NCBI RefSeq assembly: GCF_029952525.1
Contig: NZ_JASAOF010000004.1
Coordinates: 62,001 to 126,000, forward strand
Reading direction: 5' to 3'
Length of the DNA: 64,000 nt
From: Saccharopolyspora ipomoeae
GTDB lineage: Bacteria > Actinomycetota > Actinomycetes > Mycobacteriales > Pseudonocardiaceae
Part shown: piece after piece, positions 1 through 64,000 of the stretch
How the letters are laid out: every line of letters begins with the position of its first letter
Numbering within the stretch: position 1 is the stretch's first letter
Notes under the pieces: model-generated
Told to the model about the DNA's origin: nothing
What the model saw: the letters and a program-made list of their open reading frames with translations, nothing else
The model's database searches: none
Position numbers and translations under genes: made by a program

Positions 1-41
1 GAACAATGGCCCGGCGAGGGCCGGGCCCGAGAGAGGCGCAC

Positions 42-635
42 ATGGAGAGCACACGCAGACCGGCCGACCAGCCGGAACCCGGGGAGCGGCCCGAGCCGCA
101 CGAACTGCTGGTGTCCGTGGCGAAGGGCGACGAGCAGGCGTTCGCGCGGTTGTACGACCTCGTGGTCGCACCCGTGCACGGTCTCGTTCAGCGAATCGTC
201 CGGGACACCGCGCAGTCCGAGGAGGTCACCCAGGAGGTCCTCGTGGAGGTCTGGCGCTCGGCCAGCAGGTACCGCAGCGATCGGGGCAGCGCGATGGCCT
301 GGATCATGACGATCGCCCACCGCCGGGCGGTGGACCGGGTTCGGACCGCGCAGGCCGCCGCCGACCGGGAGACCAAGGCGGGTCGCCAGGAGCCCGGTCG
401 GCCCTACGACGAAGTGGCCGAAGCGGTGCTCTCCCGGTTCGAGCAGCGCCAGCTGCGCCGGTGCATCGCCACCCTCACCGACCTGCAACGCGAGTCCGTG
501 ATGCTGACCTACTACCGCGGCTACACCTACCGCGAGGCGGCCGGGTTGCTGGATGCTCCGCTCGCCACTGTGAAGACACGCCTGCGCGACGGCCTGATCC
601 GGCTGCGCGACTGCCTGGGGGTGACCACCCGATGA
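42..635 (+). CDS. sigK: ECF sigma factor SigK
   Basis: 197-aa ECF sigma factor that directs RNA polymerase to a small regulon when released by its anti-sigma factor. Region 2 spans about residues 30-75 and the region 4 helix-turn-helix about 145-190 (motif TYREAAGLLDAPLATVKTRL). An upstream in-frame ATG at 6 exists, but the ATG at 42 has a purine-rich GAGAGAG stretch just before it and fits the family length. The stop overlaps the next start as ATGA, so expression is translationally coupled to RskA. The SigK assignment rests mainly on the RskA-type partner; another RskA-paired ECF subgroup is possible. Confidence 0.9.
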   Translation: MESTRRPADQPEPGERPEPHELLVSVAKGDEQAFARLYDLVVAPVHGLVQRIVRDTAQSEEVTQEVLVEVWRSASRYRSDRGSAMAWIMTIAHRRAVDRVRTAQAAADRETKAGRQEPGRPYDEVAEAVLSRFEQRQLRRCIATLTDLQRESVMLTYYRGYTYREAAGLLDAPLATVKTRLRDGLIRLRDCLGVTTR

Positions 636-1390
636 GCAACGAGATGGCCGCGCTGACAGGTACCTACGCCGTGGACGCGCTGATCGGGACGGAGCTCGAC
701 CGGTTCGAGCGGCACCTCGACCGCTGCGAGGACTGCGCCCAGGAGGTGCGAGAGCTGCGGGAAACCGCCGCCCGGCTCGGCGCGGACACCGCGGTCCCGC
801 CGCCCGAAGCGCTCAAGCACGAGGTGATGGAGGAGATCGCCCGCACCCGGCAGCTCCCGCCGCTGTCGGCGGAACCTCCCCGAGGGCGCGCGTTCCGGTT
901 CCCGCCGATGACGGGCTGGACGACCCGGCTCGCGGTCGCAGCAGCGGCCGTCGGCATCGCGCTGGCCGCTGCGTTCGGCGGCGTCGCCTGGCAGAGCCAG
1001 CAGCAGCTGGCCGAGGCGAACCGGCTCGCGGAGCAGGCCGGGGCGCACAACGCGGAGGTCGCCAGGCTCCTGCAGTCCCCGGACGCGCGCCTGGTCCACG
1101 GCTCGGCGGGAGAGGCGCGAGCGGTGAGCGTGGTGTCCCGGCGTCTGGGCAGCGCCGCGTTCCTGACCGCGGACATGCCCGCCGCTCCCGCGGACCGGAC
1201 CTACCAGCTCTGGTTCATCGGCGGCGCCGGTCCGACGTCGGCCGGCGTGCTGCCGTCGGCGCCGACGGGCGAACCGCTGATGACGGCCATGCCCGCCGAC
1301 GCCCGGCAGCTCGCCGTGACGGTCGAACCCAGGGGCGGCTCGGCGCAACCGACCACAGAACCGATCATGGTGATGGCCGTGCCCAGCTGA
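632..1390 (+). CDS. rskA: Anti-sigma-K factor RskA
   Basis: 252-aa membrane anti-sigma factor expected to hold SigK at the membrane. The N-terminal zinc-binding anti-sigma domain carries the H-x3-C-x2-C motif at His28, Cys32 and Cys35. A single transmembrane helix lies at about 97-118, followed by a Gln/Ala-rich coiled stretch and the extracytoplasmic RskA domain (about 145-250, motifs TYQLWFIG and VTVEPRGGS). The start is fixed by the 4-nt ATGA overlap with sigK. In the family, release of the sigma factor occurs by regulated proteolysis; that mechanism is inferred here. Confidence 0.92.
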   Translation: MSNEMAALTGTYAVDALIGTELDRFERHLDRCEDCAQEVRELRETAARLGADTAVPPPEALKHEVMEEIARTRQLPPLSAEPPRGRAFRFPPMTGWTTRLAVAAAAVGIALAAAFGGVAWQSQQQLAEANRLAEQAGAHNAEVARLLQSPDARLVHGSAGEARAVSVVSRRLGSAAFLTADMPAAPADRTYQLWFIGGAGPTSAGVLPSAPTGEPLMTAMPADARQLAVTVEPRGGSAQPTTEPIMVMAVPS

Positions 1391-1515
1391 GGGCTTCACC
1401 AGCACCGGGCCATCGGAGACGACGTGGACGGTCGACCCCGCCGCGGTGCGCGGTGGTCCGCGGTGCGCGGGCCACCGCGCACCCGGCCGCGACAACGGGA
1501 GCAACGATCAGCACG

Positions 1516-2397
1516 ATGGCGCACATGCGATGGACACTCGACCAGATGCCGCGGCTCGACGGGCGGACGGCGATCGTCACCGGCGCGAGCAGCGGCGTCG
1601 GACTGGCGACAGCACGCGGGCTCGCCCGGGCCGGAGCGCACGTCGTGCTCGCGGTTCGCAGCCTCGATCGCGGCAGGGCGGCCGCTCGTGCGGTGCGCGG
1701 CAGCAACGAGGTGCGCAGCCTCGACCTCGCCGATCTCGCTTCCGTCCGCGAGTTCGCCGCGTCCTGGCGCGGAGACGTCGACGTGCTGGTCAACAACGCA
1801 GGTGTGGCGATGGTCCCCGCCGCGCGCACGGTCGACGGGTTCGAGATGCAGTTCGGCACCAACCACCTCGGCCACTTCGCCCTGACCAACTTGCTGTTGC
1901 CGCACATCACCGGCCGCGTCGTCTCCCTGGCCTCCGGGGCGCACCGGTTCGGGACGATCGACTTCGACGACCCGAACTTCGAGCGCCGCCGCTACCAGCC
2001 GGTCGCGGCGTACGGGCAATCGAAGCTGGCGAACCTGCTCTTCGTTCTCGAACTCCAGCGGCGGCTCGCGCAGCGCGGCTCCCCCGTCCGCGCTCTGGCC
2101 GCGCACCCGGGGTACACCGCGTCCAACCTCGGAACGCACGGACGCAACCGCCTGCTGGTCGGCGCGGCACGGCTAGCGGGGTCCCTGCTGGCGCAGGGTC
2201 CCGCCACGGGGGCGCTGCCGAGCCTGTACGCGGCGACGCAGGACCTGCCCGGAGCCAGCTACGTCGGCCCCGACGGCTGGCGGGAGCTGCGCGGCCACCC
2301 GACGCTCGTCGCGCGCAGCCTGCAGGCCAGCGACGCGGACGCGGCGAAGCGCCTGTGGGACATGTCCAGACGGCTCACCGGAATCCCCACGTCGTGA
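1516..2397 (+). CDS. Short-chain dehydrogenase (retinol dehydrogenase-like)
   Basis: 293-aa SDR oxidoreductase of the WW-domain oxidoreductase/retinol-dehydrogenase-like type. The Rossmann motif TGASSGVG lies near residues 22-29, NNAG near 93-96, and the catalytic YxxxK motif at Tyr166 and Lys170 (YGQSK). Substrate is unknown; NADP(H) is likely in this subgroup. ATG 1516 has GGGAGC 12 nt upstream; ATG 1525 is an alternative. It stands alone after rskA, separated by about 125 bp. Confidence 0.85.
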   Translation: MAHMRWTLDQMPRLDGRTAIVTGASSGVGLATARGLARAGAHVVLAVRSLDRGRAAARAVRGSNEVRSLDLADLASVREFAASWRGDVDVLVNNAGVAMVPAARTVDGFEMQFGTNHLGHFALTNLLLPHITGRVVSLASGAHRFGTIDFDDPNFERRRYQPVAAYGQSKLANLLFVLELQRRLAQRGSPVRALAAHPGYTASNLGTHGRNRLLVGAARLAGSLLAQGPATGALPSLYAATQDLPGASYVGPDGWRELRGHPTLVARSLQASDADAAKRLWDMSRRLTGIPTS

Positions 2398-2616
2398 GAT
2401 CCCAGCGGGGAACGGCAATGCCCAGGCCTTCGACCCGGCGGGACGCCGAATCGTGCAGGACGCACTCAGCGCGGCGAGTGCTCGAACAGCACGAGTCCTT
2501 CCACCACGTCAATTCGAGATCGGGATGAGCGAATTCCCGAGCGAGGACGCCGGCTTTCGAATCAGTAGTGTGAGAGAGGGCATACCGCTTCGCCGCTTTT
2601 CCACGTCATCTCTAGT

Positions 2617-3108
2617 GTGGTGCCCGTGAGGAAGTCGATGACACGCCAACACGGTCTGGGGAAGCTGCTCGTGCTTCCCCTGCTTGTGCTGGGCTTCCTC
2701 ATCGTGCCGGTCGTGCTCCTTCCCGCGCACGCGCTTCCCGGGCACGCCGAGCTGATGTCCGCGTCGCATTCCACGACCGGTCACCACGGCGAAACATCCG
2801 AGCACGAACACGCTGGTGATGCCGCACCCGCAGCATCCGTCGCCGATCCGGCTCATGACCACGGCCTCGAACACGGCGCGCCGCACTGCGATGCCGGGCC
2901 GAACTTCAGCGCGGCCGTTCTCACGAGGCCGCTGAACAGTTCGGTTGACCTGGACTTCCTCCTGCTCGCGCTGACCTTCACCGCATCGGCGGCGCAGCTG
3001 CTCACCCAGGCCGCCTGGGCACTGCGGCTCCGGCACTGGCTGTCGCGACCACCGTGGAGACCATCCGGGACCGCTTTCCTCCACTGGGCGTGCATCGCGA
3101 GAACCTGA
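2617..3108 (+). CDS. His-rich membrane-anchored hypothetical protein
   Basis: 163-aa protein I do not recognise. A hydrophobic segment (about residues 14-36) is followed by an extracytoplasmic stretch rich in His (about ten between 40 and 95, including HEHAGD and HDHGLEHGAPHCD) and a second hydrophobic helix at about 112-135. This resembles small actinobacterial proteins linked to metal (copper or zinc) handling, but no named family was identified. GTG 2617 opens the frame; ATG 2638 after AGGAAG is an alternative. It lies 236 bp upstream of the SbnA-type gene, so a functional link is possible but not shown. Confidence 0.55.
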   Translation: MVPVRKSMTRQHGLGKLLVLPLLVLGFLIVPVVLLPAHALPGHAELMSASHSTTGHHGETSEHEHAGDAAPAASVADPAHDHGLEHGAPHCDAGPNFSAAVLTRPLNSSVDLDFLLLALTFTASAAQLLTQAAWALRLRHWLSRPPWRPSGTAFLHWACIART

Positions 3109-3344
3109 TCTCCGCGCAGGGCACTCGTCCCTCTCATCTTCGGGTGATTCTTTCCAGAACACGCACTCATGCGTTCCTGAATTCGCCTCTCTGAATTTCG
3201 AAACCGGACAGTGCCTGTTCGCGCGACGATGACGCCGTACCCGACCTCCGGCGTTTCGCGTCGTCGTGCGCGCATCGGTTCACGCTTTCCGCTCTCTTCT
3301 CGCGGTGGCGCACCGACGTGCGCCCCGAAACCTGGAGGTTCGCA

Positions 3345-4322
3345 GTGATCCACGATTCGGTGATCGGCTGTGTCGGATCGACCCCGATGGTGCGACTCAG
3401 CCGGTGTTTCCCCGAACCCGACGTGGAAGTGCTCGCCAAGCTGGAGATGCTCAATCCCGGCGGCAGCATGAAAGACCGACCCGCGCGGTTCATCATCGAG
3501 CAAGGCCTGGCCGACGGGACGCTTCGTCCCGGCATGCGGCTGGTGGAAAGCACCTCCGGCAACCTGGGCATCGCCCTGGCCATGGCAGCCGGGCTGCACG
3601 GGTTGTCGTTCACCGCCGTGGTCGATCCCAAGACCTCGCCGACGAACCTGCGCCTGCTGGAGCTGTTCGGCGCCGACGTCGAGATGGTCACCGAGCCCGA
3701 CGAAGCCGGTGGCTACCTGCACTCCCGCGTGCGCCGGGCTCAGCAACTCGTGCGCTCGATCCCGAACACGACCCAGATCAACCAGTACGCCAACGAGCTG
3801 AACTGGCGCGCCTACCACGAGACCGCAGGCGAGGAGATCCTCGACGCCGTCGACGACCCCCTCGACTACCTGGTGGCGGCGGTGTCGACGACCGGGTCCA
3901 TCCAAGGCATCGCCCGACGACTGCGCCAGGACCACCCCGACCTCAAGGTGGTCGCCGTCGACGCGGTCGGCTCCGTCATCTTCGGCACCCCGCCCGGGCC
4001 GCGGCAGATCCCCGGGTTCGGGGCCAGCCGCGTGCCGGAGATCTACGCCCCCGCGGAGATCGACGACGTCCTGCACGTCGCCGACGCCGAGTCGGCCGCC
4101 GGGTGCCGGCGGCTGCTGGCCACCGAGAAGGTCTTCGCCGGCGGATCGTCGGGCGCGGTGATCGCCGGGGTCGAGCACCTCATCTCCAGGCTGGAGGGCC
4201 CGGCCCGGATCGTGACCGTGCTGCCCGACCGCGGCGAGCGCTACCTCGACCTCGTGTACGACGACGAATGGGTCGCCAACCTGCCCGACCCGTGGCAGGA
4301 GCCCGAGGCGGTGACACGGTGA
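3345..4322 (+). CDS. sbnA: SbnA-type PLP synthase (O-phosphoserine sulfhydrylase/ACEGA synthase family)
   Basis: 325-aa fold-type II PLP enzyme of the cysteine synthase superfamily. The Schiff-base lysine is Lys43 in GGSMKDRPA; STSGNLG (69-75) and GGSSGAV (C-terminal third) bind substrate and PLP phosphate. The GSMKDRPA signature fits SbnA, which joins O-phospho-L-serine to L-glutamate to give ACEGA, the first step of L-2,3-diaminopropionate synthesis for staphyloferrin B. GTG 3345 is chosen because GGAGG ends 6 nt upstream. Its stop overlaps the next gene's GTG by 4 nt. No SbnB (the dehydrogenase that releases diaminopropionate) is nearby, so the end product may differ. Confidence 0.8.
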   Translation: MIHDSVIGCVGSTPMVRLSRCFPEPDVEVLAKLEMLNPGGSMKDRPARFIIEQGLADGTLRPGMRLVESTSGNLGIALAMAAGLHGLSFTAVVDPKTSPTNLRLLELFGADVEMVTEPDEAGGYLHSRVRRAQQLVRSIPNTTQINQYANELNWRAYHETAGEEILDAVDDPLDYLVAAVSTTGSIQGIARRLRQDHPDLKVVAVDAVGSVIFGTPPGPRQIPGFGASRVPEIYAPAEIDDVLHVADAESAAGCRRLLATEKVFAGGSSGAVIAGVEHLISRLEGPARIVTVLPDRGERYLDLVYDDEWVANLPDPWQEPEAVTR

Positions 4323-6802
4323 CCCGCGCACTGCGCACGCCGCACGGCCCTCCACCGCAGCACGCGGAGTCGGAGAGCGTTCGCGGCCGCGACCTCGTGC
4401 TGCTGTGGGCCGGGCAGTTCGTCAACACCGCCGGGCTGATGATGCTGGTGCCGATCATGCCGTTCTACCTGAGGCAGATCGGCACCAGCAGCCTCGCCGA
4501 GACCCAGACCTGGGCCGGAGTCGCCATCGCCGCACCCGCCCTGGCCCTCACCGTCGCCACCCCGCTGTGGGGACGCCTCGGCGACCGCATCGGTCGCAAG
4601 TGGATGGTGGTGCGCGCACTGCTGGGCCTGGCAATCGCCATGATCGTCATGGCCACCGCGAGCAGCCCGCTGCTGCTCGTCGCCGGTCGCCTGCTGCAGG
4701 GCACGCTCGGCGGCGTCGTCGAAGCCGCCGCCGCCTTCGCCGGGTCCACCGGCTCGGACCAGAAGCGCGGCTCAGCGCTGGGCAAATCGTTCAGCGCCAC
4801 CGCAGCAGGCGCCTTGGCCGGCCCCGTCGCAGGCGGCCTGTTCGTCGGCGCCGGCGGCCTGCAGCAACTCATGCTCGTGATCGCCGGGGTCGCCGCGATG
4901 CTCGCGGTGACCTGTGGTGTCGGCCTGCGCGAACCTGCGCGCAGCCGGCCCCTCACAGGCAGCGGCGAGACCACGACGCGGCAACGGCGTCGCCCCTCGG
5001 TGCGGGAAGTCCCAGGGGCCGGAGCACTGGCCCTGGCCGCGATCGCGGCCTACTTCGGCGTCTACGGCCTGATCCCGGTCTACGCCGAACACGTCGAAGG
5101 CGTCGTCACGGACCAGGGCGGTGCAAGCCTGTGGGTCGGCGTGCTGCATTCGGTGATGTGGGGCGCGACCCTGCTCGGCTCGTTCTGGTGGGGCAAGCAC
5201 AACGATCTCACCGGACGGCCGCTGCGCACCTTCGTGCTCAGCGCCGGTGGGTGCGCGGCCGCCATCGCGGTCATCGCCCTGCCCCTGGATCCCTACGCGA
5301 TGATCCCGCTGCGCCTGGTCCAGGGCTTCTGCTTCGCCGCGCTGGCTCAATCGCTGTTCCTGCACTTCAGCAAGCACGCACCCGCTGACCGCAGAAGCGC
5401 GTTCGTCAGCACGGCCAACAGCTACCTGCTCATCGGCCAATCCGCAGGCCCCCTGCTGGCCGGTCCGCTGGTCGGTCTCATGCCCGTCCCCGGTGCCGTG
5501 CTCGTCATGGCCGGGGCGTGCGCGCTGGGATGCCTGCTGGCCCTCACACCATCCTCGGAGGAGAAGCGCTCCCCCGAGGAGCACCCGGACGACGTGAGCG
5601 CGGCCGGGGAAGTCGAGCCGACCCGGCCCATCCCTGTCGTGGCGTCCGCGCGCAACGGGGTCGCCATCGCCCCCTTCCGCGGCTGGCGCATCACTCAACG
5701 AAACCACAGCACCCTCGCAGGCCGGTACGCGACACCGTGGAGCGAACTCCCGCACCCGGGTTTCGGCATCCTGGCGGATTGGCAGCGCAGCGGAGCGATC
5801 ATCCAGGATCGGCGTCCCGCTCTCTACGCCTACGAGCAACTCGGGCCGCACGGAACCATCCGGGGCGTGGTGGCCTTGGTGCACCTGGACAGCGGGCTGC
5901 TTCCCCACGCGGACGTCATCCCCGAACACGTTCAGCGGCTCACCAACGTCATGGAACGCCAGCGGGCCAACCTCGACCCCGCCCTGCTCGGCTTCTCCGG
6001 TGACGGTCGTACCGCCACCTGCATCGACGACGCCGCCCACCACCCACCAGTCGCCGAAGTACTGGCCCACGACGGCCAAACCCACCGCCTGTGGCCCATC
6101 ACCGATCACGTGGAACAGGATCAGATCATCGCCGAGCTGGAGGCACGGGCCGCCTTCATCGCCGACGGCCACCACCGCCACGCCGCGGCACGGCAGTACC
6201 GGCGCGCGGCCTATGCCGCCGGACAGGGCCAAGGCCCGTGGGACTACTTTCCCGCCTTGCTGGTCGACGTCACCAAGACCCCGATGAGCCTCGCCCCTGT
6301 TCACCGCGTGCTGCCCCGTCTCGACCCACGCGAGGCACTGCAGATGGCCTCCGCCCGGTTCCGCGTCACCCCGATGCACGGCGAGATCACCGACTGGATC
6401 ACCAAGCTGAAGCGCCACTCGAAGAACGGACCGGCCTACGTCCTGGCCACCCCACGTGGTGGCTACCTGCTCACCGAACCACAACCGCGCTTCCTGAACG
6501 CAGCACTCGATGGCACGGCCTCAGCGCTGCGCACGATGAACGTCGCGATCCTGGACACAGCGCTGCTCGACCGCTTGTGGCAGATCCCGAACCGTCCCGG
6601 AGACATCAACTACGAGCCGAACCCCAGCGCCGCCCTCCGCATGGCCCGGGACAGCGGAGGCGTCGCCGTGCTCACGAATCCACCGACCCGGCGAGACCTC
6701 AAAGCCGCTGCCGCCTCCGGGATCCGCCTGCCGCACAAGTCCACGTCGTTCGGACCAAAACCGCACCCCGGGTTGGTATTTCGGACGCTCGACGACCGCT
6801 GA
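4319..6802 (+). CDS. MFS transporter fused to a DUF1015 domain
   Basis: 827-aa two-part protein. Residues about 20-415 are a 12-helix MFS transporter with a loop 2-3 motif GRLGDRIGRK, typical of drug/metabolite exporters. After a charged linker (about 415-445) comes a nearly complete DUF1015 domain (about 450-825) with the hallmark GHHRH motif (617-621), NYEPNPSAAL and a C-terminal RLPHKSTSFGPKPHPGLVF block. The frame is continuous with no stop or shift at the junction. GTG 4319 overlaps the SbnA-type stop (GTGA), so the two are coupled. DUF1015 function is not established to my knowledge; given O-phosphoserine-using SbnA next door, a serine-phosphorylating role is an attractive inference only. 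Confidence 0.85.
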   Translation: MTRALRTPHGPPPQHAESESVRGRDLVLLWAGQFVNTAGLMMLVPIMPFYLRQIGTSSLAETQTWAGVAIAAPALALTVATPLWGRLGDRIGRKWMVVRALLGLAIAMIVMATASSPLLLVAGRLLQGTLGGVVEAAAAFAGSTGSDQKRGSALGKSFSATAAGALAGPVAGGLFVGAGGLQQLMLVIAGVAAMLAVTCGVGLREPARSRPLTGSGETTTRQRRRPSVREVPGAGALALAAIAAYFGVYGLIPVYAEHVEGVVTDQGGASLWVGVLHSVMWGATLLGSFWWGKHNDLTGRPLRTFVLSAGGCAAAIAVIALPLDPYAMIPLRLVQGFCFAALAQSLFLHFSKHAPADRRSAFVSTANSYLLIGQSAGPLLAGPLVGLMPVPGAVLVMAGACALGCLLALTPSSEEKRSPEEHPDDVSAAGEVEPTRPIPVVASARNGVAIAPFRGWRITQRNHSTLAGRYATPWSELPHPGFGILADWQRSGAIIQDRRPALYAYEQLGPHGTIRGVVALVHLDSGLLPHADVIPEHVQRLTNVMERQRANLDPALLGFSGDGRTATCIDDAAHHPPVAEVLAHDGQTHRLWPITDHVEQDQIIAELEARAAFIADGHHRHAAARQYRRAAYAAGQGQGPWDYFPALLVDVTKTPMSLAPVHRVLPRLDPREALQMASARFRVTPMHGEITDWITKLKRHSKNGPAYVLATPRGGYLLTEPQPRFLNAALDGTASALRTMNVAILDTALLDRLWQIPNRPGDINYEPNPSAALRMARDSGGVAVLTNPPTRRDLKAAAASGIRLPHKSTSFGPKPHPGLVFRTLDDR

Positions 6803-6960
6803 GAGTCATGCCCCACAAGGACACCTGCCCAGAGACCGAAAACGCCCACCGTGCTCGACCGCAGAGACGACCGCGGAGATCGGATAGACGAGGGCTGCCA
6901 AGGACAATCGGCACGGTGCGCGGGCAGGCGAACCCACCCGCGCACCCTTCCGGGGATCGA

Positions 6961-7658
6961 TCACAGGACGAAGCCCTGGACGTTGCCACCTCGGTTGAGC
7001 CAGCAGCGGACGGAGCCACCGTCGTAGACGACGACGTAGTCGGACTTACCGTCGCCGCTGATGTCGCGGAAGGTCGATTCGTCGCCGGGATACCCGGTCT
7101 CGTTGGCGAAGTTCCTGTGTTCGGTGAATCCGCCCTCGCCCCGCCCGCCGTTGTTGATGTAGGCGTGCACGGCTCCCTTGTAGCCGACCATGAGCGATGC
7201 GGAGCCGAGGAAAGCTCGTACTCCTGGTCGAAATCGTTGGTCCCGGCATGCAGCGTGATCACGTTCGGCTGGTACCGGGGAACGGTGCAGTCGGCGATCG
7301 ACGCGATCTCGTCAATGCGCCAGCCCGGATGTCCCTCGTTGTCCGGGTCCGGCATCGTCCCCGCCCGCGACGAGCCGACGAAGTCCACCTGACCCGAACC
7401 GAACCTGGTCTTGAGCTCGTCGTTGAGCTCATCGCGATAGCCGTTGTCGTCCGAACTCTCCCGGCCGGCGGTGATCGAATCACCCAGCGGCATCGCCCGA
7501 ATCTCCAGCTCGTTCTGCCCGTCCCCGACCTTCTCGAACCGCCACTGATGCACCCCTGGCCTCATCCGGACGGTGTCGAGAAACACGCCGCGGCCCGCTG
7601 ACAACTGCGCGCCGACCTCGCCCTCGAAACCGACATCCGGTGGGCGAACTCGCACCAT
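6961..7658 (-). pseudogene. Decayed SGNH/GDSL hydrolase with FG-GAP/VCBS repeats
   Basis: The 5' part (about 7658-7200) encodes the front half of an SGNH esterase: GDSITAG block I, HPGWRIDEI, and LHAGTND block III, running to ...YELSSAPHR. The reading frame then shifts, and 7191-6961 in another frame encodes an FG-GAP/VCBS-type repeat (TFRDISGDGKSDYVVVYDGG). The rest of the SGNH domain with the catalytic Asp-His pair, and the first repeats, are missing. This looks like an internal deletion plus frameshift, leaving a non-functional remnant. The 5' limit is uncertain. Confidence 0.7.
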
Positions 7659-8026
7659 CAGCCGAGCCGTCGTCGAACTCAACCCACGACCGACCCACCC
7701 GCAGCCGCACCCGCCACGACCAACACCTCGAACGCAGCTGGTTCCGCAAAAACATCTGGTGCCACGCACTCGCCAACGCCGGCCTCCCCCACACCCACAA
7801 CACCGCCCTCACCGCACTCCACCGAACCCGCACCAACCCACCCAGCACCCCAGCACCCGGTCAACTCACGGTCACAAACCCAACCCCGCCCCAGCCACCA
7901 AACTGAGCCCACCCGACACGAATACCCAGATCAGCGCCCCACCCACCACCGAAAAGCCGCACAGTGAACGCGAAATCCGCGGAACCAGGGCGCGCATCCC
8001 ACGGTCAACACCGTGCCCGAACAGCA
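7659..8026. other. C-rich remnant region, possible integrase debris
   Basis: About 370 bp without a convincing intact gene. A plus-strand frame ending at 7906 has GC-rich third positions and contains ERSWFRKNIWCHALANAGLP, which faintly recalls a tyrosine recombinase core segment, but the diagnostic HxLRH motif is absent. It adjoins the 3' end of tRNA-Val, a usual integration site, so it may be the trace of a lost element. Low certainty. Confidence 0.25.
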
Positions 8027-8058
8027 AAACGCCCTGTCGGCAACAACGCCGACAGGGC
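8027..8058 (-). terminator. Terminator of tRNA-Val
   Basis: Perfect 11-bp stem GCCCTGTCGGC/GCCGACAGGGC (8031-8041 and 8048-8058) with a 6-nt loop, followed on the minus strand by GTTTTG. It lies 20 nt beyond the encoded CCA of the tRNA. Confidence 0.85.
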
Positions 8059-8078
8059 TTCTCACCTGCGAAAAGATT

Positions 8079-8153
8079 TGGTGCGCGATACTGGGATTGA
8101 ACCAGTGACCTCTACCGTGTCAAGGTAGCGCTCTCCCACTGAGCTAATCGCGC
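8079..8153 (-). tRNA. tRNA-Val(GAC)
   Basis: Complete cloverleaf: acceptor GCGCGAT/ATCGCGC, D stem GCTC/GAGC, anticodon stem CTACC/GGTAG with loop TTGACAC (anticodon GAC, reads GUC), T arm ACTGG-TTCAATC-CCAGT, discriminator A and an encoded CCA (8079-8081). No intron or variable arm. Confidence 0.97.
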
Positions 8154-8226
8154 TCGGCGGTGTTCGCCGCCAGCGGTGGAGAGCTTATCTCAGCGGTTTC
8201 CGGGCGTTCACACCCACCCCTGCCCG

Positions 8227-8589
8227 TCAGGGAACGCAGGCGCTTCCCGGCAACGGCACGAGGAACTCGGTGGCGGCCCAGCGGCCGGAGCCGATCTCGC
8301 GGAAACCGTCGACGACGTTCGGCGTCGCCTCGACCTGCTCGCCCGCTCCGAGTCGATCGACGCGCGAGGCTCCCTCGTCCGGGGCCGAGCGGACGTTGAG
8401 GGCGTCGGCGGAGACCTGGAACGCGCAGTCCTCCGGCTTGGCCGCATCGCCGTCCCGATCAGCACCCATCGCGTAGACGACGGCGATCAGGCCGACACCG
8501 GCCAGCAGAACCGGGCGGGGAACTGGGAGCACACCGAACCTCCAGGTCAAGAACGTCGCCCCAGCTATAACGACCCTCCAGGCGAACAT
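8227..8589 (-). CDS. SH3-domain membrane-anchored protein
   Basis: About 120 aa. A hydrophobic segment at about 26-42 (PVLLAGVGLIAVVYAMGA) is followed by a bacterial SH3b-like domain (ADALNVRSAPDEGASRVDRLGAGEQV ... RWAATEFL pattern). It probably binds cell-wall or surface ligands outside the membrane. ATG 8589 is preferred over upstream starts because GGCGGG lies 6 nt before it. Standalone gene upstream of tRNA-Val on the same strand. Confidence 0.65.
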   Translation of the reverse strand: MFAWRVVIAGATFLTWRFGVLPVPRPVLLAGVGLIAVVYAMGADRDGDAAKPEDCAFQVSADALNVRSAPDEGASRVDRLGAGEQVEATPNVVDGFREIGSGRWAATEFLVPLPGSACVP

Positions 8590-8689
8590 GAAAGTCCCGC
8601 CACACCACCGCGCCACCGATTCAACAACCCCAGGGACACCCGCCCGAGCCCCACAGCGCCCAGTAATCGGCGATCCGGGAACAGCGGTA

Positions 8690-8959
8690 TCACCCGCCCT
8701 CGGAGACGTACGCGCCCACCGCCCCCGGCGAGACCCCTGCCTCCACGAGAAGGAGCCGCCAGCACTCGTCGCAGGTCATGAAGGTGATCCAGTCCATCTC
8801 GGACGGCTGGGCCAGCGGGACCGTCCGACCGCAGACCGCTTCAGAAGCCGACTCCCCCTCCCAACGGCGCCCGCGGAACGCGTGTCGCGCTCCGCCGTCA
8901 TCAACCGCCACCGGCAACCAGAAATCACCGCTCGCCTCCACCTCCAAAAATTCGGACAC
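8690..8959 (-). CDS. Small Cys-containing hypothetical protein
   Basis: 89-aa protein with CGRTV followed 22 residues later by CDECW, a spacing seen in small actinobacterial proteins that may bind zinc. Many acidic and aromatic residues; no membrane segment. Function unknown. GTG start, weak ribosome site. Lies between the SH3-domain gene and a divergent HTH gene. Confidence 0.55.
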   Translation of the reverse strand: MSEFLEVEASGDFWLPVAVDDGGARHAFRGRRWEGESASEAVCGRTVPLAQPSEMDWITFMTCDECWRLLLVEAGVSPGAVGAYVSEGG

Positions 8960-9026
8960 TCAGGCCAACAAGGCCAGACAGGCCAGCTAGGCAGCAAAGG
9001 ACACGCGACGGCCATACGTTCGGGGC

Positions 9027-9224
9027 ATGGGCAAGCGGTTGCTGTCGTCGGGTGAGCTGGCGGTGGAACTCGGCATCTCCCGCCGGTCGATCAGCCGCTA
9101 CGCCGACGAGGGGTTGATCTCGGTCGCTCTCGTGGCACCCGGGGGTCGGTACAAGTTCGACCTGGACGTGGTGCGGAACGAGCTGCGCGAGCTCGCCGAG
9201 AAGCGCCGTGAAGGGCGCTCCTGA
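9027..9224 (+). CDS. MerR/excisionase-type DNA-binding protein
   Basis: 65-aa winged-helix protein. LSSGELAVELGISRRSISRYADEGLI is a classic MerR/Xis/BldC-like helix-turn-helix, followed by a wing (VAPGGRYKFDLDVV) and a basic helix. It may be a BldC-like regulator or a stray excisionase; the nearby tRNA and decayed genes make the second idea possible. No partner gene is adjacent. Confidence 0.7.
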   Translation: MGKRLLSSGELAVELGISRRSISRYADEGLISVALVAPGGRYKFDLDVVRNELRELAEKRREGRS

Positions 9225-9306
9225 CCTCGGTGCATCAGACCAGCAGACCTCGGCACCGGGTGCCCGCCGTCTGAGGTGATCGTGCTCTTCGGGAGCGTGC
9301 TGGGGG

Positions 9307-9328
9307 CGAAGTTCTCATGAGAACTTCG
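9307..9328. repeat. Palindromic repeat, copy 1 (GAAGTTYTCATGARAACTTC)
   Basis: Perfect 22-bp palindrome with core GAAGTTCTCATGAGAACTTC at 9308-9327, preceded by GGGGGC and followed by GTCGGCCCCGAAC. Nearly the same core and right flank recur at 59620 and the core again at 59720. It lies between the HTH gene and the icd terminator. Confidence 0.85.
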
Positions 9329-9342
9329 TCGGCCCCGAACGC

Positions 9343-9374
9343 AAAAACGCCGCTCCACCGGGGTGGTAGCGGCG
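9343..9374 (-). terminator. icd terminator
   Basis: Inverted repeat CGCCGC...GCGGCG with an inner CCACC/GGTGG extension (9348-9374); on the minus strand it is followed by TTTTT (9347-9343), a standard intrinsic terminator 19 nt past the icd stop. Confidence 0.85.
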
Positions 9375-9392
9375 CTTCGCGTCAGGCGAAGA

Positions 9393-10613
9393 TCAGCGGT
9401 CGGCCATCTTCTTCTGCAGGTTCTCGTCCAGGGTGGCGAGGAATTCCTCGGTGGTCTGGAACGGCTGGTCGTTGCCGACCAGCAGGGCCAGGTCCTTGGT
9501 CATCTTGCCGCTCTCGACGGTCTCGATGACGACCTGCTCCAGCGCCTCGGCGAAACCGATGACCTCCGGAGTCGAGTCCATCTTGCCGCGGGCCTGCAGA
9601 CCCCGGGTCCAGGCGTAGATCGACGCGATCGGGTTGGTCGAGGTGGGCTTGCCCTGCTGGTGCTGGCGGTAGTGGCGGGTCACCGTGCCGTGCGCGGCCT
9701 CGGCCTCCACCTTGCCGTCAGCGGTCATCAGGACCGAGGTCATCAGACCCAGCGAGCCGAAGCCCTGCGCGACGGTGTCCGACTGCACGTCACCGTCGTA
9801 GTTCTTGCAGGCCCAGACGTAGCCGCCCTCCCACTTCAGGGCGGTGGCGACCATGTCGTCGATCAGCCGGTGCTCGTAGGTGATGCCCTTGGCGTCGAAC
9901 TGAGCCTTGTACTCGTTCTCGTAGATCTCCTGGAACACGTCCTTGAACATGCCGTCGTAGGCCTTCAGGATCGTGTTCTTGGTCGACATGTAGACCGGGA
10001 AGCCGCGGTCCAGGCCGTACCGGAAGGACGCGTGCGCGAACTCCTCGATCGACTTGCGGTAGTTGTACATGGCCATGGCCACGCCACCGTCTTCACCGAA
10101 CTTCGCCACCTCCATCTCGATCGGCTCGGAGCCGTCCTCGGGGGTGTAGGTGATGGTGACGGTGCCCGGGCCCGGGACCTTGAAGTCGCTGGCCTTGTAC
10201 TGGTCGCCGTGGGCGTGACGGCCGATGACGATCGGCTTGGTCCACGTCGGCACGTACCGCGGGATGTTGGAGATGACGATCGGCTCGCGGAAGATGACGC
10301 CGCCGAGGATGTTGCGGACGGTCCCGTTCGGGCTCCGCCACATCTTCTTCAGGCCGAACTCCTCCACGCGCGCCTCATCGGGCGTGATGGTGGCGCACTT
10401 CACACCTACGCCGTGCTTGGCGATGGCGTTCGCGGCATCGACGGTCACCTGGTCGTCGGTGGCGTCCCGGTGCTCGATGCCCAGGTCGTAGTAGTCGAGG
10501 TTGACGTCCAGGTAGGGGTGGATCAGCTTGTCCTTGATGAAGGACCAGATGATCCGGGTCATCTCGTCGCCGTCCAGTTCGGCGACCGTGCCCTGGACCT
10601 TGATCTTGCTCAT
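9393..10613 (-). CDS. icd: NADP-dependent isocitrate dehydrogenase
   Basis: 406-aa homodimeric ICDH of the eukaryote-like class II family, converting isocitrate to 2-oxoglutarate, CO2 and NADPH in the TCA cycle. Visible signatures: [12 protein letters not shown] at the N-terminus, the phosphosubstrate SPNGTVRN loop near residue 95, the metal-binding [22 protein letters not shown] block and [12 protein letters not shown] near the C-terminus. Length is typical. AGGAG lies about 11 nt before the ATG. Single gene with its own terminator. Confidence 0.97.
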
Positions 10614-10849
10614 GTGGCGGGGTGCTCCTCTCGCGAGAATGCAAGCGGTACAAGCGTACTGCTAGCGCTTTCGATTGTGCCTTGCCCCCGTCGCCCGCCA
10701 CCAGGGTCACGGCGCATCCGAAGTCAGATTCACAGCTGCCACCCCCAGGGCAATGCCCGGCCGCGCCGCGATCTTCTTCTACTCTCGAACTCACAGACGA
10801 GTGATCTTGTCGAGCAGCTGTTCGGCGCGGCAGGCGATGCGGGAGAGAC

Positions 10850-11683
10850 ATGGCGACAGGACCGACGCACGCGATGAGCGGGTTGGCCGCATGGGCAGCG
10901 GTGACCGCCCTGGCCGACACGCACGCGCTGGGGCAATTATCCCCCAAGACCTGGGTGGTCGGAGCCACTCTTTCCGCAGGCGCCGCGCTGCTGCCCGACA
11001 TCGACCACCCGTCCTCGACCGTCGCGGCCACCTTCGGCGCCATCTCCAAGGGCTTCTCCGCCGCCATGAGCGGGCTCAGCGGCTTCCTCTACCGGCTCAC
11101 CCGCACCAAGAAGGACAGCGACCGCGAGGGCACGCACCGCGGCTTCACCCACACCGTCGTCTTCGCGATCCTCGCCGGGCTCATCACCACCGCGATCGTG
11201 CAGACCAGCGAGGGCAGCGCGCTGGGCGTGCTGATGTTCTTCTTCGCCGGCCTCGCCGTGCGCGGGCTGATGCACACCTGGTGCTCCCGCCGCGACGCGC
11301 TGCTCATCGCGGGCACGTCGCTGCTGCTCACGGTCGCGTGCTGGGCCTGGGCGGGGGACCAGCCGACCGACGCCGCCGCGTTCGGAGTCGCGGTGATGAT
11401 CGGCTGCATCGCGCACTTCATCGGCGACGCCATCACCGAGCAGGGCTGCCCGATGCTGTGGCCGGTGCCGCTGGGCGGCAAGACCTGGTACCCGGTCGCG
11501 CCGCCGAAGAAGCTGCGGATGCGCACCGGCGGCGCCGTCGAGCTCGCCATCGTCGGCCCCGGCCTGACCCTGGTGTCGCTGGCGCTGACCTGCGTCGTCC
11601 TCTACCGCATCGGCGCCGCTCCCTGGCTGGCCGGACTGGACCTGCCGCCCGCAGTGATGACCTGGATCGAGGCAGGCCCTTGA
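10850..11683 (+). CDS. DUF457/YdjM-type integral membrane metal-dependent hydrolase
   Basis: 277-aa multi-spanning protein with the family's His/Asp motifs: THAMSG (about residue 6), LLPDIDHPSS (about 47), HRGFTHT (about 94) and HFIGDAIT near 190. These polar residues in membrane helices are thought to bind metal; the physiological substrate is unknown. A good GGGAGA site precedes ATG 10850. Standalone. Confidence 0.85.
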   Translation: MATGPTHAMSGLAAWAAVTALADTHALGQLSPKTWVVGATLSAGAALLPDIDHPSSTVAATFGAISKGFSAAMSGLSGFLYRLTRTKKDSDREGTHRGFTHTVVFAILAGLITTAIVQTSEGSALGVLMFFFAGLAVRGLMHTWCSRRDALLIAGTSLLLTVACWAWAGDQPTDAAAFGVAVMIGCIAHFIGDAITEQGCPMLWPVPLGGKTWYPVAPPKKLRMRTGGAVELAIVGPGLTLVSLALTCVVLYRIGAAPWLAGLDLPPAVMTWIEAGP

Positions 11684-11809
11684 GCCAGTCGGAGCAGGGT
11701 TTAGACCATTAGCACCTAAAACAAGACAAAGTGCACAATCCCTCTGGTCGCACCGATAAGGTGCACGTGCAGCGCCACCGAGGCACTGCGCCTTGTCCCC
11801 GGAGGGAAG

Positions 11810-12238
11810 ATGCGAGCTCGAACGCGGATCGCGGTGGCGGTCCTGGCATTACCCCTGCTGACCGGACTCGCCTCGTGCGGCGAGATCCAGGAGGCCCAGC
11901 AGGGGCTGCAGGACGCCAACCAGCAGCTCCAGGGCGCGCAGCAGACCCTGGACTCCGCGCAGGCGTGCCTGCGGGCGATCAACGCCGCGAACTTCGTGCC
12001 GAACTTCGCCGACCCGCAGAAGGCCCAGGCCGACGCCCAGGCCAAGGTCGCCGAGCTGGAGCAGCTCACCAGCGCGACCGCTGACGAGACGCTCAAGCAG
12101 AACCTGCTCGACGTGCAGGAATCGGTGCAGCAGGTCGCCGACGGCAAGGTCGACATCGAGGCCGGCGCCGAGTGGACCTCCGCCCAGCTGGACAAGTACC
12201 AGGCGGTCACCACGACCTGCTCACGACTGGCGGAATGA
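11810..12238 (+). CDS. Putative lipoprotein, coiled-coil
   Basis: 142-aa secreted lipoprotein candidate: basic N-terminus, hydrophobic core and lipobox LASC with acylated Cys23. The mature part is Gln/Ala-rich and helical (QEAQQGLQDANQQLQ), probably a coiled coil. GGAGGG stands 4 nt before ATG. The 125-bp upstream region is relatively AT-rich and probably holds its promoter. Function unknown. Confidence 0.8.
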   Translation: MRARTRIAVAVLALPLLTGLASCGEIQEAQQGLQDANQQLQGAQQTLDSAQACLRAINAANFVPNFADPQKAQADAQAKVAELEQLTSATADETLKQNLLDVQESVQQVADGKVDIEAGAEWTSAQLDKYQAVTTTCSRLAE

Positions 12239-12296
12239 CGACTGCTGCGATCTGCATCACACCTCGCCTAGCCTGATGGGGCGGAGGTGATGGGTG

Positions 12297-12497
12297 ATGA
12301 GAGCAGTCGTGGGCGACCAGCTCCACGTGCACAGCAAGCACGTCGACGAAGCCGAGAAGTACGCCGAGATCCTGGAGGTTCTCGGCCAGGACGGCGAACC
12401 GCCGTACAAGGTCCGCTACACCGACGGCCACGAGGGAATCGTCTTCCCCGGATCGGACTGCGTGATCGAAGCCCCTTCGCAGCGCCGGGGCGACTAG
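12297..12497 (+). CDS. DUF1918 domain protein
   Basis: 66-aa protein of the small beta-barrel DUF1918 family (MRAVVGDQLHVHSKHVD ... PPYKVRYTDGHEGIVFPG), common in actinobacteria, function not defined. ATG 12297 has GGAGG 9 nt upstream and matches the conserved N-terminus; the overlapping GTG at 12294 is less likely. Its TAG stop shares the CTAG palindrome with the stop of the convergent TetR gene. Confidence 0.85.
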   Translation: MRAVVGDQLHVHSKHVDEAEKYAEILEVLGQDGEPPYKVRYTDGHEGIVFPGSDCVIEAPSQRRGD

Positions 12498-13168
12498 TCC
12501 CAGGGGTCGGCGAGGACGGATTCGACTTCGACCCGGAACAGCGGTTCCGGGTCGACGCCCATGCCCCCGAACTGGCCGATCACCTCGAGGCTGATCACGC
12601 CGTGCAGGCGTGACCAGGCGCGGACGGCCTTGCGCAGCGCGGGCAGCGGCGGCTGCGGGCCGCCCCGGCGGTCGCGCCAGGCCAGCAGCTGCCGGTCGAG
12701 CGCGCTGCTCGGCGGCGACTCCGGCGCGAGCGCGGCCAGGGCCTCCAGGATCGGCGCGAACGCGCGGTCGGCGAGTTCGAAGGTCTCGTCCGGAGCGACG
12801 TAGCCGGGCACGGGGGTGCCGAACAGCAGCAGGAAGCGCTGCGGCCCTTCCAGCGCCCACGCCCGGAAACCCGCCGCGACCTCGCGGAACCGGTTCTCCG
12901 GCGTCTTCCGGCGGTGCTCGTGCGCGACGCCTTCGAGCGTCTCCGCGAGGTCGCGGTAGCCGTCGGCGATGAGCTCGGTGAGCAGCGCGTCTCGATTGGC
13001 GAAGTAGCGGTAGAGCGCGGGCCCGGTGATGCCCATCCGCTTGGCGATCGCGTTCACCGAGATCCCCGACGGGCCCGACGCGGCGAGCTGCTCCATCGCG
13101 ACCTGCTTGGCCTCGTTGCGCGTCTGCTCCCGGAAGCGCTCCCGCGGACTGCGCGGCTCAGCGGACAT
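12494..13168 (-). CDS. TetR/AcrR family regulator
   Basis: 224-aa repressor. The N-terminal HTH (about residues 20-65, ISVNAIAKRMGITGPALYRYFANRDALL) is typical; the C-terminal part resembles the TetR_C_13/WHG ligand domain. It is divergent from the quinone-reductase-like gene, with a 90-bp shared control region, so it probably represses that gene and itself. The ligand is unknown. Confidence 0.9.
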   Translation of the reverse strand: MSAEPRSPRERFREQTRNEAKQVAMEQLAASGPSGISVNAIAKRMGITGPALYRYFANRDALLTELIADGYRDLAETLEGVAHEHRRKTPENRFREVAAGFRAWALEGPQRFLLLFGTPVPGYVAPDETFELADRAFAPILEALAALAPESPPSSALDRQLLAWRDRRGGPQPPLPALRKAVRAWSRLHGVISLEVIGQFGGMGVDPEPLFRVEVESVLADPWD

Positions 13169-13189
13169 GCTCCCCCTCCCTTGACGCCT

Positions 13190-13258
13190 GAGAGTAACAG
13201 GTCCATATTTGAGTTAGAGCTTCTCACTTTCGCTACTTCTTATCACACTGGGGGACCC
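13190..13258. promoter_or_regulatory. Shared TetR/oxidoreductase control region
   Basis: AT-richer than its surroundings. It contains TGAGTTAGAGCTTCTCA (13210-13226), an imperfect dyad with TGAG/CTCA ends, and GAGAGTAACAGG upstream. A TetR operator here is inferred from the divergent layout, not from a known consensus. Confidence 0.4.
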
Positions 13259-14263
13259 ATGACCGAGATCGTGCTCACCGGACTCGACGAGGTCGTCGTC
13301 CGCGACACCGAGACCCCCGAACCCGGACCGCACCAGGTGCTCGTGCGCACCGAAGCCACCGGCGTCGCGTTCGCCGAGGTGCAGATGCGGCGCGGCCGCT
13401 ACCCCGCCCAGCCGAGGTTCCCGTTCGTGCCCGGCTACGACCTGGTCGGCGAGATCGTCGCCACCGGACCCGGAACGCCCTGGCAGGTCGGGCAGCGGGT
13501 GGCGGCGATGACGCGCACCGGGGCCTGGGCCGAGCACGTCGTGCTGCGCGATCGCGACCTGGTCGCCGTCCCCGACGACGTCGACGCGGCCGAAGCCGTC
13601 GCGCTGGTGCTCAACGGCGTCACCGCGCGCCAGCTGCTGCGCACCGCGAACGCGCGAACGGGACGGACGGTGCTGGTGCACGGCATCGGCGGCGGCGTCG
13701 GGGCGCTGCTCGCACAACTGGCCGCCCTCGACGGGATCCGGGTCATCGGAACCGCTTCCGCGCACCGGCACCCGGACCTGACCGACCTCGGAGCGGAACT
13801 GATCGATCACCGCACCGACGACGTCGCCGAGCAGGTCACCGCGCTCGCCCCCGGCGGCGTGGACGCCGTCTTCGACCCGCTCGGACCGTCGAGCCTGCCC
13901 GCGTCCTGGCGACTGCTCGCGCCCGGCGGAACGCTGGTCAGCTACGGCAGCTCCGCGACGCTGGACGACACCGGCCCGTGGTTCGCTCCCTACCTCGGCA
14001 TCGTGCGGATGGTGGCCGGGTGGGAGATCCGCAGGCTCCTCGGCAGGACCGGCGGACGCCGCGCGCGGCTGTACTACGTGCGTTCCGACGAGCAGTCGCG
14101 GAAGGATCTGGCCGAACTGCTCGGGCTGCTCGCCCAGGGACGGCTGCGCCCGCTCATCGCCGAACGACTGCCGCTGGAAGACGCCGAACGCGCGCTCGAC
14201 CTGCACCTGTCCGGGAAGCGGACCGGTCGCATCGTGCTGCAACCGGGCTCTCACCGGGAGTGA
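13259..14263 (+). CDS. Medium-chain (zeta-crystallin-like) NAD(P)H:quinone reductase
   Basis: 334-aa MDR-family oxidoreductase without the catalytic zinc ligands. GroES-like part to about residue 120, then a Rossmann domain with VLVHGIGGGVGALLAQLA near residue 140. A conserved FVPGYDLVGEI motif fits quinone oxidoreductases. ATG 13259 follows GGGGGA. Substrate unknown; control by the divergent TetR is likely. Confidence 0.87.
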   Translation: MTEIVLTGLDEVVVRDTETPEPGPHQVLVRTEATGVAFAEVQMRRGRYPAQPRFPFVPGYDLVGEIVATGPGTPWQVGQRVAAMTRTGAWAEHVVLRDRDLVAVPDDVDAAEAVALVLNGVTARQLLRTANARTGRTVLVHGIGGGVGALLAQLAALDGIRVIGTASAHRHPDLTDLGAELIDHRTDDVAEQVTALAPGGVDAVFDPLGPSSLPASWRLLAPGGTLVSYGSSATLDDTGPWFAPYLGIVRMVAGWEIRRLLGRTGGRRARLYYVRSDEQSRKDLAELLGLLAQGRLRPLIAERLPLEDAERALDLHLSGKRTGRIVLQPGSHRE

Positions 14264-14359
14264 TGGCCGAAATGTTAGCTGGTTTGCACCATCCCGGGCT
14301 CCCCCCGACCGTCCCGCGTCCTTAAGGTGGTCCCATCGGGGAATCGCTAGGAGGCGGTG

Positions 14360-15196
14360 ATGTTGCAAGACGACCGGGACGCGGGGGCACCGGCCGATCT
14401 TTCTGCGGTTTTCGGCATCGGTGCCGGGGTTTCGACCGAGCTGCCACCGGGCGAGATCCTCACCGAGCAGATGTCGATGGCGGTCTACCCGGCCCCGCTG
14501 TGCTGGATCAGCCTCGACACCCCGGGGCCGCAACTGGCCGCCGCGCTGCGCGCCGAGCACCGGCGCAGCGGGCTGTGGCCGCTGCTGCTCTGCGACAGCG
14601 ACGAGACCTTCGGCGAGCGCTGCACCGTCGGCGTCGTCTCGCCGGAACCCCTGGAGCACATCGACCGCTGGCGCGTCTACGACGTGATGGCGCGGATCTG
14701 GGACGGGCTCGTGCAGGTCGACGACGAGCTCGGCCCGGCCTACGACCTCGACGTGCTCGCGCCCTTCGACTACAGCTGCCCCGGGCCGGCGAAGGCCGGG
14801 AACCTGCTGGCGGACCCGGACGTGCTGGCCAACCAACAGCTTCCGAAGCTCGTCGACGACGACACCCGGCTCGCGCTGGTTCCGGTCAAGCGCGGTGCCG
14901 ACGTGCTCACGGTGCTCGGCTGGTCCGGCGCGGCCAACCACGTCTCGCGCACCGCCGGGCTCTCGGCGATGGTGCGCTCCTGGGAGGAGCGCTTCGGCGC
15001 GCGCATCCTGCGGCTCGGACCGGACCGGCTCGACATGAGCGTCGCCGCCCCGCCGCAGACCGCCGAGCACGCGGCCGCCGTCGCCGCCGAGCACTGGACC
15101 TTCTGCCCCGACCGCATCCTGCAGGAATCCGGTTCCCTCTCGGCCTACGCGAACGAGATCCGAGGCCGACGGACCTGGTCCTTCTGGTGGGACTGA
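14360..15196 (+). CDS. DUF4253 domain protein
   Basis: 278-aa protein whose C-terminal half matches DUF4253 (GWSGAANH..., LSAMVRSWEERFGARIL, the LDMSVAAPP block and a terminal WSFWWD). Cytoplasmic; function unknown. ATG 14360 has AGGAGG 5 nt upstream, better than the overlapping GTG at 14357. Single gene ending before tandem repeats and a terminator. Confidence 0.85.
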   Translation: MLQDDRDAGAPADLSAVFGIGAGVSTELPPGEILTEQMSMAVYPAPLCWISLDTPGPQLAAALRAEHRRSGLWPLLLCDSDETFGERCTVGVVSPEPLEHIDRWRVYDVMARIWDGLVQVDDELGPAYDLDVLAPFDYSCPGPAKAGNLLADPDVLANQQLPKLVDDDTRLALVPVKRGADVLTVLGWSGAANHVSRTAGLSAMVRSWEERFGARILRLGPDRLDMSVAAPPQTAEHAAAVAAEHWTFCPDRILQESGSLSAYANEIRGRRTWSFWWD

Positions 15197-15207
15197 CCCT
15201 CCCGTCA

Positions 15208-15276
15208 AAAACCGCAACATTCATCGCGCGAAAACCGCAACATTCGTCGCGTGAAAACCGGGGTTTTCGTCGCGGG
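15208..15276. repeat. Three 23-bp tandem repeats
   Basis: AAAACCGCAACATTCRTCGC units start at 15208, 15231 and 15254; the third diverges to AAAACCGGGGTTTTCGTCGC and so forms a small hairpin (GAAAACC/GGTTTTC). Located just after the DUF4253 stop. Confidence 0.85.
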
Positions 15277-15318
15277 GTCGGGTGGTCCGGTGTGGAGTGT
15301 CCGGTGTGGACGTGAAAG

Positions 15319-15354
15319 AGGCAGGCACCCCCGGGTCGGGGTGCCTGCCTTTTT
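15319..15354 (+). terminator. Terminator after DUF4253 gene
   Basis: Perfect 13-bp stem AGGCAGGCACCCC/GGGGTGCCTGCCT with a short loop, followed by TTTTT. It may also serve the convergent DUF3017 gene. Confidence 0.88.
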
Positions 15355-15364
15355 GGCGGTCGGG

Positions 15365-15655
15365 TCAGCCGAAGAGGCCCTTGATGGTCATGGCGATGGA
15401 GATGATGACCACGCCGAAACCGGCGTAGAGGAGGATGTCGACGACTCTGCTGCGGATGGCCAGCAGACCGGCGCGCTCGTCCGGGATCATCGCGCGCAGG
15501 CCCGCCGCGACCAGCAGCGCCAGGCCCAGCACGACCGTGCCGCGGCGCCAGTGCTGCAGGGACACCAGCAGGAACCCGATCAGCCCGATGCCGCACACCA
15601 GGCCGAACGGCACGTGGATGGACAGGCGGGACCTGTCCGGCAACCAGTCGCTCAC
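15365..15655 (-). CDS. DUF3017 membrane protein
   Basis: 96-aa protein with three predicted transmembrane helices (about 16-34, 40-55, 70-92). DUF3017 proteins commonly sit next to folD in actinobacteria, as here, but have no known role. It is last in a three-gene unit MFS-folD-DUF3017; 43 nt separate it from folD. Confidence 0.85.
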   Translation of the reverse strand: MSDWLPDRSRLSIHVPFGLVCGIGLIGFLLVSLQHWRRGTVVLGLALLVAAGLRAMIPDERAGLLAIRSRVVDILLYAGFGVVIISIAMTIKGLFG

Positions 15656-15698
15656 GATCCTCCAGTCCAGCGGGTCGCCACTCCGGCGAACCGGGCGC

Positions 15699-16550
15699 TC
15701 AGCCCAGGTTGCGCTCGGCCGCCTCGACGACGTTCGTCAGCAGCATCGCGCGGGTCATCGGGCCGACGCCACCGGGGTTCGGCGACAGGAAGCCGGCGAC
15801 CTCGGCGACGTCCGGGTGCACGTCCCCGGCCAGCCCGTCGTCGGTGCGGGTGACGCCCACGTCGAGCACCGCCGCACCCGGCTTGACCATGTCCGGGGTG
15901 ATCAGGTTCGGCACGCCGGCCGCGCCGACGACCACGTCCGCGCGGGAGATCTCCGCGGCCAGGTCCTTGGTGCCGGTGTGGCACAGGGTCACCGTGGAGT
16001 TCTCGCTGCGGCGGGTCAGCAGCAGACCGATCGGGCGGCCGACGGTGATGCCGCGGCCGACGACCGCGACGCGCGCGCCGTTGAGCTCGACGTCGTGCCG
16101 GCGCAGCAGCTCGATGATGCCGCGCGGGGTGCACGGCAGCGGAGCCTCCTCGCCCAGCACCAGGCGGCCGAGGCTGATCGGGTGCAGGCCGTCGGCGTCC
16201 TTGGCCGGGGCCATCCGCTCCAGCAGCGGACCGGCGTCGAGGTGCTTGGGCAGCGGCAGCTGCACGATGTAACCGGTGCACTCGGGGTCGGCGTTGAGCT
16301 CATCGATGACCGCCTCGACGTCAGCCTGGCTGACGTCAGCGGGCAGGTCCTTGCGGATGGACTTGATGCCGACCTTCGCGCAGTCGTTGTGCTTGGCGCG
16401 CACGTAGGACTGCGAGCCGGGGTCGTCACCGACCAGCACCGTTGCCAGGCCCGGGGCCTGACCCTGCTCGACGAGCTTGGCGACGCGGGGTCGCAGCTCC
16501 TCGAAGATCGCGTCCTTGGTGGCCTTGCCGTCGAGAATCGTCGCGCTCAC
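15699..16550 (-). CDS. folD: FolD, methylene-THF dehydrogenase/cyclohydrolase
   Basis: 283-aa bifunctional enzyme that interconverts 5,10-methylene-, methenyl- and 10-formyl-tetrahydrofolate, feeding purine synthesis. The substrate motif [15 protein letters not shown] carries the expected Tyr and Lys; the NADP site [11 protein letters not shown] and [14 protein letters not shown] close to the C-terminus are intact. Starts 6 nt after the MFS stop, so the two are cotranscribed. Confidence 0.96.
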
Positions 16551-16556
16551 AGCTGC

Positions 16557-17828
16557 TCATCGTGGCAGATCGTCGACCGCATGACCTCGCCGGTCCGCAG
16601 TTTTTTCCACCACTTCCGCCACGGGCGAAACCGGCCCGGAGCGGCGCAGGTGCAGCAGCACGACCGCGAGCGCGACCACCGCCATCCCGGCGATGCCCGC
16701 CCCGGCACCCGCCGGTCCGCTGCCGTCGAGCAACGCGCCCACCAGAGGTGAGGCCAGCGCCGCACCTCCCTGCCCGGCCGTCGACATCCAGCCGAACGCC
16801 TCGCCCCGCCGATCCACCGGGGCGAGATCCGCCAGCCGGTTGTTCGCCGCCGTCAGCAGCGGGGCCACCGCCGAACCACCGATCAGCAGGATCAGCCCGA
16901 CCGCCCACGGCGAGCCCCCGGAGATCGGCGGCAGCACCGGGACCAGCGCGCACAGGCCCAGCGCCGTCACCCCAGCGCGCGCCCACAACCGGTGTCGCGG
17001 GAAACCTCCCATGACCAGCCCGCCCACCAGCGAGCCCACCGCCCACACGCCCGCGAGCACCCCGGCGAGCTGCGGTTCGCCGCGGCCGCGCGCCCAACCG
17101 ACCAGCAGCACGTCCACCGAGATCAGCGCACCCGCGATCAGGCAGAAGAAGCACAGCAGCGTCAGGAACCCCGGCGTCCGCACCAGGCTCCCGGCGCTCC
17201 CGCGCGAGCCACCGCCCAGTCCGCCCCGGATCCCGGCGCGCCACAGGGCCGACGCGAACAGGGCCGGGCCGACCACCGCCCACACCGCGCAGGCCACCAG
17301 CGCCGCCGGAGCACCCCAGGCGGCGACCGCGAACGCGGCCAGCATCGGTCCGACGACGTAGAGCAGCTCCCCGATCGTCGCCTCGACCGCGTAGGCGGCC
17401 TCCCGCGCCCGACCCGTGGCGATCATCGGCCACATGGAGCGCGTCACCTGCCCCAGCGGCGGCGCGGACAGGCCCGTGGCCAGCGCGACCGGCAGCATCA
17501 GCCACCACATCGCCGCGTCCGCCCAGGCCGCGGTCGCGATCATCGCCGCGAAGCCCACCGACTGGACCGCACCGCTGACGACCAGCACCTTCGCCACCGA
17601 GCTGCGGTCCGCCGCACGTCCTCGCACCGGTCCGGCGATCGCGTGCCCGATGGTCATGGCGGTGCAGACCGCGCCCCCGAGCGCGTACGAACCGGTCCAC
17701 TCGGCCATCAGGAACGTCACCACCATCACCTGGGCCGGGATGTAGAGGCGCGCCAACAGACCGAAGGTCATCAGTGACGGAGCGTGTGGGACAGCGGCCA
17801 GGAGCCGGTACGGACGAAGCACGTCCAC
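16557..17828 (-). CDS. MFS transporter
   Basis: 423-aa protein with 12 hydrophobic segments and a loop 2-3 like GPVRGRAADRSS. Drug/metabolite efflux type, substrate unknown. GTG 17828 is chosen because AAGGA lies 7 nt upstream; the longer frame to 17897 has no ribosome site. Immediately upstream of folD on the same strand. Confidence 0.85.
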   Translation of the reverse strand: MDVLRPYRLLAAVPHAPSLMTFGLLARLYIPAQVMVVTFLMAEWTGSYALGGAVCTAMTIGHAIAGPVRGRAADRSSVAKVLVVSGAVQSVGFAAMIATAAWADAAMWWLMLPVALATGLSAPPLGQVTRSMWPMIATGRAREAAYAVEATIGELLYVVGPMLAAFAVAAWGAPAALVACAVWAVVGPALFASALWRAGIRGGLGGGSRGSAGSLVRTPGFLTLLCFFCLIAGALISVDVLLVGWARGRGEPQLAGVLAGVWAVGSLVGGLVMGGFPRHRLWARAGVTALGLCALVPVLPPISGGSPWAVGLILLIGGSAVAPLLTAANNRLADLAPVDRRGEAFGWMSTAGQGGAALASPLVGALLDGSGPAGAGAGIAGMAVVALAVVLLHLRRSGPVSPVAEVVEKTADRRGHAVDDLPR

Positions 17829-17893
17829 AACTGTGTCCTTGGGCACTGACGGAGTGCCACTGGTTTTTCGGAGAACCCCCTCGCTGATCCAAT

Positions 17894-17907
17894 ACACCTG
17901 GTGGTGT
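17894..17907. promoter_or_regulatory. Inverted repeat ACACC-N4-GGTGT, candidate operator
   Basis: ACACCTGGTGGTGT sits 66 bp upstream of the MFS start in the 276-bp divergent region before the TNT gene. Perfect 5-bp arms; a binding site is inferred only from symmetry and position. Confidence 0.35.
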
Positions 17908-18104
17908 GATGTTCTTTCGAACTTTCAGCAGGCAAGCTCTGGGGCGAGATCATCGGTCCCGTCCGGGGCGATCTTGAAAACCGCCACAAGACGATCACCG
18001 GCGGCGCGGATGTCACACACAGCGCACAACGCCGGGCCCGCGTCGAGTAGCGTTTCGGCGGGGTGGAGTCGGGTTGCCTCGTCGAGAGGGGGAGGATGTC
18101 ACCC

Positions 18105-20699
18105 ATGTCGCGTCCGACAGCGATCAGTCCGGAAGAGCAGGAGCAGATCGCCCGCAAGATCGGTGTTCTGCTTTTACAAGGCGCTCCTGAGGACTGGCAG
18201 GAGATCACGGTGGAGTACCGAGCCACCGGCGAATACACCGACCTGCTGGGTGAGCTCACCGCGCAGGACGGCAGTTCACGCCCGGTCGAGCCGCCGGCGG
18301 AACTGCGGGAGATCTTCGAGCGCCTGCGCGAGGGCATGTACCGCCCCGACGTGGGCACCTGGTTGAGCGCGCTCTACGTCGTCGAGCGCCCGTCCAGTTA
18401 CCGAATCGATATCAACTTCGACACCGAGCCGCAGTGGCAGCGCCCGCTGCCCCGCGCGGCCTACGTCGACGAGCTTCGCCGCTACCCGCGGTCCGAGGAC
18501 AACATCCCGGACTGGATGCAGGAGCGGGTCGACGGCACCTCCGCGCCGCAGGCCGAGGACGCCCCCGTGGTGCCCGACACGGTCGCGGGCCTCCAGGCCG
18601 AGGCCTCCGAGCCCGCGGAGATCGGCTCCGGCCGCTTCCGCATCACCAACGTCTTCGACGACGTCGACGACGAGGGCCGCCCGGTCGTCTCCGAGCGCCG
18701 CCCGGTTCCCGCCGACGAGGTCGGCGCGCTGCGGCAGTACCTGGAGAACGCCCCGGTCGTGCTGGCCTCGCGGGAGAACGAGGAGGACCACCTCGATCCC
18801 GAGCGCCCCCAGTCCGTCCCGGGCACCTGGCACACCGACGGGACCTGGCTGTGGCCGGGCGCGGTGGCCTACTACCTGGCGCAGTACGGCATGCCGCCGG
18901 AGTCCGCGCTGGTCGAGCACGCCCGCAGCCGCGGTTTCACCGTCGGCGAGGTCGACGACGAGACCCGCGAAGCGGCCGTGAGCGAGCTCGTGGACCAGCC
19001 CCTCCCGGACCAGTCCGGTGACGAGCCGGTCGACGAGGCCGGGGTCGACTCCTCGGTGTCGACCGGTGCCGCCGCCGCGGGTGCCGGGGCCGCTGCCGTC
19101 GGCGCCGCCGCCGTCGGGGCCGCTGCTGCCGGGATCTCGGGTGCCGGGACCGAGTCCTCCTCGGACGAGCCGGAGGAGCTCGACGAGCCCGCCGCCCCGA
19201 TCCAGGAGGAGGCCGTGCCGGCCGCCTCCGGTTCGCGGCACGTCCTCGACGAGGACGACGACGCCCCGGACTCGCAGGAAGTGCTGGCCAAGCTGCACGA
19301 CCGGCTCACCGACTTCCAGATCGACAGCGACTCCTACCGGCTGGGCAGCCGCAGCACGGACGCCCTCTGCCTCGTGCAGGACGGCGACGACTGGGTCGTC
19401 ACCGGCACCGAGGACGTCCGCTTCGCCCGCGTCGACCACGCCGCCGCGTACCTGCTGGGCCAGCTGCTGATGGACCAGCCACCCGCGTCGGTCCCGGCCT
19501 CCCCGGTGGCCCCCGAGGCGGACCTGCCGAAGCGCACCTCCGAGCCCGTCGACGACCTGCCGCAGCGCAACGCCGCGTCGGTCGACGAGCTGCTGCCCGG
19601 CAGCTCCGAGCCCGTCGACGACCTGCCGCGCCGCGGTGCTCCGGAGCCCGAGCTCCCGCAGCGCTCCGCGCAGGAGCCGACCGATCTGCCGCAGCGCACG
19701 CCGGAATCCGCCGAGCTCCCCCAGCGGGGCGCACCGGAATCCGACCTGCCGCAGCGGAACCCGGAACCGTCCTCGGGTCTGCCGCAGCGCACGCCGCAGG
19801 CGTCCGAACTGCCCCAGCGCGCCGCGCGCGAGCCGGAGCAGTCCGGGCCCAGCACCGGCGGGAACCCGCTGTTCACCGCGAACCAGGACGCGGCCCCGCC
19901 CGCCCAGGAACCGGTGGCTCAGGAATCCGCCCCGCAGGACCCGGTTCCGCAGAGCCCGTCGGCGCCACCCGCCGACGAGGCGACCCGGTTCCAGCCCGCG
20001 CCCTCGATGGACCGGCCGCTGCCGCCGCAGGCACCGCAGTCGCCGCCGGTGGGCAACCCGGTGCAGCCGCAGGGCGGTGCTCCGGGCTCGAACCCGCTGC
20101 CCAAGCGCCAGCCCCGCCGGGACAGCAACGCGCCGGTGCCCCCGGCCGGTCCCGGCAACGGCGGACCCGCTCAGGGCCCGTCCGGTGGCGCCGACCGCCG
20201 TCCCGGACCGGGTGGTCCCGGCATGGCCGGACCGCAGCGGCAGGGCCCGCCGCCCGGACCGCCGCGTCCGCAGCAGGGTCAGCCGCAGGGCCAGCCTCCG
20301 CAGGGCCAGCCGCAGGGTTCGCCCAACGGTCAGCCGCCGCAGGGGCAGCAGATCCAGCCGCTCAACGGCGAACCGCCGCTGACGCTGTACCGGGACCGCC
20401 GGATCGTCATGCTGCAGCCGGGCACCGAGCTGGACCGCTTCGGCGAGCCGAACGGCAACGTGATGTACGCGGTGCGCACGCCGTACACGCACCGCTCGCT
20501 GCCGCCGCAGTGGGCGAACCGCACCTACGCGGCCTACCGGGTGCAGCGCCCGATCCAGGCGCTGCGGGGCACCGCGGTCGCGTGGTTCGAGCAGCCCGGT
20601 GGTGGCACGGCGTTCGTGCTCCCGGCAGCGGTCAGCGACCTGCTCTCGGACGGCACGCTCGCCGAGGTGCCGTCGCCGGAGCGCCCGCCGATGGAGTGA
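18105..20699 (+). CDS. TNT-domain NAD+ glycohydrolase-like protein with YezG-like N-terminus
   Basis: 864-aa protein. The C-terminal ~100 residues (about 755-855) match the tuberculosis necrotizing toxin fold: TELDRFGEPNGNVMYAV, RSLPPQWANRTYAAYRV and AWFEQPGGG, the last carrying the Gln that aligns with the catalytic Gln of CpnT TNT, an NAD+ glycohydrolase. Residues 1-140 (GTWLSALYVVERPSSYRIDINF, PRSEDNIPDWM) resemble YezG/DUF600 immunity proteins. A small domain at about 385-465 and a long Pro/Gln linker with LPQR repeats (480-750) lie between. No signal peptide or WXG motif, so a cytoplasmic role is likely. ATG 18105 fits the GGGGGAGG site; ATG 18096 is too close. Confidence 0.8.
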   Translation: MSRPTAISPEEQEQIARKIGVLLLQGAPEDWQEITVEYRATGEYTDLLGELTAQDGSSRPVEPPAELREIFERLREGMYRPDVGTWLSALYVVERPSSYRIDINFDTEPQWQRPLPRAAYVDELRRYPRSEDNIPDWMQERVDGTSAPQAEDAPVVPDTVAGLQAEASEPAEIGSGRFRITNVFDDVDDEGRPVVSERRPVPADEVGALRQYLENAPVVLASRENEEDHLDPERPQSVPGTWHTDGTWLWPGAVAYYLAQYGMPPESALVEHARSRGFTVGEVDDETREAAVSELVDQPLPDQSGDEPVDEAGVDSSVSTGAAAAGAGAAAVGAAAVGAAAAGISGAGTESSSDEPEELDEPAAPIQEEAVPAASGSRHVLDEDDDAPDSQEVLAKLHDRLTDFQIDSDSYRLGSRSTDALCLVQDGDDWVVTGTEDVRFARVDHAAAYLLGQLLMDQPPASVPASPVAPEADLPKRTSEPVDDLPQRNAASVDELLPGSSEPVDDLPRRGAPEPELPQRSAQEPTDLPQRTPESAELPQRGAPESDLPQRNPEPSSGLPQRTPQASELPQRAAREPEQSGPSTGGNPLFTANQDAAPPAQEPVAQESAPQDPVPQSPSAPPADEATRFQPAPSMDRPLPPQAPQSPPVGNPVQPQGGAPGSNPLPKRQPRRDSNAPVPPAGPGNGGPAQGPSGGADRRPGPGGPGMAGPQRQGPPPGPPRPQQGQPQGQPPQGQPQGSPNGQPPQGQQIQPLNGEPPLTLYRDRRIVMLQPGTELDRFGEPNGNVMYAVRTPYTHRSLPPQWANRTYAAYRVQRPIQALRGTAVAWFEQPGGGTAFVLPAAVSDLLSDGTLAEVPSPERPPME

Positions 20700-20711
20700 G
20701 CGAGAGCTGAG

Positions 20712-20746
20712 AGAGGGCCCTTCCCACCTGGGAGGGGCCCTCTTTC
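20712..20746 (+). terminator. Terminator between TNT and pentapeptide genes
   Basis: 14-bp stem AGAGGGCCCTTCCC/GGGAGGGGCCCTCT with one G-T pair and a 4-nt loop, followed by TT and C. It serves the TNT gene and may also stop the convergent gene. Confidence 0.85.
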
Positions 20747-20751
20747 GCGCT

Positions 20752-21342
20752 TCAGTCGAGCTGGAGGCCGTGGGCCGCCGCGTAGGACAGGGCCAGCGTC
20801 GTGTCGACCCGGGCGCCCCGGAGGTGGGCCTGGACGAGGGCGTCGGCGTCGAGGCGGGCGTCCCGCAGGTCGGCGTTGTCGAGCCGGGCGCCGAGCATCC
20901 GGGCACCGGAGAAGTCGACCTCGCGGAGGTCGCAGCGGCGCAGGTCGCACTCGGTGAGGTTGGCCTCGCGGAACCGGGCGCCGTGCAGGTCCACGTCGCG
21001 CAGGTCGCAGCGGCCCATCGCGACCAGGGTCAGGTCGGTCTCTCCGACCTTCAGCGAGCGCAACCGGCAGTCGACGAAGCTGGAGCCGAGCAGGCTGCAG
21101 CCCTCGAAGGAGCTCTTCCCGAACACCGTGCGCTCGAACTTGCAGGACCGGAACGCGCTCGCGACGTGCTGCGAACCGTTGAGATCGGCACCGGTGAAGT
21201 CGCAGTCGGTGAACACGCAGTTGCGGGTGCTCAGCCCGGTCAGGTCGGCGTCGGTGAAATCGCACTGCTCGAAAACCCGGCCGGACCACTCCTGATCCGG
21301 CAACATCGCGTCCTGGAAGTCCTCGCCGACCGCGCTCGTCAT
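20752..21342 (-). CDS. Pentapeptide-repeat protein
   Basis: 196-aa protein made almost entirely of A(D/N)LxX-type pentapeptides (CDFTDADLTGL, CDLRDVDLHGARFREANLTECDLRRCDL), predicting a right-handed quadrilateral beta-helix. Some family members (MfpA/Qnr) mimic DNA and protect gyrase; nothing here proves that role. ATG 21342 has AGGGTG 6 nt upstream, preferred to GTG 21351. Confidence 0.85.
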   Translation of the reverse strand: MTSAVGEDFQDAMLPDQEWSGRVFEQCDFTDADLTGLSTRNCVFTDCDFTGADLNGSQHVASAFRSCKFERTVFGKSSFEGCSLLGSSFVDCRLRSLKVGETDLTLVAMGRCDLRDVDLHGARFREANLTECDLRRCDLREVDFSGARMLGARLDNADLRDARLDADALVQAHLRGARVDTTLALSYAAAHGLQLD

Positions 21343-21386
21343 GGGACACACCCTGGCACGAGCGCCCGACGTCCTGGGAAGGCGCC

Positions 21387-21737
21387 ATGCGAATCCACCG
21401 GGTAGTGCCCAATCTCAAGACCACCGATCTCGCGGCGACGCGGGACCACTACGTGCGGGTGTTCGGCTTCGAGGTGGTGATGGACATGGACTGGATCGTC
21501 ACCCTCAGCTCGCCCGAGGACCGGATGCGCCAGTTCAGCCTGATCACCGAGGACGCCACGGCGCCCGAGCACCCGGACATCTCGATCGAGGTGGACGACG
21601 TCGACGCCGCTTACGCGGCCGCGGTGGAATCCGGTGCGGAGATCGTGCACCCGCTGACCGACGAGCCGTGGGGCGTGCGGCGGTTCTTCCACCGCGACCC
21701 GAGCGGAACCGTGGTCAACACGCTGTCCCACCGGTAG
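21387..21737 (+). CDS. VOC (glyoxalase-like) family protein
   Basis: 116-aa single-module vicinal-oxygen-chelate protein. The beta-alpha-beta-beta-beta pattern is visible (IHRVVPNLKTTDL ... DISIEVDDVDAAYAAAVESG ... WGVRRFFHRDPSGTVVNTLSH). It could be a glyoxalase, antibiotic-resistance or C-C lyase relative; substrate unknown. Good GGGAAGG site. Its 3' end seeds a 19-bp tandem repeat. Confidence 0.85.
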   Translation: MRIHRVVPNLKTTDLAATRDHYVRVFGFEVVMDMDWIVTLSSPEDRMRQFSLITEDATAPEHPDISIEVDDVDAAYAAAVESGAEIVHPLTDEPWGVRRFFHRDPSGTVVNTLSHR

Positions 21738-21793
21738 TCGCGGGTCCCACCGGTAGTCGCGGGTCCCACCGTCAGTCGCTGGTCCCACCGCTG
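21726..21793. repeat. 19-bp tandem array at VOC gene 3' end
   Basis: TCCCACCG recurs at 21726, 21745, 21764 and 21783, exactly 19 bp apart. The first unit is the last four codons and stop of the VOC gene (TCCCACCGGTAG); later copies carry the same 12 bp (degenerating) plus a TCGCGGG spacer. It fills the gap to the convergent USP gene. Confidence 0.9.
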
Positions 21794-21794
21794 A

Positions 21795-22256
21795 TTACGG
21801 GACGACGACCACCGGGCGGACCGCTTCGACGACCAGGGTCGCCGGGACCGTGCCGAGGAGGCCGCCTCGGCGGCGGGAGCGGCCGACGACGATGAGGTCG
21901 GCTCGGTACTGCTCGGCGACCTGCTCCAGGCCGACCGCGGGGTCGCCTCGGTGGTGCACGAAGTCCCAGTCGATGTCCACCCACTTCAGGTGCGACACGA
22001 CTTCCTGCTTGAGCTCCTCCACGAGGGATTCGGCGGCTTCGCTGGCCACCGCGACACCCATCGGGGACCAGTAGGCGACGCCGCCCACCGCCTCGACGTA
22101 GACCAGCACGAGACGCGCGCGTTCGCGGCGGGCGAGACCCGCCGCCCACGCGGCGGCGTGGAAGCTGGCCGGGCTGCCGTCCATGCCCACGACGATGCCG
22201 CCCAGGCCGTCCTTGCCGATCTCGAATTCACGCTCGGTGCTGTCGCCTTCGGCCAC
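21795..22256 (-). CDS. Universal stress protein
   Basis: 153-aa single-domain USP of the ATP-binding type: IVVGMDGSPAS at the N-terminus and the GRSRRRGGLLGTVPATLV nucleotide loop (G-x2-G-x9-G-S/T-like) before a hydrophobic last strand VRPVVVV. Probably a stress-responsive cytoplasmic protein. Convergent with the VOC gene. Confidence 0.9.
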   Translation of the reverse strand: MAEGDSTEREFEIGKDGLGGIVVGMDGSPASFHAAAWAAGLARRERARLVLVYVEAVGGVAYWSPMGVAVASEAAESLVEELKQEVVSHLKWVDIDWDFVHHRGDPAVGLEQVAEQYRADLIVVGRSRRRGGLLGTVPATLVVEAVRPVVVVP

Positions 22257-22405
22257 GCCGGAATGGTACTCAGTGCCCGGGACCGTTGTTCCGTCGCTGT
22301 TCGTTCCGCCGTGCGGGGGTGCTGCGCCGTGCGGGGTGCTGCGCCGTGAGTGCTGCGCCGACCGGGGGTGTCCGGTGCCGGGGGCCGCGCGTTAGGTTCT
22401 GCGAC

Positions 22406-23680
22406 GTGACCGCAGTGGAACCCCGCACCGAAGCCGAGCAGCGCGCCCTGGACGCCGTGGACGTCGACGCCATCGTCGGTGATCTCCGCGAACTGGTGGC
22501 GATCCCCAGCGTCGGCGGCACCGCGGCCGAGCACGACGCGCAGCAGTGGTGCGCCGACAAGCTCGCCGGGCTGGGCCACCGGGTCGATCACTGGCGCATC
22601 GACGTCGACGAGCTCGCCCGGCACCCCGAGTTCCCCGGCCAGGAGGCCGAGCGGGACGAGGCGTACGGCTGCGTCGGGGTCAGCAGCGAGGGTGATCCGG
22701 CGCTGGTGTTCTGCGGGCACACCGACGTTGTTCCGCCGGGCGACCTGGACCGCTGGCCGGACCGCGACCCGTACGCCCTGCGCATCGACGACGGCATCGC
22801 CGCCGGTCGCGGCACCTGCGACATGAAGGGCGGCGTGGTGGCGTTCCTCGGCGCCCTGCAGGCACTGCGCGCGGCGGGTGTGGAGCTGGCCCGGCCGGTC
22901 GCGGTGCACTCGGTCGTCGCCGAGGAGGACGGCGGGCTGGGCGCGTTCGCGACGCTGCAGCGCGGTCACCGCGGTGAGGCGTGCGTGATCGCCGAACCGA
23001 CGCAGAACACCATCGTGGCGGCCAACGGCGGTTCGCTGACGTTCCGGCTGGAGGTCCCGGGTCAGAGCACGCACGGCTCGACCCGCTACCGGGGCGTCAA
23101 CGCGCTCGACAAGCTGGCCGAGCTGCTGCCGGTGCTGCGCGAGCTGGAGTCCCGGCGCAACGTCGACCCGGACCCGCTGGTGGAGCACCTGGAGATCCCG
23201 TACCCGCTGTCGGTCGGCAAGGCCCACGTCGGTGACTGGGCGAGCACGGTCCCGGACCTCGCGGTCGCCGAGGGCCGCTACGGGGTGCGGCTCGGCGAGT
23301 CCGTCGAGCAGGCCAAGGCCGAGTTCGCCGCCGCCGTGGCCGAGGCCTGCGCAGCCGACCCGTGGCTGGCCGAGCACCCGGTCCGGGTGACCTGGCCGGG
23401 CGGCATCTTCGCCAGCGGCCGCTTCCCAGAGGGTCACCCGCTGCTGGAGGAGACCCGGCAAGCGATCGTCGCAGCGGGCGGCCCCGACCCGGAGGTCCTG
23501 GGCGCCCCCTACGGCTCGGACCTCCGCCAGTACGCGGCCACCGGAATGCCCACGCTCACCTACGGCCCGGGCGACGTCCGCTACGCCCACGCGGACGACG
23601 AACACGTCACCATCGCAGACCTGGAGCAGTGCGCCAGAACCTTCGTCCTCCTAGCAATCAACCGCTGCGGAATCGCCTGA
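22406..23680 (+). CDS. M20 family peptidase (ArgE/DapE-like deacylase)
   Basis: 424-aa di-metal amidohydrolase. Ligand motifs are intact: FCGHTDVVPPG, GRGTCDMKGG (bridging Asp), VAEEDGG (general base Glu and ligand) and YAHADDEHV near the C-terminus; the lid/dimerisation domain lies at about 200-310. Related to succinyl-diaminopimelate desuccinylase and acetylornithine deacetylase; the substrate cannot be read from sequence. GTG 22406 gives the expected family N-terminus. Confidence 0.85.
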   Translation: MTAVEPRTEAEQRALDAVDVDAIVGDLRELVAIPSVGGTAAEHDAQQWCADKLAGLGHRVDHWRIDVDELARHPEFPGQEAERDEAYGCVGVSSEGDPALVFCGHTDVVPPGDLDRWPDRDPYALRIDDGIAAGRGTCDMKGGVVAFLGALQALRAAGVELARPVAVHSVVAEEDGGLGAFATLQRGHRGEACVIAEPTQNTIVAANGGSLTFRLEVPGQSTHGSTRYRGVNALDKLAELLPVLRELESRRNVDPDPLVEHLEIPYPLSVGKAHVGDWASTVPDLAVAEGRYGVRLGESVEQAKAEFAAAVAEACAADPWLAEHPVRVTWPGGIFASGRFPEGHPLLEETRQAIVAAGGPDPEVLGAPYGSDLRQYAATGMPTLTYGPGDVRYAHADDEHVTIADLEQCARTFVLLAINRCGIA

Positions 23681-23690
23681 CCCCAAACAC

Positions 23691-23875
23691 CGTCAGGCAA
23701 CCGCCGCAGGCGGTTTCTCAGCACCCCACCTAGGCAACTGGCACCGCCGCGGGTTCTGAGCGGCTCTCTGGGGAGGACAGCCGACGTGTCGTGTATTGGC
23801 ACAAGCCTCGGATCCCGGAGCCAGAGAGCCGCTCAGGTTCCGCTTCTGGCACCGCCAAGCAACAAGATCACGGAG
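23691..23875. repeat. ~180-bp structured intergenic element, copy 1
   Basis: Begins CGTCAGGCAA and runs to ACCGCCAAGC. It holds a hairpin AACCGCC-GCA-GGCGGTT (23699-23715) and a long stem CTGAGCGGCTCTCTGG (23756-23771) with CCAGAGAGCCGCTCAG (23821-23836), 16 perfect pairs around a ~49-nt loop containing GGACAGCCGACGTGTCGTGT. The second copy is at 62374. The stem sequences differ between copies but stay paired. It lies between convergent genes. Confidence 0.88.
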
Positions 23876-23936
23876 TCGTGTCAGTAGACGAAAACCCGCA
23901 CGACCACACCGATGACGTCCAAAAACAGCCACAGAC

Positions 23937-26900
23937 CTAATGAAAATCCCGAGACTCCGAAGGCACCCGAATATCCAGTTTTTGGAGTCGATCGGCCCGC
24001 AGGTTCACCACCTCACCAGCCCGCTCAACAACCCCCCGAACCAACAGAGCAGCACTGGTACGTCCGACCTTCCGGTACCGAGCCCACAGCCCGGGCGAGC
24101 ACACGACGTTGACGGTCCCGGTCTCATCCTCGAGGTTGAGGAACGTGATCCCGCCAGCGGTGGCCGGCCGCTGCCGGTGAGTCACGGCCCCGCCCACCAG
24201 AACCCGGGTCCCGTGCTCCACTTCGGACAGACGAGAAGCGGGCAGCGCCCCGAGCTCGTCGAGGCGCGCCCGGACGAACTGCAGCGGGAAGCTGTCGGGT
24301 GAGACTCCGGTGGCCCACACGTCGGCGGCGGCCTTCTCGACGCCGTCCATCCCGGGCAGGGCAGGGGCGTCGGAGGAGACGGTGGTGCCGGGCAACCGGT
24401 CTGGTCGTTCGCGGGCGGCCGCGGCGGCGTTCCACAGCGCTTCGCGGCGGGTCAGGCCGAACCCGTCGAACGCGCCTCCGGTGGCCAGGGCTTCCATCTG
24501 GGGCGCGGTCAGGCGCACGCGCCGCGCCACGTCGGCCATGTCGGCAAAGGGCCCGTTCTCGGCGCGTTCGGCGACCAGCTCCTCGGCGAGGTCCTCGCCG
24601 AGCTTGCGCACCGCGGACAGACCGATGCGCACGGCTTGCCGTCCGGCGCTGGTGGTGTCGGGTTCCAGATCGGCGTGCACTCGGCTGGCGTTGATGTCGG
24701 GTCCGCGCACCACGACGCCGTGCCTGCGCGCGTCGGCGACCAGCGATTGCGGCGAGTAGAACCCCATCGGTTGGGCCTTGAGCAGCGCCGCGCAGAAGGC
24801 GGCCGGGTAGTAGCGCTTGAACCAGGCGCTGGCGAACACCAGCAGCGCGAAGCTCAGCGCGTGACTCTCGGGGAACCCGTAGTTGGCGAAGGCCAGCATC
24901 CGCTGGTAGATGTGCTCGGCCAGCTCTTCGCCGATGCCGTTGGCGGCCATGCCTTCGAAGAGCCTGTCGCGCAGGCGTTCCATGCGTTCGGCGGAGCGCT
25001 TTGCACCCATCGCCCGGCGGAGCTGGTCGGCCTCGGCCGGGCTGAATCCGGCGACGTCGACCGCCAGCTGCATCAGCTGCTCCTGGAACAGCGGGACGCC
25101 CAGCGTCTTGGCCAGCGCACCGGCCATCAGCGGATGTTCGTAGTCCCACTCCTCCTCGTCGTTGCGGCGGCGGATGTAGGGGTGCACCGATCCGCCCTGG
25201 ATGGGGCCGGGCCTGATCAGCGCGACCTCGACCACCAGGTCGTAGAACTCGCGGGGTTTGAGCCGGGGCAGCGTGGCCAGCTGCGCGCGGCTCTCCACCT
25301 GGAACACCCCGATGGCGTCGGCTCGGCGCAGCATCGCGTAGACCTCGGGATCGGACAGGTCCAGTTCGCCGAGGTCGACGTCGATGCCGTGGTGCTCGCG
25401 GGTCATGTCGATGGCGTGGTGCAGCGCCGAGAGCATGCCCAGGCCGAGCAGGTCGAACTTGACCAGGCCGACGGTGGCGCAGTCGTCCTTGTCCCACTGC
25501 AGCACCGTCCGGCCGGGCATCCGCGCCCATTCCACCGGGCACACCTCGCTGACCGGCTGGTGGCAGATCACCATGCCGCCGGAGTGGATCCCCAGGTGGC
25601 GCGGGAATCCCATCAGCTCGTCGGCGAGATCGCGCACCGCGCCGGGGATCTCGGAGTCCTCGGGCAGCGGTCCCCAGTGCTCGATCTCCTTGCTCCAGGC
25701 GTCCTGCTGGCCGGGCGAGTAGCCGAGCGCGCGGGCCACGTCGCGCACCGCGGACTTGGGGCGGTAGCCGATGACGTTGGCGACCTGGGCGGCGTGGGTG
25801 CGGCCGTACTTGGCGTAGACGTGCTGGATGACCTCCTCGCGGCGGCCGGATTCGATGTCGATGTCGATGTCCGGCGGCCCGTCCCGCTCGGGTGCGAGGA
25901 ACCGCTCGAACAGCAGCCGGTAGCGCACCGGGTCGGCGTTGGTGATGCGCAGCGCGAAGCACACGGCCGAGTTCGCCGCCGATCCCCTGCCCTGGCACAG
26001 GATGTCCTCGCGGCGGCAGAAGTCGATGATCTCGTGCACGACCAGGAAGTAGCCGGGGAACTCGAGCTCCTCGATGACGGCGAGCTCGTGCTCGATCTGC
26101 CGGTAGGCCTCCGGCGCGGCCTGCGGCGGCCCGTAGCGGTCGAGCGCGCCGAGGTAGACCAGTTCCCGCAGGTGGCTGGTCTCGGTGTGGCCGCGCGGCA
26201 CGTCGAACGGGGGCAGCTGGGGGGCGACCAGGCTCAGGTCGAACGCGCAGGACTTGCCGAGCTCGGCGGCCCGCTGCACCGCACCCGGGTAGCGGGCGAA
26301 GCGCTCGGTCATCTCGGCTCCGGAGCGCAGGTGGTTGCCGGCCCAGGCGGGCAGCCAGCCGTCCATGTCGTCCAGGCTGCGTCGCGCGCGGACGGCCGCG
26401 ACGACGCTCGCCAGCCGCGCCCGGTCCGGGCGCGCCAGGTGCGCGCCGGTGGTGGCCACCGTGGACAGCCCGGCCCGGTCGGCGAGCTCGGCTAGGGCGT
26501 CGTTGCGCACCGAGTCGGTGGGCAGGCCGTGGTCGGTGAGCTCGACGGTGACGTGCTCGCGACCGAAGAGCCCGACCAGCCGGTCGAGTTCGACCGCGGC
26601 GGCGTCCGTCCCGCCCGCGGCCAGGGCCGCCTGGACCGCGCCCTTGCGGCAGCCGGTGAGGACCTGCCAGTGCCCGGCCGCGTCGGCGGCCAGCTCCTCC
26701 AGCCGGTACTCCGGGCGTCCCTTCTCCTCTCCGCGCAGCTGCGCGGTGCTGATCGCCCGGCACAGGGAGGCGTAGCCGTCGAGGTCGCGGGCCAGCACCA
26801 GCAGGTGCCCGCCTTCGGGGTCGGGGACGCCGTTCTGCGACTGGGTGAGCCCCAGGCTCAGCTCGGCGCCGAACGCGGTGCGCACGTCGTGCTCCTTGGC

Positions 26901-27209
26901 GGCTTCGGCGAACCGCACGACGCCGTAGAGCCCGTCGTGGTCGGTGAGCGCGATGGCCTCCAGTCCGAGGTGCGCGGCCTCCTCGATCAGCTCCTCGGGG
27001 TGCGCGGCGCCGTCGAGGAAGCTGAAGTTGGAGTGCGCGTGCAGCTCGGCGTAGGGGACCTTCTCGCCCGGCGGCGACAGGCCGCGGCCTCGTCGTCGAT
27101 GTTCGGCGCGGGGGCGTGCCGCGGGACCCTCGTCGCGGCGCGGCGTCATCGTGCCGGAGAGGGCCTTCTCCAGCTCGGACCAGCTCTGGGGCGGGTTGAA
27201 CCAACTCAT
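23937..27209 (-). CDS. dnaE2: Error-prone DNA polymerase III alpha, DnaE2
   Basis: 1090-aa C-family polymerase of the ImuA'-ImuB-DnaE2 mutasome, which makes damage-induced mutations. N-terminal PHP domain (VPYAELHAHSNFSFLDG, about residue 47), polymerase palm with the PDIDIDIESGRR aspartates and QWDKDDC, then HhH and OB-fold. The short MSWFNPPQSWSELEKALSG N-terminus fits DnaE2, so ATG 27209 is chosen over frames reaching 27308. Two LexA boxes lie just upstream, one covering its ribosome site. Downstream of imuB with a 74-nt gap. Confidence 0.95.
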   Translation of the reverse strand: MSWFNPPQSWSELEKALSGTMTPRRDEGPAARPRAEHRRRGRGLSPPGEKVPYAELHAHSNFSFLDGAAHPEELIEEAAHLGLEAIALTDHDGLYGVVRFAEAAKEHDVRTAFGAELSLGLTQSQNGVPDPEGGHLLVLARDLDGYASLCRAISTAQLRGEEKGRPEYRLEELAADAAGHWQVLTGCRKGAVQAALAAGGTDAAAVELDRLVGLFGREHVTVELTDHGLPTDSVRNDALAELADRAGLSTVATTGAHLARPDRARLASVVAAVRARRSLDDMDGWLPAWAGNHLRSGAEMTERFARYPGAVQRAAELGKSCAFDLSLVAPQLPPFDVPRGHTETSHLRELVYLGALDRYGPPQAAPEAYRQIEHELAVIEELEFPGYFLVVHEIIDFCRREDILCQGRGSAANSAVCFALRITNADPVRYRLLFERFLAPERDGPPDIDIDIESGRREEVIQHVYAKYGRTHAAQVANVIGYRPKSAVRDVARALGYSPGQQDAWSKEIEHWGPLPEDSEIPGAVRDLADELMGFPRHLGIHSGGMVICHQPVSEVCPVEWARMPGRTVLQWDKDDCATVGLVKFDLLGLGMLSALHHAIDMTREHHGIDVDLGELDLSDPEVYAMLRRADAIGVFQVESRAQLATLPRLKPREFYDLVVEVALIRPGPIQGGSVHPYIRRRNDEEEWDYEHPLMAGALAKTLGVPLFQEQLMQLAVDVAGFSPAEADQLRRAMGAKRSAERMERLRDRLFEGMAANGIGEELAEHIYQRMLAFANYGFPESHALSFALLVFASAWFKRYYPAAFCAALLKAQPMGFYSPQSLVADARRHGVVVRGPDINASRVHADLEPDTTSAGRQAVRIGLSAVRKLGEDLAEELVAERAENGPFADMADVARRVRLTAPQMEALATGGAFDGFGLTRREALWNAAAAARERPDRLPGTTVSSDAPALPGMDGVEKAAADVWATGVSPDSFPLQFVRARLDELGALPASRLSEVEHGTRVLVGGAVTHRQRPATAGGITFLNLEDETGTVNVVCSPGLWARYRKVGRTSAALLVRGVVERAGEVVNLRADRLQKLDIRVPSESRDFH

Positions 27210-27216
27210 GGACCTA

Positions 27217-27232
27217 GTGAACTCCTGTTCGA
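27217..27232. promoter_or_regulatory. LexA (SOS) box, dnaE2-proximal
   Basis: GTGAACTCCTGTTCGA; on the minus strand TCGAAC-AGGA-GTTC, close to the mycobacterial consensus TCGAAC-N4-GTTCGA. It lies 8-23 nt before the dnaE2 ATG and contains the AGGAG ribosome site. Confidence 0.75.
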
Positions 27233-27264
27233 ACCGTGGCGCTACCAGCTGGGACGACATCCAC

Positions 27265-27280
27265 TCGAACGAGTGTTCCC
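27265..27280. promoter_or_regulatory. LexA (SOS) box, second site before dnaE2
   Basis: TCGAAC-GAGT-GTTCCC, 10 of 12 consensus positions, in the gap between imuB and dnaE2. Together with the site at 27217 it suggests dnaE2 has its own SOS promoter besides readthrough from imuB. Confidence 0.75.
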
Positions 27281-27283
27281 CTG

Positions 27284-28954
27284 CTACCGGTAGGTGCCCT
27301 GGACCCACCAGTCACCGCGCTCGTGCACCAGCAGCAGCGCGACCTCGTCCGCATCGCCGGACCCCGCATCGCCGGGCCCCGCCGGGGATTCCGGCGCGAG
27401 CACGACCTGGAGGCGGACCTGGGCCCGCGGCGGCACCTGCGATTCCGGCGCGGTCCGGCCGGACCCGGTGGCCAGCAGCTCGACCCACCAGCGCTCGGTC
27501 ACCGGCCACGGACCGGCCCAGCCGACCACGGCGCGGGACTTCCCGCCGGCCACCTCGACCCGGTCCGGAGCGGCGGACAGACCGGTCCGGTCGGTGATCC
27601 ACACCGGCTCGCCCGAGGCGTCGAGCACCCGCGCCGGCCACGGCTCGCCCGGCACCACCGTCGGCGACGGCGCCGGGATCCGGCCCGGCCACGGCGGTTC
27701 GGCGGGCAGCGTCGCGCGGCGCTCGTCGCCCCAGGGCACGAATCGCACCTGGTCACGAGGGTCCCTGCCGCCACCGAGCACGCCGGTCAGCACCGCTTCC
27801 GGGCCGAGCATGCCCTGCACTCGCGCGAAGGCCCGGCCCGCGCGGGCGGTGGCCTCGCCGGTCGCGGAGCTGAGCAGGTCGAGCTGCAGACCGCCCGCGC
27901 CCACGACCTCCTCGGGACTCAGGCTCAGCTCGCCGAGGCCCGCGGTGGGACGACCGGTGCGGCCGTTGAGCCAGCCGTCGAGCTGCCAGCGGACCCGGTC
28001 GGCGGTGGCGGCCGGGGTCAGCGGTTCCGCGCAGCGCCACGCCCGGTGCAGCTCCTCGCCGTTCTCGGTGCGCGCCGAGATGCCCAATCGGGTGCAGGCC
28101 AGGCCGAGATCGCCCAGCTTGGCGTGCAGGTCGTCGGCGAGCGCCTTGGCGACGAACGCCGCGCGGTCCACCCGGTCCACCGGCGGGTCGAGCTCCTCGG
28201 TGACGATCAGCTCGGGCGGTGGTCGACGCCGCTTGACCGGGCGCTCCTCCTGCCCTCCCGCCGACCGGTGGGCCAGCAGAGCGGCCTGCCCGAACCGGGT
28301 CGCCACGTCCGCCGGGCCCAGCGCGGCGAACTCGCCGAGGGTGCGAATCCCCAAGCGGCGCAGCAGGTCCACGAGCTCGGGCTGCTGCGCGACCTGCTTC
28401 GGGCCGAGCCGGTCGGCGAGCTGCTCGACCTCCTCGATCGGCAGCGGGGCGAGGAAGCCCCGGCTGCCACCGGGTTCGACGTGCCGGGCGTGCCGGGCGG
28501 CGAGGATCGCGGCGAACAGCCCGTCGGCGACGCCGATCCGGCACTCCACGCCGGTCTGCGCGTCGATGTGGTCGACGAGCTTCTCCGCGACGGCCTCCTC
28601 TCCGCCGAAGTAGCGCGCAGGCCCCCGGGCGGGCACGGCGACCAGGCCCGGGCGGACGACCTCGACCCCGGGCACGAGTTCCTCGACGGCGACCACGACG
28701 GGCTCGAAGAACCGCACGTCGCGCGCCGGATCGTGCTCGCACACGACGAGTTCCGGGCAGCGCCCCTGCGCCTCGCGGCGGCGCATCCCCCGGCGCACAC
28801 CGCCCTCGCGGGCGGTCGCCGAGCAGGCGACGACCCGGTTCGCGGCGAAAACCGCTGCGGGCACGAGAGGCGCGAGCTCGGCGGCGCGCGCGGCGGCCAC
28901 CACCGGCCAGTCCGGGCACCACACGACGATCCTGCGGGCCGGCACGTCGCTCAC
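27284..28954 (-). CDS. imuB: ImuB, Y-family-like mutasome adaptor
   Basis: 556-aa Y-family polymerase relative. The N-terminal palm starts IVVWCPDWPVVAAA, but the catalytic acidic residues of active Y-family enzymes are not evident, as expected for ImuB, which tethers DnaE2 to the beta clamp rather than synthesising DNA. The little-finger-like part and a long C-terminal extension (about 370-556) are present. The start overlaps the imuA' stop (ATGA). QLDLL near residue 370 is a plausible clamp-binding motif. Confidence 0.92.
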   Translation of the reverse strand: MSDVPARRIVVWCPDWPVVAAARAAELAPLVPAAVFAANRVVACSATAREGGVRRGMRRREAQGRCPELVVCEHDPARDVRFFEPVVVAVEELVPGVEVVRPGLVAVPARGPARYFGGEEAVAEKLVDHIDAQTGVECRIGVADGLFAAILAARHARHVEPGGSRGFLAPLPIEEVEQLADRLGPKQVAQQPELVDLLRRLGIRTLGEFAALGPADVATRFGQAALLAHRSAGGQEERPVKRRRPPPELIVTEELDPPVDRVDRAAFVAKALADDLHAKLGDLGLACTRLGISARTENGEELHRAWRCAEPLTPAATADRVRWQLDGWLNGRTGRPTAGLGELSLSPEEVVGAGGLQLDLLSSATGEATARAGRAFARVQGMLGPEAVLTGVLGGGRDPRDQVRFVPWGDERRATLPAEPPWPGRIPAPSPTVVPGEPWPARVLDASGEPVWITDRTGLSAAPDRVEVAGGKSRAVVGWAGPWPVTERWWVELLATGSGRTAPESQVPPRAQVRLQVVLAPESPAGPGDAGSGDADEVALLLVHERGDWWVQGTYR

Positions 28955-29730
28955 CCCGCCACCGCGCGCAGGTGAGCCCGAGCGGCCGGGCGTTCTCCGG
29001 CAGCCGCGACGTCGGAAACGGTTGCAACGGCGGCGGTTTCGACAGCCGAGGTTTCGACAAGGGAGCTTTCGACAGGGGCGATCGCACCGTCGCGGGAGGG
29101 GAGCAGCACTCGGCAGGAACGCGGGCGCGACGCCGCGCCACGCCCTTCGGCGTGCACCGCGATCTCACGTTCGCGCAGGTGACCGTGGCCGTGCCCGAGT
29201 CCGCGCCAGCGGGCCCCGGAACAGCGCAGCTGCACCTCCGCGCCCGGCCAGCGCCCGAAGGGCAGCAGCACCGAACCGCGGTGGCGCGCTCGCGCGGAGA
29301 GCCTGCGGGCATCGGCGTCGAGCACCCACCCGGTCCCGCCGACCACGACCAGGTCGACGCCGTCGAGCAGCGCCGCGATCACGCCCGCCGGATCGGATCC
29401 CGGCTGCGGCACGACCGCCAGCCGCTCCAGCGACACCCCCGCCTCGGCGGCGGCGACCAGGTTGATGCCGGGCAGGCCCACCACGGTCGCCCAGGAACCG
29501 TTCGCCGTGGCCTCCGCCAGCAGCGCGAACAGCAGTGACACCGATCCGTGCACCGCCACCGTGCTGCCGCGGCGCAAACCTGGCCACGGCAGCACGGCGG
29601 CGAGTTCCGCCCGCGTCGGCAGCACCCGGCCCGCACCCGGGACACCGCCCGCCTCGACGCGCGGCACACCCACGGACACCCCGTCAGCCGTGGGCGCGCT
29701 CAGCGGCGTCGAAGACACCATCGCGGACAT
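28951..29730 (-). CDS. imuA: ImuA', RecA-like mutasome accessory protein
   Basis: 259-aa RecA-fold protein of the actinobacterial ImuA' type (Rv3395c family), required with ImuB and DnaE2 for damage-induced mutagenesis. It has AVLPWPGLRRGSTVAVHGS at the nucleotide-site position but no canonical GKT Walker A lysine. ATG 29730 is 5 nt after GGGGAGGG; the upstream GTG at 29745 is less likely. First gene of imuA'-imuB-dnaE2; two LexA boxes lie about 170 and 230 bp upstream. Confidence 0.9.
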   Translation of the reverse strand: MSAMVSSTPLSAPTADGVSVGVPRVEAGGVPGAGRVLPTRAELAAVLPWPGLRRGSTVAVHGSVSLLFALLAEATANGSWATVVGLPGINLVAAAEAGVSLERLAVVPQPGSDPAGVIAALLDGVDLVVVGGTGWVLDADARRLSARARHRGSVLLPFGRWPGAEVQLRCSGARWRGLGHGHGHLREREIAVHAEGRGAASRPRSCRVLLPSRDGAIAPVESSLVETSAVETAAVATVSDVAAAGERPAARAHLRAVAG

Positions 29731-29901
29731 CGCCGCCCTCCCCACATACGTGACCGCGGTGGGTGCCCGACCCCGGCGCGGGCACCCACGAACACAGCCG
29801 CTGCGGGGAAGGCAGCGGTGGAGTCAGCGCTGCGCCTGCACCCGGACCACAGCGCCGAACCCCATCGGAGCGGCCGACCCCGACACCGGCCGTCCCCAAT
29901 C

Positions 29902-29917
29902 TCGAACTTTCGTTCGA
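29902..29917. promoter_or_regulatory. LexA (SOS) box, perfect
   Basis: TCGAAC-TTTC-GTTCGA, an exact match to the mycobacterial/actinobacterial LexA consensus, upstream of imuA'. Confidence 0.92.
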
Positions 29918-29961
29918 ACAAGTCCAGTTAACCCTGCTCGGAGAGCCAAGTCAAGGACCAA

Positions 29962-29977
29962 GGGAACATTCGTTCGA
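29962..29977. promoter_or_regulatory. LexA (SOS) box, second site upstream of imuA'
   Basis: GGGAAC-ATTC-GTTCGA, centred exactly 60 bp from the perfect box. The 29731-30046 intergenic stretch holds these two sites, a small GAGTGCG/CGCACTC hairpin (30013-30029) and nothing else recognisable. Confidence 0.82.
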
Positions 29978-30046
29978 AAGAGTGATCCGGGGCTCTGCTC
30001 CCGCCCTCCCACGAGTGCGTTTCGCACTCCGCCCGCCCCAGAGCGC

Positions 30047-30085
30047 AAAAGAACGAGCCCCGAGGCCGAGGGCCTCGGGGCTCGT
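30047..30085 (-). terminator. purH terminator
   Basis: Perfect 15-bp stem ACGAGCCCCGAGGCC/GGCCTCGGGGCTCGT with a 3-nt loop, followed on the minus strand by TCTTTT. Confidence 0.9.
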
Positions 30086-30100
30086 CGTGGATGAGCGTCG

Positions 30101-31666
30101 TCAGTGGGCGAAGTGGCGGGTGCCCGTGAGGTAGACCGGGACTCCGGCCGCCTCCGCCGCCGCGATGACCTCGCCGTCGCGGACCGAACCGCCCGGCTGG
30201 ACGACGGCGCGGACACCGGCGTCGAGCAGGACCTGCAGGCCGTCCGGGAACGGGAAGAACGCGTCCGAGGCCGCGACCGAGCCCTTGGCGCGGTCACCCG
30301 CGCGGGCGACCGCCAGGCGGGCCGAGTCGACCCGGTTCACCTGGCCCATGCCCACGCCGACCGTCGCGCCCGCGTCGGCCAGCAGGATCGCGTTCGACTT
30401 CACCGCGCGGCAGGCGCGCCAGGCGAACTTCAGGTCCGCCAGCGTCGCCGCGTCCACCGGGGAACCGGTCGCCAGCGTCCAGTTCGCCGGGTCGTCGCCG
30501 TCGGCGTCGATGGCGTCCGAGCCCTGCACCAGCATGCCGCCGGAGATCGCGCGCATCTCGACCCGGCCGCTCTGCGGCGGCTGGGCGGTCAGGATGCGGA
30601 TGTTCTTCTTCTTGTTCAGCACGTCCACCGCGCCCTCGGCGTAGCCGGGGGCCACCACGACCTCGGTGAAGATCTCCGCGACCTGCTCGGCCATCGCCAC
30701 CGTCACCTCGCGGTTGGTGGCGATCACGCCGCCGAACGCGCTCACCGGGTCGCACTCGTGCGCCTTGCGGTGCGCGGCGGCGATGTCGTCGGCGACCGCG
30801 ATGCCGCACGGGTTGGCGTGCTTGATGATCGCCACGCACGGCTCGTCGTGGTCGTGCGCGGAACGCCACGCGGCGTCGGCGTCGACGTAGTTGTTGTAGG
30901 ACATCTCCTTGCCGTGCAGCTGCGCGGCCGCGGCCAGGCCGGTGGCCTCCCCGCCCGAGACGTACAGCGCGGCCGGCTGGTGCGGGTTCTCCCCGTAGCG
31001 CAGCGCGGAGCGGCGCTGCCAGGTCTCGCCGATCCAGCCCGGGAACGCGGCGTCGTCACCGGTCGGGACCTTGCTCATCCAGGACGCCACGGCCACGTCG
31101 TAGGACGCGGTGTGCCGGAACGCCTCGGCCGCCAGCTCGGTCCGGTCGGCCATCGAGAAACCGCCCGCGCGAACCTCCTCGAGAACCCACTCGTAGCGGC
31201 TCGGGTCGACCACGACGGCCACGTTGGCGTGGTTCTTCGCCGACGCGCGCACCATCGCCGGACCGCCGATGTCGATCTGCTCGATCACCTCGTCCTGCGC
31301 GGCGCCCGAGGCCACCGTCCGCACGAACGGGTACAGGTTGACCACCAGCAGGTCGAACGGAGCGATCTCCAGCTCCTCCAGCTGCCGGGCGTGGGTGTCG
31401 CGACGCAGGTCGGCGAGCAGGCCCGCGTGCACCCGCGGGTGCAGCGTCTTGACCCGGCCGTCCAGCGCCTCCGGGAAGCCGGTGAGCTCCTCGACGGGCG
31501 TGACCGGCACGCCGGCGTCGGCGATCGCGCGCGCCGTGCCGCCGGTGGAGACGATCTCCACCCCGGCCGCGTGCAGCCCGGTGGCCAGCTCCAGCAGGCC
31601 CGACTTGTCCGACACGCCGATCAGCGCGCGGCGAACCGGGCGCCGCTCCTGGGAGTTCGCGGTCAC
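30101..31666 (-). CDS. purH: PurH, AICAR transformylase/IMP cyclohydrolase
   Basis: 521-aa bifunctional enzyme for the last two steps of IMP synthesis. N-terminal IMP cyclohydrolase ([27 protein letters not shown]) and C-terminal transformylase ([31 protein letters not shown]). GTG 31666 overlaps the purN stop (GTGA), so the two purine genes are coupled. FolD at 16 kb supplies the 10-formyl-THF both need. Confidence 0.97.
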
Positions 31667-32256
31667 GGGATATTCACCTTCCGTCCCTGCACGGTCCACC
31701 CGTGCAACGCCAGCTTCTGCAGAGTGCCGACCAGCAACCGCCGCTCGACGGCCTTGATCCGCTCGTGGAGGCTCGCCTCGTCGTCCTCGGGCAGCACCTC
31801 GACGGCTTCCTGGGCCAGGATCGGCCCCGTGTCCACGCCGGCGTCCACCACGAACAGGGTGCAGCCGGTGACGCGGACTCCATACTCCAGCGCATCCCGC
31901 ACCCCGTGCATGCCGGGGAACGAGGGAAGCAGCGCCGGGTGGCTGTTGAGGTATCGGCCGTCGAAGCGGGCCAGGAAGTCGGCGCCGACGAGCTTCATGA
32001 ACCCGGCGGAGACGACCAGGTCCGGCTCGTGCTCGGCGCAGGCCTCGGTCAGCGCGCGGTCCCACTCCTCGCGGGAGGCGTGGTCACCGACCTTGCGGAC
32101 GAACGTGGGGATGCCGGCGCGCTCGGCGCGGGCCAGTCCCTCGATGCCGCCGCGGTCGGCACCCACCGCGACCACCTGGACCGGGTAGTCGGGTTCGCTG
32201 GTGGCGTCGAGCAGGGCCTGCAGCAGGGTGCCGGAACCGGAGACGAGCACGACCAC
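31663..32256 (-). CDS. purN: PurN, GAR transformylase
   Basis: 197-aa phosphoribosylglycinamide formyltransferase. [12 protein letters not shown] is the phosphate loop, and [12 protein letters not shown] carries the catalytic Asn-His; the partner Asp is in [14 protein letters not shown] 32256 starts directly at the first strand with no ribosome site. The same frame stays open upstream to a CTG at 32331 that has AGGAG 6 nt before it, so the real start may be that CTG and the protein 25 aa longer. Confidence 0.93.
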
Positions 32257-32427
32257 CCGCGCCGGGGTGGCGGTCGTGATCCGGTTCGGGTGCGCGGCGG
32301 TGCTCGGCTGGTCGGGCGTACTCGGGTTCAGCGTTCGCTCCTGACATGCCTCGGCACGATCTCCCCCGCAGCGTAAGACCTGGTTGCGGGGTCGGCTCCG
32401 GCAGGGGCCGGGCGAGTGGCGCAGCGC

Positions 32428-33822
32428 TCACCCCCGGTCGCGCGGCGCGGACTCCTCCTCGTCCGGCTCGGCGTCGAACTCGTCCGCCTCGACCTCGGGT
32501 TCGGCGTCGCTTTCCGCGCGGGCGACCGGGATTTCGGAGACCAGGTCGTCGAGGTCGGTGTAGTCGAAGTCCTCCTCCGGCGACTCCGGATCCGGCTCTG
32601 GATCGATGTCCTCGTCGTCGAACGCGTCGGTGGCGAAGGCGGCCAGCGCCGGGTCGTCGGGCTCCTCCGCGCCGCCCAGCCAGGTCATCGCCAGCGCGGG
32701 GATCGCCAGCCAGCACAGCGTCGCCAGCGCGAGGCCCACCGGGTGGAACGAGACGTCGCCGATCGGGCCGTTGCCGAGCCGACCGCCGGCGACCACCGCC
32801 AGGATCAGCACCGCCAGCGTCGCCACCCCGGCCGCCACCAGCACGACGACGAGACGGCGCACCAGCGGGCCGGGAACGCGTCGCGCGACCAGGCCCAGGA
32901 ACATCCCGACCAGCAGCGGGAGCAGCAGCACCACCGACCACCACACCGCCGGTCCGTCGTGCGGCAGCACCGCCAGCAGCGGCAGGTCCGGCAGCGGTCC
33001 CGGCGCGTGGTTCAGCGGCTGGACGGTCTGGGCCCCGATCGCGAAACCGCTGCCCGCGGCGAACGACCAGCCCGCCAGGATCGCGTTGGGCAGGTACAGC
33101 AGCGAGAGGACGGTGGCCCCGACGGCGTCGCCCGCGCCGCCCATCCGCTCCATCGACGCGGCCATCTCCGGTGCGGCGAGCACGACCCCGGCCAGCAGCA
33201 CGAACGCGCCTGCCGCGACCACGGTGGCGATCGTCAGCAGACCGATCCGCAGCCCGGTCCACACGTAGGCGTCGGTGCGCTCCCACAGCAGGTAGAACAG
33301 GCCGCAGCGGTTGGCCACCCCGGCGGTCGCGGCGATCGCGGCGGTCAGGCCGCAGCTCAGGAACGCCTCGACCGGGACCGCGCTGAACGGGCCGCCGAGC
33401 AGCATGGCGAACAGCGCGCCGACGCACGCGTGCACCAGCGCCATCGTCGCGATCACCGGCCACGCCTGGTCCGGGCGGCGCAGCCGGCAGCGGCGGGCGA
33501 CGAACGCCGAGGCCGCCGCGACCAGCAGCACGACGCCGATCGTGGGCAGCATCGGCAGCACGCTCAGCGGCGCGCCGGAGATCACCAGCGGCGACTGGTA
33601 GAGCATCAGCCAGCCGGGCAGCGCGGCCATCAGGACCAGCAGCGGGTCGAAGCTCGTGCCGCTGGCGATGCCGACGACCAGGGCGAGCAGCGCCGCGACG
33701 GCGAGGAAGCCGATCAGCGGCACCGCGCCGACCACGGCGATGAACAGCCACCGGCGGAGACCCGGTTTCCGGTCGGAAGGGCCGGCGGCCACGGCATGGG
33801 GGATCGGATCCAGCGCAGACAC
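32428..33822 (-). CDS. DUF6350 (PerM-like) membrane protein
   Basis: 464-aa protein with about ten transmembrane helices (residues 20-400) and an acidic cytoplasmic tail (DDEDIDPEPDPESPEEDFDY). It occupies the place of Rv0955/PerM, which supports cell division under stress in M. tuberculosis, next to purN. GTG 33822 (VSALDPIPH) is a likely start; no strong ribosome site is visible. Confidence 0.85.
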   Translation of the reverse strand: MSALDPIPHAVAAGPSDRKPGLRRWLFIAVVGAVPLIGFLAVAALLALVVGIASGTSFDPLLVLMAALPGWLMLYQSPLVISGAPLSVLPMLPTIGVVLLVAAASAFVARRCRLRRPDQAWPVIATMALVHACVGALFAMLLGGPFSAVPVEAFLSCGLTAAIAATAGVANRCGLFYLLWERTDAYVWTGLRIGLLTIATVVAAGAFVLLAGVVLAAPEMAASMERMGGAGDAVGATVLSLLYLPNAILAGWSFAAGSGFAIGAQTVQPLNHAPGPLPDLPLLAVLPHDGPAVWWSVVLLLPLLVGMFLGLVARRVPGPLVRRLVVVLVAAGVATLAVLILAVVAGGRLGNGPIGDVSFHPVGLALATLCWLAIPALAMTWLGGAEEPDDPALAAFATDAFDDEDIDPEPDPESPEEDFDYTDLDDLVSEIPVARAESDAEPEVEADEFDAEPDEEESAPRDRG

Positions 33823-33906
33823 GCGACCGAATGTCGCACCACCGCTGCTCCGAACGGCCTCGAACACGCCAGCGCATCCGCCCATCGGGGGATGTGGGCT
33901 GGGAGC

Positions 33907-33978
33907 GGGACAGTTTTAGCCATAATTACCCGGACAAAAGGGATCTTGATCATGGGTGATTATGGCTAAAACTGTCCC
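33907..33978. repeat. ~70-bp palindromic element, copy A
   Basis: Arms of 25 bp (left 33907-33931, right 33954-33978) begin GGGACAGTTTTAGCCATAAT and match except one G-T position; the 22-nt loop ends TTGATCAT. Copies B (43679) and C (55202) share CAGTTTTA ends and a TTGATCATG-like core. It sits upstream of the DUF6350 gene and 55 bp from a tandem array. Confidence 0.92.
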
Positions 33979-34032
33979 CTGCCAACGACCGTTGGCAACG
34001 TCCGCTCGACGCTCGGCGAGATCGCGGGGCAG

Positions 34033-34098
34033 TTAGAAGACGGACGGCTCAGAAGGCGAGCCGCTCAGAAGGCGAGTGGGTCAGAAAGCGGGGGGTCA
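34033..34098. repeat. 16-bp tandem array at DUF5336 gene 3' end
   Basis: TCAGAAGGCG-like units at 34033, 34049, 34065, 34081 and 34096 (spacing 16, 16, 16, 15). Read on the gene strand each is GCCTTCTGA, the last Ala-Phe codons plus stop, so the gene end appears to have been duplicated four times downstream. Confidence 0.9.
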
Positions 34099-35010
34099 GA
34101 AGGCGGGTGGGTTGGTGCCCGGGTGGGGCATCTGCCGGGTTCCCTGCGGGCCGCCGCCGTCCTGGTCGGATTTCGGTTGCTGAGCGTGCTGGGTGCTCGG
34201 GGGCGGCTGGGTGTTCGGGCTGCTTTGGGGCTGCTGTGGGGGCTGGACGTTCTGCTGGCCGGGCTGGGCGTTGGGGCCGGGCTGGGCGTTGGGGCGGTTC
34301 TGGTGGGGGCCGCTCGAGTCCGGGCCGGGGGTGGGGACGCCGCCCGAGGACGGGTTCCAACCGCCCGGTTGCTGGGAATCCGCCGGTGACTGCGACTGCT
34401 GCTGAGCGGGTTGGCCGCCGGTGTTCGGGTTCCACGGGGGTGGACCGCCGAACTGAGCTCCGGGTTGACCCTGCGGGCTCCAGCCCGGGCCACCGGGGCC
34501 GGGTCGCGGTCCTCCGGGTCCGCCCGGTCCGCGCTGCGGCCGACCCTGCGGGAACGGGGGCTGGCCGTACGGCTGCGGACCGGTCCCCGGGCGCGAGGAA
34601 CCGTCGCCGGACCTGCTGCCGGGCTTGATCACACCGCCCTCGACGAGCAGCACGCCCAGCACGGCGGCCAGCTGCGCGAACGCCAGCACCATCAGCACCG
34701 GGACCAGGCCCGACGCGGTGTTGCGGACGACGTCCTGCAGCAGCGCCAGCGCCGCGTAGGCCGACAGCGGGACGGCGACGAACAGCGCGTCCGGCGTCTT
34801 CGGCAGGAACCGCATGCCCGCCAGCGCGGCGGTGGAGATCAGGCCGACACCGGCCATGCTGCCCATCAGCGCGCCGACGCCGTCGTCGAAGAACCCGAGC
34901 AGGTAGCCGACAACGCCGGCACCGGCGGCCCCCATCGCGAGGATTTCTCTCAGCTCGAACGATCGGCGGTCGCCGCCGGTGCTCGGCTGTTGCGGATACG
35001 GGGCGGACAT
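34096..35010 (-). CDS. DUF5336 membrane protein (Rv0954-like)
   Basis: 304-aa protein: four transmembrane helices in residues 25-125 and a long Pro/Gly/Gln-rich tail (QPYGQPPFPQGRPQRGPGGP, then AQPGPNAQPGQQ repeats). Matches DUF5336, which includes the 34-kDa antigen Rv0954, reported at the mycobacterial growth pole. It sits in the same sucCD-perM-purNH neighbourhood. The tail is disordered and low in sequence constraint. Confidence 0.85.
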   Translation of the reverse strand: MSAPYPQQPSTGGDRRSFELREILAMGAAGAGVVGYLLGFFDDGVGALMGSMAGVGLISTAALAGMRFLPKTPDALFVAVPLSAYAALALLQDVVRNTASGLVPVLMVLAFAQLAAVLGVLLVEGGVIKPGSRSGDGSSRPGTGPQPYGQPPFPQGRPQRGPGGPGGPRPGPGGPGWSPQGQPGAQFGGPPPWNPNTGGQPAQQQSQSPADSQQPGGWNPSSGGVPTPGPDSSGPHQNRPNAQPGPNAQPGQQNVQPPQQPQSSPNTQPPPSTQHAQQPKSDQDGGGPQGTRQMPHPGTNPPAF

Positions 35011-35110
35011 GGGATCGGACTCCTCGAAAGCACTCGATCGGGCGTGCTGATCGACGGTACCGAACCCCGGCGACGGCCAGGGCGGCCCGCCTGCTTGGGC
35101 CGGAAGAGCG

Positions 35111-35147
35111 TTCGGGGCCGGGTTCCCGAGGGGAACCCGGCCCCGAA
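35111..35147 (-). terminator. sucCD terminator
   Basis: Perfect 17-bp stem TTCGGGGCCGGGTTCCC/GGGAACCCGGCCCCGAA with a GAG loop, 20 nt past the sucD stop. No U-tract, as is common in actinobacteria. Confidence 0.85.
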
Positions 35148-35167
35148 ACGAGCGAGGTCGGAGGGTG

Positions 35168-36052
35168 TCAGCCCTTGACGATCTCGCGCATCAGCTTGGC
35201 GGTCTCGCTCGGCGTCTTGCCGACCTTGACGCCCGCGGCCTCCAGGGCCTCCTTCTTCGCCGAGGCGGTGCCCGACGAACCGGAGACGATGGCGCCCGCG
35301 TGACCCATGGTCTTGCCCTCCGGCGCGGTGAAGCCCGCGACGTAGCCGACCACCGGCTTGGTGATGTTGGCCTTGATGTAGTCGGCCGCGCGCTCCTCGG
35401 CGTCGCCACCGATCTCACCGATCATCACGATGGCCTCGGTCTCCGGGTCTTCTTCGAAGGCCTGCAGCGCGTCGATGTGGGTGGTGCCGATGATCGGGTC
35501 ACCACCGATGCCGACGGCGCTGGAGAAACCGATGTCCCGCAGCTCGTACATCATCTGGTAGGTCAGCGTGCCCGACTTGGACACCAGACCGATCTTGCCC
35601 GGGCCGGTGATGTCGGCCGGGATGATGCCGGCGTTGGACTTGCCGGGCGAGATGATGCCGGGGCAGTTCGGCCCGATGATCCGGGTCTTGTTGCCCGTGG
35701 CGTTGGCGTGCGCCCAGAAGTAGGCCGAGTCGTGCACCGGGATGCCCTCGGTGATGACGACGGCCAGGCCGATCTCGGCGTCGATCGCCTCGATCACGGC
35801 GTCCTTGGCGAACTTCGGCGGCACGAAGACGACCGACACGTCGGCGCCGGTCTCCTTCATCGCCTCCTGAACGCTGCCGTAGACCGTGAGCTCCTTGCCC
35901 TCGATCTCGACGGTCTGCCCGGCCTTGCGGGCGTTGACACCGCCGACGATGTTGGTGCCGGAGCGCAGCATGCGGGCGGTGTGCTTGGTGCCCTCAGAGC
36001 CGGTGATGCCCTGAACGATCACCTTGCTGTTCTCGTTGAGGAAGATAGCCAT
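35168..36052 (-). CDS. sucD: Succinyl-CoA synthetase alpha subunit
   Basis: 294-aa alpha subunit (EC 6.2.1.5) of the TCA enzyme. CoA-binding N-terminal domain ([15 protein letters not shown]) and ligase domain with the phosphohistidine motif GHAGAIVSG near residue 245. Follows sucC by 7 nt; ATG 36052 fits the conserved [11 protein letters not shown] start. Confidence 0.97.
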
Positions 36053-36059
36053 GATCGCC

Positions 36060-37226
36060 TCACGCCCCCGCAGCCAGCTCGGCGGCCTTGTCGGCCGCAC
36101 CGTCCATCGTGTCCACGACCGTGACCAGCGGGTGGTTGGCCTCGGCCAGGATCTGACGCCCCTCGACGACGTTGTTGCCGTCGAGACGCACGATCAGCGG
36201 CTTGGTGGCCTCGTCGCCGAGGATCTTCAGCGCCTGCACGATGCCGTTGGCCACGGCGTCGCAGGCGGTGATGCCACCGAAGACGTTGACGAACACGGAC
36301 TTGACGTCCTGGTCGCCCAGGATGACGTCCAGGCCCGCGGCCATGACCTCGGCGGAGGCGCCGCCGCCGATGTCGAGGAAGTTCGCCGGCTTCACGTTGC
36401 CGTGGTTCTCACCGGCGTAGGCCACGACGTCCAGGGTGGACATGACCAGACCGGCACCGTTACCGATGATGCCGACCTCGCCGTCCAGCTTGACGTAGTT
36501 GAGGCCCTTCTCCTTGGCCTTGGCCTCGAGCGGGTTCTCCGCGTCCTTGTCCACCAGCTCGGCCTGCTTGGCCTGGCGGAACGCGGCGTTCTCGTCGAGG
36601 GTGACCTTGCCGTCGAGGGCGATGATCTTGCCCTCGGGGTCCTTCACCAGCGGGTTGACCTCCACCAGGGTGGCGTCTTCGGCGACGAAGGTCTCCCACA
36701 GCTTCACGATCACGTCGGCGACCTGGTCGGCGACCTCGGCCGGGAACTTGGCGGCGGAAACGATCTCCTTCGCCTTGTCCTGGTCGACGCCCTCGATCGG
36801 GTCGATCGCGATCTTGGCCAGGGCCTCCGGGTTGGTGGCCGCGACCTCTTCGATCTCCATACCGCCCTCGACCGAGGCCATCGCGAGGAAGTTGCGATTC
36901 GCGCGGTCGAGCAAGAAGGAGAAGTAGTACTCCTCCGCGATGTCGGAGGCGGTCGTGACCAGCACCTTGTTGGTGATGTGGCCCTTGATGTCGAGACCGA
37001 TGATGGCCTCGGCCTTGGCCTGGGCCTCGTCCGGGTTCTCGGCCAGCTTCACGCCGCCGGCCTTGCCCCGGCCACCGGTCATGACCTGGGCCTTGATGAC
37101 TACGGGCCCGCCGAGTTCTTCGGCGACTGCCTTGGCCCCTTGCGGGTCTGTCGCCACGGCGCCGGGCAGCGTCGGCACGCCGTGGGAGGCGAAGAGCTCC
37201 TTCGCCTGGTACTCGTACAGGTCCAC
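36060..37226 (-). CDS. sucC: Succinyl-CoA synthetase beta subunit
   Basis: 388-aa ADP-forming-type beta subunit. ATP-grasp domain ([20 protein letters not shown] near residue 45; EVNPLV and [10 protein letters not shown] later) and the C-terminal CoA-ligase domain ([20 protein letters not shown]). GTG 37226 has GGAGAG upstream and gives the conserved [12 protein letters not shown] start. The 254 bp upstream should hold the sucCD promoter. Confidence 0.97.
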
Positions 37227-37480
37227 TCGACTCTCCTGCGACGTCGGTGTCGGACTCGGTGACGATATCGACCTGCGATGACGCATGGGGCGGCGCACCT
37301 GGTGAACTGCCTCACCTGAGGTAGGGCGTCTGCCTGGGTCGACCCGTCCAACACGGGGATTCGCCTGTTTCGGCAGGAGCGATATCTGCGTTCGCGTGAC
37401 GAACGGAACAGACGCCGTGACGGCGTGCAGCCAGTCTCGGGCACCGCGCGAGCGGTCACAAGACGTCCGGGCGAGTGAAC

Positions 37481-39199
37481 TCAGTTGCTCGGTTCGGCGG
37501 TCGTGCGGGCCGCCAGAGCGGTGCCGAGCAGCACCACCGCGCACCCGATCGCGCACCACAGGCCCAGCCCCGGGGCGGCGCCGGTCAGGCGACCGGCGGT
37601 CAGCGGGAACTCCAGCGCGCGCACCGCGACCAGCAGCGCCGCGCCGAAAAGCAGCGCCGCGGCCGGGCCCGGACGGCACATCGGCGCCAGCGCGGTCGCG
37701 CCGACGACGGCGGCCAGCGCCAGCACCAGGCCCCACGAGGTGGTGCCGAAGTCGGTGAACACGCCGGGCGCGCTGTAGTCGGGCGCGGTGAGCACCGGCA
37801 GGCTGAACGCCCCGGCGCCGAGCACCAGCGCGACCAGCGACGGGATCAGCACGAGTCGGCGCATCGCCATCTCGGTGAGGTCGACGTCGTCGCGCTCGAC
37901 CGCCCCGGCCAGCGCAGCGAGCACCGCGGACACGGCCGCCAGCAGCACCGACAGCCCGGCCGCCCAGGCTCCCAGGCCCGCTCCGGCTCCGGCCGCCTGC
38001 ACGGCGGTGAACACCGCGTCCAGCGATCCGGCCGCGGCCAGCGGCACGACCGCCCACAGCACGGTCAGCACCGGCCGCAGCGGCAGCGCGAGCTTCGGCA
38101 GCAGCATCCCGGCACCCACCACGACCAGCAGGATCCCGGCCGGAACCAGCATCCGGGCCGGGTACTCCGAGGGGTCGCGCAGCCCGTACGGCATGGCGAC
38201 GTGCGGCGTCAGCGCCGCGAGCACCGCGACGGCTCCGGCCAGCAGCGCGAACACCCCGGCGAGGGTGAGCAGCCTGGTCAGCGCGGGAAGGCGCAGGTCG
38301 TCGACGTCCTCGGCCGGTTCGCCGCGCCCGGCCCGCACCGCCAGCACCAGCAGCGCCGCGGCGGCCAGCAGCCCCAGCAGCGGGCCCCAGGCGAAGCTGA
38401 GCTCGTCGAGCACCAGCACCGACACCAGCGGCGGCACGGCCACCGCGATCAGCGAGAACGCCACGCCGAGCAGGCCGCCGCGGGCGAACTCCGCGTCGGT
38501 GGACCCGGCGAGCAGGCCGGCGGCGCAGGGCACCGCGACGGCCAGCAGCGCGCTGCCGATGAGCACCGGCAGCGGCCCGTCCAGGGCGGTCTCGGCGGGC
38601 AGGTAGGGGTCGTCGGAGGAGAACGGGGCCATGAGCACCGCGACCGCGCCCAGCACTCCCGCGCACAGCGCCATCGCGAGCAGGCCCTGGCGGTGCGAAC
38701 CGTCGCCCGACTCGCGGGTGCCCCAGGTGGCGAGCACGCCCGCGACCAGCGCGAGCACGTGCCCGGCGGCCAGCAGCCACCAGCCGACGCCCGGTTCGAA
38801 GTTCAGCAATGAGGTGGCGCGCAGCAGCTCCGGGCGCGCGGCCATGCCCGCGTCGGCGGCGAACTGGACGTCCTGCCCGAGCCTGCCCGGCGCGAAGGCG
38901 GCCGGGCCGACCAGCAGCGCGGCGGCCACGACCGGGCGCCCGCGCCGGGCGAACACCGCGGCCGCCACCGGGGCGAGCAGCGCGAGCACCAGCAGCAGCG
39001 GCCAGGCGGGGTAGGCGGCGGGGACGGCCGGGCTGGTCAGCCCGAGCAGCGGTCCGAGGCCGGTGAGCGCGGCGCCGATCAGGGAGAGCCCGATCGCGGC
39101 GCGCAGGCGAGCCGGCGTGCCGAGCGTTGGCTGCGGGTCCGTGGCCAGGGCCGGGGCCGAGGCAGACGAACCGGACGGGAGGTCGGGCCGCGCAGTCAC
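37481..39199 (-). CDS. Large hypothetical membrane protein
   Basis: 572-aa protein with roughly 15 hydrophobic helices across the whole length and no recognised catalytic motif. Composition is extremely Ala/Leu-rich. I do not recognise the family; an actinobacterial conserved membrane protein is the most that can be said. GTG 39199 ([10 protein letters not shown]) is the likely start. It sits between sucC and the M23 gene. Confidence 0.7.
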
Positions 39200-39699
39200 C
39201 GGCCAGACGCTAGCAACCGGGTGACCGTTTCGGGACACCACCCGGAGCCCTCCCTCGGGGTCGGTGCGTCCCGACACGCCCGGGGAGCACCCGAACGGAG
39301 CATCTTCGGATCGCCGACAAGACGCTCTTGGGGTGTGACGTGCCGCACAACGCGGTTCCCGCGCGTGTCCGAATCGGTTCCGAGATCGAGCCCCGCTGGG
39401 CCGATCGGCACACCCCGTCCTGATCACGAACCCGCAGGTGGCTCCGCTGAGCGACGACCACGCGCAGTATCCGGACGGGGCTGACAATCCGCTTCGCAGC
39501 GGACCTTTCGAACACGAGCGGTCGCCGACGCGTCACAGATCGGGAGTTGCCCCTAGGGGATCGGCTTCGCTACTGTCCCCCGGTCCGTTGTCACGGTCTG
39601 ATCACGAAGGACAACCTTCGGCCGGTTCCCCGACCGGCACCCGGAAATTCCCCGTTCCGGGCCCGCGCGATCAGGCTCCCCGAGACGGAAGGGCAGGCA
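39200..39699 (+). promoter_or_regulatory. Long leader of the M23 peptidase gene with hairpins
   Basis: 500 bp without a gene. Next to the start codon three perfect hairpins stand back to back: CGAAGG/CCTTCG (39605-39620), GCCGGT/ACCGGC (39621-39638) and CCCGGAA/TTCCGGG (39640-39661); TCCGCT/AGCGGA at 39488-39503 is a fourth. Actinobacterial M23/Rpf genes often carry a cyclic-di-AMP (ydaO) riboswitch, but its conserved core was not found here. A structured 5' UTR is inferred. Confidence 0.5.
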
Positions 39700-40533
39700 T
39701 TGGCTCACCACCGCTCCCCCGGCGGCGCACGACCCTTTCCCGGTCACCCGGAGGCGTCCCCCGACGACCCCTCCACCCGGGATCGGAGCCGGGGTGCATC
39801 GACAGCATCGGCTTGGCGCGGTCGCGTCGTCGTCGCCGCAGTAGCGGCGGGTGCGTTCGCAGCGGCAGGCCAGTCGCTGGCAGCGGGCGAGGGAAACGCC
39901 TCCCCCGACAGCGATGATTTCAACGCCTCCGACGCCGCGGGGTCGTTCAACACCGCGATGTCCGAGGGCAATTCGTCCTCCCCCGCTTACAACGGGATGG
40001 GCGGCAGCGCTCCCGCGCCGGCGATGCTCCCGGTCGCCAAGACCTCCGACGTCAGCTCCGAGATGGAGAAGCTGACCAAGAGCGAGCGCATCACCGAGGC
40101 CCGCGACGCGGCTCGCCGCGCGGCCGAGGAAGCCGCCAAGCAGCCGAAGTTCCACGTGCCCGCGCTGGGCAACTTCACCTCCGGCTTCGGCGGCCGCTGG
40201 GGCACCACGCACTACGGCATCGACATCGCCAACTCCAAGGGCACGCCGATCATGTCGGTCGCCGACGGCGTCGTCATCGAAGCCGGTCCGGCCAGCGGTT
40301 TCGGCCTGTGGGTCCGGGTTCAGCACGACGACGGCACGATCACCGTCTACGGCCACGTCAACACGATCACGGCGGACGAGGGCGACAGGGTCAAGGCGGG
40401 CGACCAGATCGCGACCATGGGCAACCGCGGCTTCTCCACCGGCACCCACCTGCACTTCGAGGTGTGGAACTCGTCCGGCAAGAAGATCAACCCGCTGCCG
40501 TGGATGCGCGAGCGGGGCATCTCCCCCACCTGA
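39700..40533 (+). CDS. M23 family metallopeptidase (secreted)
   Basis: 277-aa LytM-type cell-wall endopeptidase. An Arg-rich N-terminus and hydrophobic helix (GRVVVAAVAAGAFAAAGQSLA, about 45-65) act as export signal; the M23 domain (about 160-270) has zinc ligands in HYGIDIA and HLHFEVW, plus VYGHVNTI. TTG 39700 is selected because GGAAGGGCAGG precedes it. Position next to pcrA and sucC matches Rv0950c. Confidence 0.9.
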   Translation: MAHHRSPGGARPFPGHPEASPDDPSTRDRSRGASTASAWRGRVVVAAVAAGAFAAAGQSLAAGEGNASPDSDDFNASDAAGSFNTAMSEGNSSSPAYNGMGGSAPAPAMLPVAKTSDVSSEMEKLTKSERITEARDAARRAAEEAAKQPKFHVPALGNFTSGFGGRWGTTHYGIDIANSKGTPIMSVADGVVIEAGPASGFGLWVRVQHDDGTITVYGHVNTITADEGDRVKAGDQIATMGNRGFSTGTHLHFEVWNSSGKKINPLPWMRERGISPT

Positions 40534-40631
40534 TCGGGCTTCGAGCGGTTCGGCGACCAGCGCGGTCGCCGAGCCGCTTCTTCACGCGATGTTGACGCTC
40601 CCGCCGCCCAGGCGGGCAGTAGCGTTGCACC

Positions 40632-42257
40632 GTGGCCGAACAGATCCGCTTGACCGGGGCGCAGCAGACGCTCCTCGGTCCTCTGCACGCACGCGCGCTC
40701 GACAGCCTCCGCGCCGATCCGGTGCTGGGGGACCACGCGGCCCACGAACTGGCCGCGCGCATCGACTTCGACTTCCGCCGGTTGCGGATGGACTCCGCCG
40801 ACCGGATGGCCGTGGTCCTGCGCGCAAAGGAGATCGACGACCGAGCCCGCGACTTCCTCGCCGCGCACCCGGACGCGGTCGTGCTGCACCTGGCGTGCGG
40901 CCTGGACTCCCGGCCGTTCCGACTCGAAATCCCCGACGAGGCGCGGTGGTTCGACGTGGACATGCCGGACGTCGTCGAGCTCCGCGACCGGCTCTACCCG
41001 CAGCTGCGCGACAACCACCGCACCCTCGCCGCGTCGGTGACCGAGACCGGCTGGCTGGACGAGGTCCCCCCGGGCCGGCCGACGCTGGTCATCGCCGAGG
41101 GCCTCACGCCGTACTTGTCCGAGCAGGACGGGATCGCGCTGCTGCGGCGGCTCGTCGAGCGGTTCGGCAGCGGCGCGATGCTCTTCGACGTGGTGGCGCC
41201 GTGGACCGTGCGCGCCGCCAAGCACTCCGGGTTCCTGCGCAGCACCGGCGCCCGCTTCCACTGGGGCGTTGGCGATCCGCACGACCTGGAGATCAAGGTG
41301 CCGGGGCTGCACCTGCGCGGGTCGGTGCCGGTCACCGCGCTGCCCGGGGTCGCGAAGGTCGAGCCGCGCGACCGGCGCATCGCCGGTGCGATGAACGCCG
41401 TGCCGCCGCTGCGCGACGCGATGCGGGTGCTGCGCTTCGACTTCGAGCGCGAGAAGCGCATCCCGGTCGATCTGACCGGCCCGGCGGCCACCATGCTCGC
41501 GACCCTGCACCTGCGCGCCCTGGACAACCGCTCGCCGGAACCGGTGCTGGCCGACCGCTGGGCGGACGCGGCGGTGCGGCGCCTCGACTACGACTTCACC
41601 CGGCTGGGACTGCGCGCGAACAACGCGATCTCGGTGGCGATCCGCGCCAAGGCCCTCGACGAGCAGGTGCGCGCCGCGCTGCGGCCGGGGATGGCGGTGC
41701 TGCACCTGGGATGCGGGCTGGACAGCCGCTTCGAGCGGGTGAACCCGCCCGCCGACGTCCAGTGGTACGACGTCGACCAGCCCGCGGTGATCGAGCTGCG
41801 CGAGCAGCTGTTCGCGTCGTCGCCGAACCGCCGCGCGCTGGGACGCTCCGTCACCGATCCCGGCCTGCTGGACGAGATCCCCGCGGACCGGCCGGTGCTC
41901 GTCGTCGCCGAGGGCCTGACGATGTACCTGACCAGGCAGGACGGGGAATCGCTGGTGCGCCGGATCGTCGACCGCTTCCCGAGCGGGCAGCTGTTGTTCG
42001 ACGCGTTCAACACGGTGAGCATCCACCTCAACAACGTGGCCAACCCGGCGGTGACCCGCTCCGGCTCACGCCTGCACTGGGGCATCGACGACCCGCGCGG
42101 GCTGGAACCCCTGGGCCTGCGGCTGGTCTCGGAGATCTCGTTCCTGGACGCCCCGGAGCTGGCCGGCTACCCGCTTCCGGCCCGGCTCGTCTTCCGCGCC
42201 ATGTCGAAGATCCCGACGCTGAACCGCCTCGGCCGAATCCTCCACTACCGCTTCTGA
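40632..42257 (+). CDS. Tandem-duplicated LCM-type methyltransferase
   Basis: 541-aa protein made of two homologous class I SAM-methyltransferase modules of the leucine-carboxyl-methyltransferase/TcmP-like family. Module 1 (about 1-270) has LHLACGLDSRPF near 86 and IAEGLTPYLSEQD; module 2 (about 275-541) has LHLGCGLDSRFERV near 357 and VAEGLTMYLTRQD. Both SAM motifs look intact. Family members are normally ~270-290 aa and single. Substrate unknown. GTG start. Confidence 0.87.
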   Translation: MAEQIRLTGAQQTLLGPLHARALDSLRADPVLGDHAAHELAARIDFDFRRLRMDSADRMAVVLRAKEIDDRARDFLAAHPDAVVLHLACGLDSRPFRLEIPDEARWFDVDMPDVVELRDRLYPQLRDNHRTLAASVTETGWLDEVPPGRPTLVIAEGLTPYLSEQDGIALLRRLVERFGSGAMLFDVVAPWTVRAAKHSGFLRSTGARFHWGVGDPHDLEIKVPGLHLRGSVPVTALPGVAKVEPRDRRIAGAMNAVPPLRDAMRVLRFDFEREKRIPVDLTGPAATMLATLHLRALDNRSPEPVLADRWADAAVRRLDYDFTRLGLRANNAISVAIRAKALDEQVRAALRPGMAVLHLGCGLDSRFERVNPPADVQWYDVDQPAVIELREQLFASSPNRRALGRSVTDPGLLDEIPADRPVLVVAEGLTMYLTRQDGESLVRRIVDRFPSGQLLFDAFNTVSIHLNNVANPAVTRSGSRLHWGIDDPRGLEPLGLRLVSEISFLDAPELAGYPLPARLVFRAMSKIPTLNRLGRILHYRF

Positions 42258-42281
42258 CGGCTCACGCGGCGGAGGGGTGCC

Positions 42282-42404
42282 AGGCTGCCGGACACCGGCC
42301 ACTACGCGCTGATCGAACCCGACAACCCGGCCGCGGCCGCGGTGGCCGACGTGTTGCGGCGGTTGTCCCGGGAACGCGACGACGATGCGGGAGAGTGCTC
42401 CTGA
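42282..42404 (+). pseudogene. 3' remnant of an alpha/beta hydrolase (probable kynurenine formamidase)
   Basis: About 40 codons in one GC3-rich frame end in LPDTGHYALIEPDNPAAAAVADVL and a TGA that overlaps the kynU ATG (TGATG). GHYALIEP is the usual C-terminal catalytic-His block of alpha/beta hydrolases, and formamidases typically precede kynU. The rest of the gene is absent; the methyltransferase gene ends 24 bp upstream. Confidence 0.55.
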
Positions 42405-43642
42405 TGACCGAACTCGCCGAGCTCGCCGACCACCTCGACGCCACCGACCCGCTGGCGCACGTCCGGGACCGCTTCCTGCTGCCCGAGGGCGTGATCTACC
42501 TCGACGGGAACTCGCTGGGCCCGCTGCCGGCCGCGGTGCCGCCGGTGCTGGAGGACGTGGTGCACCGCCAGTGGGGCACCGACCTGATCCGCTCGTGGAA
42601 CGACAACGACTGGTGGGAGTCGCCGCTGCGCGTCGGCGACGCCGTCGGTTCGCTGATCGGCGCCGCGCCGGGTCAGGTGGTGGCCGGGGATTCCACCAGC
42701 GTGCAGCTGTACACCGCGCTCAGCGCGGCGTGCGAGCTGCGCCCCGACCGGTCGCTGCTGGTCACCGACCCGGAGCACTTCCCCACCGACCGGTACCTGG
42801 CGGACTCGGTGGCCCGGCTGCACGGCCGCGAGGTCCGCCGGGTCGCGCCCGCGGACCTGCCGGAGTTCCTGGCCTCGCACGGCGATCGGGTCGCGGTGAT
42901 CAGCTACTCGCCGGTCGACTTCCGCACCGGCGAGCTGCACGACGTGATCGCGCTGACCTCCGCCGCGCACGAGGTCGGCGCGCTGGTGCTGTGGGACCTG
43001 TGCCACGCGGCCGGGGCGATGCCGGTGCACCTCGACGAGTGGGAGGTGGACTTCGCGGTCGGCTGCGGCTACAAGTTCCTCTCCGGCGGCCCCGGCGCCC
43101 CCGCGTTCCTCTACGCCGCAGCACGCCACCACGATTCCTGGCGCACCCCGCTCCACGGCTGGACCGGCCACGCCGAACCCTTCGGCCTGCACGCCGACTA
43201 CGCCCCCGCTGCGGGCATCGCCCGCGCCCGGATCGGCACCCCGCCGATCCTCTCGCTGCTCGCCCTCGAAGCAGCCCTGACCGCCTTCGACGGCGTCGAC
43301 CTCACCCAGGTCCGCGCGAAGAGCCTGTCCCTCACCGACCTCTTCCTCCGCTGCGCGGAAGACCTGCTGGTGCCGGAGGGTTTCGACCCGATCACCCCGT
43401 CGAACCCGGACGTCCGGGCCAGCCAGGTCTCCCTCCGCCACCCCCACGCCTACGGCCTCGTCCAAGCCCTGGCCGCCGAGGGCGTCATAGCCGACATGCG
43501 CGCCCCGGACGTCCTCCGCTTCGGGGTCAACGCCCTCTACACCACCCACGAAGACGTCCTCGCGGCGTGCACCCGGCTCCACCGCACGACCACGACGGGC
43601 GCCTACGACCCGACCCCGAACCGCCCCGGCGCGGTGACCTGA
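42404..43642 (+). CDS. kynU: Kynureninase
   Basis: 412-aa PLP enzyme cleaving kynurenine (or 3-hydroxykynurenine) to anthranilate (or 3-hydroxyanthranilate) and alanine. IYLDGNSLGPLP near residue 30, SYSPVDFRTGE, WDLCHAAGAMPV and the Schiff-base Lys224 in GCGYKFLSGGPGAP are all intact; LRFGVNALYTTHED marks the C-terminus. The start is coupled to the hydrolase remnant stop. No tryptophan dioxygenase is visible nearby, so it may act in salvage or catabolism. Confidence 0.95.
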   Translation: MTELAELADHLDATDPLAHVRDRFLLPEGVIYLDGNSLGPLPAAVPPVLEDVVHRQWGTDLIRSWNDNDWWESPLRVGDAVGSLIGAAPGQVVAGDSTSVQLYTALSAACELRPDRSLLVTDPEHFPTDRYLADSVARLHGREVRRVAPADLPEFLASHGDRVAVISYSPVDFRTGELHDVIALTSAAHEVGALVLWDLCHAAGAMPVHLDEWEVDFAVGCGYKFLSGGPGAPAFLYAAARHHDSWRTPLHGWTGHAEPFGLHADYAPAAGIARARIGTPPILSLLALEAALTAFDGVDLTQVRAKSLSLTDLFLRCAEDLLVPEGFDPITPSNPDVRASQVSLRHPHAYGLVQALAAEGVIADMRAPDVLRFGVNALYTTHEDVLAACTRLHRTTTTGAYDPTPNRPGAVT

Positions 43643-43678
43643 CCCGAGAGCTCCCCCGCCCCGACGGTCCCCGGCGGT

Positions 43679-43749
43679 GGACAGTTTTAGCCATAATTGT
43701 CCCGACATTTCGGACATTGATCATGCGCAATTATGGCTAAAACTGTCGC
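43679..43749. repeat. ~70-bp palindromic element, copy B
   Basis: Perfect 20-bp arms GACAGTTTTAGCCATAATTG (43680-43699) and its complement (43728-43747) around a 28-nt loop containing CGGACATTGATCATG. Lies between the convergent kynU and pcrA genes. Confidence 0.93.
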
Positions 43750-43771
43750 CAGGCGACGTGCGCGCCCATCC

Positions 43772-43810
43772 GGGACCAGGCACCCGGGACCAGGGACCAG
43801 GGACCAGGGG
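43772..43810. repeat. GGGACCAG short tandem array after pcrA
   Basis: GGGACCAG occurs at 43772, 43786, 43793 and 43800 (period 7 over the last three), directly after the pcrA stop and 23 bp from palindromic element B. Confidence 0.85.
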
Positions 43811-46255
43811 TCAGAGCTTGGTGAGGGGGACGCTGCCGATGAGCATGAGCTTGACCGTGCCGGCCGTGCCGAAGTCGATGGTGGCCGTGGCTCGGGGGCC
43901 CTCGCCGTCGGTGGCCACGACCGTGCCGAGGCCGTACTTGTCGTGGGTGACCTTGTCGCCGGCTTCGAGCTTGAGGGCGACCGTGTCCTTCCAGCCCTTC
44001 ATGCCGGTGCTGCGCATGCCGCGCTCGGACAGGCCCGCCTGAGCCGAGTCCCCACCGGTGCGGTCGAAGCCCCCGCCGCCGCGGCTGCCCCACGTGCTGC
44101 GGACCTGCGGCGCGGCGCGCTCGGGCTCGATGCGGCGCCAGTGCATCAGCTCCTCGGGGATCTCGGTGAGGAACCGCGACGCCGGGTTCGTCATCGGCTG
44201 CCCCCACGCCGAGCGCATCATGGCGCGCGACAGGTACAGCCGCTGGCGGGCCCGGGTGATGCCGACGTAGGCCAGCCGCCGCTCCTCGGCGAGCTCGGCC
44301 GGGTCGCCCAGGGCGCGGGTGTGCGGGAAGACGCCGTCCTCCCAGCCGCCGGAGAACACCACCGGGAACTCCAGACCCTTGGCGGTGTGCAGGGTCATGA
44401 GCGTGACCAGGCCGTCGCCGGTCTCCGGCAGCGAGTCGGCGTCGGCGACCAGCGAGACGCGCTCCAGGAACGCCGCCAGCGAGTCGTCGGCGATCGGGTT
44501 CTCGTCGTCCTCGTCGGGCCCGACACCGGACACCACGGCCTCCGCCGAGGGCGAGGCCTCGGCGTCCACCGGCAGCGGCGCGCCCGCGCGGGCCTCGGTG
44601 AACTCGCGGGCGACGGTGATCAGCTCGGTCAGGTTCTCCAGCCGCGTCGCGTCCTGCGGGTCGTCGCTGGCCTCCAGCTCACCCCGGTAGCCGGTGCGCT
44701 CCAGGACGGTGTCGAGGGTCTCGGCGACGTCGTTCTCGGCGGCGACCCGGTTCAGCTCGTCGAGCAGCTCCACGAAGCCCGAGATCGCGTTGCGGGCGCG
44801 CGTGTTGAGCAGCGGCACCTTACCGGCGGCGGCCCTGCGCAGGGCGCTGGTGAACGAGATCCGCTCCTGCTCGGCGTGCACCGCGACCACGGCCTCCGCC
44901 CGGTCGCCGATGCCGCGCTTGGGCACGTTGAGGATCCGGCGCACGCTCACCGTGTCGTCCGGGTTGTCGAGAACCCGCAGGTAGGCGAGGGCGTCGCGGA
45001 CCTCGCGCCGCTCGTAGAAGCGCACCCCGCCGACGACCCGGTAGGGCAGGCCGAGGCGGATGAACACCTCCTCGAACACGCGCGACTGGTTGTTGGTGCG
45101 GTAGAAGACCGCGATGTCGTTGAACGTGGCCTCGCCCTGGTCGACGAGCCGGTCGATCTCACCGGCGACGAAGGCGGCCTCGTCGTGCTCGTTGTCGGCG
45201 ACGTAGCCCACGATCGGCTCGCCGTCGCCCGCATCGCTCCACAGCCGCTTGTCGCGGCGGTTCGGGTTGCGCTTGATCACCGCGTTCGCCGCGGACAGGA
45301 TCGTCTGCGTGGAGCGGTAGTTCTGCTCCAGCAGGATGCTGCGGGCCTGCGGGTAGTCCCGCTCGAACTCCTCGATGTTGCGGATCGTGGCGCCGCGGAA
45401 CGCGTAGATCGACTGGTCGGCGTCGCCGACCACGCACAGCTCCGCCGGCTCCACCCCGCTCTCCGTCGGCTCCGTCCCGACCAGTTCCCTGACCAGCACG
45501 TACTGCGCGTGGTTGGTGTCCTGGTACTCGTCGACGAGCACGTGGCGGAAGCGGCGGCGGTAGTACTCGGCGACCGCCGGGTGCTGCTGCAGCAGCTCGA
45601 CCGTGCGCATGATCAGGTCGTCGAAGTCCATCGCGTTGGACTCGGCGAGCCTGCGCTGGTAGGCGGCGTAGACCTGGGCGACCTTGCGCTCCACGTCGTT
45701 GCCCGCCTGCTGCGCGGCGTCCTCGGGCGTGAGCAGCTCGTTCTTCAGGTTCGAGATGTGGATCGACAGCGTCTTCGCCGGGTAGCGCTTGGAGTCGAGG
45801 TCCTGCTCGCGGGCGATCAGGGTGATCAGACGCTTGGAGTCGTCGGAGTCGTAGATCGAGAAGTTCGACGACATGCCCAGCGTCTTGGCCTCGCGGCGCA
45901 GCACCCGCACGCACATCGAGTGGAACGTCGAGACCCACATGACGTTGGCCCGGCGCCCGACCAGGTCGGCGACCCGCTCCTTCATCTCGGCCGCGGCCTT
46001 GTTGGTGAAGGTGATGGCCATGATCTGGCCGGGGTGCGCGCCGCTGGCAAGCAGGTGGGCGATGCGGTTGGTGAGCACCCGCGTCTTGCCCGACCCGGCA
46101 CCGGCCACGACCAGCAGCGGCGAGCCGGTGTGCGTCACGGCCTCGCGCTGCTGCGGGTTCAGCCCGGCCAGCAGCGCGTCCGGGTCCGGCCCGGAGCGGC
46201 GGGCGGGCTGCGCGGGCTCGTCGCCCTGGAATTCGAGATCGAGAGGGGTGCTCAT
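43811..46255 (-). CDS. pcrA: ATP-dependent DNA helicase PcrA/UvrD1
   Basis: 814-aa superfamily 1A 3'-5' helicase for repair and replication restart. Motifs: VVAGAGSGKTRVL (I), AITFTNKAA (Ia), LVDEYQDTNHAQ (II), VVGDADQSIYAFRGA (III), LEQNYRST (IV), TLHTAKGLEFPVVF (V), YVGITRARQRLYL (VI). The C-terminal ~60 aa include a KLEAGDKVTHDKYGLG Tudor-like, RNAP-binding region. Starts divergently from the chorismate mutase attenuator, as in mycobacterial uvrD1. Confidence 0.96.
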   Translation of the reverse strand: MSTPLDLEFQGDEPAQPARRSGPDPDALLAGLNPQQREAVTHTGSPLLVVAGAGSGKTRVLTNRIAHLLASGAHPGQIMAITFTNKAAAEMKERVADLVGRRANVMWVSTFHSMCVRVLRREAKTLGMSSNFSIYDSDDSKRLITLIAREQDLDSKRYPAKTLSIHISNLKNELLTPEDAAQQAGNDVERKVAQVYAAYQRRLAESNAMDFDDLIMRTVELLQQHPAVAEYYRRRFRHVLVDEYQDTNHAQYVLVRELVGTEPTESGVEPAELCVVGDADQSIYAFRGATIRNIEEFERDYPQARSILLEQNYRSTQTILSAANAVIKRNPNRRDKRLWSDAGDGEPIVGYVADNEHDEAAFVAGEIDRLVDQGEATFNDIAVFYRTNNQSRVFEEVFIRLGLPYRVVGGVRFYERREVRDALAYLRVLDNPDDTVSVRRILNVPKRGIGDRAEAVVAVHAEQERISFTSALRRAAAGKVPLLNTRARNAISGFVELLDELNRVAAENDVAETLDTVLERTGYRGELEASDDPQDATRLENLTELITVAREFTEARAGAPLPVDAEASPSAEAVVSGVGPDEDDENPIADDSLAAFLERVSLVADADSLPETGDGLVTLMTLHTAKGLEFPVVFSGGWEDGVFPHTRALGDPAELAEERRLAYVGITRARQRLYLSRAMMRSAWGQPMTNPASRFLTEIPEELMHWRRIEPERAAPQVRSTWGSRGGGGFDRTGGDSAQAGLSERGMRSTGMKGWKDTVALKLEAGDKVTHDKYGLGTVVATDGEGPRATATIDFGTAGTVKLMLIGSVPLTKL

Positions 46256-46414
46256 CGCCTGACAACGTTACCGAACCACCCTGACGGCCCCCGAATCTGC
46301 CGAGCTCGCAACACGATCAAGCCCAGGCCCCCTCGACCGGGTGAGGGATTCCACCTCGTGGGACGCCACGACCGAGTGGTGGATCGGTCGTCCGGGTTGT
46401 GGCAGACTGGTGTC

Positions 46415-46477
46415 GTGCGGACGCAGCAGTACGAGTTTTTCTACGGGCCCGGGACTCCGGCGCCCGTAGCTGCGTGA
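46415..46477 (+). CDS. Leader peptide for Tyr/Phe attenuation
   Basis: 20-aa peptide from GTG 46415, containing YEFFY (codons TAC GAG TTT TTC TAC, 46430-46444) and ending PAPVAA. No ribosome site precedes the GTG, while CAGACT lies 6 nt upstream as a possible -10 box, so translation may be leaderless. Four of five consecutive codons are aromatic, as expected for a sensor of charged tRNA-Tyr/Phe. It precedes the chorismate mutase gene by 94 bp. Confidence 0.85.
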   Translation: MRTQQYEFFYGPGTPAPVAA

Positions 46478-46525
46478 GCACGAAAACCACTACGACGCCC
46501 CGGAGTCCTCGGACTCGGGGCGTTT
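46441..46525 (+). promoter_or_regulatory. Transcription attenuator of chorismate mutase gene
   Basis: Three alternative pairings. Protector: CTACGGGC (46441-46448) with GCCCGTAG (46462-46469), overlapping the last Tyr codon. Antiterminator: GGACTCCGG (46452-46460, inside the protector loop) with CCGGAGTCC (46500-46508), 9 perfect pairs. Terminator: CGCCCCGGAGTCC (46496-46508) with GGACTCGGGGCG (46511-46522), followed by TTT. Stalling at Tyr/Phe codons would break the protector, favour the antiterminator and allow readthrough. Confidence 0.88.
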
Positions 46526-46571
46526 CGCGTTCCGGGACGGGAACGGGGCCGGAGCCGGAGGAATACGTCCG

Positions 46572-46880
46572 ATGAACGCCACTGTGGACGGTGACCAACC
46601 GCAGTCCGAGAAGCCCTCGGCTGAGAAGGCCGCCGCGGAGGCCATCACCAACTTCCGCGAGGAGATCGACTACCTCGACGCCGAGATCCTGCGCCTGATC
46701 AAGCGGCGCGCCGAGGTCTCGCAGCAGGTCGGGCAGGCCCGCATGGCCGCGGGCGGCCCGCGCATCGTCTACAACCGCGAGATGGACGTGCTCGCCCGCT
46801 ACCGCGAGCTCGGGCCGGAGGGACGCGAGATCGCCATGATCCTGCTCCGCCTCGGCCGGGGTCGGCTGGGCCACTCCTGA
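46572..46880 (+). CDS. aroQ: Chorismate mutase (AroQ class, short)
   Basis: 102-aa all-helical AroQ-type chorismate mutase converting chorismate to prephenate, the branch point to Phe and Tyr. The core is FREEIDYLDAEILRLIKRRAEVSQQVGQARM. The order with pcrA matches Rv0948c-Rv0949; the Rv0948c type is activated by complexing with DAHP synthase. GGAGG lies 10 nt before ATG. Controlled by the upstream attenuator. Confidence 0.93.
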   Translation: MNATVDGDQPQSEKPSAEKAAAEAITNFREEIDYLDAEILRLIKRRAEVSQQVGQARMAAGGPRIVYNREMDVLARYRELGPEGREIAMILLRLGRGRLGHS

Positions 46881-46884
46881 CACC

Positions 46885-46923
46885 CCGAAGGGCGCCTCCG
46901 ACCTGGTCGAAGGCGCCCTTCGG
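46885..46923 (+). terminator. Terminator between chorismate mutase and MHS permease
   Basis: 12-bp perfect stem CCGAAGGGCGCC/GGCGCCCTTCGG with a 15-nt loop; lies between convergent genes and may act both ways. No U-tract. Confidence 0.8.
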
Positions 46924-46928
46924 CGTCG

Positions 46929-48245
46929 TCACACCGCGTGGTCGGCGGCCAGGTCGCGCTCCCGGGTCTCCGGGGCGCGCAGCACCGCGAACAGCGTCAC
47001 CACCGAGCACAGCGCCACGTAGATCGAGATCGGCACCGACGAGCCGAACGCGGCCAGCAGCGCCGTCGCGATGATCGGCGCCAGCGACCCGGCCACGATC
47101 GACGCCAGCTGGTAGCCGATCGACGCCCCCGAGTAGCGGACCCGGGTGCCGAACAGCTCCGCGAAGAACGCCGCCTGCGGCCCGTACATCGCGCCGTGGA
47201 ACACCAGGCCCACGGTGGTCGCGAAGGTGATCACCCAGAACGACTTGGTGTCGAGCATCGTGAAGAAGAAGAACGCCCACACGCCCGTGCCGACCGTGCC
47301 CAGCAGGTAGATCGGCCGCCGCCCGAACCGGTCCGACAGCGCGCCCCAGATCGGGATGCTGATGAAGTGCAGCACCGAGGCGATCAGCGCCGCGTTGAGC
47401 GCCACGCCGCGCGGCAGGTCCAGGAACGTGGACACGTAGGTGAGCACGAACGAGGTCAGCACGTAGTAGACGACGTTCTCGGCGAACCGGGCGCCCATCG
47501 CGGTCAGCACCTCGCTCCGGTACCGCTTGAGCACCTCCAGGATCGGCGGCTTCTGCTCGGCACCGGCCTCCTGCGCCTTGCGCTGGGCCTCCAGGAACAC
47601 CGGCGACTCGGCCACCGCCAACCGCACCCACAGCCCGATCAGCACCAGCACGCCGGAGAGCAGGAACGCGATCCGCCAGCCCCAGGCCATGAACGCCTCG
47701 TCGGACTGCACCGCCGCCAGCACGGCCAGCACCGCGGTCCCGAAGACGTTGCCCAGCGGCACCCCGGCCTGCGGCCAGGACGCCCAGAAGCCGCGGCGGT
47801 CGCCGGACCCGTGCTCGGAGACGATGAGCACCGCCCCGCCCCACTCGCCGCCGATGGCGAAGCCCTGGATCAGCCGCAGGGCCGTGAGCAGCAGCGGAGC
47901 CAGCACGCCCACCGATTGGTAGGTGGGCAGCAGGCCGATCGCGAACGTCGCGCCGCCCATCATGACCAGGCTCAGCACCAGCAGCTTCTTGCGGCCGATG
48001 CGGTCGCCGAAGTGGCCGAACACCAGCCCGCCCAGCGGCCGCGCGACGAAGCCGACGGCGTAGGTGATGAACGCCAGCAGGGTGCCCATCAGCGGGTCGC
48101 CCGCCGGGAAGAACAGCTTGTTGAACACCAGCGCGGCGGCTGATCCGTAGAGGAAGAAGTCGTACCACTCCACGGTGGTGCCGACGAGGCTCGCCAGCAC
48201 GACCCGGGTGGTCGAGGATCTGGCGGGAGCGGGCTCGGTTGTCAT
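46929..48245 (-). CDS. MHS-family MFS permease
   Basis: 438-aa metabolite:H+ symporter. VEWYDFFLYG in helix 1, GHFGDRIGRKKLLVLSL and RLIQGFAIGGEWGGAVL are diagnostic of the MHS family (alpha-ketoglutarate, shikimate, proline/betaine uptake). It starts 48 nt after the hydroxybutyrate dehydrogenase stop, so the likely substrate is 3-hydroxybutyrate or a related acid; that is inference from context. Confidence 0.9.
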   Translation of the reverse strand: MTTEPAPARSSTTRVVLASLVGTTVEWYDFFLYGSAAALVFNKLFFPAGDPLMGTLLAFITYAVGFVARPLGGLVFGHFGDRIGRKKLLVLSLVMMGGATFAIGLLPTYQSVGVLAPLLLTALRLIQGFAIGGEWGGAVLIVSEHGSGDRRGFWASWPQAGVPLGNVFGTAVLAVLAAVQSDEAFMAWGWRIAFLLSGVLVLIGLWVRLAVAESPVFLEAQRKAQEAGAEQKPPILEVLKRYRSEVLTAMGARFAENVVYYVLTSFVLTYVSTFLDLPRGVALNAALIASVLHFISIPIWGALSDRFGRRPIYLLGTVGTGVWAFFFFTMLDTKSFWVITFATTVGLVFHGAMYGPQAAFFAELFGTRVRYSGASIGYQLASIVAGSLAPIIATALLAAFGSSVPISIYVALCSVVTLFAVLRAPETRERDLAADHAV

Positions 48246-48293
48246 GGCTGGCGTCCTCCTTGACGGGCCGTGGTCACCTCGGGAAAACCTGGG

Positions 48294-49055
48294 TCAGTTC
48301 GCCGTCCAGCCCCCGTCCATGGACAGCGACGCTCCGGTGATCGACGTGGTCCCGGGACCGCACAGCCAGGCGGCGAACTCGGCGACCTCGTCCGGCTCGA
48401 CCAGCCGCTTCACCGGGGTTCGGGCCAGCAGCACGTCCTCGGTGACCTGCTCCTCGGGAACCCGGTGCAGCCGGGCTTGCTCGGCGACCTGCCGCTCCAC
48501 CAGCGGGGTGCGCACGAACCCCGGGTTCAGGCAGTTGGAGGTGACGCCGTAGGAGGCGCCCTCCAGCGCGATCGTCTTGGACAGGCCCTCGATGGCGTGC
48601 TTGGCGGTGACGTAGGCGCTCTTGAACGCCGAGGCCCGCAGCCCGTGCACCGACGAGATGTTGATGACCCGCCCCCACCCGCTGCGGTACATGCCCGGCA
48701 GGGCGGAGCGGACGATGCGGAACGGCGACTCGACCATGACGCGCAGGATCGTGCCGAAGACCTCGGTCGGGAACTCGTGCAGCGGCGCGACGTGCTGCAG
48801 CCCGGCGTTGTTGACCACGACGTCGGCACCCTCGCCCAGGCCGTCGGCGTCGTCCGGGTCGGCGAGGTCGACGACGCGGGCCCGCGCCCCCAGCTCGTCG
48901 GCGAGCGCCGCGACCGCATCGGCGTTCCGGTCGACCGCGATCACCTCGGCTCCCGCCGCGGCGAATCTCCTGCTCACAGCGGCTCCGATACCGCTGGCAG
49001 CCCCGGTGACCAGGACCCGCTTGCCGTTCAGATCGAGACCGGTTCGCTCGCTCAT
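48294..49055 (-). CDS. 3-hydroxybutyrate dehydrogenase
   Basis: 253-aa classical SDR. TGAASGIG cofactor loop, NNAGLQHVAPLHEFP (the LQHV-type motif usual in 3-hydroxybutyrate dehydrogenases), catalytic Ser/Tyr/Lys in SSVHGLRASAFKSAYVTAK, and C-terminal SITGASLSMDGGWTA. Converts 3-hydroxybutyrate to acetoacetate with NAD+. ATG 49055 gives the family N-terminus. First gene of the unit with the MHS permease. Confidence 0.9.
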   Translation of the reverse strand: MSERTGLDLNGKRVLVTGAASGIGAAVSRRFAAAGAEVIAVDRNADAVAALADELGARARVVDLADPDDADGLGEGADVVVNNAGLQHVAPLHEFPTEVFGTILRVMVESPFRIVRSALPGMYRSGWGRVINISSVHGLRASAFKSAYVTAKHAIEGLSKTIALEGASYGVTSNCLNPGFVRTPLVERQVAEQARLHRVPEEQVTEDVLLARTPVKRLVEPDEVAEFAAWLCGPGTTSITGASLSMDGGWTAN

Positions 49056-49180
49056 AGCGACAGAACCTAGGCGTGACGACGATCTCAAACCAGACTTGAT
49101 TCACAACCTTTTCGAACCGATCCCGGAATCAGGGCGATCCCCCATATCGGACATGCCTCGTCAAGGAGCAGACTGTCGGC

Positions 49181-49498
49181 ATGGGCATGGTTATCGGTCT
49201 GGTCGCGCTCCTGGTGACGATCGCCGCGGTGATCGCGGCGGCGGGGCACGCGGGTTATCTGGCGATGCTGACCTCGGCTGCGAAGAAGCGTCCCGGCGGT
49301 CAGCCGGCCGTCGAGTTCGCCAAGAAGCGCTACCCGGTCGCGGGCGTCGGCCTCGGCGTCACGTTGCTGGCGCTGGTGATCAGCAGCGGTGGCGTGGGCG
49401 CGGACGTCTTCGCGACGCTGCTGGCGCTCGGCGGCGGCGCGGGGTCGCTCAAGGCGCTGGGGACCACGCAGAGCCGCTTCCGCAAGGGCGAGTTCTGA
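49181..49498 (+). CDS. Small membrane protein
   Basis: 105-aa protein with two or three hydrophobic helices (3-32, 52-70, about 75-90) and a basic cytoplasmic end. No family recognised. CAAGGAG lies upstream of the ATG. Standalone. Confidence 0.65.
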   Translation: MGMVIGLVALLVTIAAVIAAAGHAGYLAMLTSAAKKRPGGQPAVEFAKKRYPVAGVGLGVTLLALVISSGGVGADVFATLLALGGGAGSLKALGTTQSRFRKGEF

Positions 49499-49657
49499 CC
49501 TCTCCGCACGTCGGACGCGCCTTTCGGTGACGTTCGTCCGGGTGGATCTGCGCTGATATCACCCGTTCGATGCATCAAGAGCTCCATTCGGAGTACCGAT
49601 CTTCCTCACGCGAAGCTCGCCGTGAACCCTCACGACTTGCAGGAAGTCGAGACTCCG

Positions 49658-50617
49658 ATGCACAGCGGCAGAACCATCGGCTGGAGCGGCTCACTCGATG
49701 GGCCGCCGCCACCCCCGGAACCGGCACCTGGCCGGCATCGCAAGACCGACGCCGGAGCCGCCTGGGCTCCGGTCCCCGCGCAGCGGACCGCGTCCGAGGA
49801 CTCCTCGCCACGGCTGGTGATCGACCCGCTGATCGATACCGCGCCCGTGGGCGGGCTGCACAAGTTCGACCTCGGCATGGTGCCCGCCTCGGTGACGCCG
49901 CCGCGGTCGTGGCGCCGCGCGGCCTGGTTCGCCATCGCTTCGTCGGTGGCGGCGCTGGGCGGTCTGGTGTTCGCCACGACGCTCGTGTCCAGCCACACCA
50001 CCCGCATCGAGGGCCTGGACCTGCCGAGCATGCCGCGCGGCGGCGCCTACCCCCCGCTGCTGCGCGACCCGTACTTCCTCACCGGCGACCCCACCCGGCC
50101 CACGACCTCGGGTGCCGCGCCGCGGCCGCCGAGCAGCCCGAACCGCCTGGCCGCGGGCCCGCTGCCGACCGGCACCGCGACCCCGGATCCCGGCGAGGAG
50201 GCGAGCGACGACCTGCCGGAGGCGCCGGGCGGCGGCGTTCCCGGCGCGGACGTCCCGAGCCCGCCGACCACGAGCAGGCCGCCCACCACCGAGGCGCCGC
50301 AGCTGCTGAAGCTGACCGACACCGAGGGGATGCAGCGCAGCAGCGAGCAGTACTACGACGCGATCGCCGCGGGCGACCTGCCGGGCGCCTACGCCCTGAC
50401 CACCGGTCGGCTGCGCGAGGAGGGCTACGAGTCCTTCGCCGCCCGCTACTCGCACGCGACGAAGGTCGAGGTCACGGAGGTCTACGTGACGCCCACCAGC
50501 ACCACGCACGCGCTGCGGCTGACGCTCCCCGACGGCTCGCAGCGCACCGAGCGCCGCGTGCTGCGCTACGAGATGGCCGATCGCCCGCTGATCGCGTCCG
50601 ACGAGCAGCTCTCGTGA
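49658..50617 (+). CDS. Membrane-anchored protein with NTF2-like C-terminus
   Basis: 319-aa protein: cytoplasmic Pro-rich N-terminus, one transmembrane helix (about 92-112), a long Pro/Thr linker, and a C-terminal domain of about 95 aa (SEQYYDAIAAGDLPGAYALTT ... YVTPTSTTHALRL) resembling NTF2-like/DUF4878 folds. ATG 49658 has AGGAAG 11 nt before it; GTG 49622 is an alternative. It lies upstream of two kinases and could be a substrate or partner. Confidence 0.65.
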   Translation: MHSGRTIGWSGSLDGPPPPPEPAPGRHRKTDAGAAWAPVPAQRTASEDSSPRLVIDPLIDTAPVGGLHKFDLGMVPASVTPPRSWRRAAWFAIASSVAALGGLVFATTLVSSHTTRIEGLDLPSMPRGGAYPPLLRDPYFLTGDPTRPTTSGAAPRPPSSPNRLAAGPLPTGTATPDPGEEASDDLPEAPGGGVPGADVPSPPTTSRPPTTEAPQLLKLTDTEGMQRSSEQYYDAIAAGDLPGAYALTTGRLREEGYESFAARYSHATKVEVTEVYVTPTSTTHALRLTLPDGSQRTERRVLRYEMADRPLIASDEQLS

Positions 50618-50726
50618 CCACGGATCGTGATCGACTACTCCGTTCGTGATCTTCGGTGCCACCCCATCCGGTGATTCCTGCGCGAAGTCTTCCCCTGACC
50701 GCAGCAGGCGGGTACGTCTTCAGGCC

Positions 50727-51470
50727 GTGGACGACCACCCCAGCGATCTCAGCGACCCGGGGCTCGGCGACACCGTCACGGTCGCCGAGCTGATCCGGCG
50801 CGGACCGCACGCCCCCGAGCAGGGCCTGCTCGCCGGTGACCTCGACGAGCGCCCCGACCTCACCTCCGCCTCGCCGCCGCTGGGCGGGCTGGTCGCGCTG
50901 GCCGTGCTCGGCGTGCTCCTGCTGGTCTCCGCCGCTGGAGCGGGCGCCCTGGTCATGGCCAAGCCCGCGCAGCTGCCGCGCCCCACCGACTCCGCCGCGG
51001 CCATCAGCGGCGCCCTGGCGCTGCGCCCGGACCTGGTGCTGCAGGCCGCGTGGCCGTTCCACGACAACGGCGGTTTCAACGCCGCCACCGAGGGAAGCAG
51101 CGCCGTCGTCGCCGCCGAACCGGACAACGCGCACCTGGCCAACCCGGCCGCGGGCAGCGCCGAGACCACCATCGGCCTCGTCGAGGACTTCTACCGCCGC
51201 GCCCAGGACGCCCCGGACCGGCTCGGCGAACTCATCGCGCCCGAGCTCGGGCAGGCCGAGGAGCTGCGCCGGGCGTGGGAGGCCGTCAGCGCGGTGCGCG
51301 TCGTGGGCCTGCGGAGGGAGTCCGACGCGTCGGTGTCGGCTCAGGTCGAGGCCGTCTACCCGGACGGCCGCCGGGTGCTCCTCGACCAGCACCTGCACGT
51401 CTCCCCCGGGCCGCTGCCGCGCATCGTCGGAGCCGAGCTGCGCAGCGCGCACCAGCTGCCGCCCGGCTGA
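50727..51470 (+). CDS. Membrane-anchored protein with extracytoplasmic domain
   Basis: 247-aa protein: short cytoplasmic part, one transmembrane helix (about 50-75), then an extracytoplasmic domain of about 150 aa with TTIGLVEDFYRRAQDAPDRLGELIAPELG, an NTF2-like helical start followed by beta strands (VSAQVEAVYPDGRRVLLDQHLHV). Family not identified. Probably related in design to the preceding gene. GTG 50727. Confidence 0.65.
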   Translation: MDDHPSDLSDPGLGDTVTVAELIRRGPHAPEQGLLAGDLDERPDLTSASPPLGGLVALAVLGVLLLVSAAGAGALVMAKPAQLPRPTDSAAAISGALALRPDLVLQAAWPFHDNGGFNAATEGSSAVVAAEPDNAHLANPAAGSAETTIGLVEDFYRRAQDAPDRLGELIAPELGQAEELRRAWEAVSAVRVVGLRRESDASVSAQVEAVYPDGRRVLLDQHLHVSPGPLPRIVGAELRSAHQLPPG

Positions 51471-51813
51471 GCCGACCGGCCGCGGGGGGTGCACAACAAT
51501 GCGGCAACGACCCGTCACCACCGCCACCCCCGCCCACCAGGAACGCCGCCGCCGGTACCGTGGCGTGAGCCGGTCGGTGCCGAGGGTCATGAGCTCAACG
51601 GCACCGGACGGCGCAGATCCGGATCACCAGCGCAAACAGCTGGGCGAACTGCCCGGGTCACCCGGGCGTCCGGATCGGACGGCACCGGGTCGAAACAGGT
51701 CGTACCGATCTTTTCGACTTCGGACCTACGCCCGCACGGCGTCGGCTAGGCTGCCGTATCGCGGTTCGGTGGCAACCCGGGTCGTGCTGGAAACGTGTAC
51801 TTGTGGGGGGCCG

Positions 51814-51894
51814 ATGCCGGTCCGCCCTAATCCGCCGGTGTTCGGTGGGACGGCGTCCGGAACTCCGGGCGGTGGCACCGCTGGGCATCGATAG
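51814..51894 (+). CDS. Possible small upstream ORF before kinase 1
   Basis: 26-codon frame after GGGGGG (MPVRPNPPVFGGT..., stop 51894), ending 18 nt before the kinase GTG. The composition is coding-like but no homologue is recalled. The rest of the 51471-51912 gap shows only a possible TAGGCT -10 element near 51747. Confidence 0.3.
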   Translation: MPVRPNPPVFGGTASGTPGGGTAGHR

Positions 51895-51912
51895 CAGTAC
51901 GGGGAGACGTCG

Positions 51913-53310
51913 GTGAGCGACGAAGGTCGCCTGGTCGCCGGACGCTACCGGGTGCAGCGACGCATCGGCAGTGGCGCGATGGGCGTGGTGTGGGAGTGTG
52001 TTGACGAGCGCCTGCACCGCACCGTTGCGGTCAAGCAGTTGCTGTTGCAGCCCGGTCTGGATCCGGGTGAAGCCGAGGAAGCGCGGCAACGGGCAATGAG
52101 AGAGGGCCGGATCGCGGCCCGGCTCCAGCACTCGAACGCGATCTCGGTGTACGACGTGGCCGAGGACGAGGGCCAGCCGGTCCTCGTCATGGAGTACCTG
52201 CCGTCGACGAGCCTGGCCGCGATGATGTCCGATCACGGGCCGCTGCCGCCGCGCGAGGTGGCGCGGATCGGCGCGGAGGTCGCGTCGGCGCTCGGCGCCG
52301 CGCACGCGGCCGGTGTCGTGCACCGCGACATCAAGCCGGGCAACATCCTGCTCGGCGACAACGGCCAGGTGAAGATCACCGACTTCGGCATCTCCCGGGC
52401 GCAGGGCGACGTGCAGGTCACCAAGACCGGCATGCTCGCGGGCACGCCCGCCTACCTGTCGCCGGACGTGGCGATGGGTCAGGAGCCGACGCCGGCTTCC
52501 GACGTGTTCTCGCTGGGCGCGACGCTCTACGCGGCCATCGAGGGGCACCCGCCGTTCGGTCTCAACGAGAACACCCTGGCGCTGCTGCACGCGGTGGCCG
52601 CGGGCAAGATCGAGCCGCCGCAGCAGGCGGGCCCGATGGCCCAGCCGCTGATGGCGATGATGGCCGCCCGCGTGCAGGACCGGCCGGACATGGCGCAGTC
52701 CCGCGAGATGCTGCAGGCCGTGGCCGACGGCGGCTCGGTGAACTCCATCCCGACGATGGCCGCCCCGATCCCGCCCGCGCTGGCCCCGGAGACCCCGGAA
52801 GAGGCGACGAGCGTGATGGGCGCGGGCGCCGCCGCGGGCACCACCGTCGCCTACTACGAGGACGACCCGTACACGGAGCGCCCCTACGAGGACGCCACGT
52901 CGTACATGGGTGCCGATCCGCGCGCCGACTCGGCGGTCTACGAGGAGCCGCGGCGCAGCAGCAAGCGGCCGGTGATCATCTCGGCGATCGCGCTGGTCGC
53001 CGTCGCGGTGATCGCGGTGCTGGTCACCTCCGCGCTGCGGCCGCAGGCACCGCCGCCGCAGCCGGCCAACCAGCAGTCCGAGGCTCCGCAGGCCCCCGCG
53101 CCGCCGCCGGAGACGACGTCGGAGGAGACGACGACGAGCAAGAAGCCGACGAGGACCTCCACGGAGGAACCGACGACCTCGGCGGAGGAGCCGACGACGT
53201 CGAGCGAGGAGCCCACGTCGACCGAGCAGCCGACGTCGAGCGCCGAGCAGACCTCCAGCAAGCCGACGAGCACCACGACGAGCCAGTCCGGCAGCATCAC
53301 CACCCAGTGA
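51913..53310 (+). CDS. Ser/Thr protein kinase (PknB-like), copy 1
   Basis: 465-aa receptor-type Hanks kinase. Gly-rich loop IGSGAMGVVW, VAVKQLL lysine, HRDIKPGN catalytic loop, DFGIS; the APE position reads SPD, unlike copy 2. Kinase domain to about 270, transmembrane helix at about 355-375, and an extracellular tail that is only Thr/Ser/Glu/Pro-rich repeats (EEPTTSAEEPTTSSEEPT) without a sensor fold. GTG 51913 follows GGGGAGA. Confidence 0.93.
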   Translation: MSDEGRLVAGRYRVQRRIGSGAMGVVWECVDERLHRTVAVKQLLLQPGLDPGEAEEARQRAMREGRIAARLQHSNAISVYDVAEDEGQPVLVMEYLPSTSLAAMMSDHGPLPPREVARIGAEVASALGAAHAAGVVHRDIKPGNILLGDNGQVKITDFGISRAQGDVQVTKTGMLAGTPAYLSPDVAMGQEPTPASDVFSLGATLYAAIEGHPPFGLNENTLALLHAVAAGKIEPPQQAGPMAQPLMAMMAARVQDRPDMAQSREMLQAVADGGSVNSIPTMAAPIPPALAPETPEEATSVMGAGAAAGTTVAYYEDDPYTERPYEDATSYMGADPRADSAVYEEPRRSSKRPVIISAIALVAVAVIAVLVTSALRPQAPPPQPANQQSEAPQAPAPPPETTSEETTTSKKPTRTSTEEPTTSAEEPTTSSEEPTSTEQPTSSAEQTSSKPTSTTTSQSGSITTQ

Positions 53311-53334
53311 GGTAGTCGGCGATCGTCTCGACGC

Positions 53335-53380
53335 CCTGCGGCCGGGATGCTCATCACCAGGTGAGCGTCCCGGCCGCAGG
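53335..53380. terminator. Large hairpin between the kinases
   Basis: CCTGCGGCCGGGA (53335-53347) pairs with TCCCGGCCGCAGG (53368-53380), extended by GCTCA/TGAGC inside. A strong stem of 18 pairs without a U-tract; probably terminates kinase 1 transcripts. Confidence 0.75.
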
Positions 53381-53557
53381 CGCATTCCGGCCCCGGGGTG
53401 CCGCCCGGAGTGGGCCGCCCAGTAACGTGGCTGCGGGCGTGACACCGTCGGGTGAAGCCGGCAGCGGGGAGTCCGGTCCGTCCTCATCGCTAACGAGAAA
53501 ACAGGCAGTCCTCAGACAGGCGAGCCCCGTGGGGCGAACCAGTACCAGGAGACACCG

Positions 53558-55117
53558 GTGAGCGCCGAAGGTCGTTTGATCGCGGGCCGGTACCGCTTGC
53601 AGCAAAAGATCGGCAGCGGCGCCATGGGCGTGGTGTGGAAGGCCGTCGACGAGCGCCTCCACCGCACGATCGCCGTCAAGCAACTGCTGCTGCAGCCCGG
53701 TTACACCCCCGAGGAGACCGAGGAAGCGCGGCAGAGGTCGATGCGCGAAGGCCGCATCGCCGCCCGCCTCCAGCACCAGAACGCCATCGTCGTGTTCGAC
53801 GTGGCCGAGGACGAGGGCCAGCCCGTGCTGGTCATGGAGTACCTGCCCTCGACCAGCCTCGCCGCCGTCATCGACGAGCAGGGCGTGCAGCCGCCGATGC
53901 GGGTGGCCCGGATCGGCGTGCAGGTGGCCGGTGCGCTGGCCGCCGCGCACATGGCCGGCATCGTCCACCGCGACCTCAAGCCCGGGAACATCCTGCTCGG
54001 CGAGAACGACCTCGCCAAGATCACCGACTTCGGCATCTCCCGGGCGATCGGCGACGTCGCGGTCACCAAGAGCGGCATCCTCGCGGGAACCCCCGCCTAC
54101 CTGGCCCCGGAGGTCGCGCTGGGCCGCGACCCGGCACCGGCCTCGGACGTGTTCTCGCTGGGCTCGACGCTGTACGCGGCGATCGAGGGCGGTCCGCCGT
54201 TCGGCACCGACGAGAACGCGATCAGCCTGCTGCACCGGGTCGCGCGCGGTCAGTTCGAGCCGCCGCGCCAGGCCGGGCCGATGACGCCGGTGCTGATGCA
54301 GATGCTGTGCCCGGATCCGGTGGACCGGCCGACGATGGCGCACACCCGCGACCTGCTGCAGGCCGTGCTCGACGGCCGTCCGGTGCCCAGCGCGTCCCCG
54401 GGCGCCGGTGCGGGCTGGCAGCGCCAGCAGCAGGCGCCCGCACCGCCTCCGCCCACCGGCTCGCCCACGATGGCCTACCAGGGCGGCGGGATGGCCGGCG
54501 CAGGCATGGGCGGGGCGAGCCCGCCCACCCGCGTCGGCGGCGCTGCCCCGGTGGCGGCCGCCGCGCCGCGCCGCGGCGGCAAGCAGGTGGCGCTGTGGAT
54601 CGTGGCGATCGTGGTGGCGGTCCTGGTGGGCGTGCTGGCCGCGAACGCGTTCGGCTCCGGTTCGCAGGACAAGGGCGCGGCTCCGGCCCCCGCTCCGAAA
54701 CCGGTCCCGACGGCCGCGCCGGCCCCGACGACCTCGGCTACCCCGACGTCCTCGGCGGCCCCGACGACCAGCAGCCGGGCTCCGACGTCGAGCGCGACGA
54801 GCACCAAGAAGCAGGTGACCAAGGAGAAGCTGGTCGCCGCGGTCAAGAAGTACTACAACCTGGTGCCCGACGACCTCGACGAGGCTTGGGAGCTGCTCGG
54901 GCCGAGCCTGCAGTCCCAGGGCAAGGAGCGCTACGAGGCGTTCTGGAAGCAGATCGACGACGTCAAGATCATCGGCGAGCCGATGCAGTCCGGCGCCAAC
55001 GTCGTGGTCACGCTCCAGTTCACCAAGGACGGCAACAAGAGCGTCGAGATGCACGTCCTGGGCATGGTCGCCAACACCGACGGCGACGCCCTGATCAACA
55101 CCGACAACAGGCGCTGA
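53558..55117 (+). CDS. Ser/Thr protein kinase (PknB-like), copy 2
   Basis: 519-aa paralogue of the previous gene; the first 290 residues are closely similar (IGSGAMGVVW, HRDLKPGN, DFGIS, APEVALG). Transmembrane helix at about 348-368, then a Pro/Thr/Ser stalk and a folded extracellular domain (about 425-519: KEKLVAAVKKYYNLVPDDLDEAWELL ... NVVVTLQFTKDGNKSVEMHV) of NTF2-like type. Its sensor differs from copy 1, suggesting duplication followed by ectodomain exchange. GTG start, AGGAGA upstream. Confidence 0.93.
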   Translation: MSAEGRLIAGRYRLQQKIGSGAMGVVWKAVDERLHRTIAVKQLLLQPGYTPEETEEARQRSMREGRIAARLQHQNAIVVFDVAEDEGQPVLVMEYLPSTSLAAVIDEQGVQPPMRVARIGVQVAGALAAAHMAGIVHRDLKPGNILLGENDLAKITDFGISRAIGDVAVTKSGILAGTPAYLAPEVALGRDPAPASDVFSLGSTLYAAIEGGPPFGTDENAISLLHRVARGQFEPPRQAGPMTPVLMQMLCPDPVDRPTMAHTRDLLQAVLDGRPVPSASPGAGAGWQRQQQAPAPPPPTGSPTMAYQGGGMAGAGMGGASPPTRVGGAAPVAAAAPRRGGKQVALWIVAIVVAVLVGVLAANAFGSGSQDKGAAPAPAPKPVPTAAPAPTTSATPTSSAAPTTSSRAPTSSATSTKKQVTKEKLVAAVKKYYNLVPDDLDEAWELLGPSLQSQGKERYEAFWKQIDDVKIIGEPMQSGANVVVTLQFTKDGNKSVEMHVLGMVANTDGDALINTDNRR

Positions 55118-55201
55118 CCACCCGAGGAGGGGCTCCTCCGAACCCCCGGGGAAGCCCCTCCTCGCTGCGGTGGTCCAGCGCGGTGTCGACGATGGTGGGC
55201 A

Positions 55202-55274
55202 GGGGACAGTTTTAATTAAAACCGTCCATGATCGATGTCCGTTATGCCCGGACAGTTCTCACTAAAACTGCCCC
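55202..55274. repeat. ~70-bp palindromic element, copy C (inverted)
   Basis: Same element as copies A and B but in opposite orientation: the complement carries CAGTTTTAGTGAGAAC, the GGACATCGATCATGG core and TTTTAATTAAAACTGTCC. Arms are less perfect but most changes keep pairing, several as G-T. Lies between convergent kinase 2 and the LysR gene. Confidence 0.85.
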
Positions 55275-55297
55275 ACTCCAGAGCACGACAACCCCAC

Positions 55298-55396
55298 CTT
55301 CGCGTCAGCCCACTTCCGCGCCAGCCCGCTTCCGCTTCAGCCCACTTCCACGGCGGGGCGCTTCTACAGCGGGGCGCTTCTGCGTCAGGTCACTTC
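55298..55396. repeat. 16-bp tandem array at LysR gene 3' end
   Basis: CTTC units start at 55298, 55313, 55329, 55345, 55361, 55377 and 55393, mostly 16 bp apart. The last is the final Lys codon region of the LysR gene (stop at 55390-55392). On the gene strand the units read GCGGAAGTGGGCTGAC with drift. Begins 24 bp from palindromic element C. Confidence 0.9.
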
Positions 55397-56286
55397 TGGG
55401 CCACTTCGTGGAGGCAGTGCTGGAGGGAGCGGGCGGCGGGGAGGTCGGCGACGGCTTCGCGGACGGCGAGGTGGAGGTGGCGGGTCGGCTCCGGGTTGGT
55501 GACCGCGCGGACCTCCACGCCCGGGTGCACGACGTCGAGCCCGAGCCGCGGCACCAATGCGATCCCCATCCCCGCGGCGACGAAGCTCTGCGCGGAGTAG
55601 GTGCTGTCGGTCTCGACCACGACGCGCGGCGTGAAACCGGCGCTGGCATAGGCGTCTTCGAGCAGCCGGGAGCAGATCCCGCCGTCGGTGACCGAGCTGT
55701 TGATCCACGAGTCGTGGGCCAGCTTGGCCATGTCGACGCTCCCCTGGTCGACCTGCGGGTGCGAGCCGGGCAGCACCACCCGGTACGGGTCGTCGGCCAG
55801 GTGCACCAGCCGCACCCCGCGCCGCTCCGGCACCGACTCGCCGAGCACGATGACCGCCAGGTCCGCCTCCCCGGCCTCGACGTCGTCGAGCAGCCCCGCC
55901 TCCTGCAGCTGCAGGTCCAGCTGCACCTCCGGGTGCTCGGCGCGGAACTTGGCCACGGCCTGCGGGATCAGGCCGACGGCGGCGGTGGTGAAGAACCGCA
56001 GCCGCAGCAGGCCGGTGCGACCGGCCCGGATGTCGGCGAGCTCGGCCTCGGTCTCGCCCAGCAGCTCGGCGATCCGCCCGGCGCGCTCGGCCAGCAGCGT
56101 GCCCGCCGGGGTCGGGCGCAGCCCGCGCCCGACCTTCTCCAGCAGCGGCGTCCCGGCCTCCTTCTCCAGCGTGGAGAGCTGCTGGCTGATGGCCGAGGGG
56201 GTGAAGCCGAGGTTGGACGCGGCAGCGCTCACCGAACCGCTGGTGACCACCGCGCGCAGGACCTGCATCCGCCTGACGTCGAGCAC
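55390..56286 (-). CDS. LysR family regulator
   Basis: 298-aa regulator: N-terminal winged HTH (VVTSGSVSAAASNLGFTPSAISQQLSTLE pattern, residues 12-45) and a type 2 periplasmic-binding-like effector domain (about 90-290). Divergent from the DMT exporter gene; the AT-rich 125-bp spacer (TTGAGATTAATTCGC near 56314) is the probable operator. Likely controls that exporter. Confidence 0.92.
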   Translation of the reverse strand: MLDVRRMQVLRAVVTSGSVSAAASNLGFTPSAISQQLSTLEKEAGTPLLEKVGRGLRPTPAGTLLAERAGRIAELLGETEAELADIRAGRTGLLRLRFFTTAAVGLIPQAVAKFRAEHPEVQLDLQLQEAGLLDDVEAGEADLAVIVLGESVPERRGVRLVHLADDPYRVVLPGSHPQVDQGSVDMAKLAHDSWINSSVTDGGICSRLLEDAYASAGFTPRVVVETDSTYSAQSFVAAGMGIALVPRLGLDVVHPGVEVRAVTNPEPTRHLHLAVREAVADLPAARSLQHCLHEVAQK

Positions 56287-56411
56287 GCCACCAACGATAC
56301 AGGATTGCTTACACGTTCGTTGAGATTAATTCGCTTTTCCTTACACCTCGGGTTCCGCAAGCTGGTCGTACCACTTCGGTGAACCGGCTTCGACGACTCT
56401 GGGGAGTGATC

Positions 56412-57371
56412 ATGAACAACCCGACCAGCTACCTGCGGCTGGGCGCGCTCGCGCTGTTCTGGGGAGCGAGCTTCCTGCTGATCAAGCTCGGTCTGGAAGC
56501 CCTGTCACCGACGCAGATCGCGCTGGCCCGCATCGTGCTGGGCGCGCTCACGCTGCTGGCGATCTGCGCGGTGCGCGGCCTGCGCATCCCCGGCGACCGC
56601 GTCCTGTGGCGGCACGTCGCCGTCGCCGCGGTGTTCGCCAACGCCCTGCCGTGGGTGCTGCTGGCCGTCGGCGAGCAGACCGTCGAGTCCGGGCTGGCCG
56701 GAGTGCTCAACGCGACGACACCGCTGTGGACGGTGCTGTTCGGCCTGCTCGCCGGCCGGGAGGCGCTGCCACCGCGCCGCGCCGCGGGCCTGCTGCTCGG
56801 ATTCCTCGGCGTGCTGGTCATCTTCGCGCCGTGGCAGGGCGGCGGGATGCTGGGCTGGGGCGTGCTCGCGTGCGTCGCGGCGTCCGCCAGCTACGGCATC
56901 GGATTCGTCTACACAGGACGGTTCATCACCGGGCGCGGCACACCGCCGCTGGCGCTGGCGAGCATGCAGCTCACCGCCGCGATCGGGTTCTCCGTGCTCG
57001 CGCTGCCCCTCGACGGGCTGCGGATGGTGCACTGGGAGCCGGTGGCGCTGCTGGCCGTCCTCACCCTGGGCGTGGTCGGCACCGGCATCGGTTTCGCCCT
57101 GAACTACCGGCTCATCGGCGACGAAGGCGCCACCACGGCCTCCACGGTCACCTACGTGATGCCCATCTTCTCGGTCCTGCTCGGCTGGCTCCTGCTGGGC
57201 GAGCAGCTCCCGCTCCGAGTCATCCTCGGCATGGTCGTGGTGCTGCTCGGCGTCGCCCTCACGCACCGCAAGACCCCGGGCGCGCCGGCGCTGCTCACCC
57301 GCGCGGGCCGCAGCTTCGCGCGAGCGTCGGAGCTCTACGCCGACCTCGCCCGGAACCACCCGATGAAGTGA
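56412..57371 (+). CDS. EamA/DMT family transporter
   Basis: 319-aa drug/metabolite transporter with ten helices in two EamA repeats (LALFWGASFLLIKLGLEAL; ASASYGIGFVYTGRF...). Usually amino-acid or metabolite export. ATG 56412 has GGGGAG 7 nt upstream. Divergent from LysR. Confidence 0.9.
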   Translation: MNNPTSYLRLGALALFWGASFLLIKLGLEALSPTQIALARIVLGALTLLAICAVRGLRIPGDRVLWRHVAVAAVFANALPWVLLAVGEQTVESGLAGVLNATTPLWTVLFGLLAGREALPPRRAAGLLLGFLGVLVIFAPWQGGGMLGWGVLACVAASASYGIGFVYTGRFITGRGTPPLALASMQLTAAIGFSVLALPLDGLRMVHWEPVALLAVLTLGVVGTGIGFALNYRLIGDEGATTASTVTYVMPIFSVLLGWLLLGEQLPLRVILGMVVVLLGVALTHRKTPGAPALLTRAGRSFARASELYADLARNHPMK

Positions 57372-57385
57372 CGCGCCCCCGACCG

Positions 57386-58072
57386 TCACACCAGGCGGCG
57401 GTCGGAGGCCCAGCGGGAGAGCTCGTAGCGGTTGGAGAGCTGCGTCTTGCGCAGGACGCTGGAGACGTGGGTCTCCACGGTCTTGACCGAGATGAACAGC
57501 TCGGAGGCGATCTCCTTGTAGGCGTAGCCCCGGGCGAGCAGGCGCAGCACCTCGCGCTCGCGGCGGGTGAGCAGGTCCAGCTCGGGATCGCCGACCGGCG
57601 CGGCGTTGGGCCCCTCGGAGAAGGCGTCGAGGACGAATCCCGCCAGCCGGGGCGAGAACACGGCGTCGCCGGCCTTGACCCGGGTGATGGCGTCGACCAG
57701 CTCGCGCCCGGAGATCGTCTTGGTGACGTAGCCGCGGGCGCCGCCGCGGATCACCGCTATCACGTCCTCGGCCGCGTCGGAGACCGACAGGGCCAGGAAC
57801 ACGATCTCGCCCTTGTCGTCGCCGGAGCGGGCGCGGACCTGCCGCAGCACCTCGGCGCCGCCGCCGTCGGGCATGTGGACGTCGAGCAGCACCACCTCGG
57901 GCCGGTAGTGGCCGATGCCGGCCACCGCCTCGGCGACCGAGCCCGCCTCACCCACGATCTCGACGCCGTCGGCGGCGGCGAGCTCGGCGCGGACACCGGC
58001 GCGGAACAGCGCGTGGTCGTCGACGAGGAACACCCGGACCGAGCCCGGATCCTCGGTGGCTTCACCGGTCAC
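57386..58072 (-). CDS. NarL/LuxR-type response regulator
   Basis: 228-aa regulator: receiver domain (VFLVDDHALFRAGVRAEL; phospho-acceptor Asp in LLDVHMPDGGG near 66; KTI Lys near 116) and LuxR-type HTH (LTRREREVLRLLARGYAYKEIASELFISVKTVETHVSSVLRK pattern, about 165-210). GTG 58072 has GGAGGA 5 nt upstream. Follows its histidine kinase by 41 nt. Confidence 0.95.
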   Translation of the reverse strand: MTGEATEDPGSVRVFLVDDHALFRAGVRAELAAADGVEIVGEAGSVAEAVAGIGHYRPEVVLLDVHMPDGGGAEVLRQVRARSGDDKGEIVFLALSVSDAAEDVIAVIRGGARGYVTKTISGRELVDAITRVKAGDAVFSPRLAGFVLDAFSEGPNAAPVGDPELDLLTRREREVLRLLARGYAYKEIASELFISVKTVETHVSSVLRKTQLSNRYELSRWASDRRLV

Positions 58073-58113
58073 AACATCCTCCGAAAACGTCGTTTCCCCA
58101 GGCAGGCTACGCC

Positions 58114-59475
58114 TCACGCCGCCGACCTGGGCATTTCCATCGCGACCTCGGTGCCCTGACCGGGCGAGGTGCGCACCTTGACCTTGCCGCCGTGCCGCTG
58201 CACGCGGCCGCGCACGGAGTCGGCGAGCCCGTGCCGGTCCTCGGGGACCTGGTCCGGGTCGAACCCGGCGCCCCGGTCGCGCACGAACACCGACACCAGC
58301 TCGGGTTCGACCTCCGCGTAGACGCTGACCTCGCGGACCCCGGCGTGCTTGGCCGCGTTGACCAGCGCCTCGCGGGCCGCGTTGAGCTGCGCGGTGAGCC
58401 GGTCGTCGACCTCGCAGTCGCCGACGACGACCTGCTGCACGGTGATCGCGAAGTGGTCCTCCACCTCGCCGCAGATGCGGGCCACCTCGGCGGCGAAGGT
58501 CGCCTTCTCCGCCTCCTCGGATGTTCCCGCGCTGTCCCCGGCCGCGCCGTAGCCGTCGGGGCCGTAGAGCCAACCGCGCAGCTCGCGCTCCTGACCCCGG
58601 GCGAGCCTGCGGACCTCGCGCTCGGAACCGGCCTGCTTCTGGATCAGGGCCAGCGTCTGCAGCACCGAGTCGTGCAGGTGCGCGGCGATCTCGGCGCGCT
58701 CCTGGGACCGGATTCGGCTGGAGCGCTCGACGTTGAGGTCGCGCATCATCCGCACCCACCAGGGCACGGTGAGCACGGCGACGCCGACGAGCGTGGCGCC
58801 GGAGGCCAGCAGCCCGGTCGGCAGCGCGTCCAGCGAGGTGGTGCTGCCGACGAGCAGCGCCATGCCGACGACCACCAGCGCGGCACCGGACATCACCCGG
58901 ATCCAGGCGCTGCGCGCGCCCGAGCCGAGCAGGGCGCCCGCGACCCCGGAGCGGGCGCCCTGCCGCCAGCGGCGGCGCTGTGAGTCGTCGGCCTCCCGCC
59001 ACACCACCGCCGCCCCCACCAGGGCCACCACCAGCGGGACCGTCAGCCACGTCGGCATCGACAGCACGGCGCCGAAGGCGGCCAGCGCGCCGACGCCGAG
59101 CAGCACGATCCCGAAGCCCTGCTGCCACTCCCGTTTCGTCGCCGGGCGCGATCCGCCGCCCTGCGGCACGAACGCCCACAGCAGCGCGTACCCGAGGATC
59201 CCTGCGCCACCGAGAGCCGACAGCACCGCGAAGGTCATCCGCACCCACAGCACCCGGACGCCCAGGTGCTCGGCCACGCCCGCGCACACCCCGGCCAGCA
59301 ACCGCCCGTCGCGGGTCCGGTGCAGCTGCGGGAGCACGGGCAGCATCCGCTCGGTGGGCTCACCGCCTCGGCGCATCCGCGGGTCGGTCCGCATCGGATT
59401 CACCTTGCGCGGCGCGTGCTGCGGGGGCTGCGAGGGGTTCTGGTCGTCGGGGGCCGTCACGTTTTCGATGGTCAC
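58114..59475 (-). CDS. PspC-domain sensor histidine kinase
   Basis: 453-aa kinase. Residues about 45-110 are a PspC domain (LHRTRDGRLLAGVCAGVAEHLGV), followed by several membrane helices, a HisKA_3 dimerisation motif with phospho-His268 (AEIAAHLHDSVLQTLALIQ) and a HATPase domain (EALVNAAKHAG, DRGAGFDPDQV). It probably senses envelope stress, as LiaS/PspC-type systems do. Divergent from a second PspC gene. GTG start. Confidence 0.93.
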   Translation of the reverse strand: MTIENVTAPDDQNPSQPPQHAPRKVNPMRTDPRMRRGGEPTERMLPVLPQLHRTRDGRLLAGVCAGVAEHLGVRVLWVRMTFAVLSALGGAGILGYALLWAFVPQGGGSRPATKREWQQGFGIVLLGVGALAAFGAVLSMPTWLTVPLVVALVGAAVVWREADDSQRRRWRQGARSGVAGALLGSGARSAWIRVMSGAALVVVGMALLVGSTTSLDALPTGLLASGATLVGVAVLTVPWWVRMMRDLNVERSSRIRSQERAEIAAHLHDSVLQTLALIQKQAGSEREVRRLARGQERELRGWLYGPDGYGAAGDSAGTSEEAEKATFAAEVARICGEVEDHFAITVQQVVVGDCEVDDRLTAQLNAAREALVNAAKHAGVREVSVYAEVEPELVSVFVRDRGAGFDPDQVPEDRHGLADSVRGRVQRHGGKVKVRTSPGQGTEVAMEMPRSAA

Positions 59476-59616
59476 ACGGTCGAGACCCCCGGGGCATCAG
59501 GGACGTCCCCTGACCTACCCGGGGGTGGGATCGTCTTCCTGACGAGCTCCCCACCGAGCTCCCGGACGACGATCGACTTGGTGGCCTCTCGACGCCCGTT
59601 CCGGTCGACGTGGGGT

Positions 59617-59642
59617 GGGGAAGTTTTCATGAGAACTTCCCC
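59617..59642. repeat. Palindromic repeat, copy 2
   Basis: GAAGTTTTCATGAGAACTTC (59620-59639), extended by GGG/CCC to 26 bp with one G-T position; followed by GTCCCCGAAC, as after copy 1. Confidence 0.87.
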
Positions 59643-59719
59643 GTCCCCGAACGGACCACCACCCGGTTGACCTGTTCGAAGAACTCTCGGAGGGCCGTTC
59701 CCGACGTGCGGTGGGAGAT

Positions 59720-59739
59720 CGAAGTTTTCATGAAAACTT
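59720..59739. repeat. Palindromic repeat, copy 3
   Basis: Perfect palindrome GAAGTTTTCATGAAAACTTC, flanked by GGTGGGAGATC and CCCACC. Centre exactly 100 bp from copy 2. Confidence 0.9.
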
Positions 59740-59834
59740 CCCACCCCCCGGGAGGCGGCGGAGCCCGGGACCGGGGGTGGTCTCAGGGGACTCCCGGATT
59801 CCCGGGAGGTGCGCCGGGTCGGATAGTGGTCGGC

Positions 59835-61025
59835 ATGAACAGCACGCAGCAATCCGGTGGCGTCGACGCCACCCTGCGCGACTTCTGGGCCACCCGCCCG
59901 GTCCGGCCGCGCAGCGGGTCGAAGGCGGCGGGTGTGTCGGCGGCGATCGCGCGCCGCTACGGCGTCGACCCGATCCTCGTGCGGGTCGCCTTCGTGGTGC
60001 TCGCCTGCTACGGCGGAGCCGGGATCGTCCTCTACATGCTGGGCTGGCTGCTGTTCCCGAAGGAGGCGCCACCGCTGCCCGGCCAGACGACGCCGAGCCG
60101 CGAACCCACCGCGACGTGGATCGTGGTGGTGCTGGTGCTCCTGCTGTTCCCGAGCCTGATGTGGATGATCAGCTCGATGGCGGTGCTGGGGCTGGCGGCC
60201 GGTCCGGTCGCGCTGTACCTCCTGCACCGCAACCAGGGCGACCGCCAGGTGACCGGGACGTCGAACCCGCCGCCGCAAGCGACTCCGACCGGCGAGAACA
60301 CCTGGGTCTACCCCGGTGCCGCGGCGGAGCCGCAGACCCCGCCCGCGTGGGACCCGCTTGGCGCGGCACCGTTCGCGTGGGACCTGCCGGAGCCCTCCGA
60401 GCCCGAACCGCCGGAGCCGAGGTCGCGGCGGTACCGGTGGTTCAACCCGGTCGCGCTGCTCGCGGCGTTCCTGGCCGCGGTCGTGGTCGCGGGCTCGGGC
60501 GCCGGGGGCGCTCCGGCGGCGGCCGCGGGCCTGGGCGTGCTCGGCGCGGCGATGGTGATCGGCGCGTTCCTGCACGTGGGGCGCTGGCCGATCCTGTTCG
60601 CGGTGCCGCTGGCGATGTTCGCCCTGATCGCCTCGTTCGCCGACGAGTACCGGTTCAACGGCGATCTGAGCGTGGGCGACCTGCGGGTCGCGCCGATCGA
60701 GACCACCGACGTGCTGTCGAGCTACGACCGCACCGCCGGGACCGTCGAGCTGGACCTGTCGGATCTGCGGATCAGCACCGGCCAGGTCGTGGAGACCACC
60801 GCGAACGTCGGCGCGGGCAAGGTCCTGATCCGCGTTCCCTCCACTGTGGACGTGACGGCGCACTGCGACGCCGAGGTCGGCGAACTCACCTGCCTGGGCC
60901 GGCACGCCAACGGCCAGGACCTGCAGCGGTCCGTCACCGACGAGGGCCCGGACGGGCTCGGTGGCGGCAAACTCGTGCTCAACGCAGCGGTGGGCACCGG
61001 AAACGTGGAGGTCGTCCGTGACTGA
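59835..61025 (+). CDS. PspC-domain membrane protein
   Basis: 396-aa protein: PspC domain (about 15-75: VSAAIARRYGVDPILVRVAFVVLACYGGAGIVLYMLGWLLF pattern), more helices, an acidic/Pro linker (about 145-200), three helices (about 210-265) and a C-terminal extracytoplasmic beta-rich adhesin-like domain (TAGTVELDLSDLRI ... LNAAVGTGNVEVVRD) recalling LiaF/DUF2154. Likely partner of the divergent PspC kinase system in envelope-stress sensing. Confidence 0.87.
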   Translation: MNSTQQSGGVDATLRDFWATRPVRPRSGSKAAGVSAAIARRYGVDPILVRVAFVVLACYGGAGIVLYMLGWLLFPKEAPPLPGQTTPSREPTATWIVVVLVLLLFPSLMWMISSMAVLGLAAGPVALYLLHRNQGDRQVTGTSNPPPQATPTGENTWVYPGAAAEPQTPPAWDPLGAAPFAWDLPEPSEPEPPEPRSRRYRWFNPVALLAAFLAAVVVAGSGAGGAPAAAAGLGVLGAAMVIGAFLHVGRWPILFAVPLAMFALIASFADEYRFNGDLSVGDLRVAPIETTDVLSSYDRTAGTVELDLSDLRISTGQVVETTANVGAGKVLIRVPSTVDVTAHCDAEVGELTCLGRHANGQDLQRSVTDEGPDGLGGGKLVLNAAVGTGNVEVVRD

Positions 61026-61206
61026 CGAGACCACGCCCTACGAGGGCCCCGACCCGATCCTGCTTGTCGCAGGCGCCATCGCGCTGATCATCACGGCCAC
61101 CGTCGCGCTCGACCTGTCGAGCTTCCTGCAGTGGATCCTCGCCGGGGTCGCGGTGATCGTCGGCGTCGTGCTGCTGGTGGCGTCGCTGCGTCGTCGAGCG
61201 GAGTGA
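61018..61206 (+). CDS. Small two-helix membrane protein
   Basis: 62-aa protein with two transmembrane helices (about 14-32 and 36-55) and a basic end. GTG 61018 overlaps the PspC stop by 8 nt, so it is coupled to it. Not recognised beyond this; such small proteins commonly follow pspC in this order. Confidence 0.7.
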   Translation: MTDETTPYEGPDPILLVAGAIALIITATVALDLSSFLQWILAGVAVIVGVVLLVASLRRRAE

Positions 61207-61401
61207 ATTTGCCAGTTCCACCAGCACTTTCGCGATCGCGTTGAGGATTTCCGGGAATTTTTCCCGTTCCTCACCGATCGCATCTCCTGCACCCTTTCCA
61301 AAACACGACAACCTCCACCGAGCGCGGCTCCGGTCTGCTGATACTGCGGTCTTGATCGATCCGAACAGCGTTGCTCCCAACATCCCCGCAAGGAGCTGGC
61401 C

Positions 61402-62322
61402 ATGACCAGGAACCGCTTGCTCGCAGGCGGCGCCGTGCTCGCCCTGTTCGTCTCGCTGCCGTCCGCGGCGGCGGGCGCGAACCCGGCTGAGGCGCCGAAG
61501 GACGCGAAGCCGCGCGCGGAGGTCTTCTTCGACGACTTCTCCGGCAGCGAGCTCGACCGCTCGAAGTGGCAGGTCGAGGTGACCGGTGAGAACTTCGGGA
61601 CCGTCAACAACGAGCAGCAGGCCTACGTCGACTCGCCCGAGACGATCTACATCGACCACGACGACAGCGGCACCGGCGCCCAGAACGGCGCGCTCGCGCT
61701 GCACCCGCGCTACCAGCAGGGCTTCCAGGCGCCCGACGGCGGCACCTACGACTTCGTGTCCGGGCGGGTGAAGACCGAGGACAAGTTCGAGTTCACCTAC
61801 GGCAGCTACTCGGCTCGCATCAAGCTGCCGGAGAACGCCACCGGCTCGGGCCTGTGGCCGGCGTGGTGGTCGCTGGGCACCAGCATCAACGAGGGCAAGC
61901 CGTGGCCGGAGTGCGGCGAGGTCGACGTGATGGAGCACGTCGGCGAGCCGTGGACCAGCTCGGCGATGCACGGCCCCGAGTACAACGGCGACACCCCGAT
62001 CACCCACCAGCAGAACTTCGAGGGCAAGGACCCGGCCGACTGGCACACCTACCGGGTGGACTGGACGCCGGAGGGCTTCACCTTCTTCGTCGACGACACC
62101 CAGACCTACCAGGTGACCAAGGCCGAGTTCGACGCCAACGGCTGGACCTGGGTCTTCGACGACCCGCAGTACATGATCCTGAACTTCGCCACCGGCGGTC
62201 AGTACCCGCAGAACGTCAACGGCGTCACGGAGCCCTACCCGGGCCTGCCGCAGGAGAGCGTCGACAAGATCAAGGCCGGAACGGCCCGCTACCTGATCGA
62301 CTGGGTCAAGGTCGAGCAGTGA
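61402..62322 (+). CDS. Secreted GH16 beta-glucanase
   Basis: 306-aa glycoside hydrolase family 16 protein with a signal peptide (residues 1-25, cut near AAAGA). Catalytic motif E-x-D-x-x-E is GEVDVMEHVG with Glu173 (nucleophile), Asp175 and Glu178 (acid/base). Probably an endo-1,3- or 1,3(4)-beta-glucanase acting on fungal or plant glucans. Good AAGGAG site. Standalone with its own terminator. Confidence 0.92.
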   Translation: MTRNRLLAGGAVLALFVSLPSAAAGANPAEAPKDAKPRAEVFFDDFSGSELDRSKWQVEVTGENFGTVNNEQQAYVDSPETIYIDHDDSGTGAQNGALALHPRYQQGFQAPDGGTYDFVSGRVKTEDKFEFTYGSYSARIKLPENATGSGLWPAWWSLGTSINEGKPWPECGEVDVMEHVGEPWTSSAMHGPEYNGDTPITHQQNFEGKDPADWHTYRVDWTPEGFTFFVDDTQTYQVTKAEFDANGWTWVFDDPQYMILNFATGGQYPQNVNGVTEPYPGLPQESVDKIKAGTARYLIDWVKVEQ

Positions 62323-62334
62323 GCCGAACCTGAA

Positions 62335-62367
62335 AAGGGCCCCTCTGACCAGGTCAGAGGGGCCCTT
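62335..62367 (+). terminator. GH16 gene terminator
   Basis: AAGGGCCCCTCTGA pairs with TCAGAGGGGCCCTT (14 bp, 5-nt loop CCAGG), then CTTC. Confidence 0.85.
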
Positions 62368-62373
62368 CTTCAC

Positions 62374-62552
62374 GTCAGGCAAGCGGCGAAGCGGCTTTCT
62401 CAGCACCCCACCTAAGACGCTTGCACCGCCGCGGGTTCTCAGACGTCTTCCGGGGAGGACAGCCGACGTGTCGTGTATTGGCATACACAAGCCTCGGATC
62501 CCGGAGCCAGAAGGCGTCTGAGGTTCCGCTACCCGCACCGCCAAGCAGAACG
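62374..62552. repeat. ~180-bp structured intergenic element, copy 2
   Basis: Same order of parts as the copy at 23691: CGTCAGGCAA, hairpin AAGCGGC/GCGGCTT, CTCAGCACCCCACC, GCACCGCCGCGGGTTCT, stem CTCAGACGTCTTCCGG (62439-62454) with CCAGAAGGCGTCTGAG (62507-62522), and ACCGCCAAGC. The loop carries a 4-nt insertion (TACA) relative to copy 1. Between convergent GH16 and guaA genes. Confidence 0.88.
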
Positions 62553-62572
62553 ACCACAGAGGGGTAAAACCG

Positions 62573-64000
62573 TCACTCCCACTCGATGGTGCCCGGCGGC
62601 TTGGACGTGACGTCCAGGGTCACGCGGTTGACGTCGGGGACCTCGTTGGTGATGCGGGTGGAGATCTGCTCCAGCACGTCGTAGGGCAGCCGCGTCCAGT
62701 CGGCGGTCATCGCGTCCTCGCTGGAGACCGGGCGCAGCACGACGGGGTGGCCGTAGGTGCGGCCGTCGCCCTGCACGCCGACGGAGCGGACGTCGGCCAG
62801 CAGCACCACCGGGCACTGCCAGATGTCGCGGTCCAGGCCGGCGGCGGTGAGCTCCTCGCGGGCGATCGCGTCGGCGGCGCGCAGCGTCTCCAGCCGGTCC
62901 GCGGTGACCTCGCCGATGATGCGGATGCCCAGGCCGGGGCCGGGGAACGGCTGCCGGTGCACGATCGTCTCGGGCAGGCCCAGTTCCAGGCCGACCCGGC
63001 GGACCTCGTCCTTGAACAGCGCGCGCAGCGGCTCGACCAGCGCGAACTGCAGGTCGTCGGGCAGTCCGCCCACGTTGTGGTGGCTCTTGATGTTGGCCGC
63101 GCCCGAGCCGCCGCCGGACTCCACCACGTCCGGGTAGAGGGTGCCCTGCACCAGGAAGTCGATCTGCTCGCCTGCCGCACCGGCCTCGGCTTGCAGGTCG
63201 CGGGCGGCCTGCTCGAAGACGCGGATGAACTCGCGGCCGATGATCTTGCGCTTCTCCTCGGGGTCGGTGACCCCCGCCAGCGCGCCCAGGAACCGGTCGA
63301 CGGCGTCGATGGTGACCAGCTTGACGCCGGTCGCGGCGACGAAGTCGCGCTCGACCTGCGCCCGCTCACCGGCCCGCAGCAGACCGTGGTCGACGAACAC
63401 GCAGGTCAGCTGGTCACCGATGGCGCGCTGCACGAGCGCGGCGGCGACGGCGGAGTCCACGCCGCCGGAGAGGCCGCAGATGGCCCGGCGGTCACCGATC
63501 TGCTCGCGGATCGCGGCGACGGTGTCGTCCACGATCGACGAGGTCGTCCACTGCGGGCGGACACCGGCGATCTCGTGCAGGAAGCGGCGCAGCACCTCCT
63601 GACCGTGCGGGGAGTGCACCACCTCGGGGTGGTACTGGACGCCCGCGAGGCGGCGCTCGACGTTCTCGTAGGCCGCGACCGGGGTGTCCTTGGTACCGGC
63701 GGTGACCTGGAAGCCCTCGGGGGCCTTGCTGACCGAGTCGCCGTGGCTCATCCACACCGGGTGGTGGCCGGGCAGGTCGTTGTGCAACCGCCCGCCGTCA
63801 CCGCTGATCTCGACCTCGGTGCGGCCGTACTCGCGGGTGCCGGTGTGCTCGACGGTGCCGCCGAGCGCGGAGGTCATCGCCTGGAAGCCGTAGCAGATGC
63901 CGAAGACGGGGACGCCCGCGTTGAACAGCTCCGGGTCCACCTGCGGCGCGCCCTCGGCGTACACGCTGGAAGGACCACCGGACAGCACGATCGCCGCGGG
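62573..64000 (-). CDS. guaA: GMP synthase (glutamine-hydrolysing), 5' part beyond window
   Basis: At least 475 aa visible; the frame is open through the window edge, so the N-terminal ~40 residues are missing. Glutamine amidotransferase part: LSGGPSS, catalytic Cys in [10 protein letters not shown], and His/Glu in QYHPEV. ATP-PPase: [12 protein letters not shown], then the C-terminal dimerisation domain with [14 protein letters not shown] and terminal KPPGTIEWE. Converts XMP to GMP; links to purH/purN upstream in the pathway. Confidence 0.97.

What the first reader, a model, noticed from the sequence alone, without database searches (positions are those of the whole stretch)
23691..62552. Repeated ~180-bp intergenic element with compensatory stem changes
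Copies at 23691-23875 and 62374-62552 share loop and flanks almost exactly, but the 16-bp stem differs at 7 positions per arm. Five of those are full compensatory pair swaps, one becomes a G-U pair and one a mismatch. A second hairpin at the 5' end also covaries (AACCGCC/GGCGGTT against AAGCGGC/GCGGCTT). A 4-nt loop indel argues against protein coding. Both copies lie between convergent genes. This is the pattern of a conserved structured RNA or a hairpin-dependent DNA element, not of neutral repeats.
Basis: seen in the sequence. Interest (0 to 1): 0.75.

Follow-up and report, generated by a model that had tools for sequence, protein, structure and literature searches.

The report
Multicopy structured RNA element of actinomycetes
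The two repeats belong to a large family of about 180-base elements at gene ends in Saccharopolyspora and related soil bacteria, and their folded RNA shape is kept by matching changes on both sides of the stems, so the shape, and not only the sequence, is being preserved.

Summary
Both copies belong to one family: a covariance model finds 139 matches in the own Saccharopolyspora genome and hits in 79 of 297 sampled Pseudonocardiaceae genomes, 15 of 46 genera. No Rfam family matches. The long stem covaries: over 96 distinct arm haplotypes 89% of cells are Watson-Crick against 64% with arms shuffled, and G-T outnumbers A-C 108 to 18, pointing to + strand RNA. In another genus an orthologous copy beside gatB, in genomes with one to four copies, varies at 8 stem columns, all with both-sided changes. 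Orthologous copies in two Saccharopolyspora species differ by whole-helix swaps; no mixed arm types were seen. Copies sit at gene ends, none between divergent genes among 67 own copies, sense strand mostly opposing replication. In S. rosea the family is a MITE: inverted repeats almost those of an IS5-family element, TNA duplications in 17 of 23 units. That was not found for the window's copies. Function is inferred: my guess is a sense-strand RNA barrier against antisense, head-on transcription entering convergent gene ends.

The parts
23691..23875 (+). copy 1 of the element
23699..23715 (+). copy 1, 5' hairpin with GNA-type triloop (AACCGCC-GCA-GGCGGTT)
   Evidence: helix 2
23741..23757 (+). 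copy 1, nearly invariant box GCACCGCCGCGGGTTCT
   Evidence: 6 changes in 425 cells over 25 orthologue pairs
23757..23771 (+). copy 1, 5' arm of long stem (type A)
23821..23835 (+). copy 1, 3' arm of long stem (type A)
23849..23856 (+). copy 1, second GCACCGCC box
62373..62552 (+). copy 2 of the element
62381..62397 (+). copy 2, 5' hairpin (one G-G mismatch)
62439..62453 (+). copy 2, 5' arm of long stem (type C)
62507..62521 (+). copy 2, 3' arm of long stem (type C)

Best explanation
SHOWN: the repeats are two of more than 100 copies of a Pseudonocardiaceae family of ~180-bp interspersed elements whose + strand specifies a conserved RNA fold (5' triloop hairpin; long stem next to nearly invariant unpaired boxes; internal loop; apical hairpin). 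Pairing is maintained by both-sided changes, also between orthologous copies at one locus. In S. rosea the element moves as DNA, as an IS5-family-type MITE with TNA target duplications; because TGA fits TNA, insertion at a stop codon keeps the stop. In the window's lineage many copies are old, shared between species, and differ between species by exchange of whole helices. INFERRED: the sense RNA works in cis, on the nascent transcript, as a barrier (C-rich unpaired leader plus strong hairpin, possibly Rho-dependent termination or RNA processing) that stops antisense transcription, which would run head-on to replication, just before it enters the 3' end of the convergent, mostly leading-strand gene. 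IS-borne spread plus recombination between copies distributes and homogenises it; selection on the transcript keeps the stems paired.
For: Family size and spread. Covariation 97.2% of cells paired vs 84.3% shuffled, score 0.339 vs 0.123, 0.029-0.064 when slid; arm haplotypes 0.890 Watson-Crick vs 0.645 permuted; G-T 108 vs A-C 18, 26 vs 4 in 25 well-paired copies of other genera (27 parsed, 28 tried). gatB locus in 5 of 7 genomes of genus g49: 8 of 8 variable stem columns have both-sided changes; a dioxygenase-like locus in 3 of 7: 6 of 7; element far better conserved than the spacer upstream. Both arms of the same type in 112 of 112 copies whose arms fall in types A-D, while arm type is near-random against the right half of the inner loop. 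25 of 41 fetched S. flava copies share a site with one of 70 fetched own copies. TIR/TSD in S. rosea. Of 144 distinct placed copies 114 face a convergent gene at their 3' end, 58 of these at 9-20 nt from its stop and 74 at 30 nt or less; in 15 low-copy loci of other genera, 14 do and 12 within 20 nt. No divergent site among 67 own copies; 20 of 21 convergent sites follow the contig's majority orientation. Sense strand points to the origin in 112 of 149 (G013) and 81 of 116 (S. rosea).
Against: No transcript was examined. No conserved promoter and no U-run common to all subfamilies was seen. Folding copy 2 alone is unremarkable on + (z -1.83) and better on - (z -3.52). Individual copies decay: at the site of copy 1 one relative has a damaged stem, one a truncated element, and two show no recognisable element. 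One of five gatB copies (G180) has three unpaired columns, and a third g49 locus shows two variable columns with no compensation. Inverted repeats and target duplications were shown only in S. rosea. (+,+) copies do not follow the orientation rule (2 major, 3 minor); 6 of 144 distinct copies lie between divergent genes. Arm type is linked to the 12-nt box (0 of 500 shuffles) and weakly to the 5' hairpin (P 0.034) and the left loop (P 0.01), so shuffling is incomplete. Orientation could come from the insertion mechanism rather than from function.
Confidence: 0.5

Rival explanations
1. Selfish MITE with no RNA function: paired arms are kept by DNA processes, namely template switching within the hairpin during replication and gene conversion between the many copies.
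For: Mobile MITE in S. rosea; block exchange between orthologues; template switching is proposed to create and maintain RNA hairpins (PMC8794818; title and start of abstract in a search listing only).
Against: Arm correction predicts no strand bias, but G-T outnumbers A-C 108:18 and a T-G pair persists in the commonest type B and C haplotypes. Both-sided changes at the gatB locus, where three of five genomes hold one copy at 1e-5. The 17-nt box changes at 6 of 425 cells in 25 orthologue pairs while the neighbouring 13-nt box changes at 116 of 325.
Confidence: 0.2
2. Hairpin-dependent DNA element: the + strand folds as single-stranded DNA at the replication fork and is bound by a protein or an HUH-type transposase, as REP elements are.
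For: Replication-oriented copies; GNA-type triloops, which I recall as very stable in DNA.
Against: By my reading of the polarity the sense strand lies mostly on the leading-strand template, not the exposed lagging template; wobble pairs are common in three helices; S. rosea copies have DDE-type ends and TNA duplications. No HUH transposase was searched for.
Confidence: 0.15
3. Trans-acting small RNA family: copies are genes of one protein-bound regulatory RNA, amplified by transposition.
For: Nearly invariant unpaired boxes; maintenance at one locus across species.
Against: Position next to a convergent stop codon recurs across genera, which suggests a local role; no conserved upstream promoter in four gatB-side copies.
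Confidence: 0.25

Closest known systems
Pneumococcal BOX, RUP and SPRITE repeats (PMC3049150, passages seen)
   Same: Small interspersed repeats, many copies, predicted RNA stem-loops, over-represented between convergent genes; nested insertions (PMC10969869, passage)
   Different: Different host; no sequence comparison was made. The main text has 0 matches for 'covar' and 0 for 'compensatory'; here structure is kept through both-sided changes across genera, with replication polarity and helix-wise exchange between orthologous copies
IS5-family-associated MITEs
   Same: S. rosea copies: 16-bp TIR differing at 1 base from a resident 962-bp IS5-family element, TNA duplications
   Different: The interior specifies a conserved RNA fold that is also found where no such TIR was seen
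Stem-loop sequence families in bacterial genomes (PMC2267715, listing only)
   Different: Multi-helix architecture with conserved unpaired boxes and covariation; whether that survey covers this family was not checked

Membership tests
MITE (IS5-family type) | terminal inverted repeats matching a resident IS | tested here: met
   S. rosea only: GTGCCTGTCTTTGAAC vs IS GTGCCTGTCTTTGATC; not seen for the window's own subfamily, whose ends differ
MITE (IS5-family type) | target-site duplication | tested here: met
   S. rosea: identical TNA in 17 of 23 distinct TIR-TIR units; not shown in the window's lineage
MITE (IS5-family type) | current mobility in the window's lineage | tested here: inconclusive
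   25 of 41 S. flava copies share a site with the 70 fetched own copies; the other 16 could match own copies that were not fetched
Rfam RNA families | match to a curated covariance model | tested here: not met
   whole window at gathering threshold: only a tRNA; copy 1 region at E<=5: three matches far below their gathering scores, two miRNA families and one lncRNA
Intrinsic terminator | GC hairpin followed by a U-run, on every copy | tested here: inconclusive
   by eye some subfamilies have TTTCTC after the 5' hairpin or GTTTT on the minus strand, others do not; no terminator scan was run
REP/RAYT | linked HUH transposase and ssDNA mobility | not tested
   no search for that transposase was made
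BOX elements | sequence homology to boxA/B/C modules | not tested
   no BOX sequence was compared

The most novel reading that the evidence does not exclude
A new class of mobile but host-maintained RNA element: a replication-oriented, multicopy RNA barrier that guards the 3' ends of leading-strand genes from head-on antisense transcription, spread by borrowed transposon ends and updated in place by exchange of whole RNA helices between copies, a mode that a helix-aware (hairpin-guided or RNA-templated) conversion process would explain.
Probability: 0.25. Interest if true: 0.88.

Novelty: new variant of a known kind. Interest (0 to 1): 0.72.

Why it matters
Interspersed repeats in bacteria are often treated as parasitic debris. 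Here more than 100 copies per genome keep an RNA fold through compensatory changes, including between orthologous copies at one locus, so the family offers a countable natural experiment: which base pairs matter, whether selection or DNA repair keeps hairpins paired, and whether bacteria use structured elements to control antisense transcription at gene ends. It is also a candidate for an RNA family database, since Rfam 15 has no match.

Tried and rejected
A partner gene was looked for beside low-copy copies of other genera by all-against-all comparison: matches only between orthologous loci and between general enzyme families; the open reading frames beside the Amycolatopsis and Actinopolyspora copies were only read by eye, and no mobile gene was recognised. 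Element against plasmid and phage records: no match. A genus-only distribution, suggested by 0 of 19 genomes outside the genus, was rejected when 58 of the 79 matching genomes of the wider draw lay outside it. Intrinsic terminator as the general function was set aside for want of a U-run common to the subfamilies (by eye). Gene orientation alone as the cause of element orientation was set aside because 20 of 21 convergent sites follow the contig's majority orientation. Papers: PMC4008361, PMC3827479, PMC3049150, PMC10969869, PMC3610266 and PMC5371812 were seen as search passages only; all others in listings. No description of this family was recognised in the listings; most subscription papers and preprints are not held.

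The draft's 61 of 90 for S. rosea used 90 of the 116 rows, picked by hand; with all rows it is 81 of 116.
Full report
1. Observation. The two stretches are present at the given coordinates and share almost all of their sequence outside the stem. The 5' arm of the long stem differs at 7 of 15 positions and the 3' arm at 5; five of the changes are full pair swaps, one gives U-G and one a C-A mismatch. The small 5' hairpin of copy 2 carries a G-G mismatch. Both lie between convergent genes.

2. A large family. BLAST of copy 1 against the own genome (6.63 Mb, 47 contigs) scored 40 of 147 candidates and lists 48 matches: 40 long ones, copy 1 included, and 8 short ones that are self-pairing arms or a piece. 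A covariance model built from 28 copies gives 139 matches at E<=1, the weakest of them short or partial; 150 of 7204 first-look candidates were scored, so this may be a lower bound. S. rosea gives 116 matches at E<=0.001 and an unnamed 8.3-Mb relative 150 of 150 scored. Among 22 genomes of the genus, own included, 21 match at E<=0.01; one has none, three have 3 to 6, one 33, the others 65 or 66 where 66 were scored. In a wider draw 79 of 297 genomes of the family match at 1e-5, 15 of 46 genera, 58 of the 79 outside this genus. No Rfam family matches.

3. Structure. RNAalifold on the + strand of 28 copies gives a 5' hairpin with a GNA-type triloop, a long stem, an internal loop and an apical hairpin; G-U cells are 127 and A-C cells 10. 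On a 63-row alignment 97.2% of cells pair against 84.3% in shuffles; 30 of 48 pairs change on both sides (18.9 in shuffles); the covariation score is 0.339 against 0.123, and 0.029-0.064 when partners are slid. That alignment was fitted to the model, which favours it, and includes a few weak rows, one of them a match on the wrong strand of a copy. A count that only uses two sequence anchors found 96 distinct arm haplotypes in 211 of 245 distinct copies: Watson-Crick 1282 cells, G-T 108, A-C 18, other 32; Watson-Crick fraction 0.890, permuted mean 0.645, maximum of 1000 permutations 0.685. Leaving out the column with a widespread T-G, G-T is 57 and A-C 18. These cells are not independent events. 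In 25 well-paired copies of other genera (27 parsed of 28 tried) G-T is 26 and A-C 4. The bias means that the + strand, read as RNA, is the constrained one. Against this, the minimum-energy fold of copy 2 alone is not unusual on + (z -1.83) and is better on - (z -3.52).

4. Selection at single loci. In another genus (g49, 7 genomes, 1 to 4 copies each at 1e-5) the element abuts a gene that I read as gatB in 5 of 7 genomes. In four of these, aligned, the spacer upstream is hardly alignable while the element is well conserved. Eight of 15 stem columns vary over the five copies and all eight show both-sided changes; one copy (G180) has three unpaired columns. At a second locus, beside a dioxygenase-like gene in 3 genomes, six of seven variable columns do; at a third, in 2 genomes, none of two. 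Three of the gatB genomes (G102, G129, G149) hold only that one copy at 1e-5; G102 and G129 have one further match at 2e-5 and 5e-4. Conversion from sister copies is therefore an unlikely cause there, though replacement by transfer was not excluded.

5. Exchange between copies. Flanks show that 25 of 41 S. flava copies are at the same sites as one of 70 fetched own-genome copies, and 9 of 21 S. dendranthemae copies likewise (species names from contig lengths). In the pairs that the cut output shows, flanks are often near-identical but the elements differ by blocks: the 5' hairpin, a 3-nt box, a 12-nt box, both arms of the long stem together, the inner helix, a 6-nt box. Over the 25 S. flava pairs the box GCACCGCCGCGGGTTCT changes at 6 of 425 cells, GAGGACAGCC at 3 of 238, GGATCCCGGAG at 4 of 272, GGTTCCGC at 2 of 195, the second GCACCGCC at 9 of 200 (6 of them in its last base), and a 13-nt stretch of the variable box at 116 of 325; the most variable column changes in 72%. 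Flanks, 300 bp each side and largely coding, differ at 7.7%. Among 123 of 132 copies with both anchors, the two arms agree in 112 of 112 copies whose arms fall in types A-D; the other 11 carry other types or single changes. Arm type is near-random against the right half of the inner loop (P 0.35), weakly linked to its left half (P 0.01) and to the 5' hairpin (P 0.034), and linked to the 12-nt box (0 of 500 shuffles); the two loop halves, which pair, are linked. So helices have been reshuffled, incompletely, without leaving mismatched arm types. Selection after ordinary conversion, or a hairpin-guided process, could both do this.

6. Position and polarity. Relative to the element, neighbours are (-,-) 62, (+,-) 52, (+,+) 24, (-,+) 6 in 144 distinct placed copies (147 of 156 rows were placed). 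Spacers of 200 bp or more in the 8-kb loci, element-bearing ones included, are 56, 32, 53, 42 (genes by a home-made caller). In the own genome: 29, 28, 10, 0 of 67 placed of 70. Of 114 copies facing a convergent gene at the 3' end, 58 end 9-20 nt and 74 at most 30 nt from its stop. In the own genome 29 of 57 do so at 9-19 nt, and 24 of 38 have their 5' end 4-17 nt after the stop of a + gene; some others begin just after a terminator-like hairpin. Taking dnaA as the origin and the far side as the terminus, the sense strand points towards the origin in 112 of 149 copies of the G013 chromosome and 81 of 116 of S. rosea. Convergent sites, where gene direction gives no preference, follow the contig's majority orientation in 20 of 21 cases; (-,-) sites in 14 of 16, (+,+) in 2 of 5; this test used 42 of 67 copies.

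7. How it moves. In S. rosea the element is bounded by GTGCCTGTCTTTGAAC and its complement (162 occurrences of the pattern with at most one mismatch, 0 of the reversed control). Of 23 distinct units with both ends, 17 have an identical 3-bp duplication, all TNA. A 962-963-bp insertion sequence coding for an IS5-family transposase (NF033580; Pfam DUF4096 and DDE_Tnp_1) has the same end but for one base, and the four copies fetched all sit at the same TGA in the 3' arm of the stem of an element (the list was capped, so there may be more). TNA includes TGA, so insertion at a stop codon restores the stop. Replication-linked orientation of insertion sequences is known (PMC5371812, passages). No such ends were seen for the window's own subfamily. 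At the site of copy 1 the element is present in S. flava and S. dendranthemae, damaged in one relative, truncated in S. endophytica, and not recognisable by eye in two: single copies seem dispensable.

8. Function. Not shown. The recurrent adjacency to a convergent stop codon, the sense-strand constraint, the rarity in divergent spacers and the head-on polarity fit a barrier acting on antisense transcripts before they enter a gene. A study of S. erythraea reports antisense transcription enriched at gene 3' ends (PMC3610266, passage); whether that species carries the element was not tested. A trans-acting RNA, a DNA hairpin and a functionless MITE kept paired by DNA repair remain open.

9. Novelty. 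Structured interspersed repeats are a known kind (BOX, RUP, SPRITE). This family differs in strong covariation across genera, replication polarity and helix-wise exchange, hence new variant of a known kind.

Noticed in passing
window 62336-62369: Strong hairpin with T-rich tail after the glycoside-hydrolase-like gene; copy 2 begins directly behind it, as some other own-genome copies begin behind terminator-like hairpins.
   Followed up: partly
L236, L237, L238, L247 (S. rosea): IS5-family element, four copies fetched, each nested at the same TGA in the stem of a repeat copy; some repeats are also nested in one another.
   Followed up: yes
L212, L214, L245 (S. rosea): A longer subfamily (279-284 bp between inverted-repeat ends) with an extra ~50-bp piece.
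   Followed up: no
L103, L111, L124, L134, L163 and others: A subfamily with a shared stretch upstream of the 5' hairpin (CCGCAGCCGCGAC-like), possibly a further helix or a promoter.
   Followed up: no
L130 5' flank (S. oryzae): A long AT-rich palindrome next to a repeat copy.
   Followed up: no
window 8082-8153, minus: A tRNA gene, the only Rfam match of the window.
   Followed up: no
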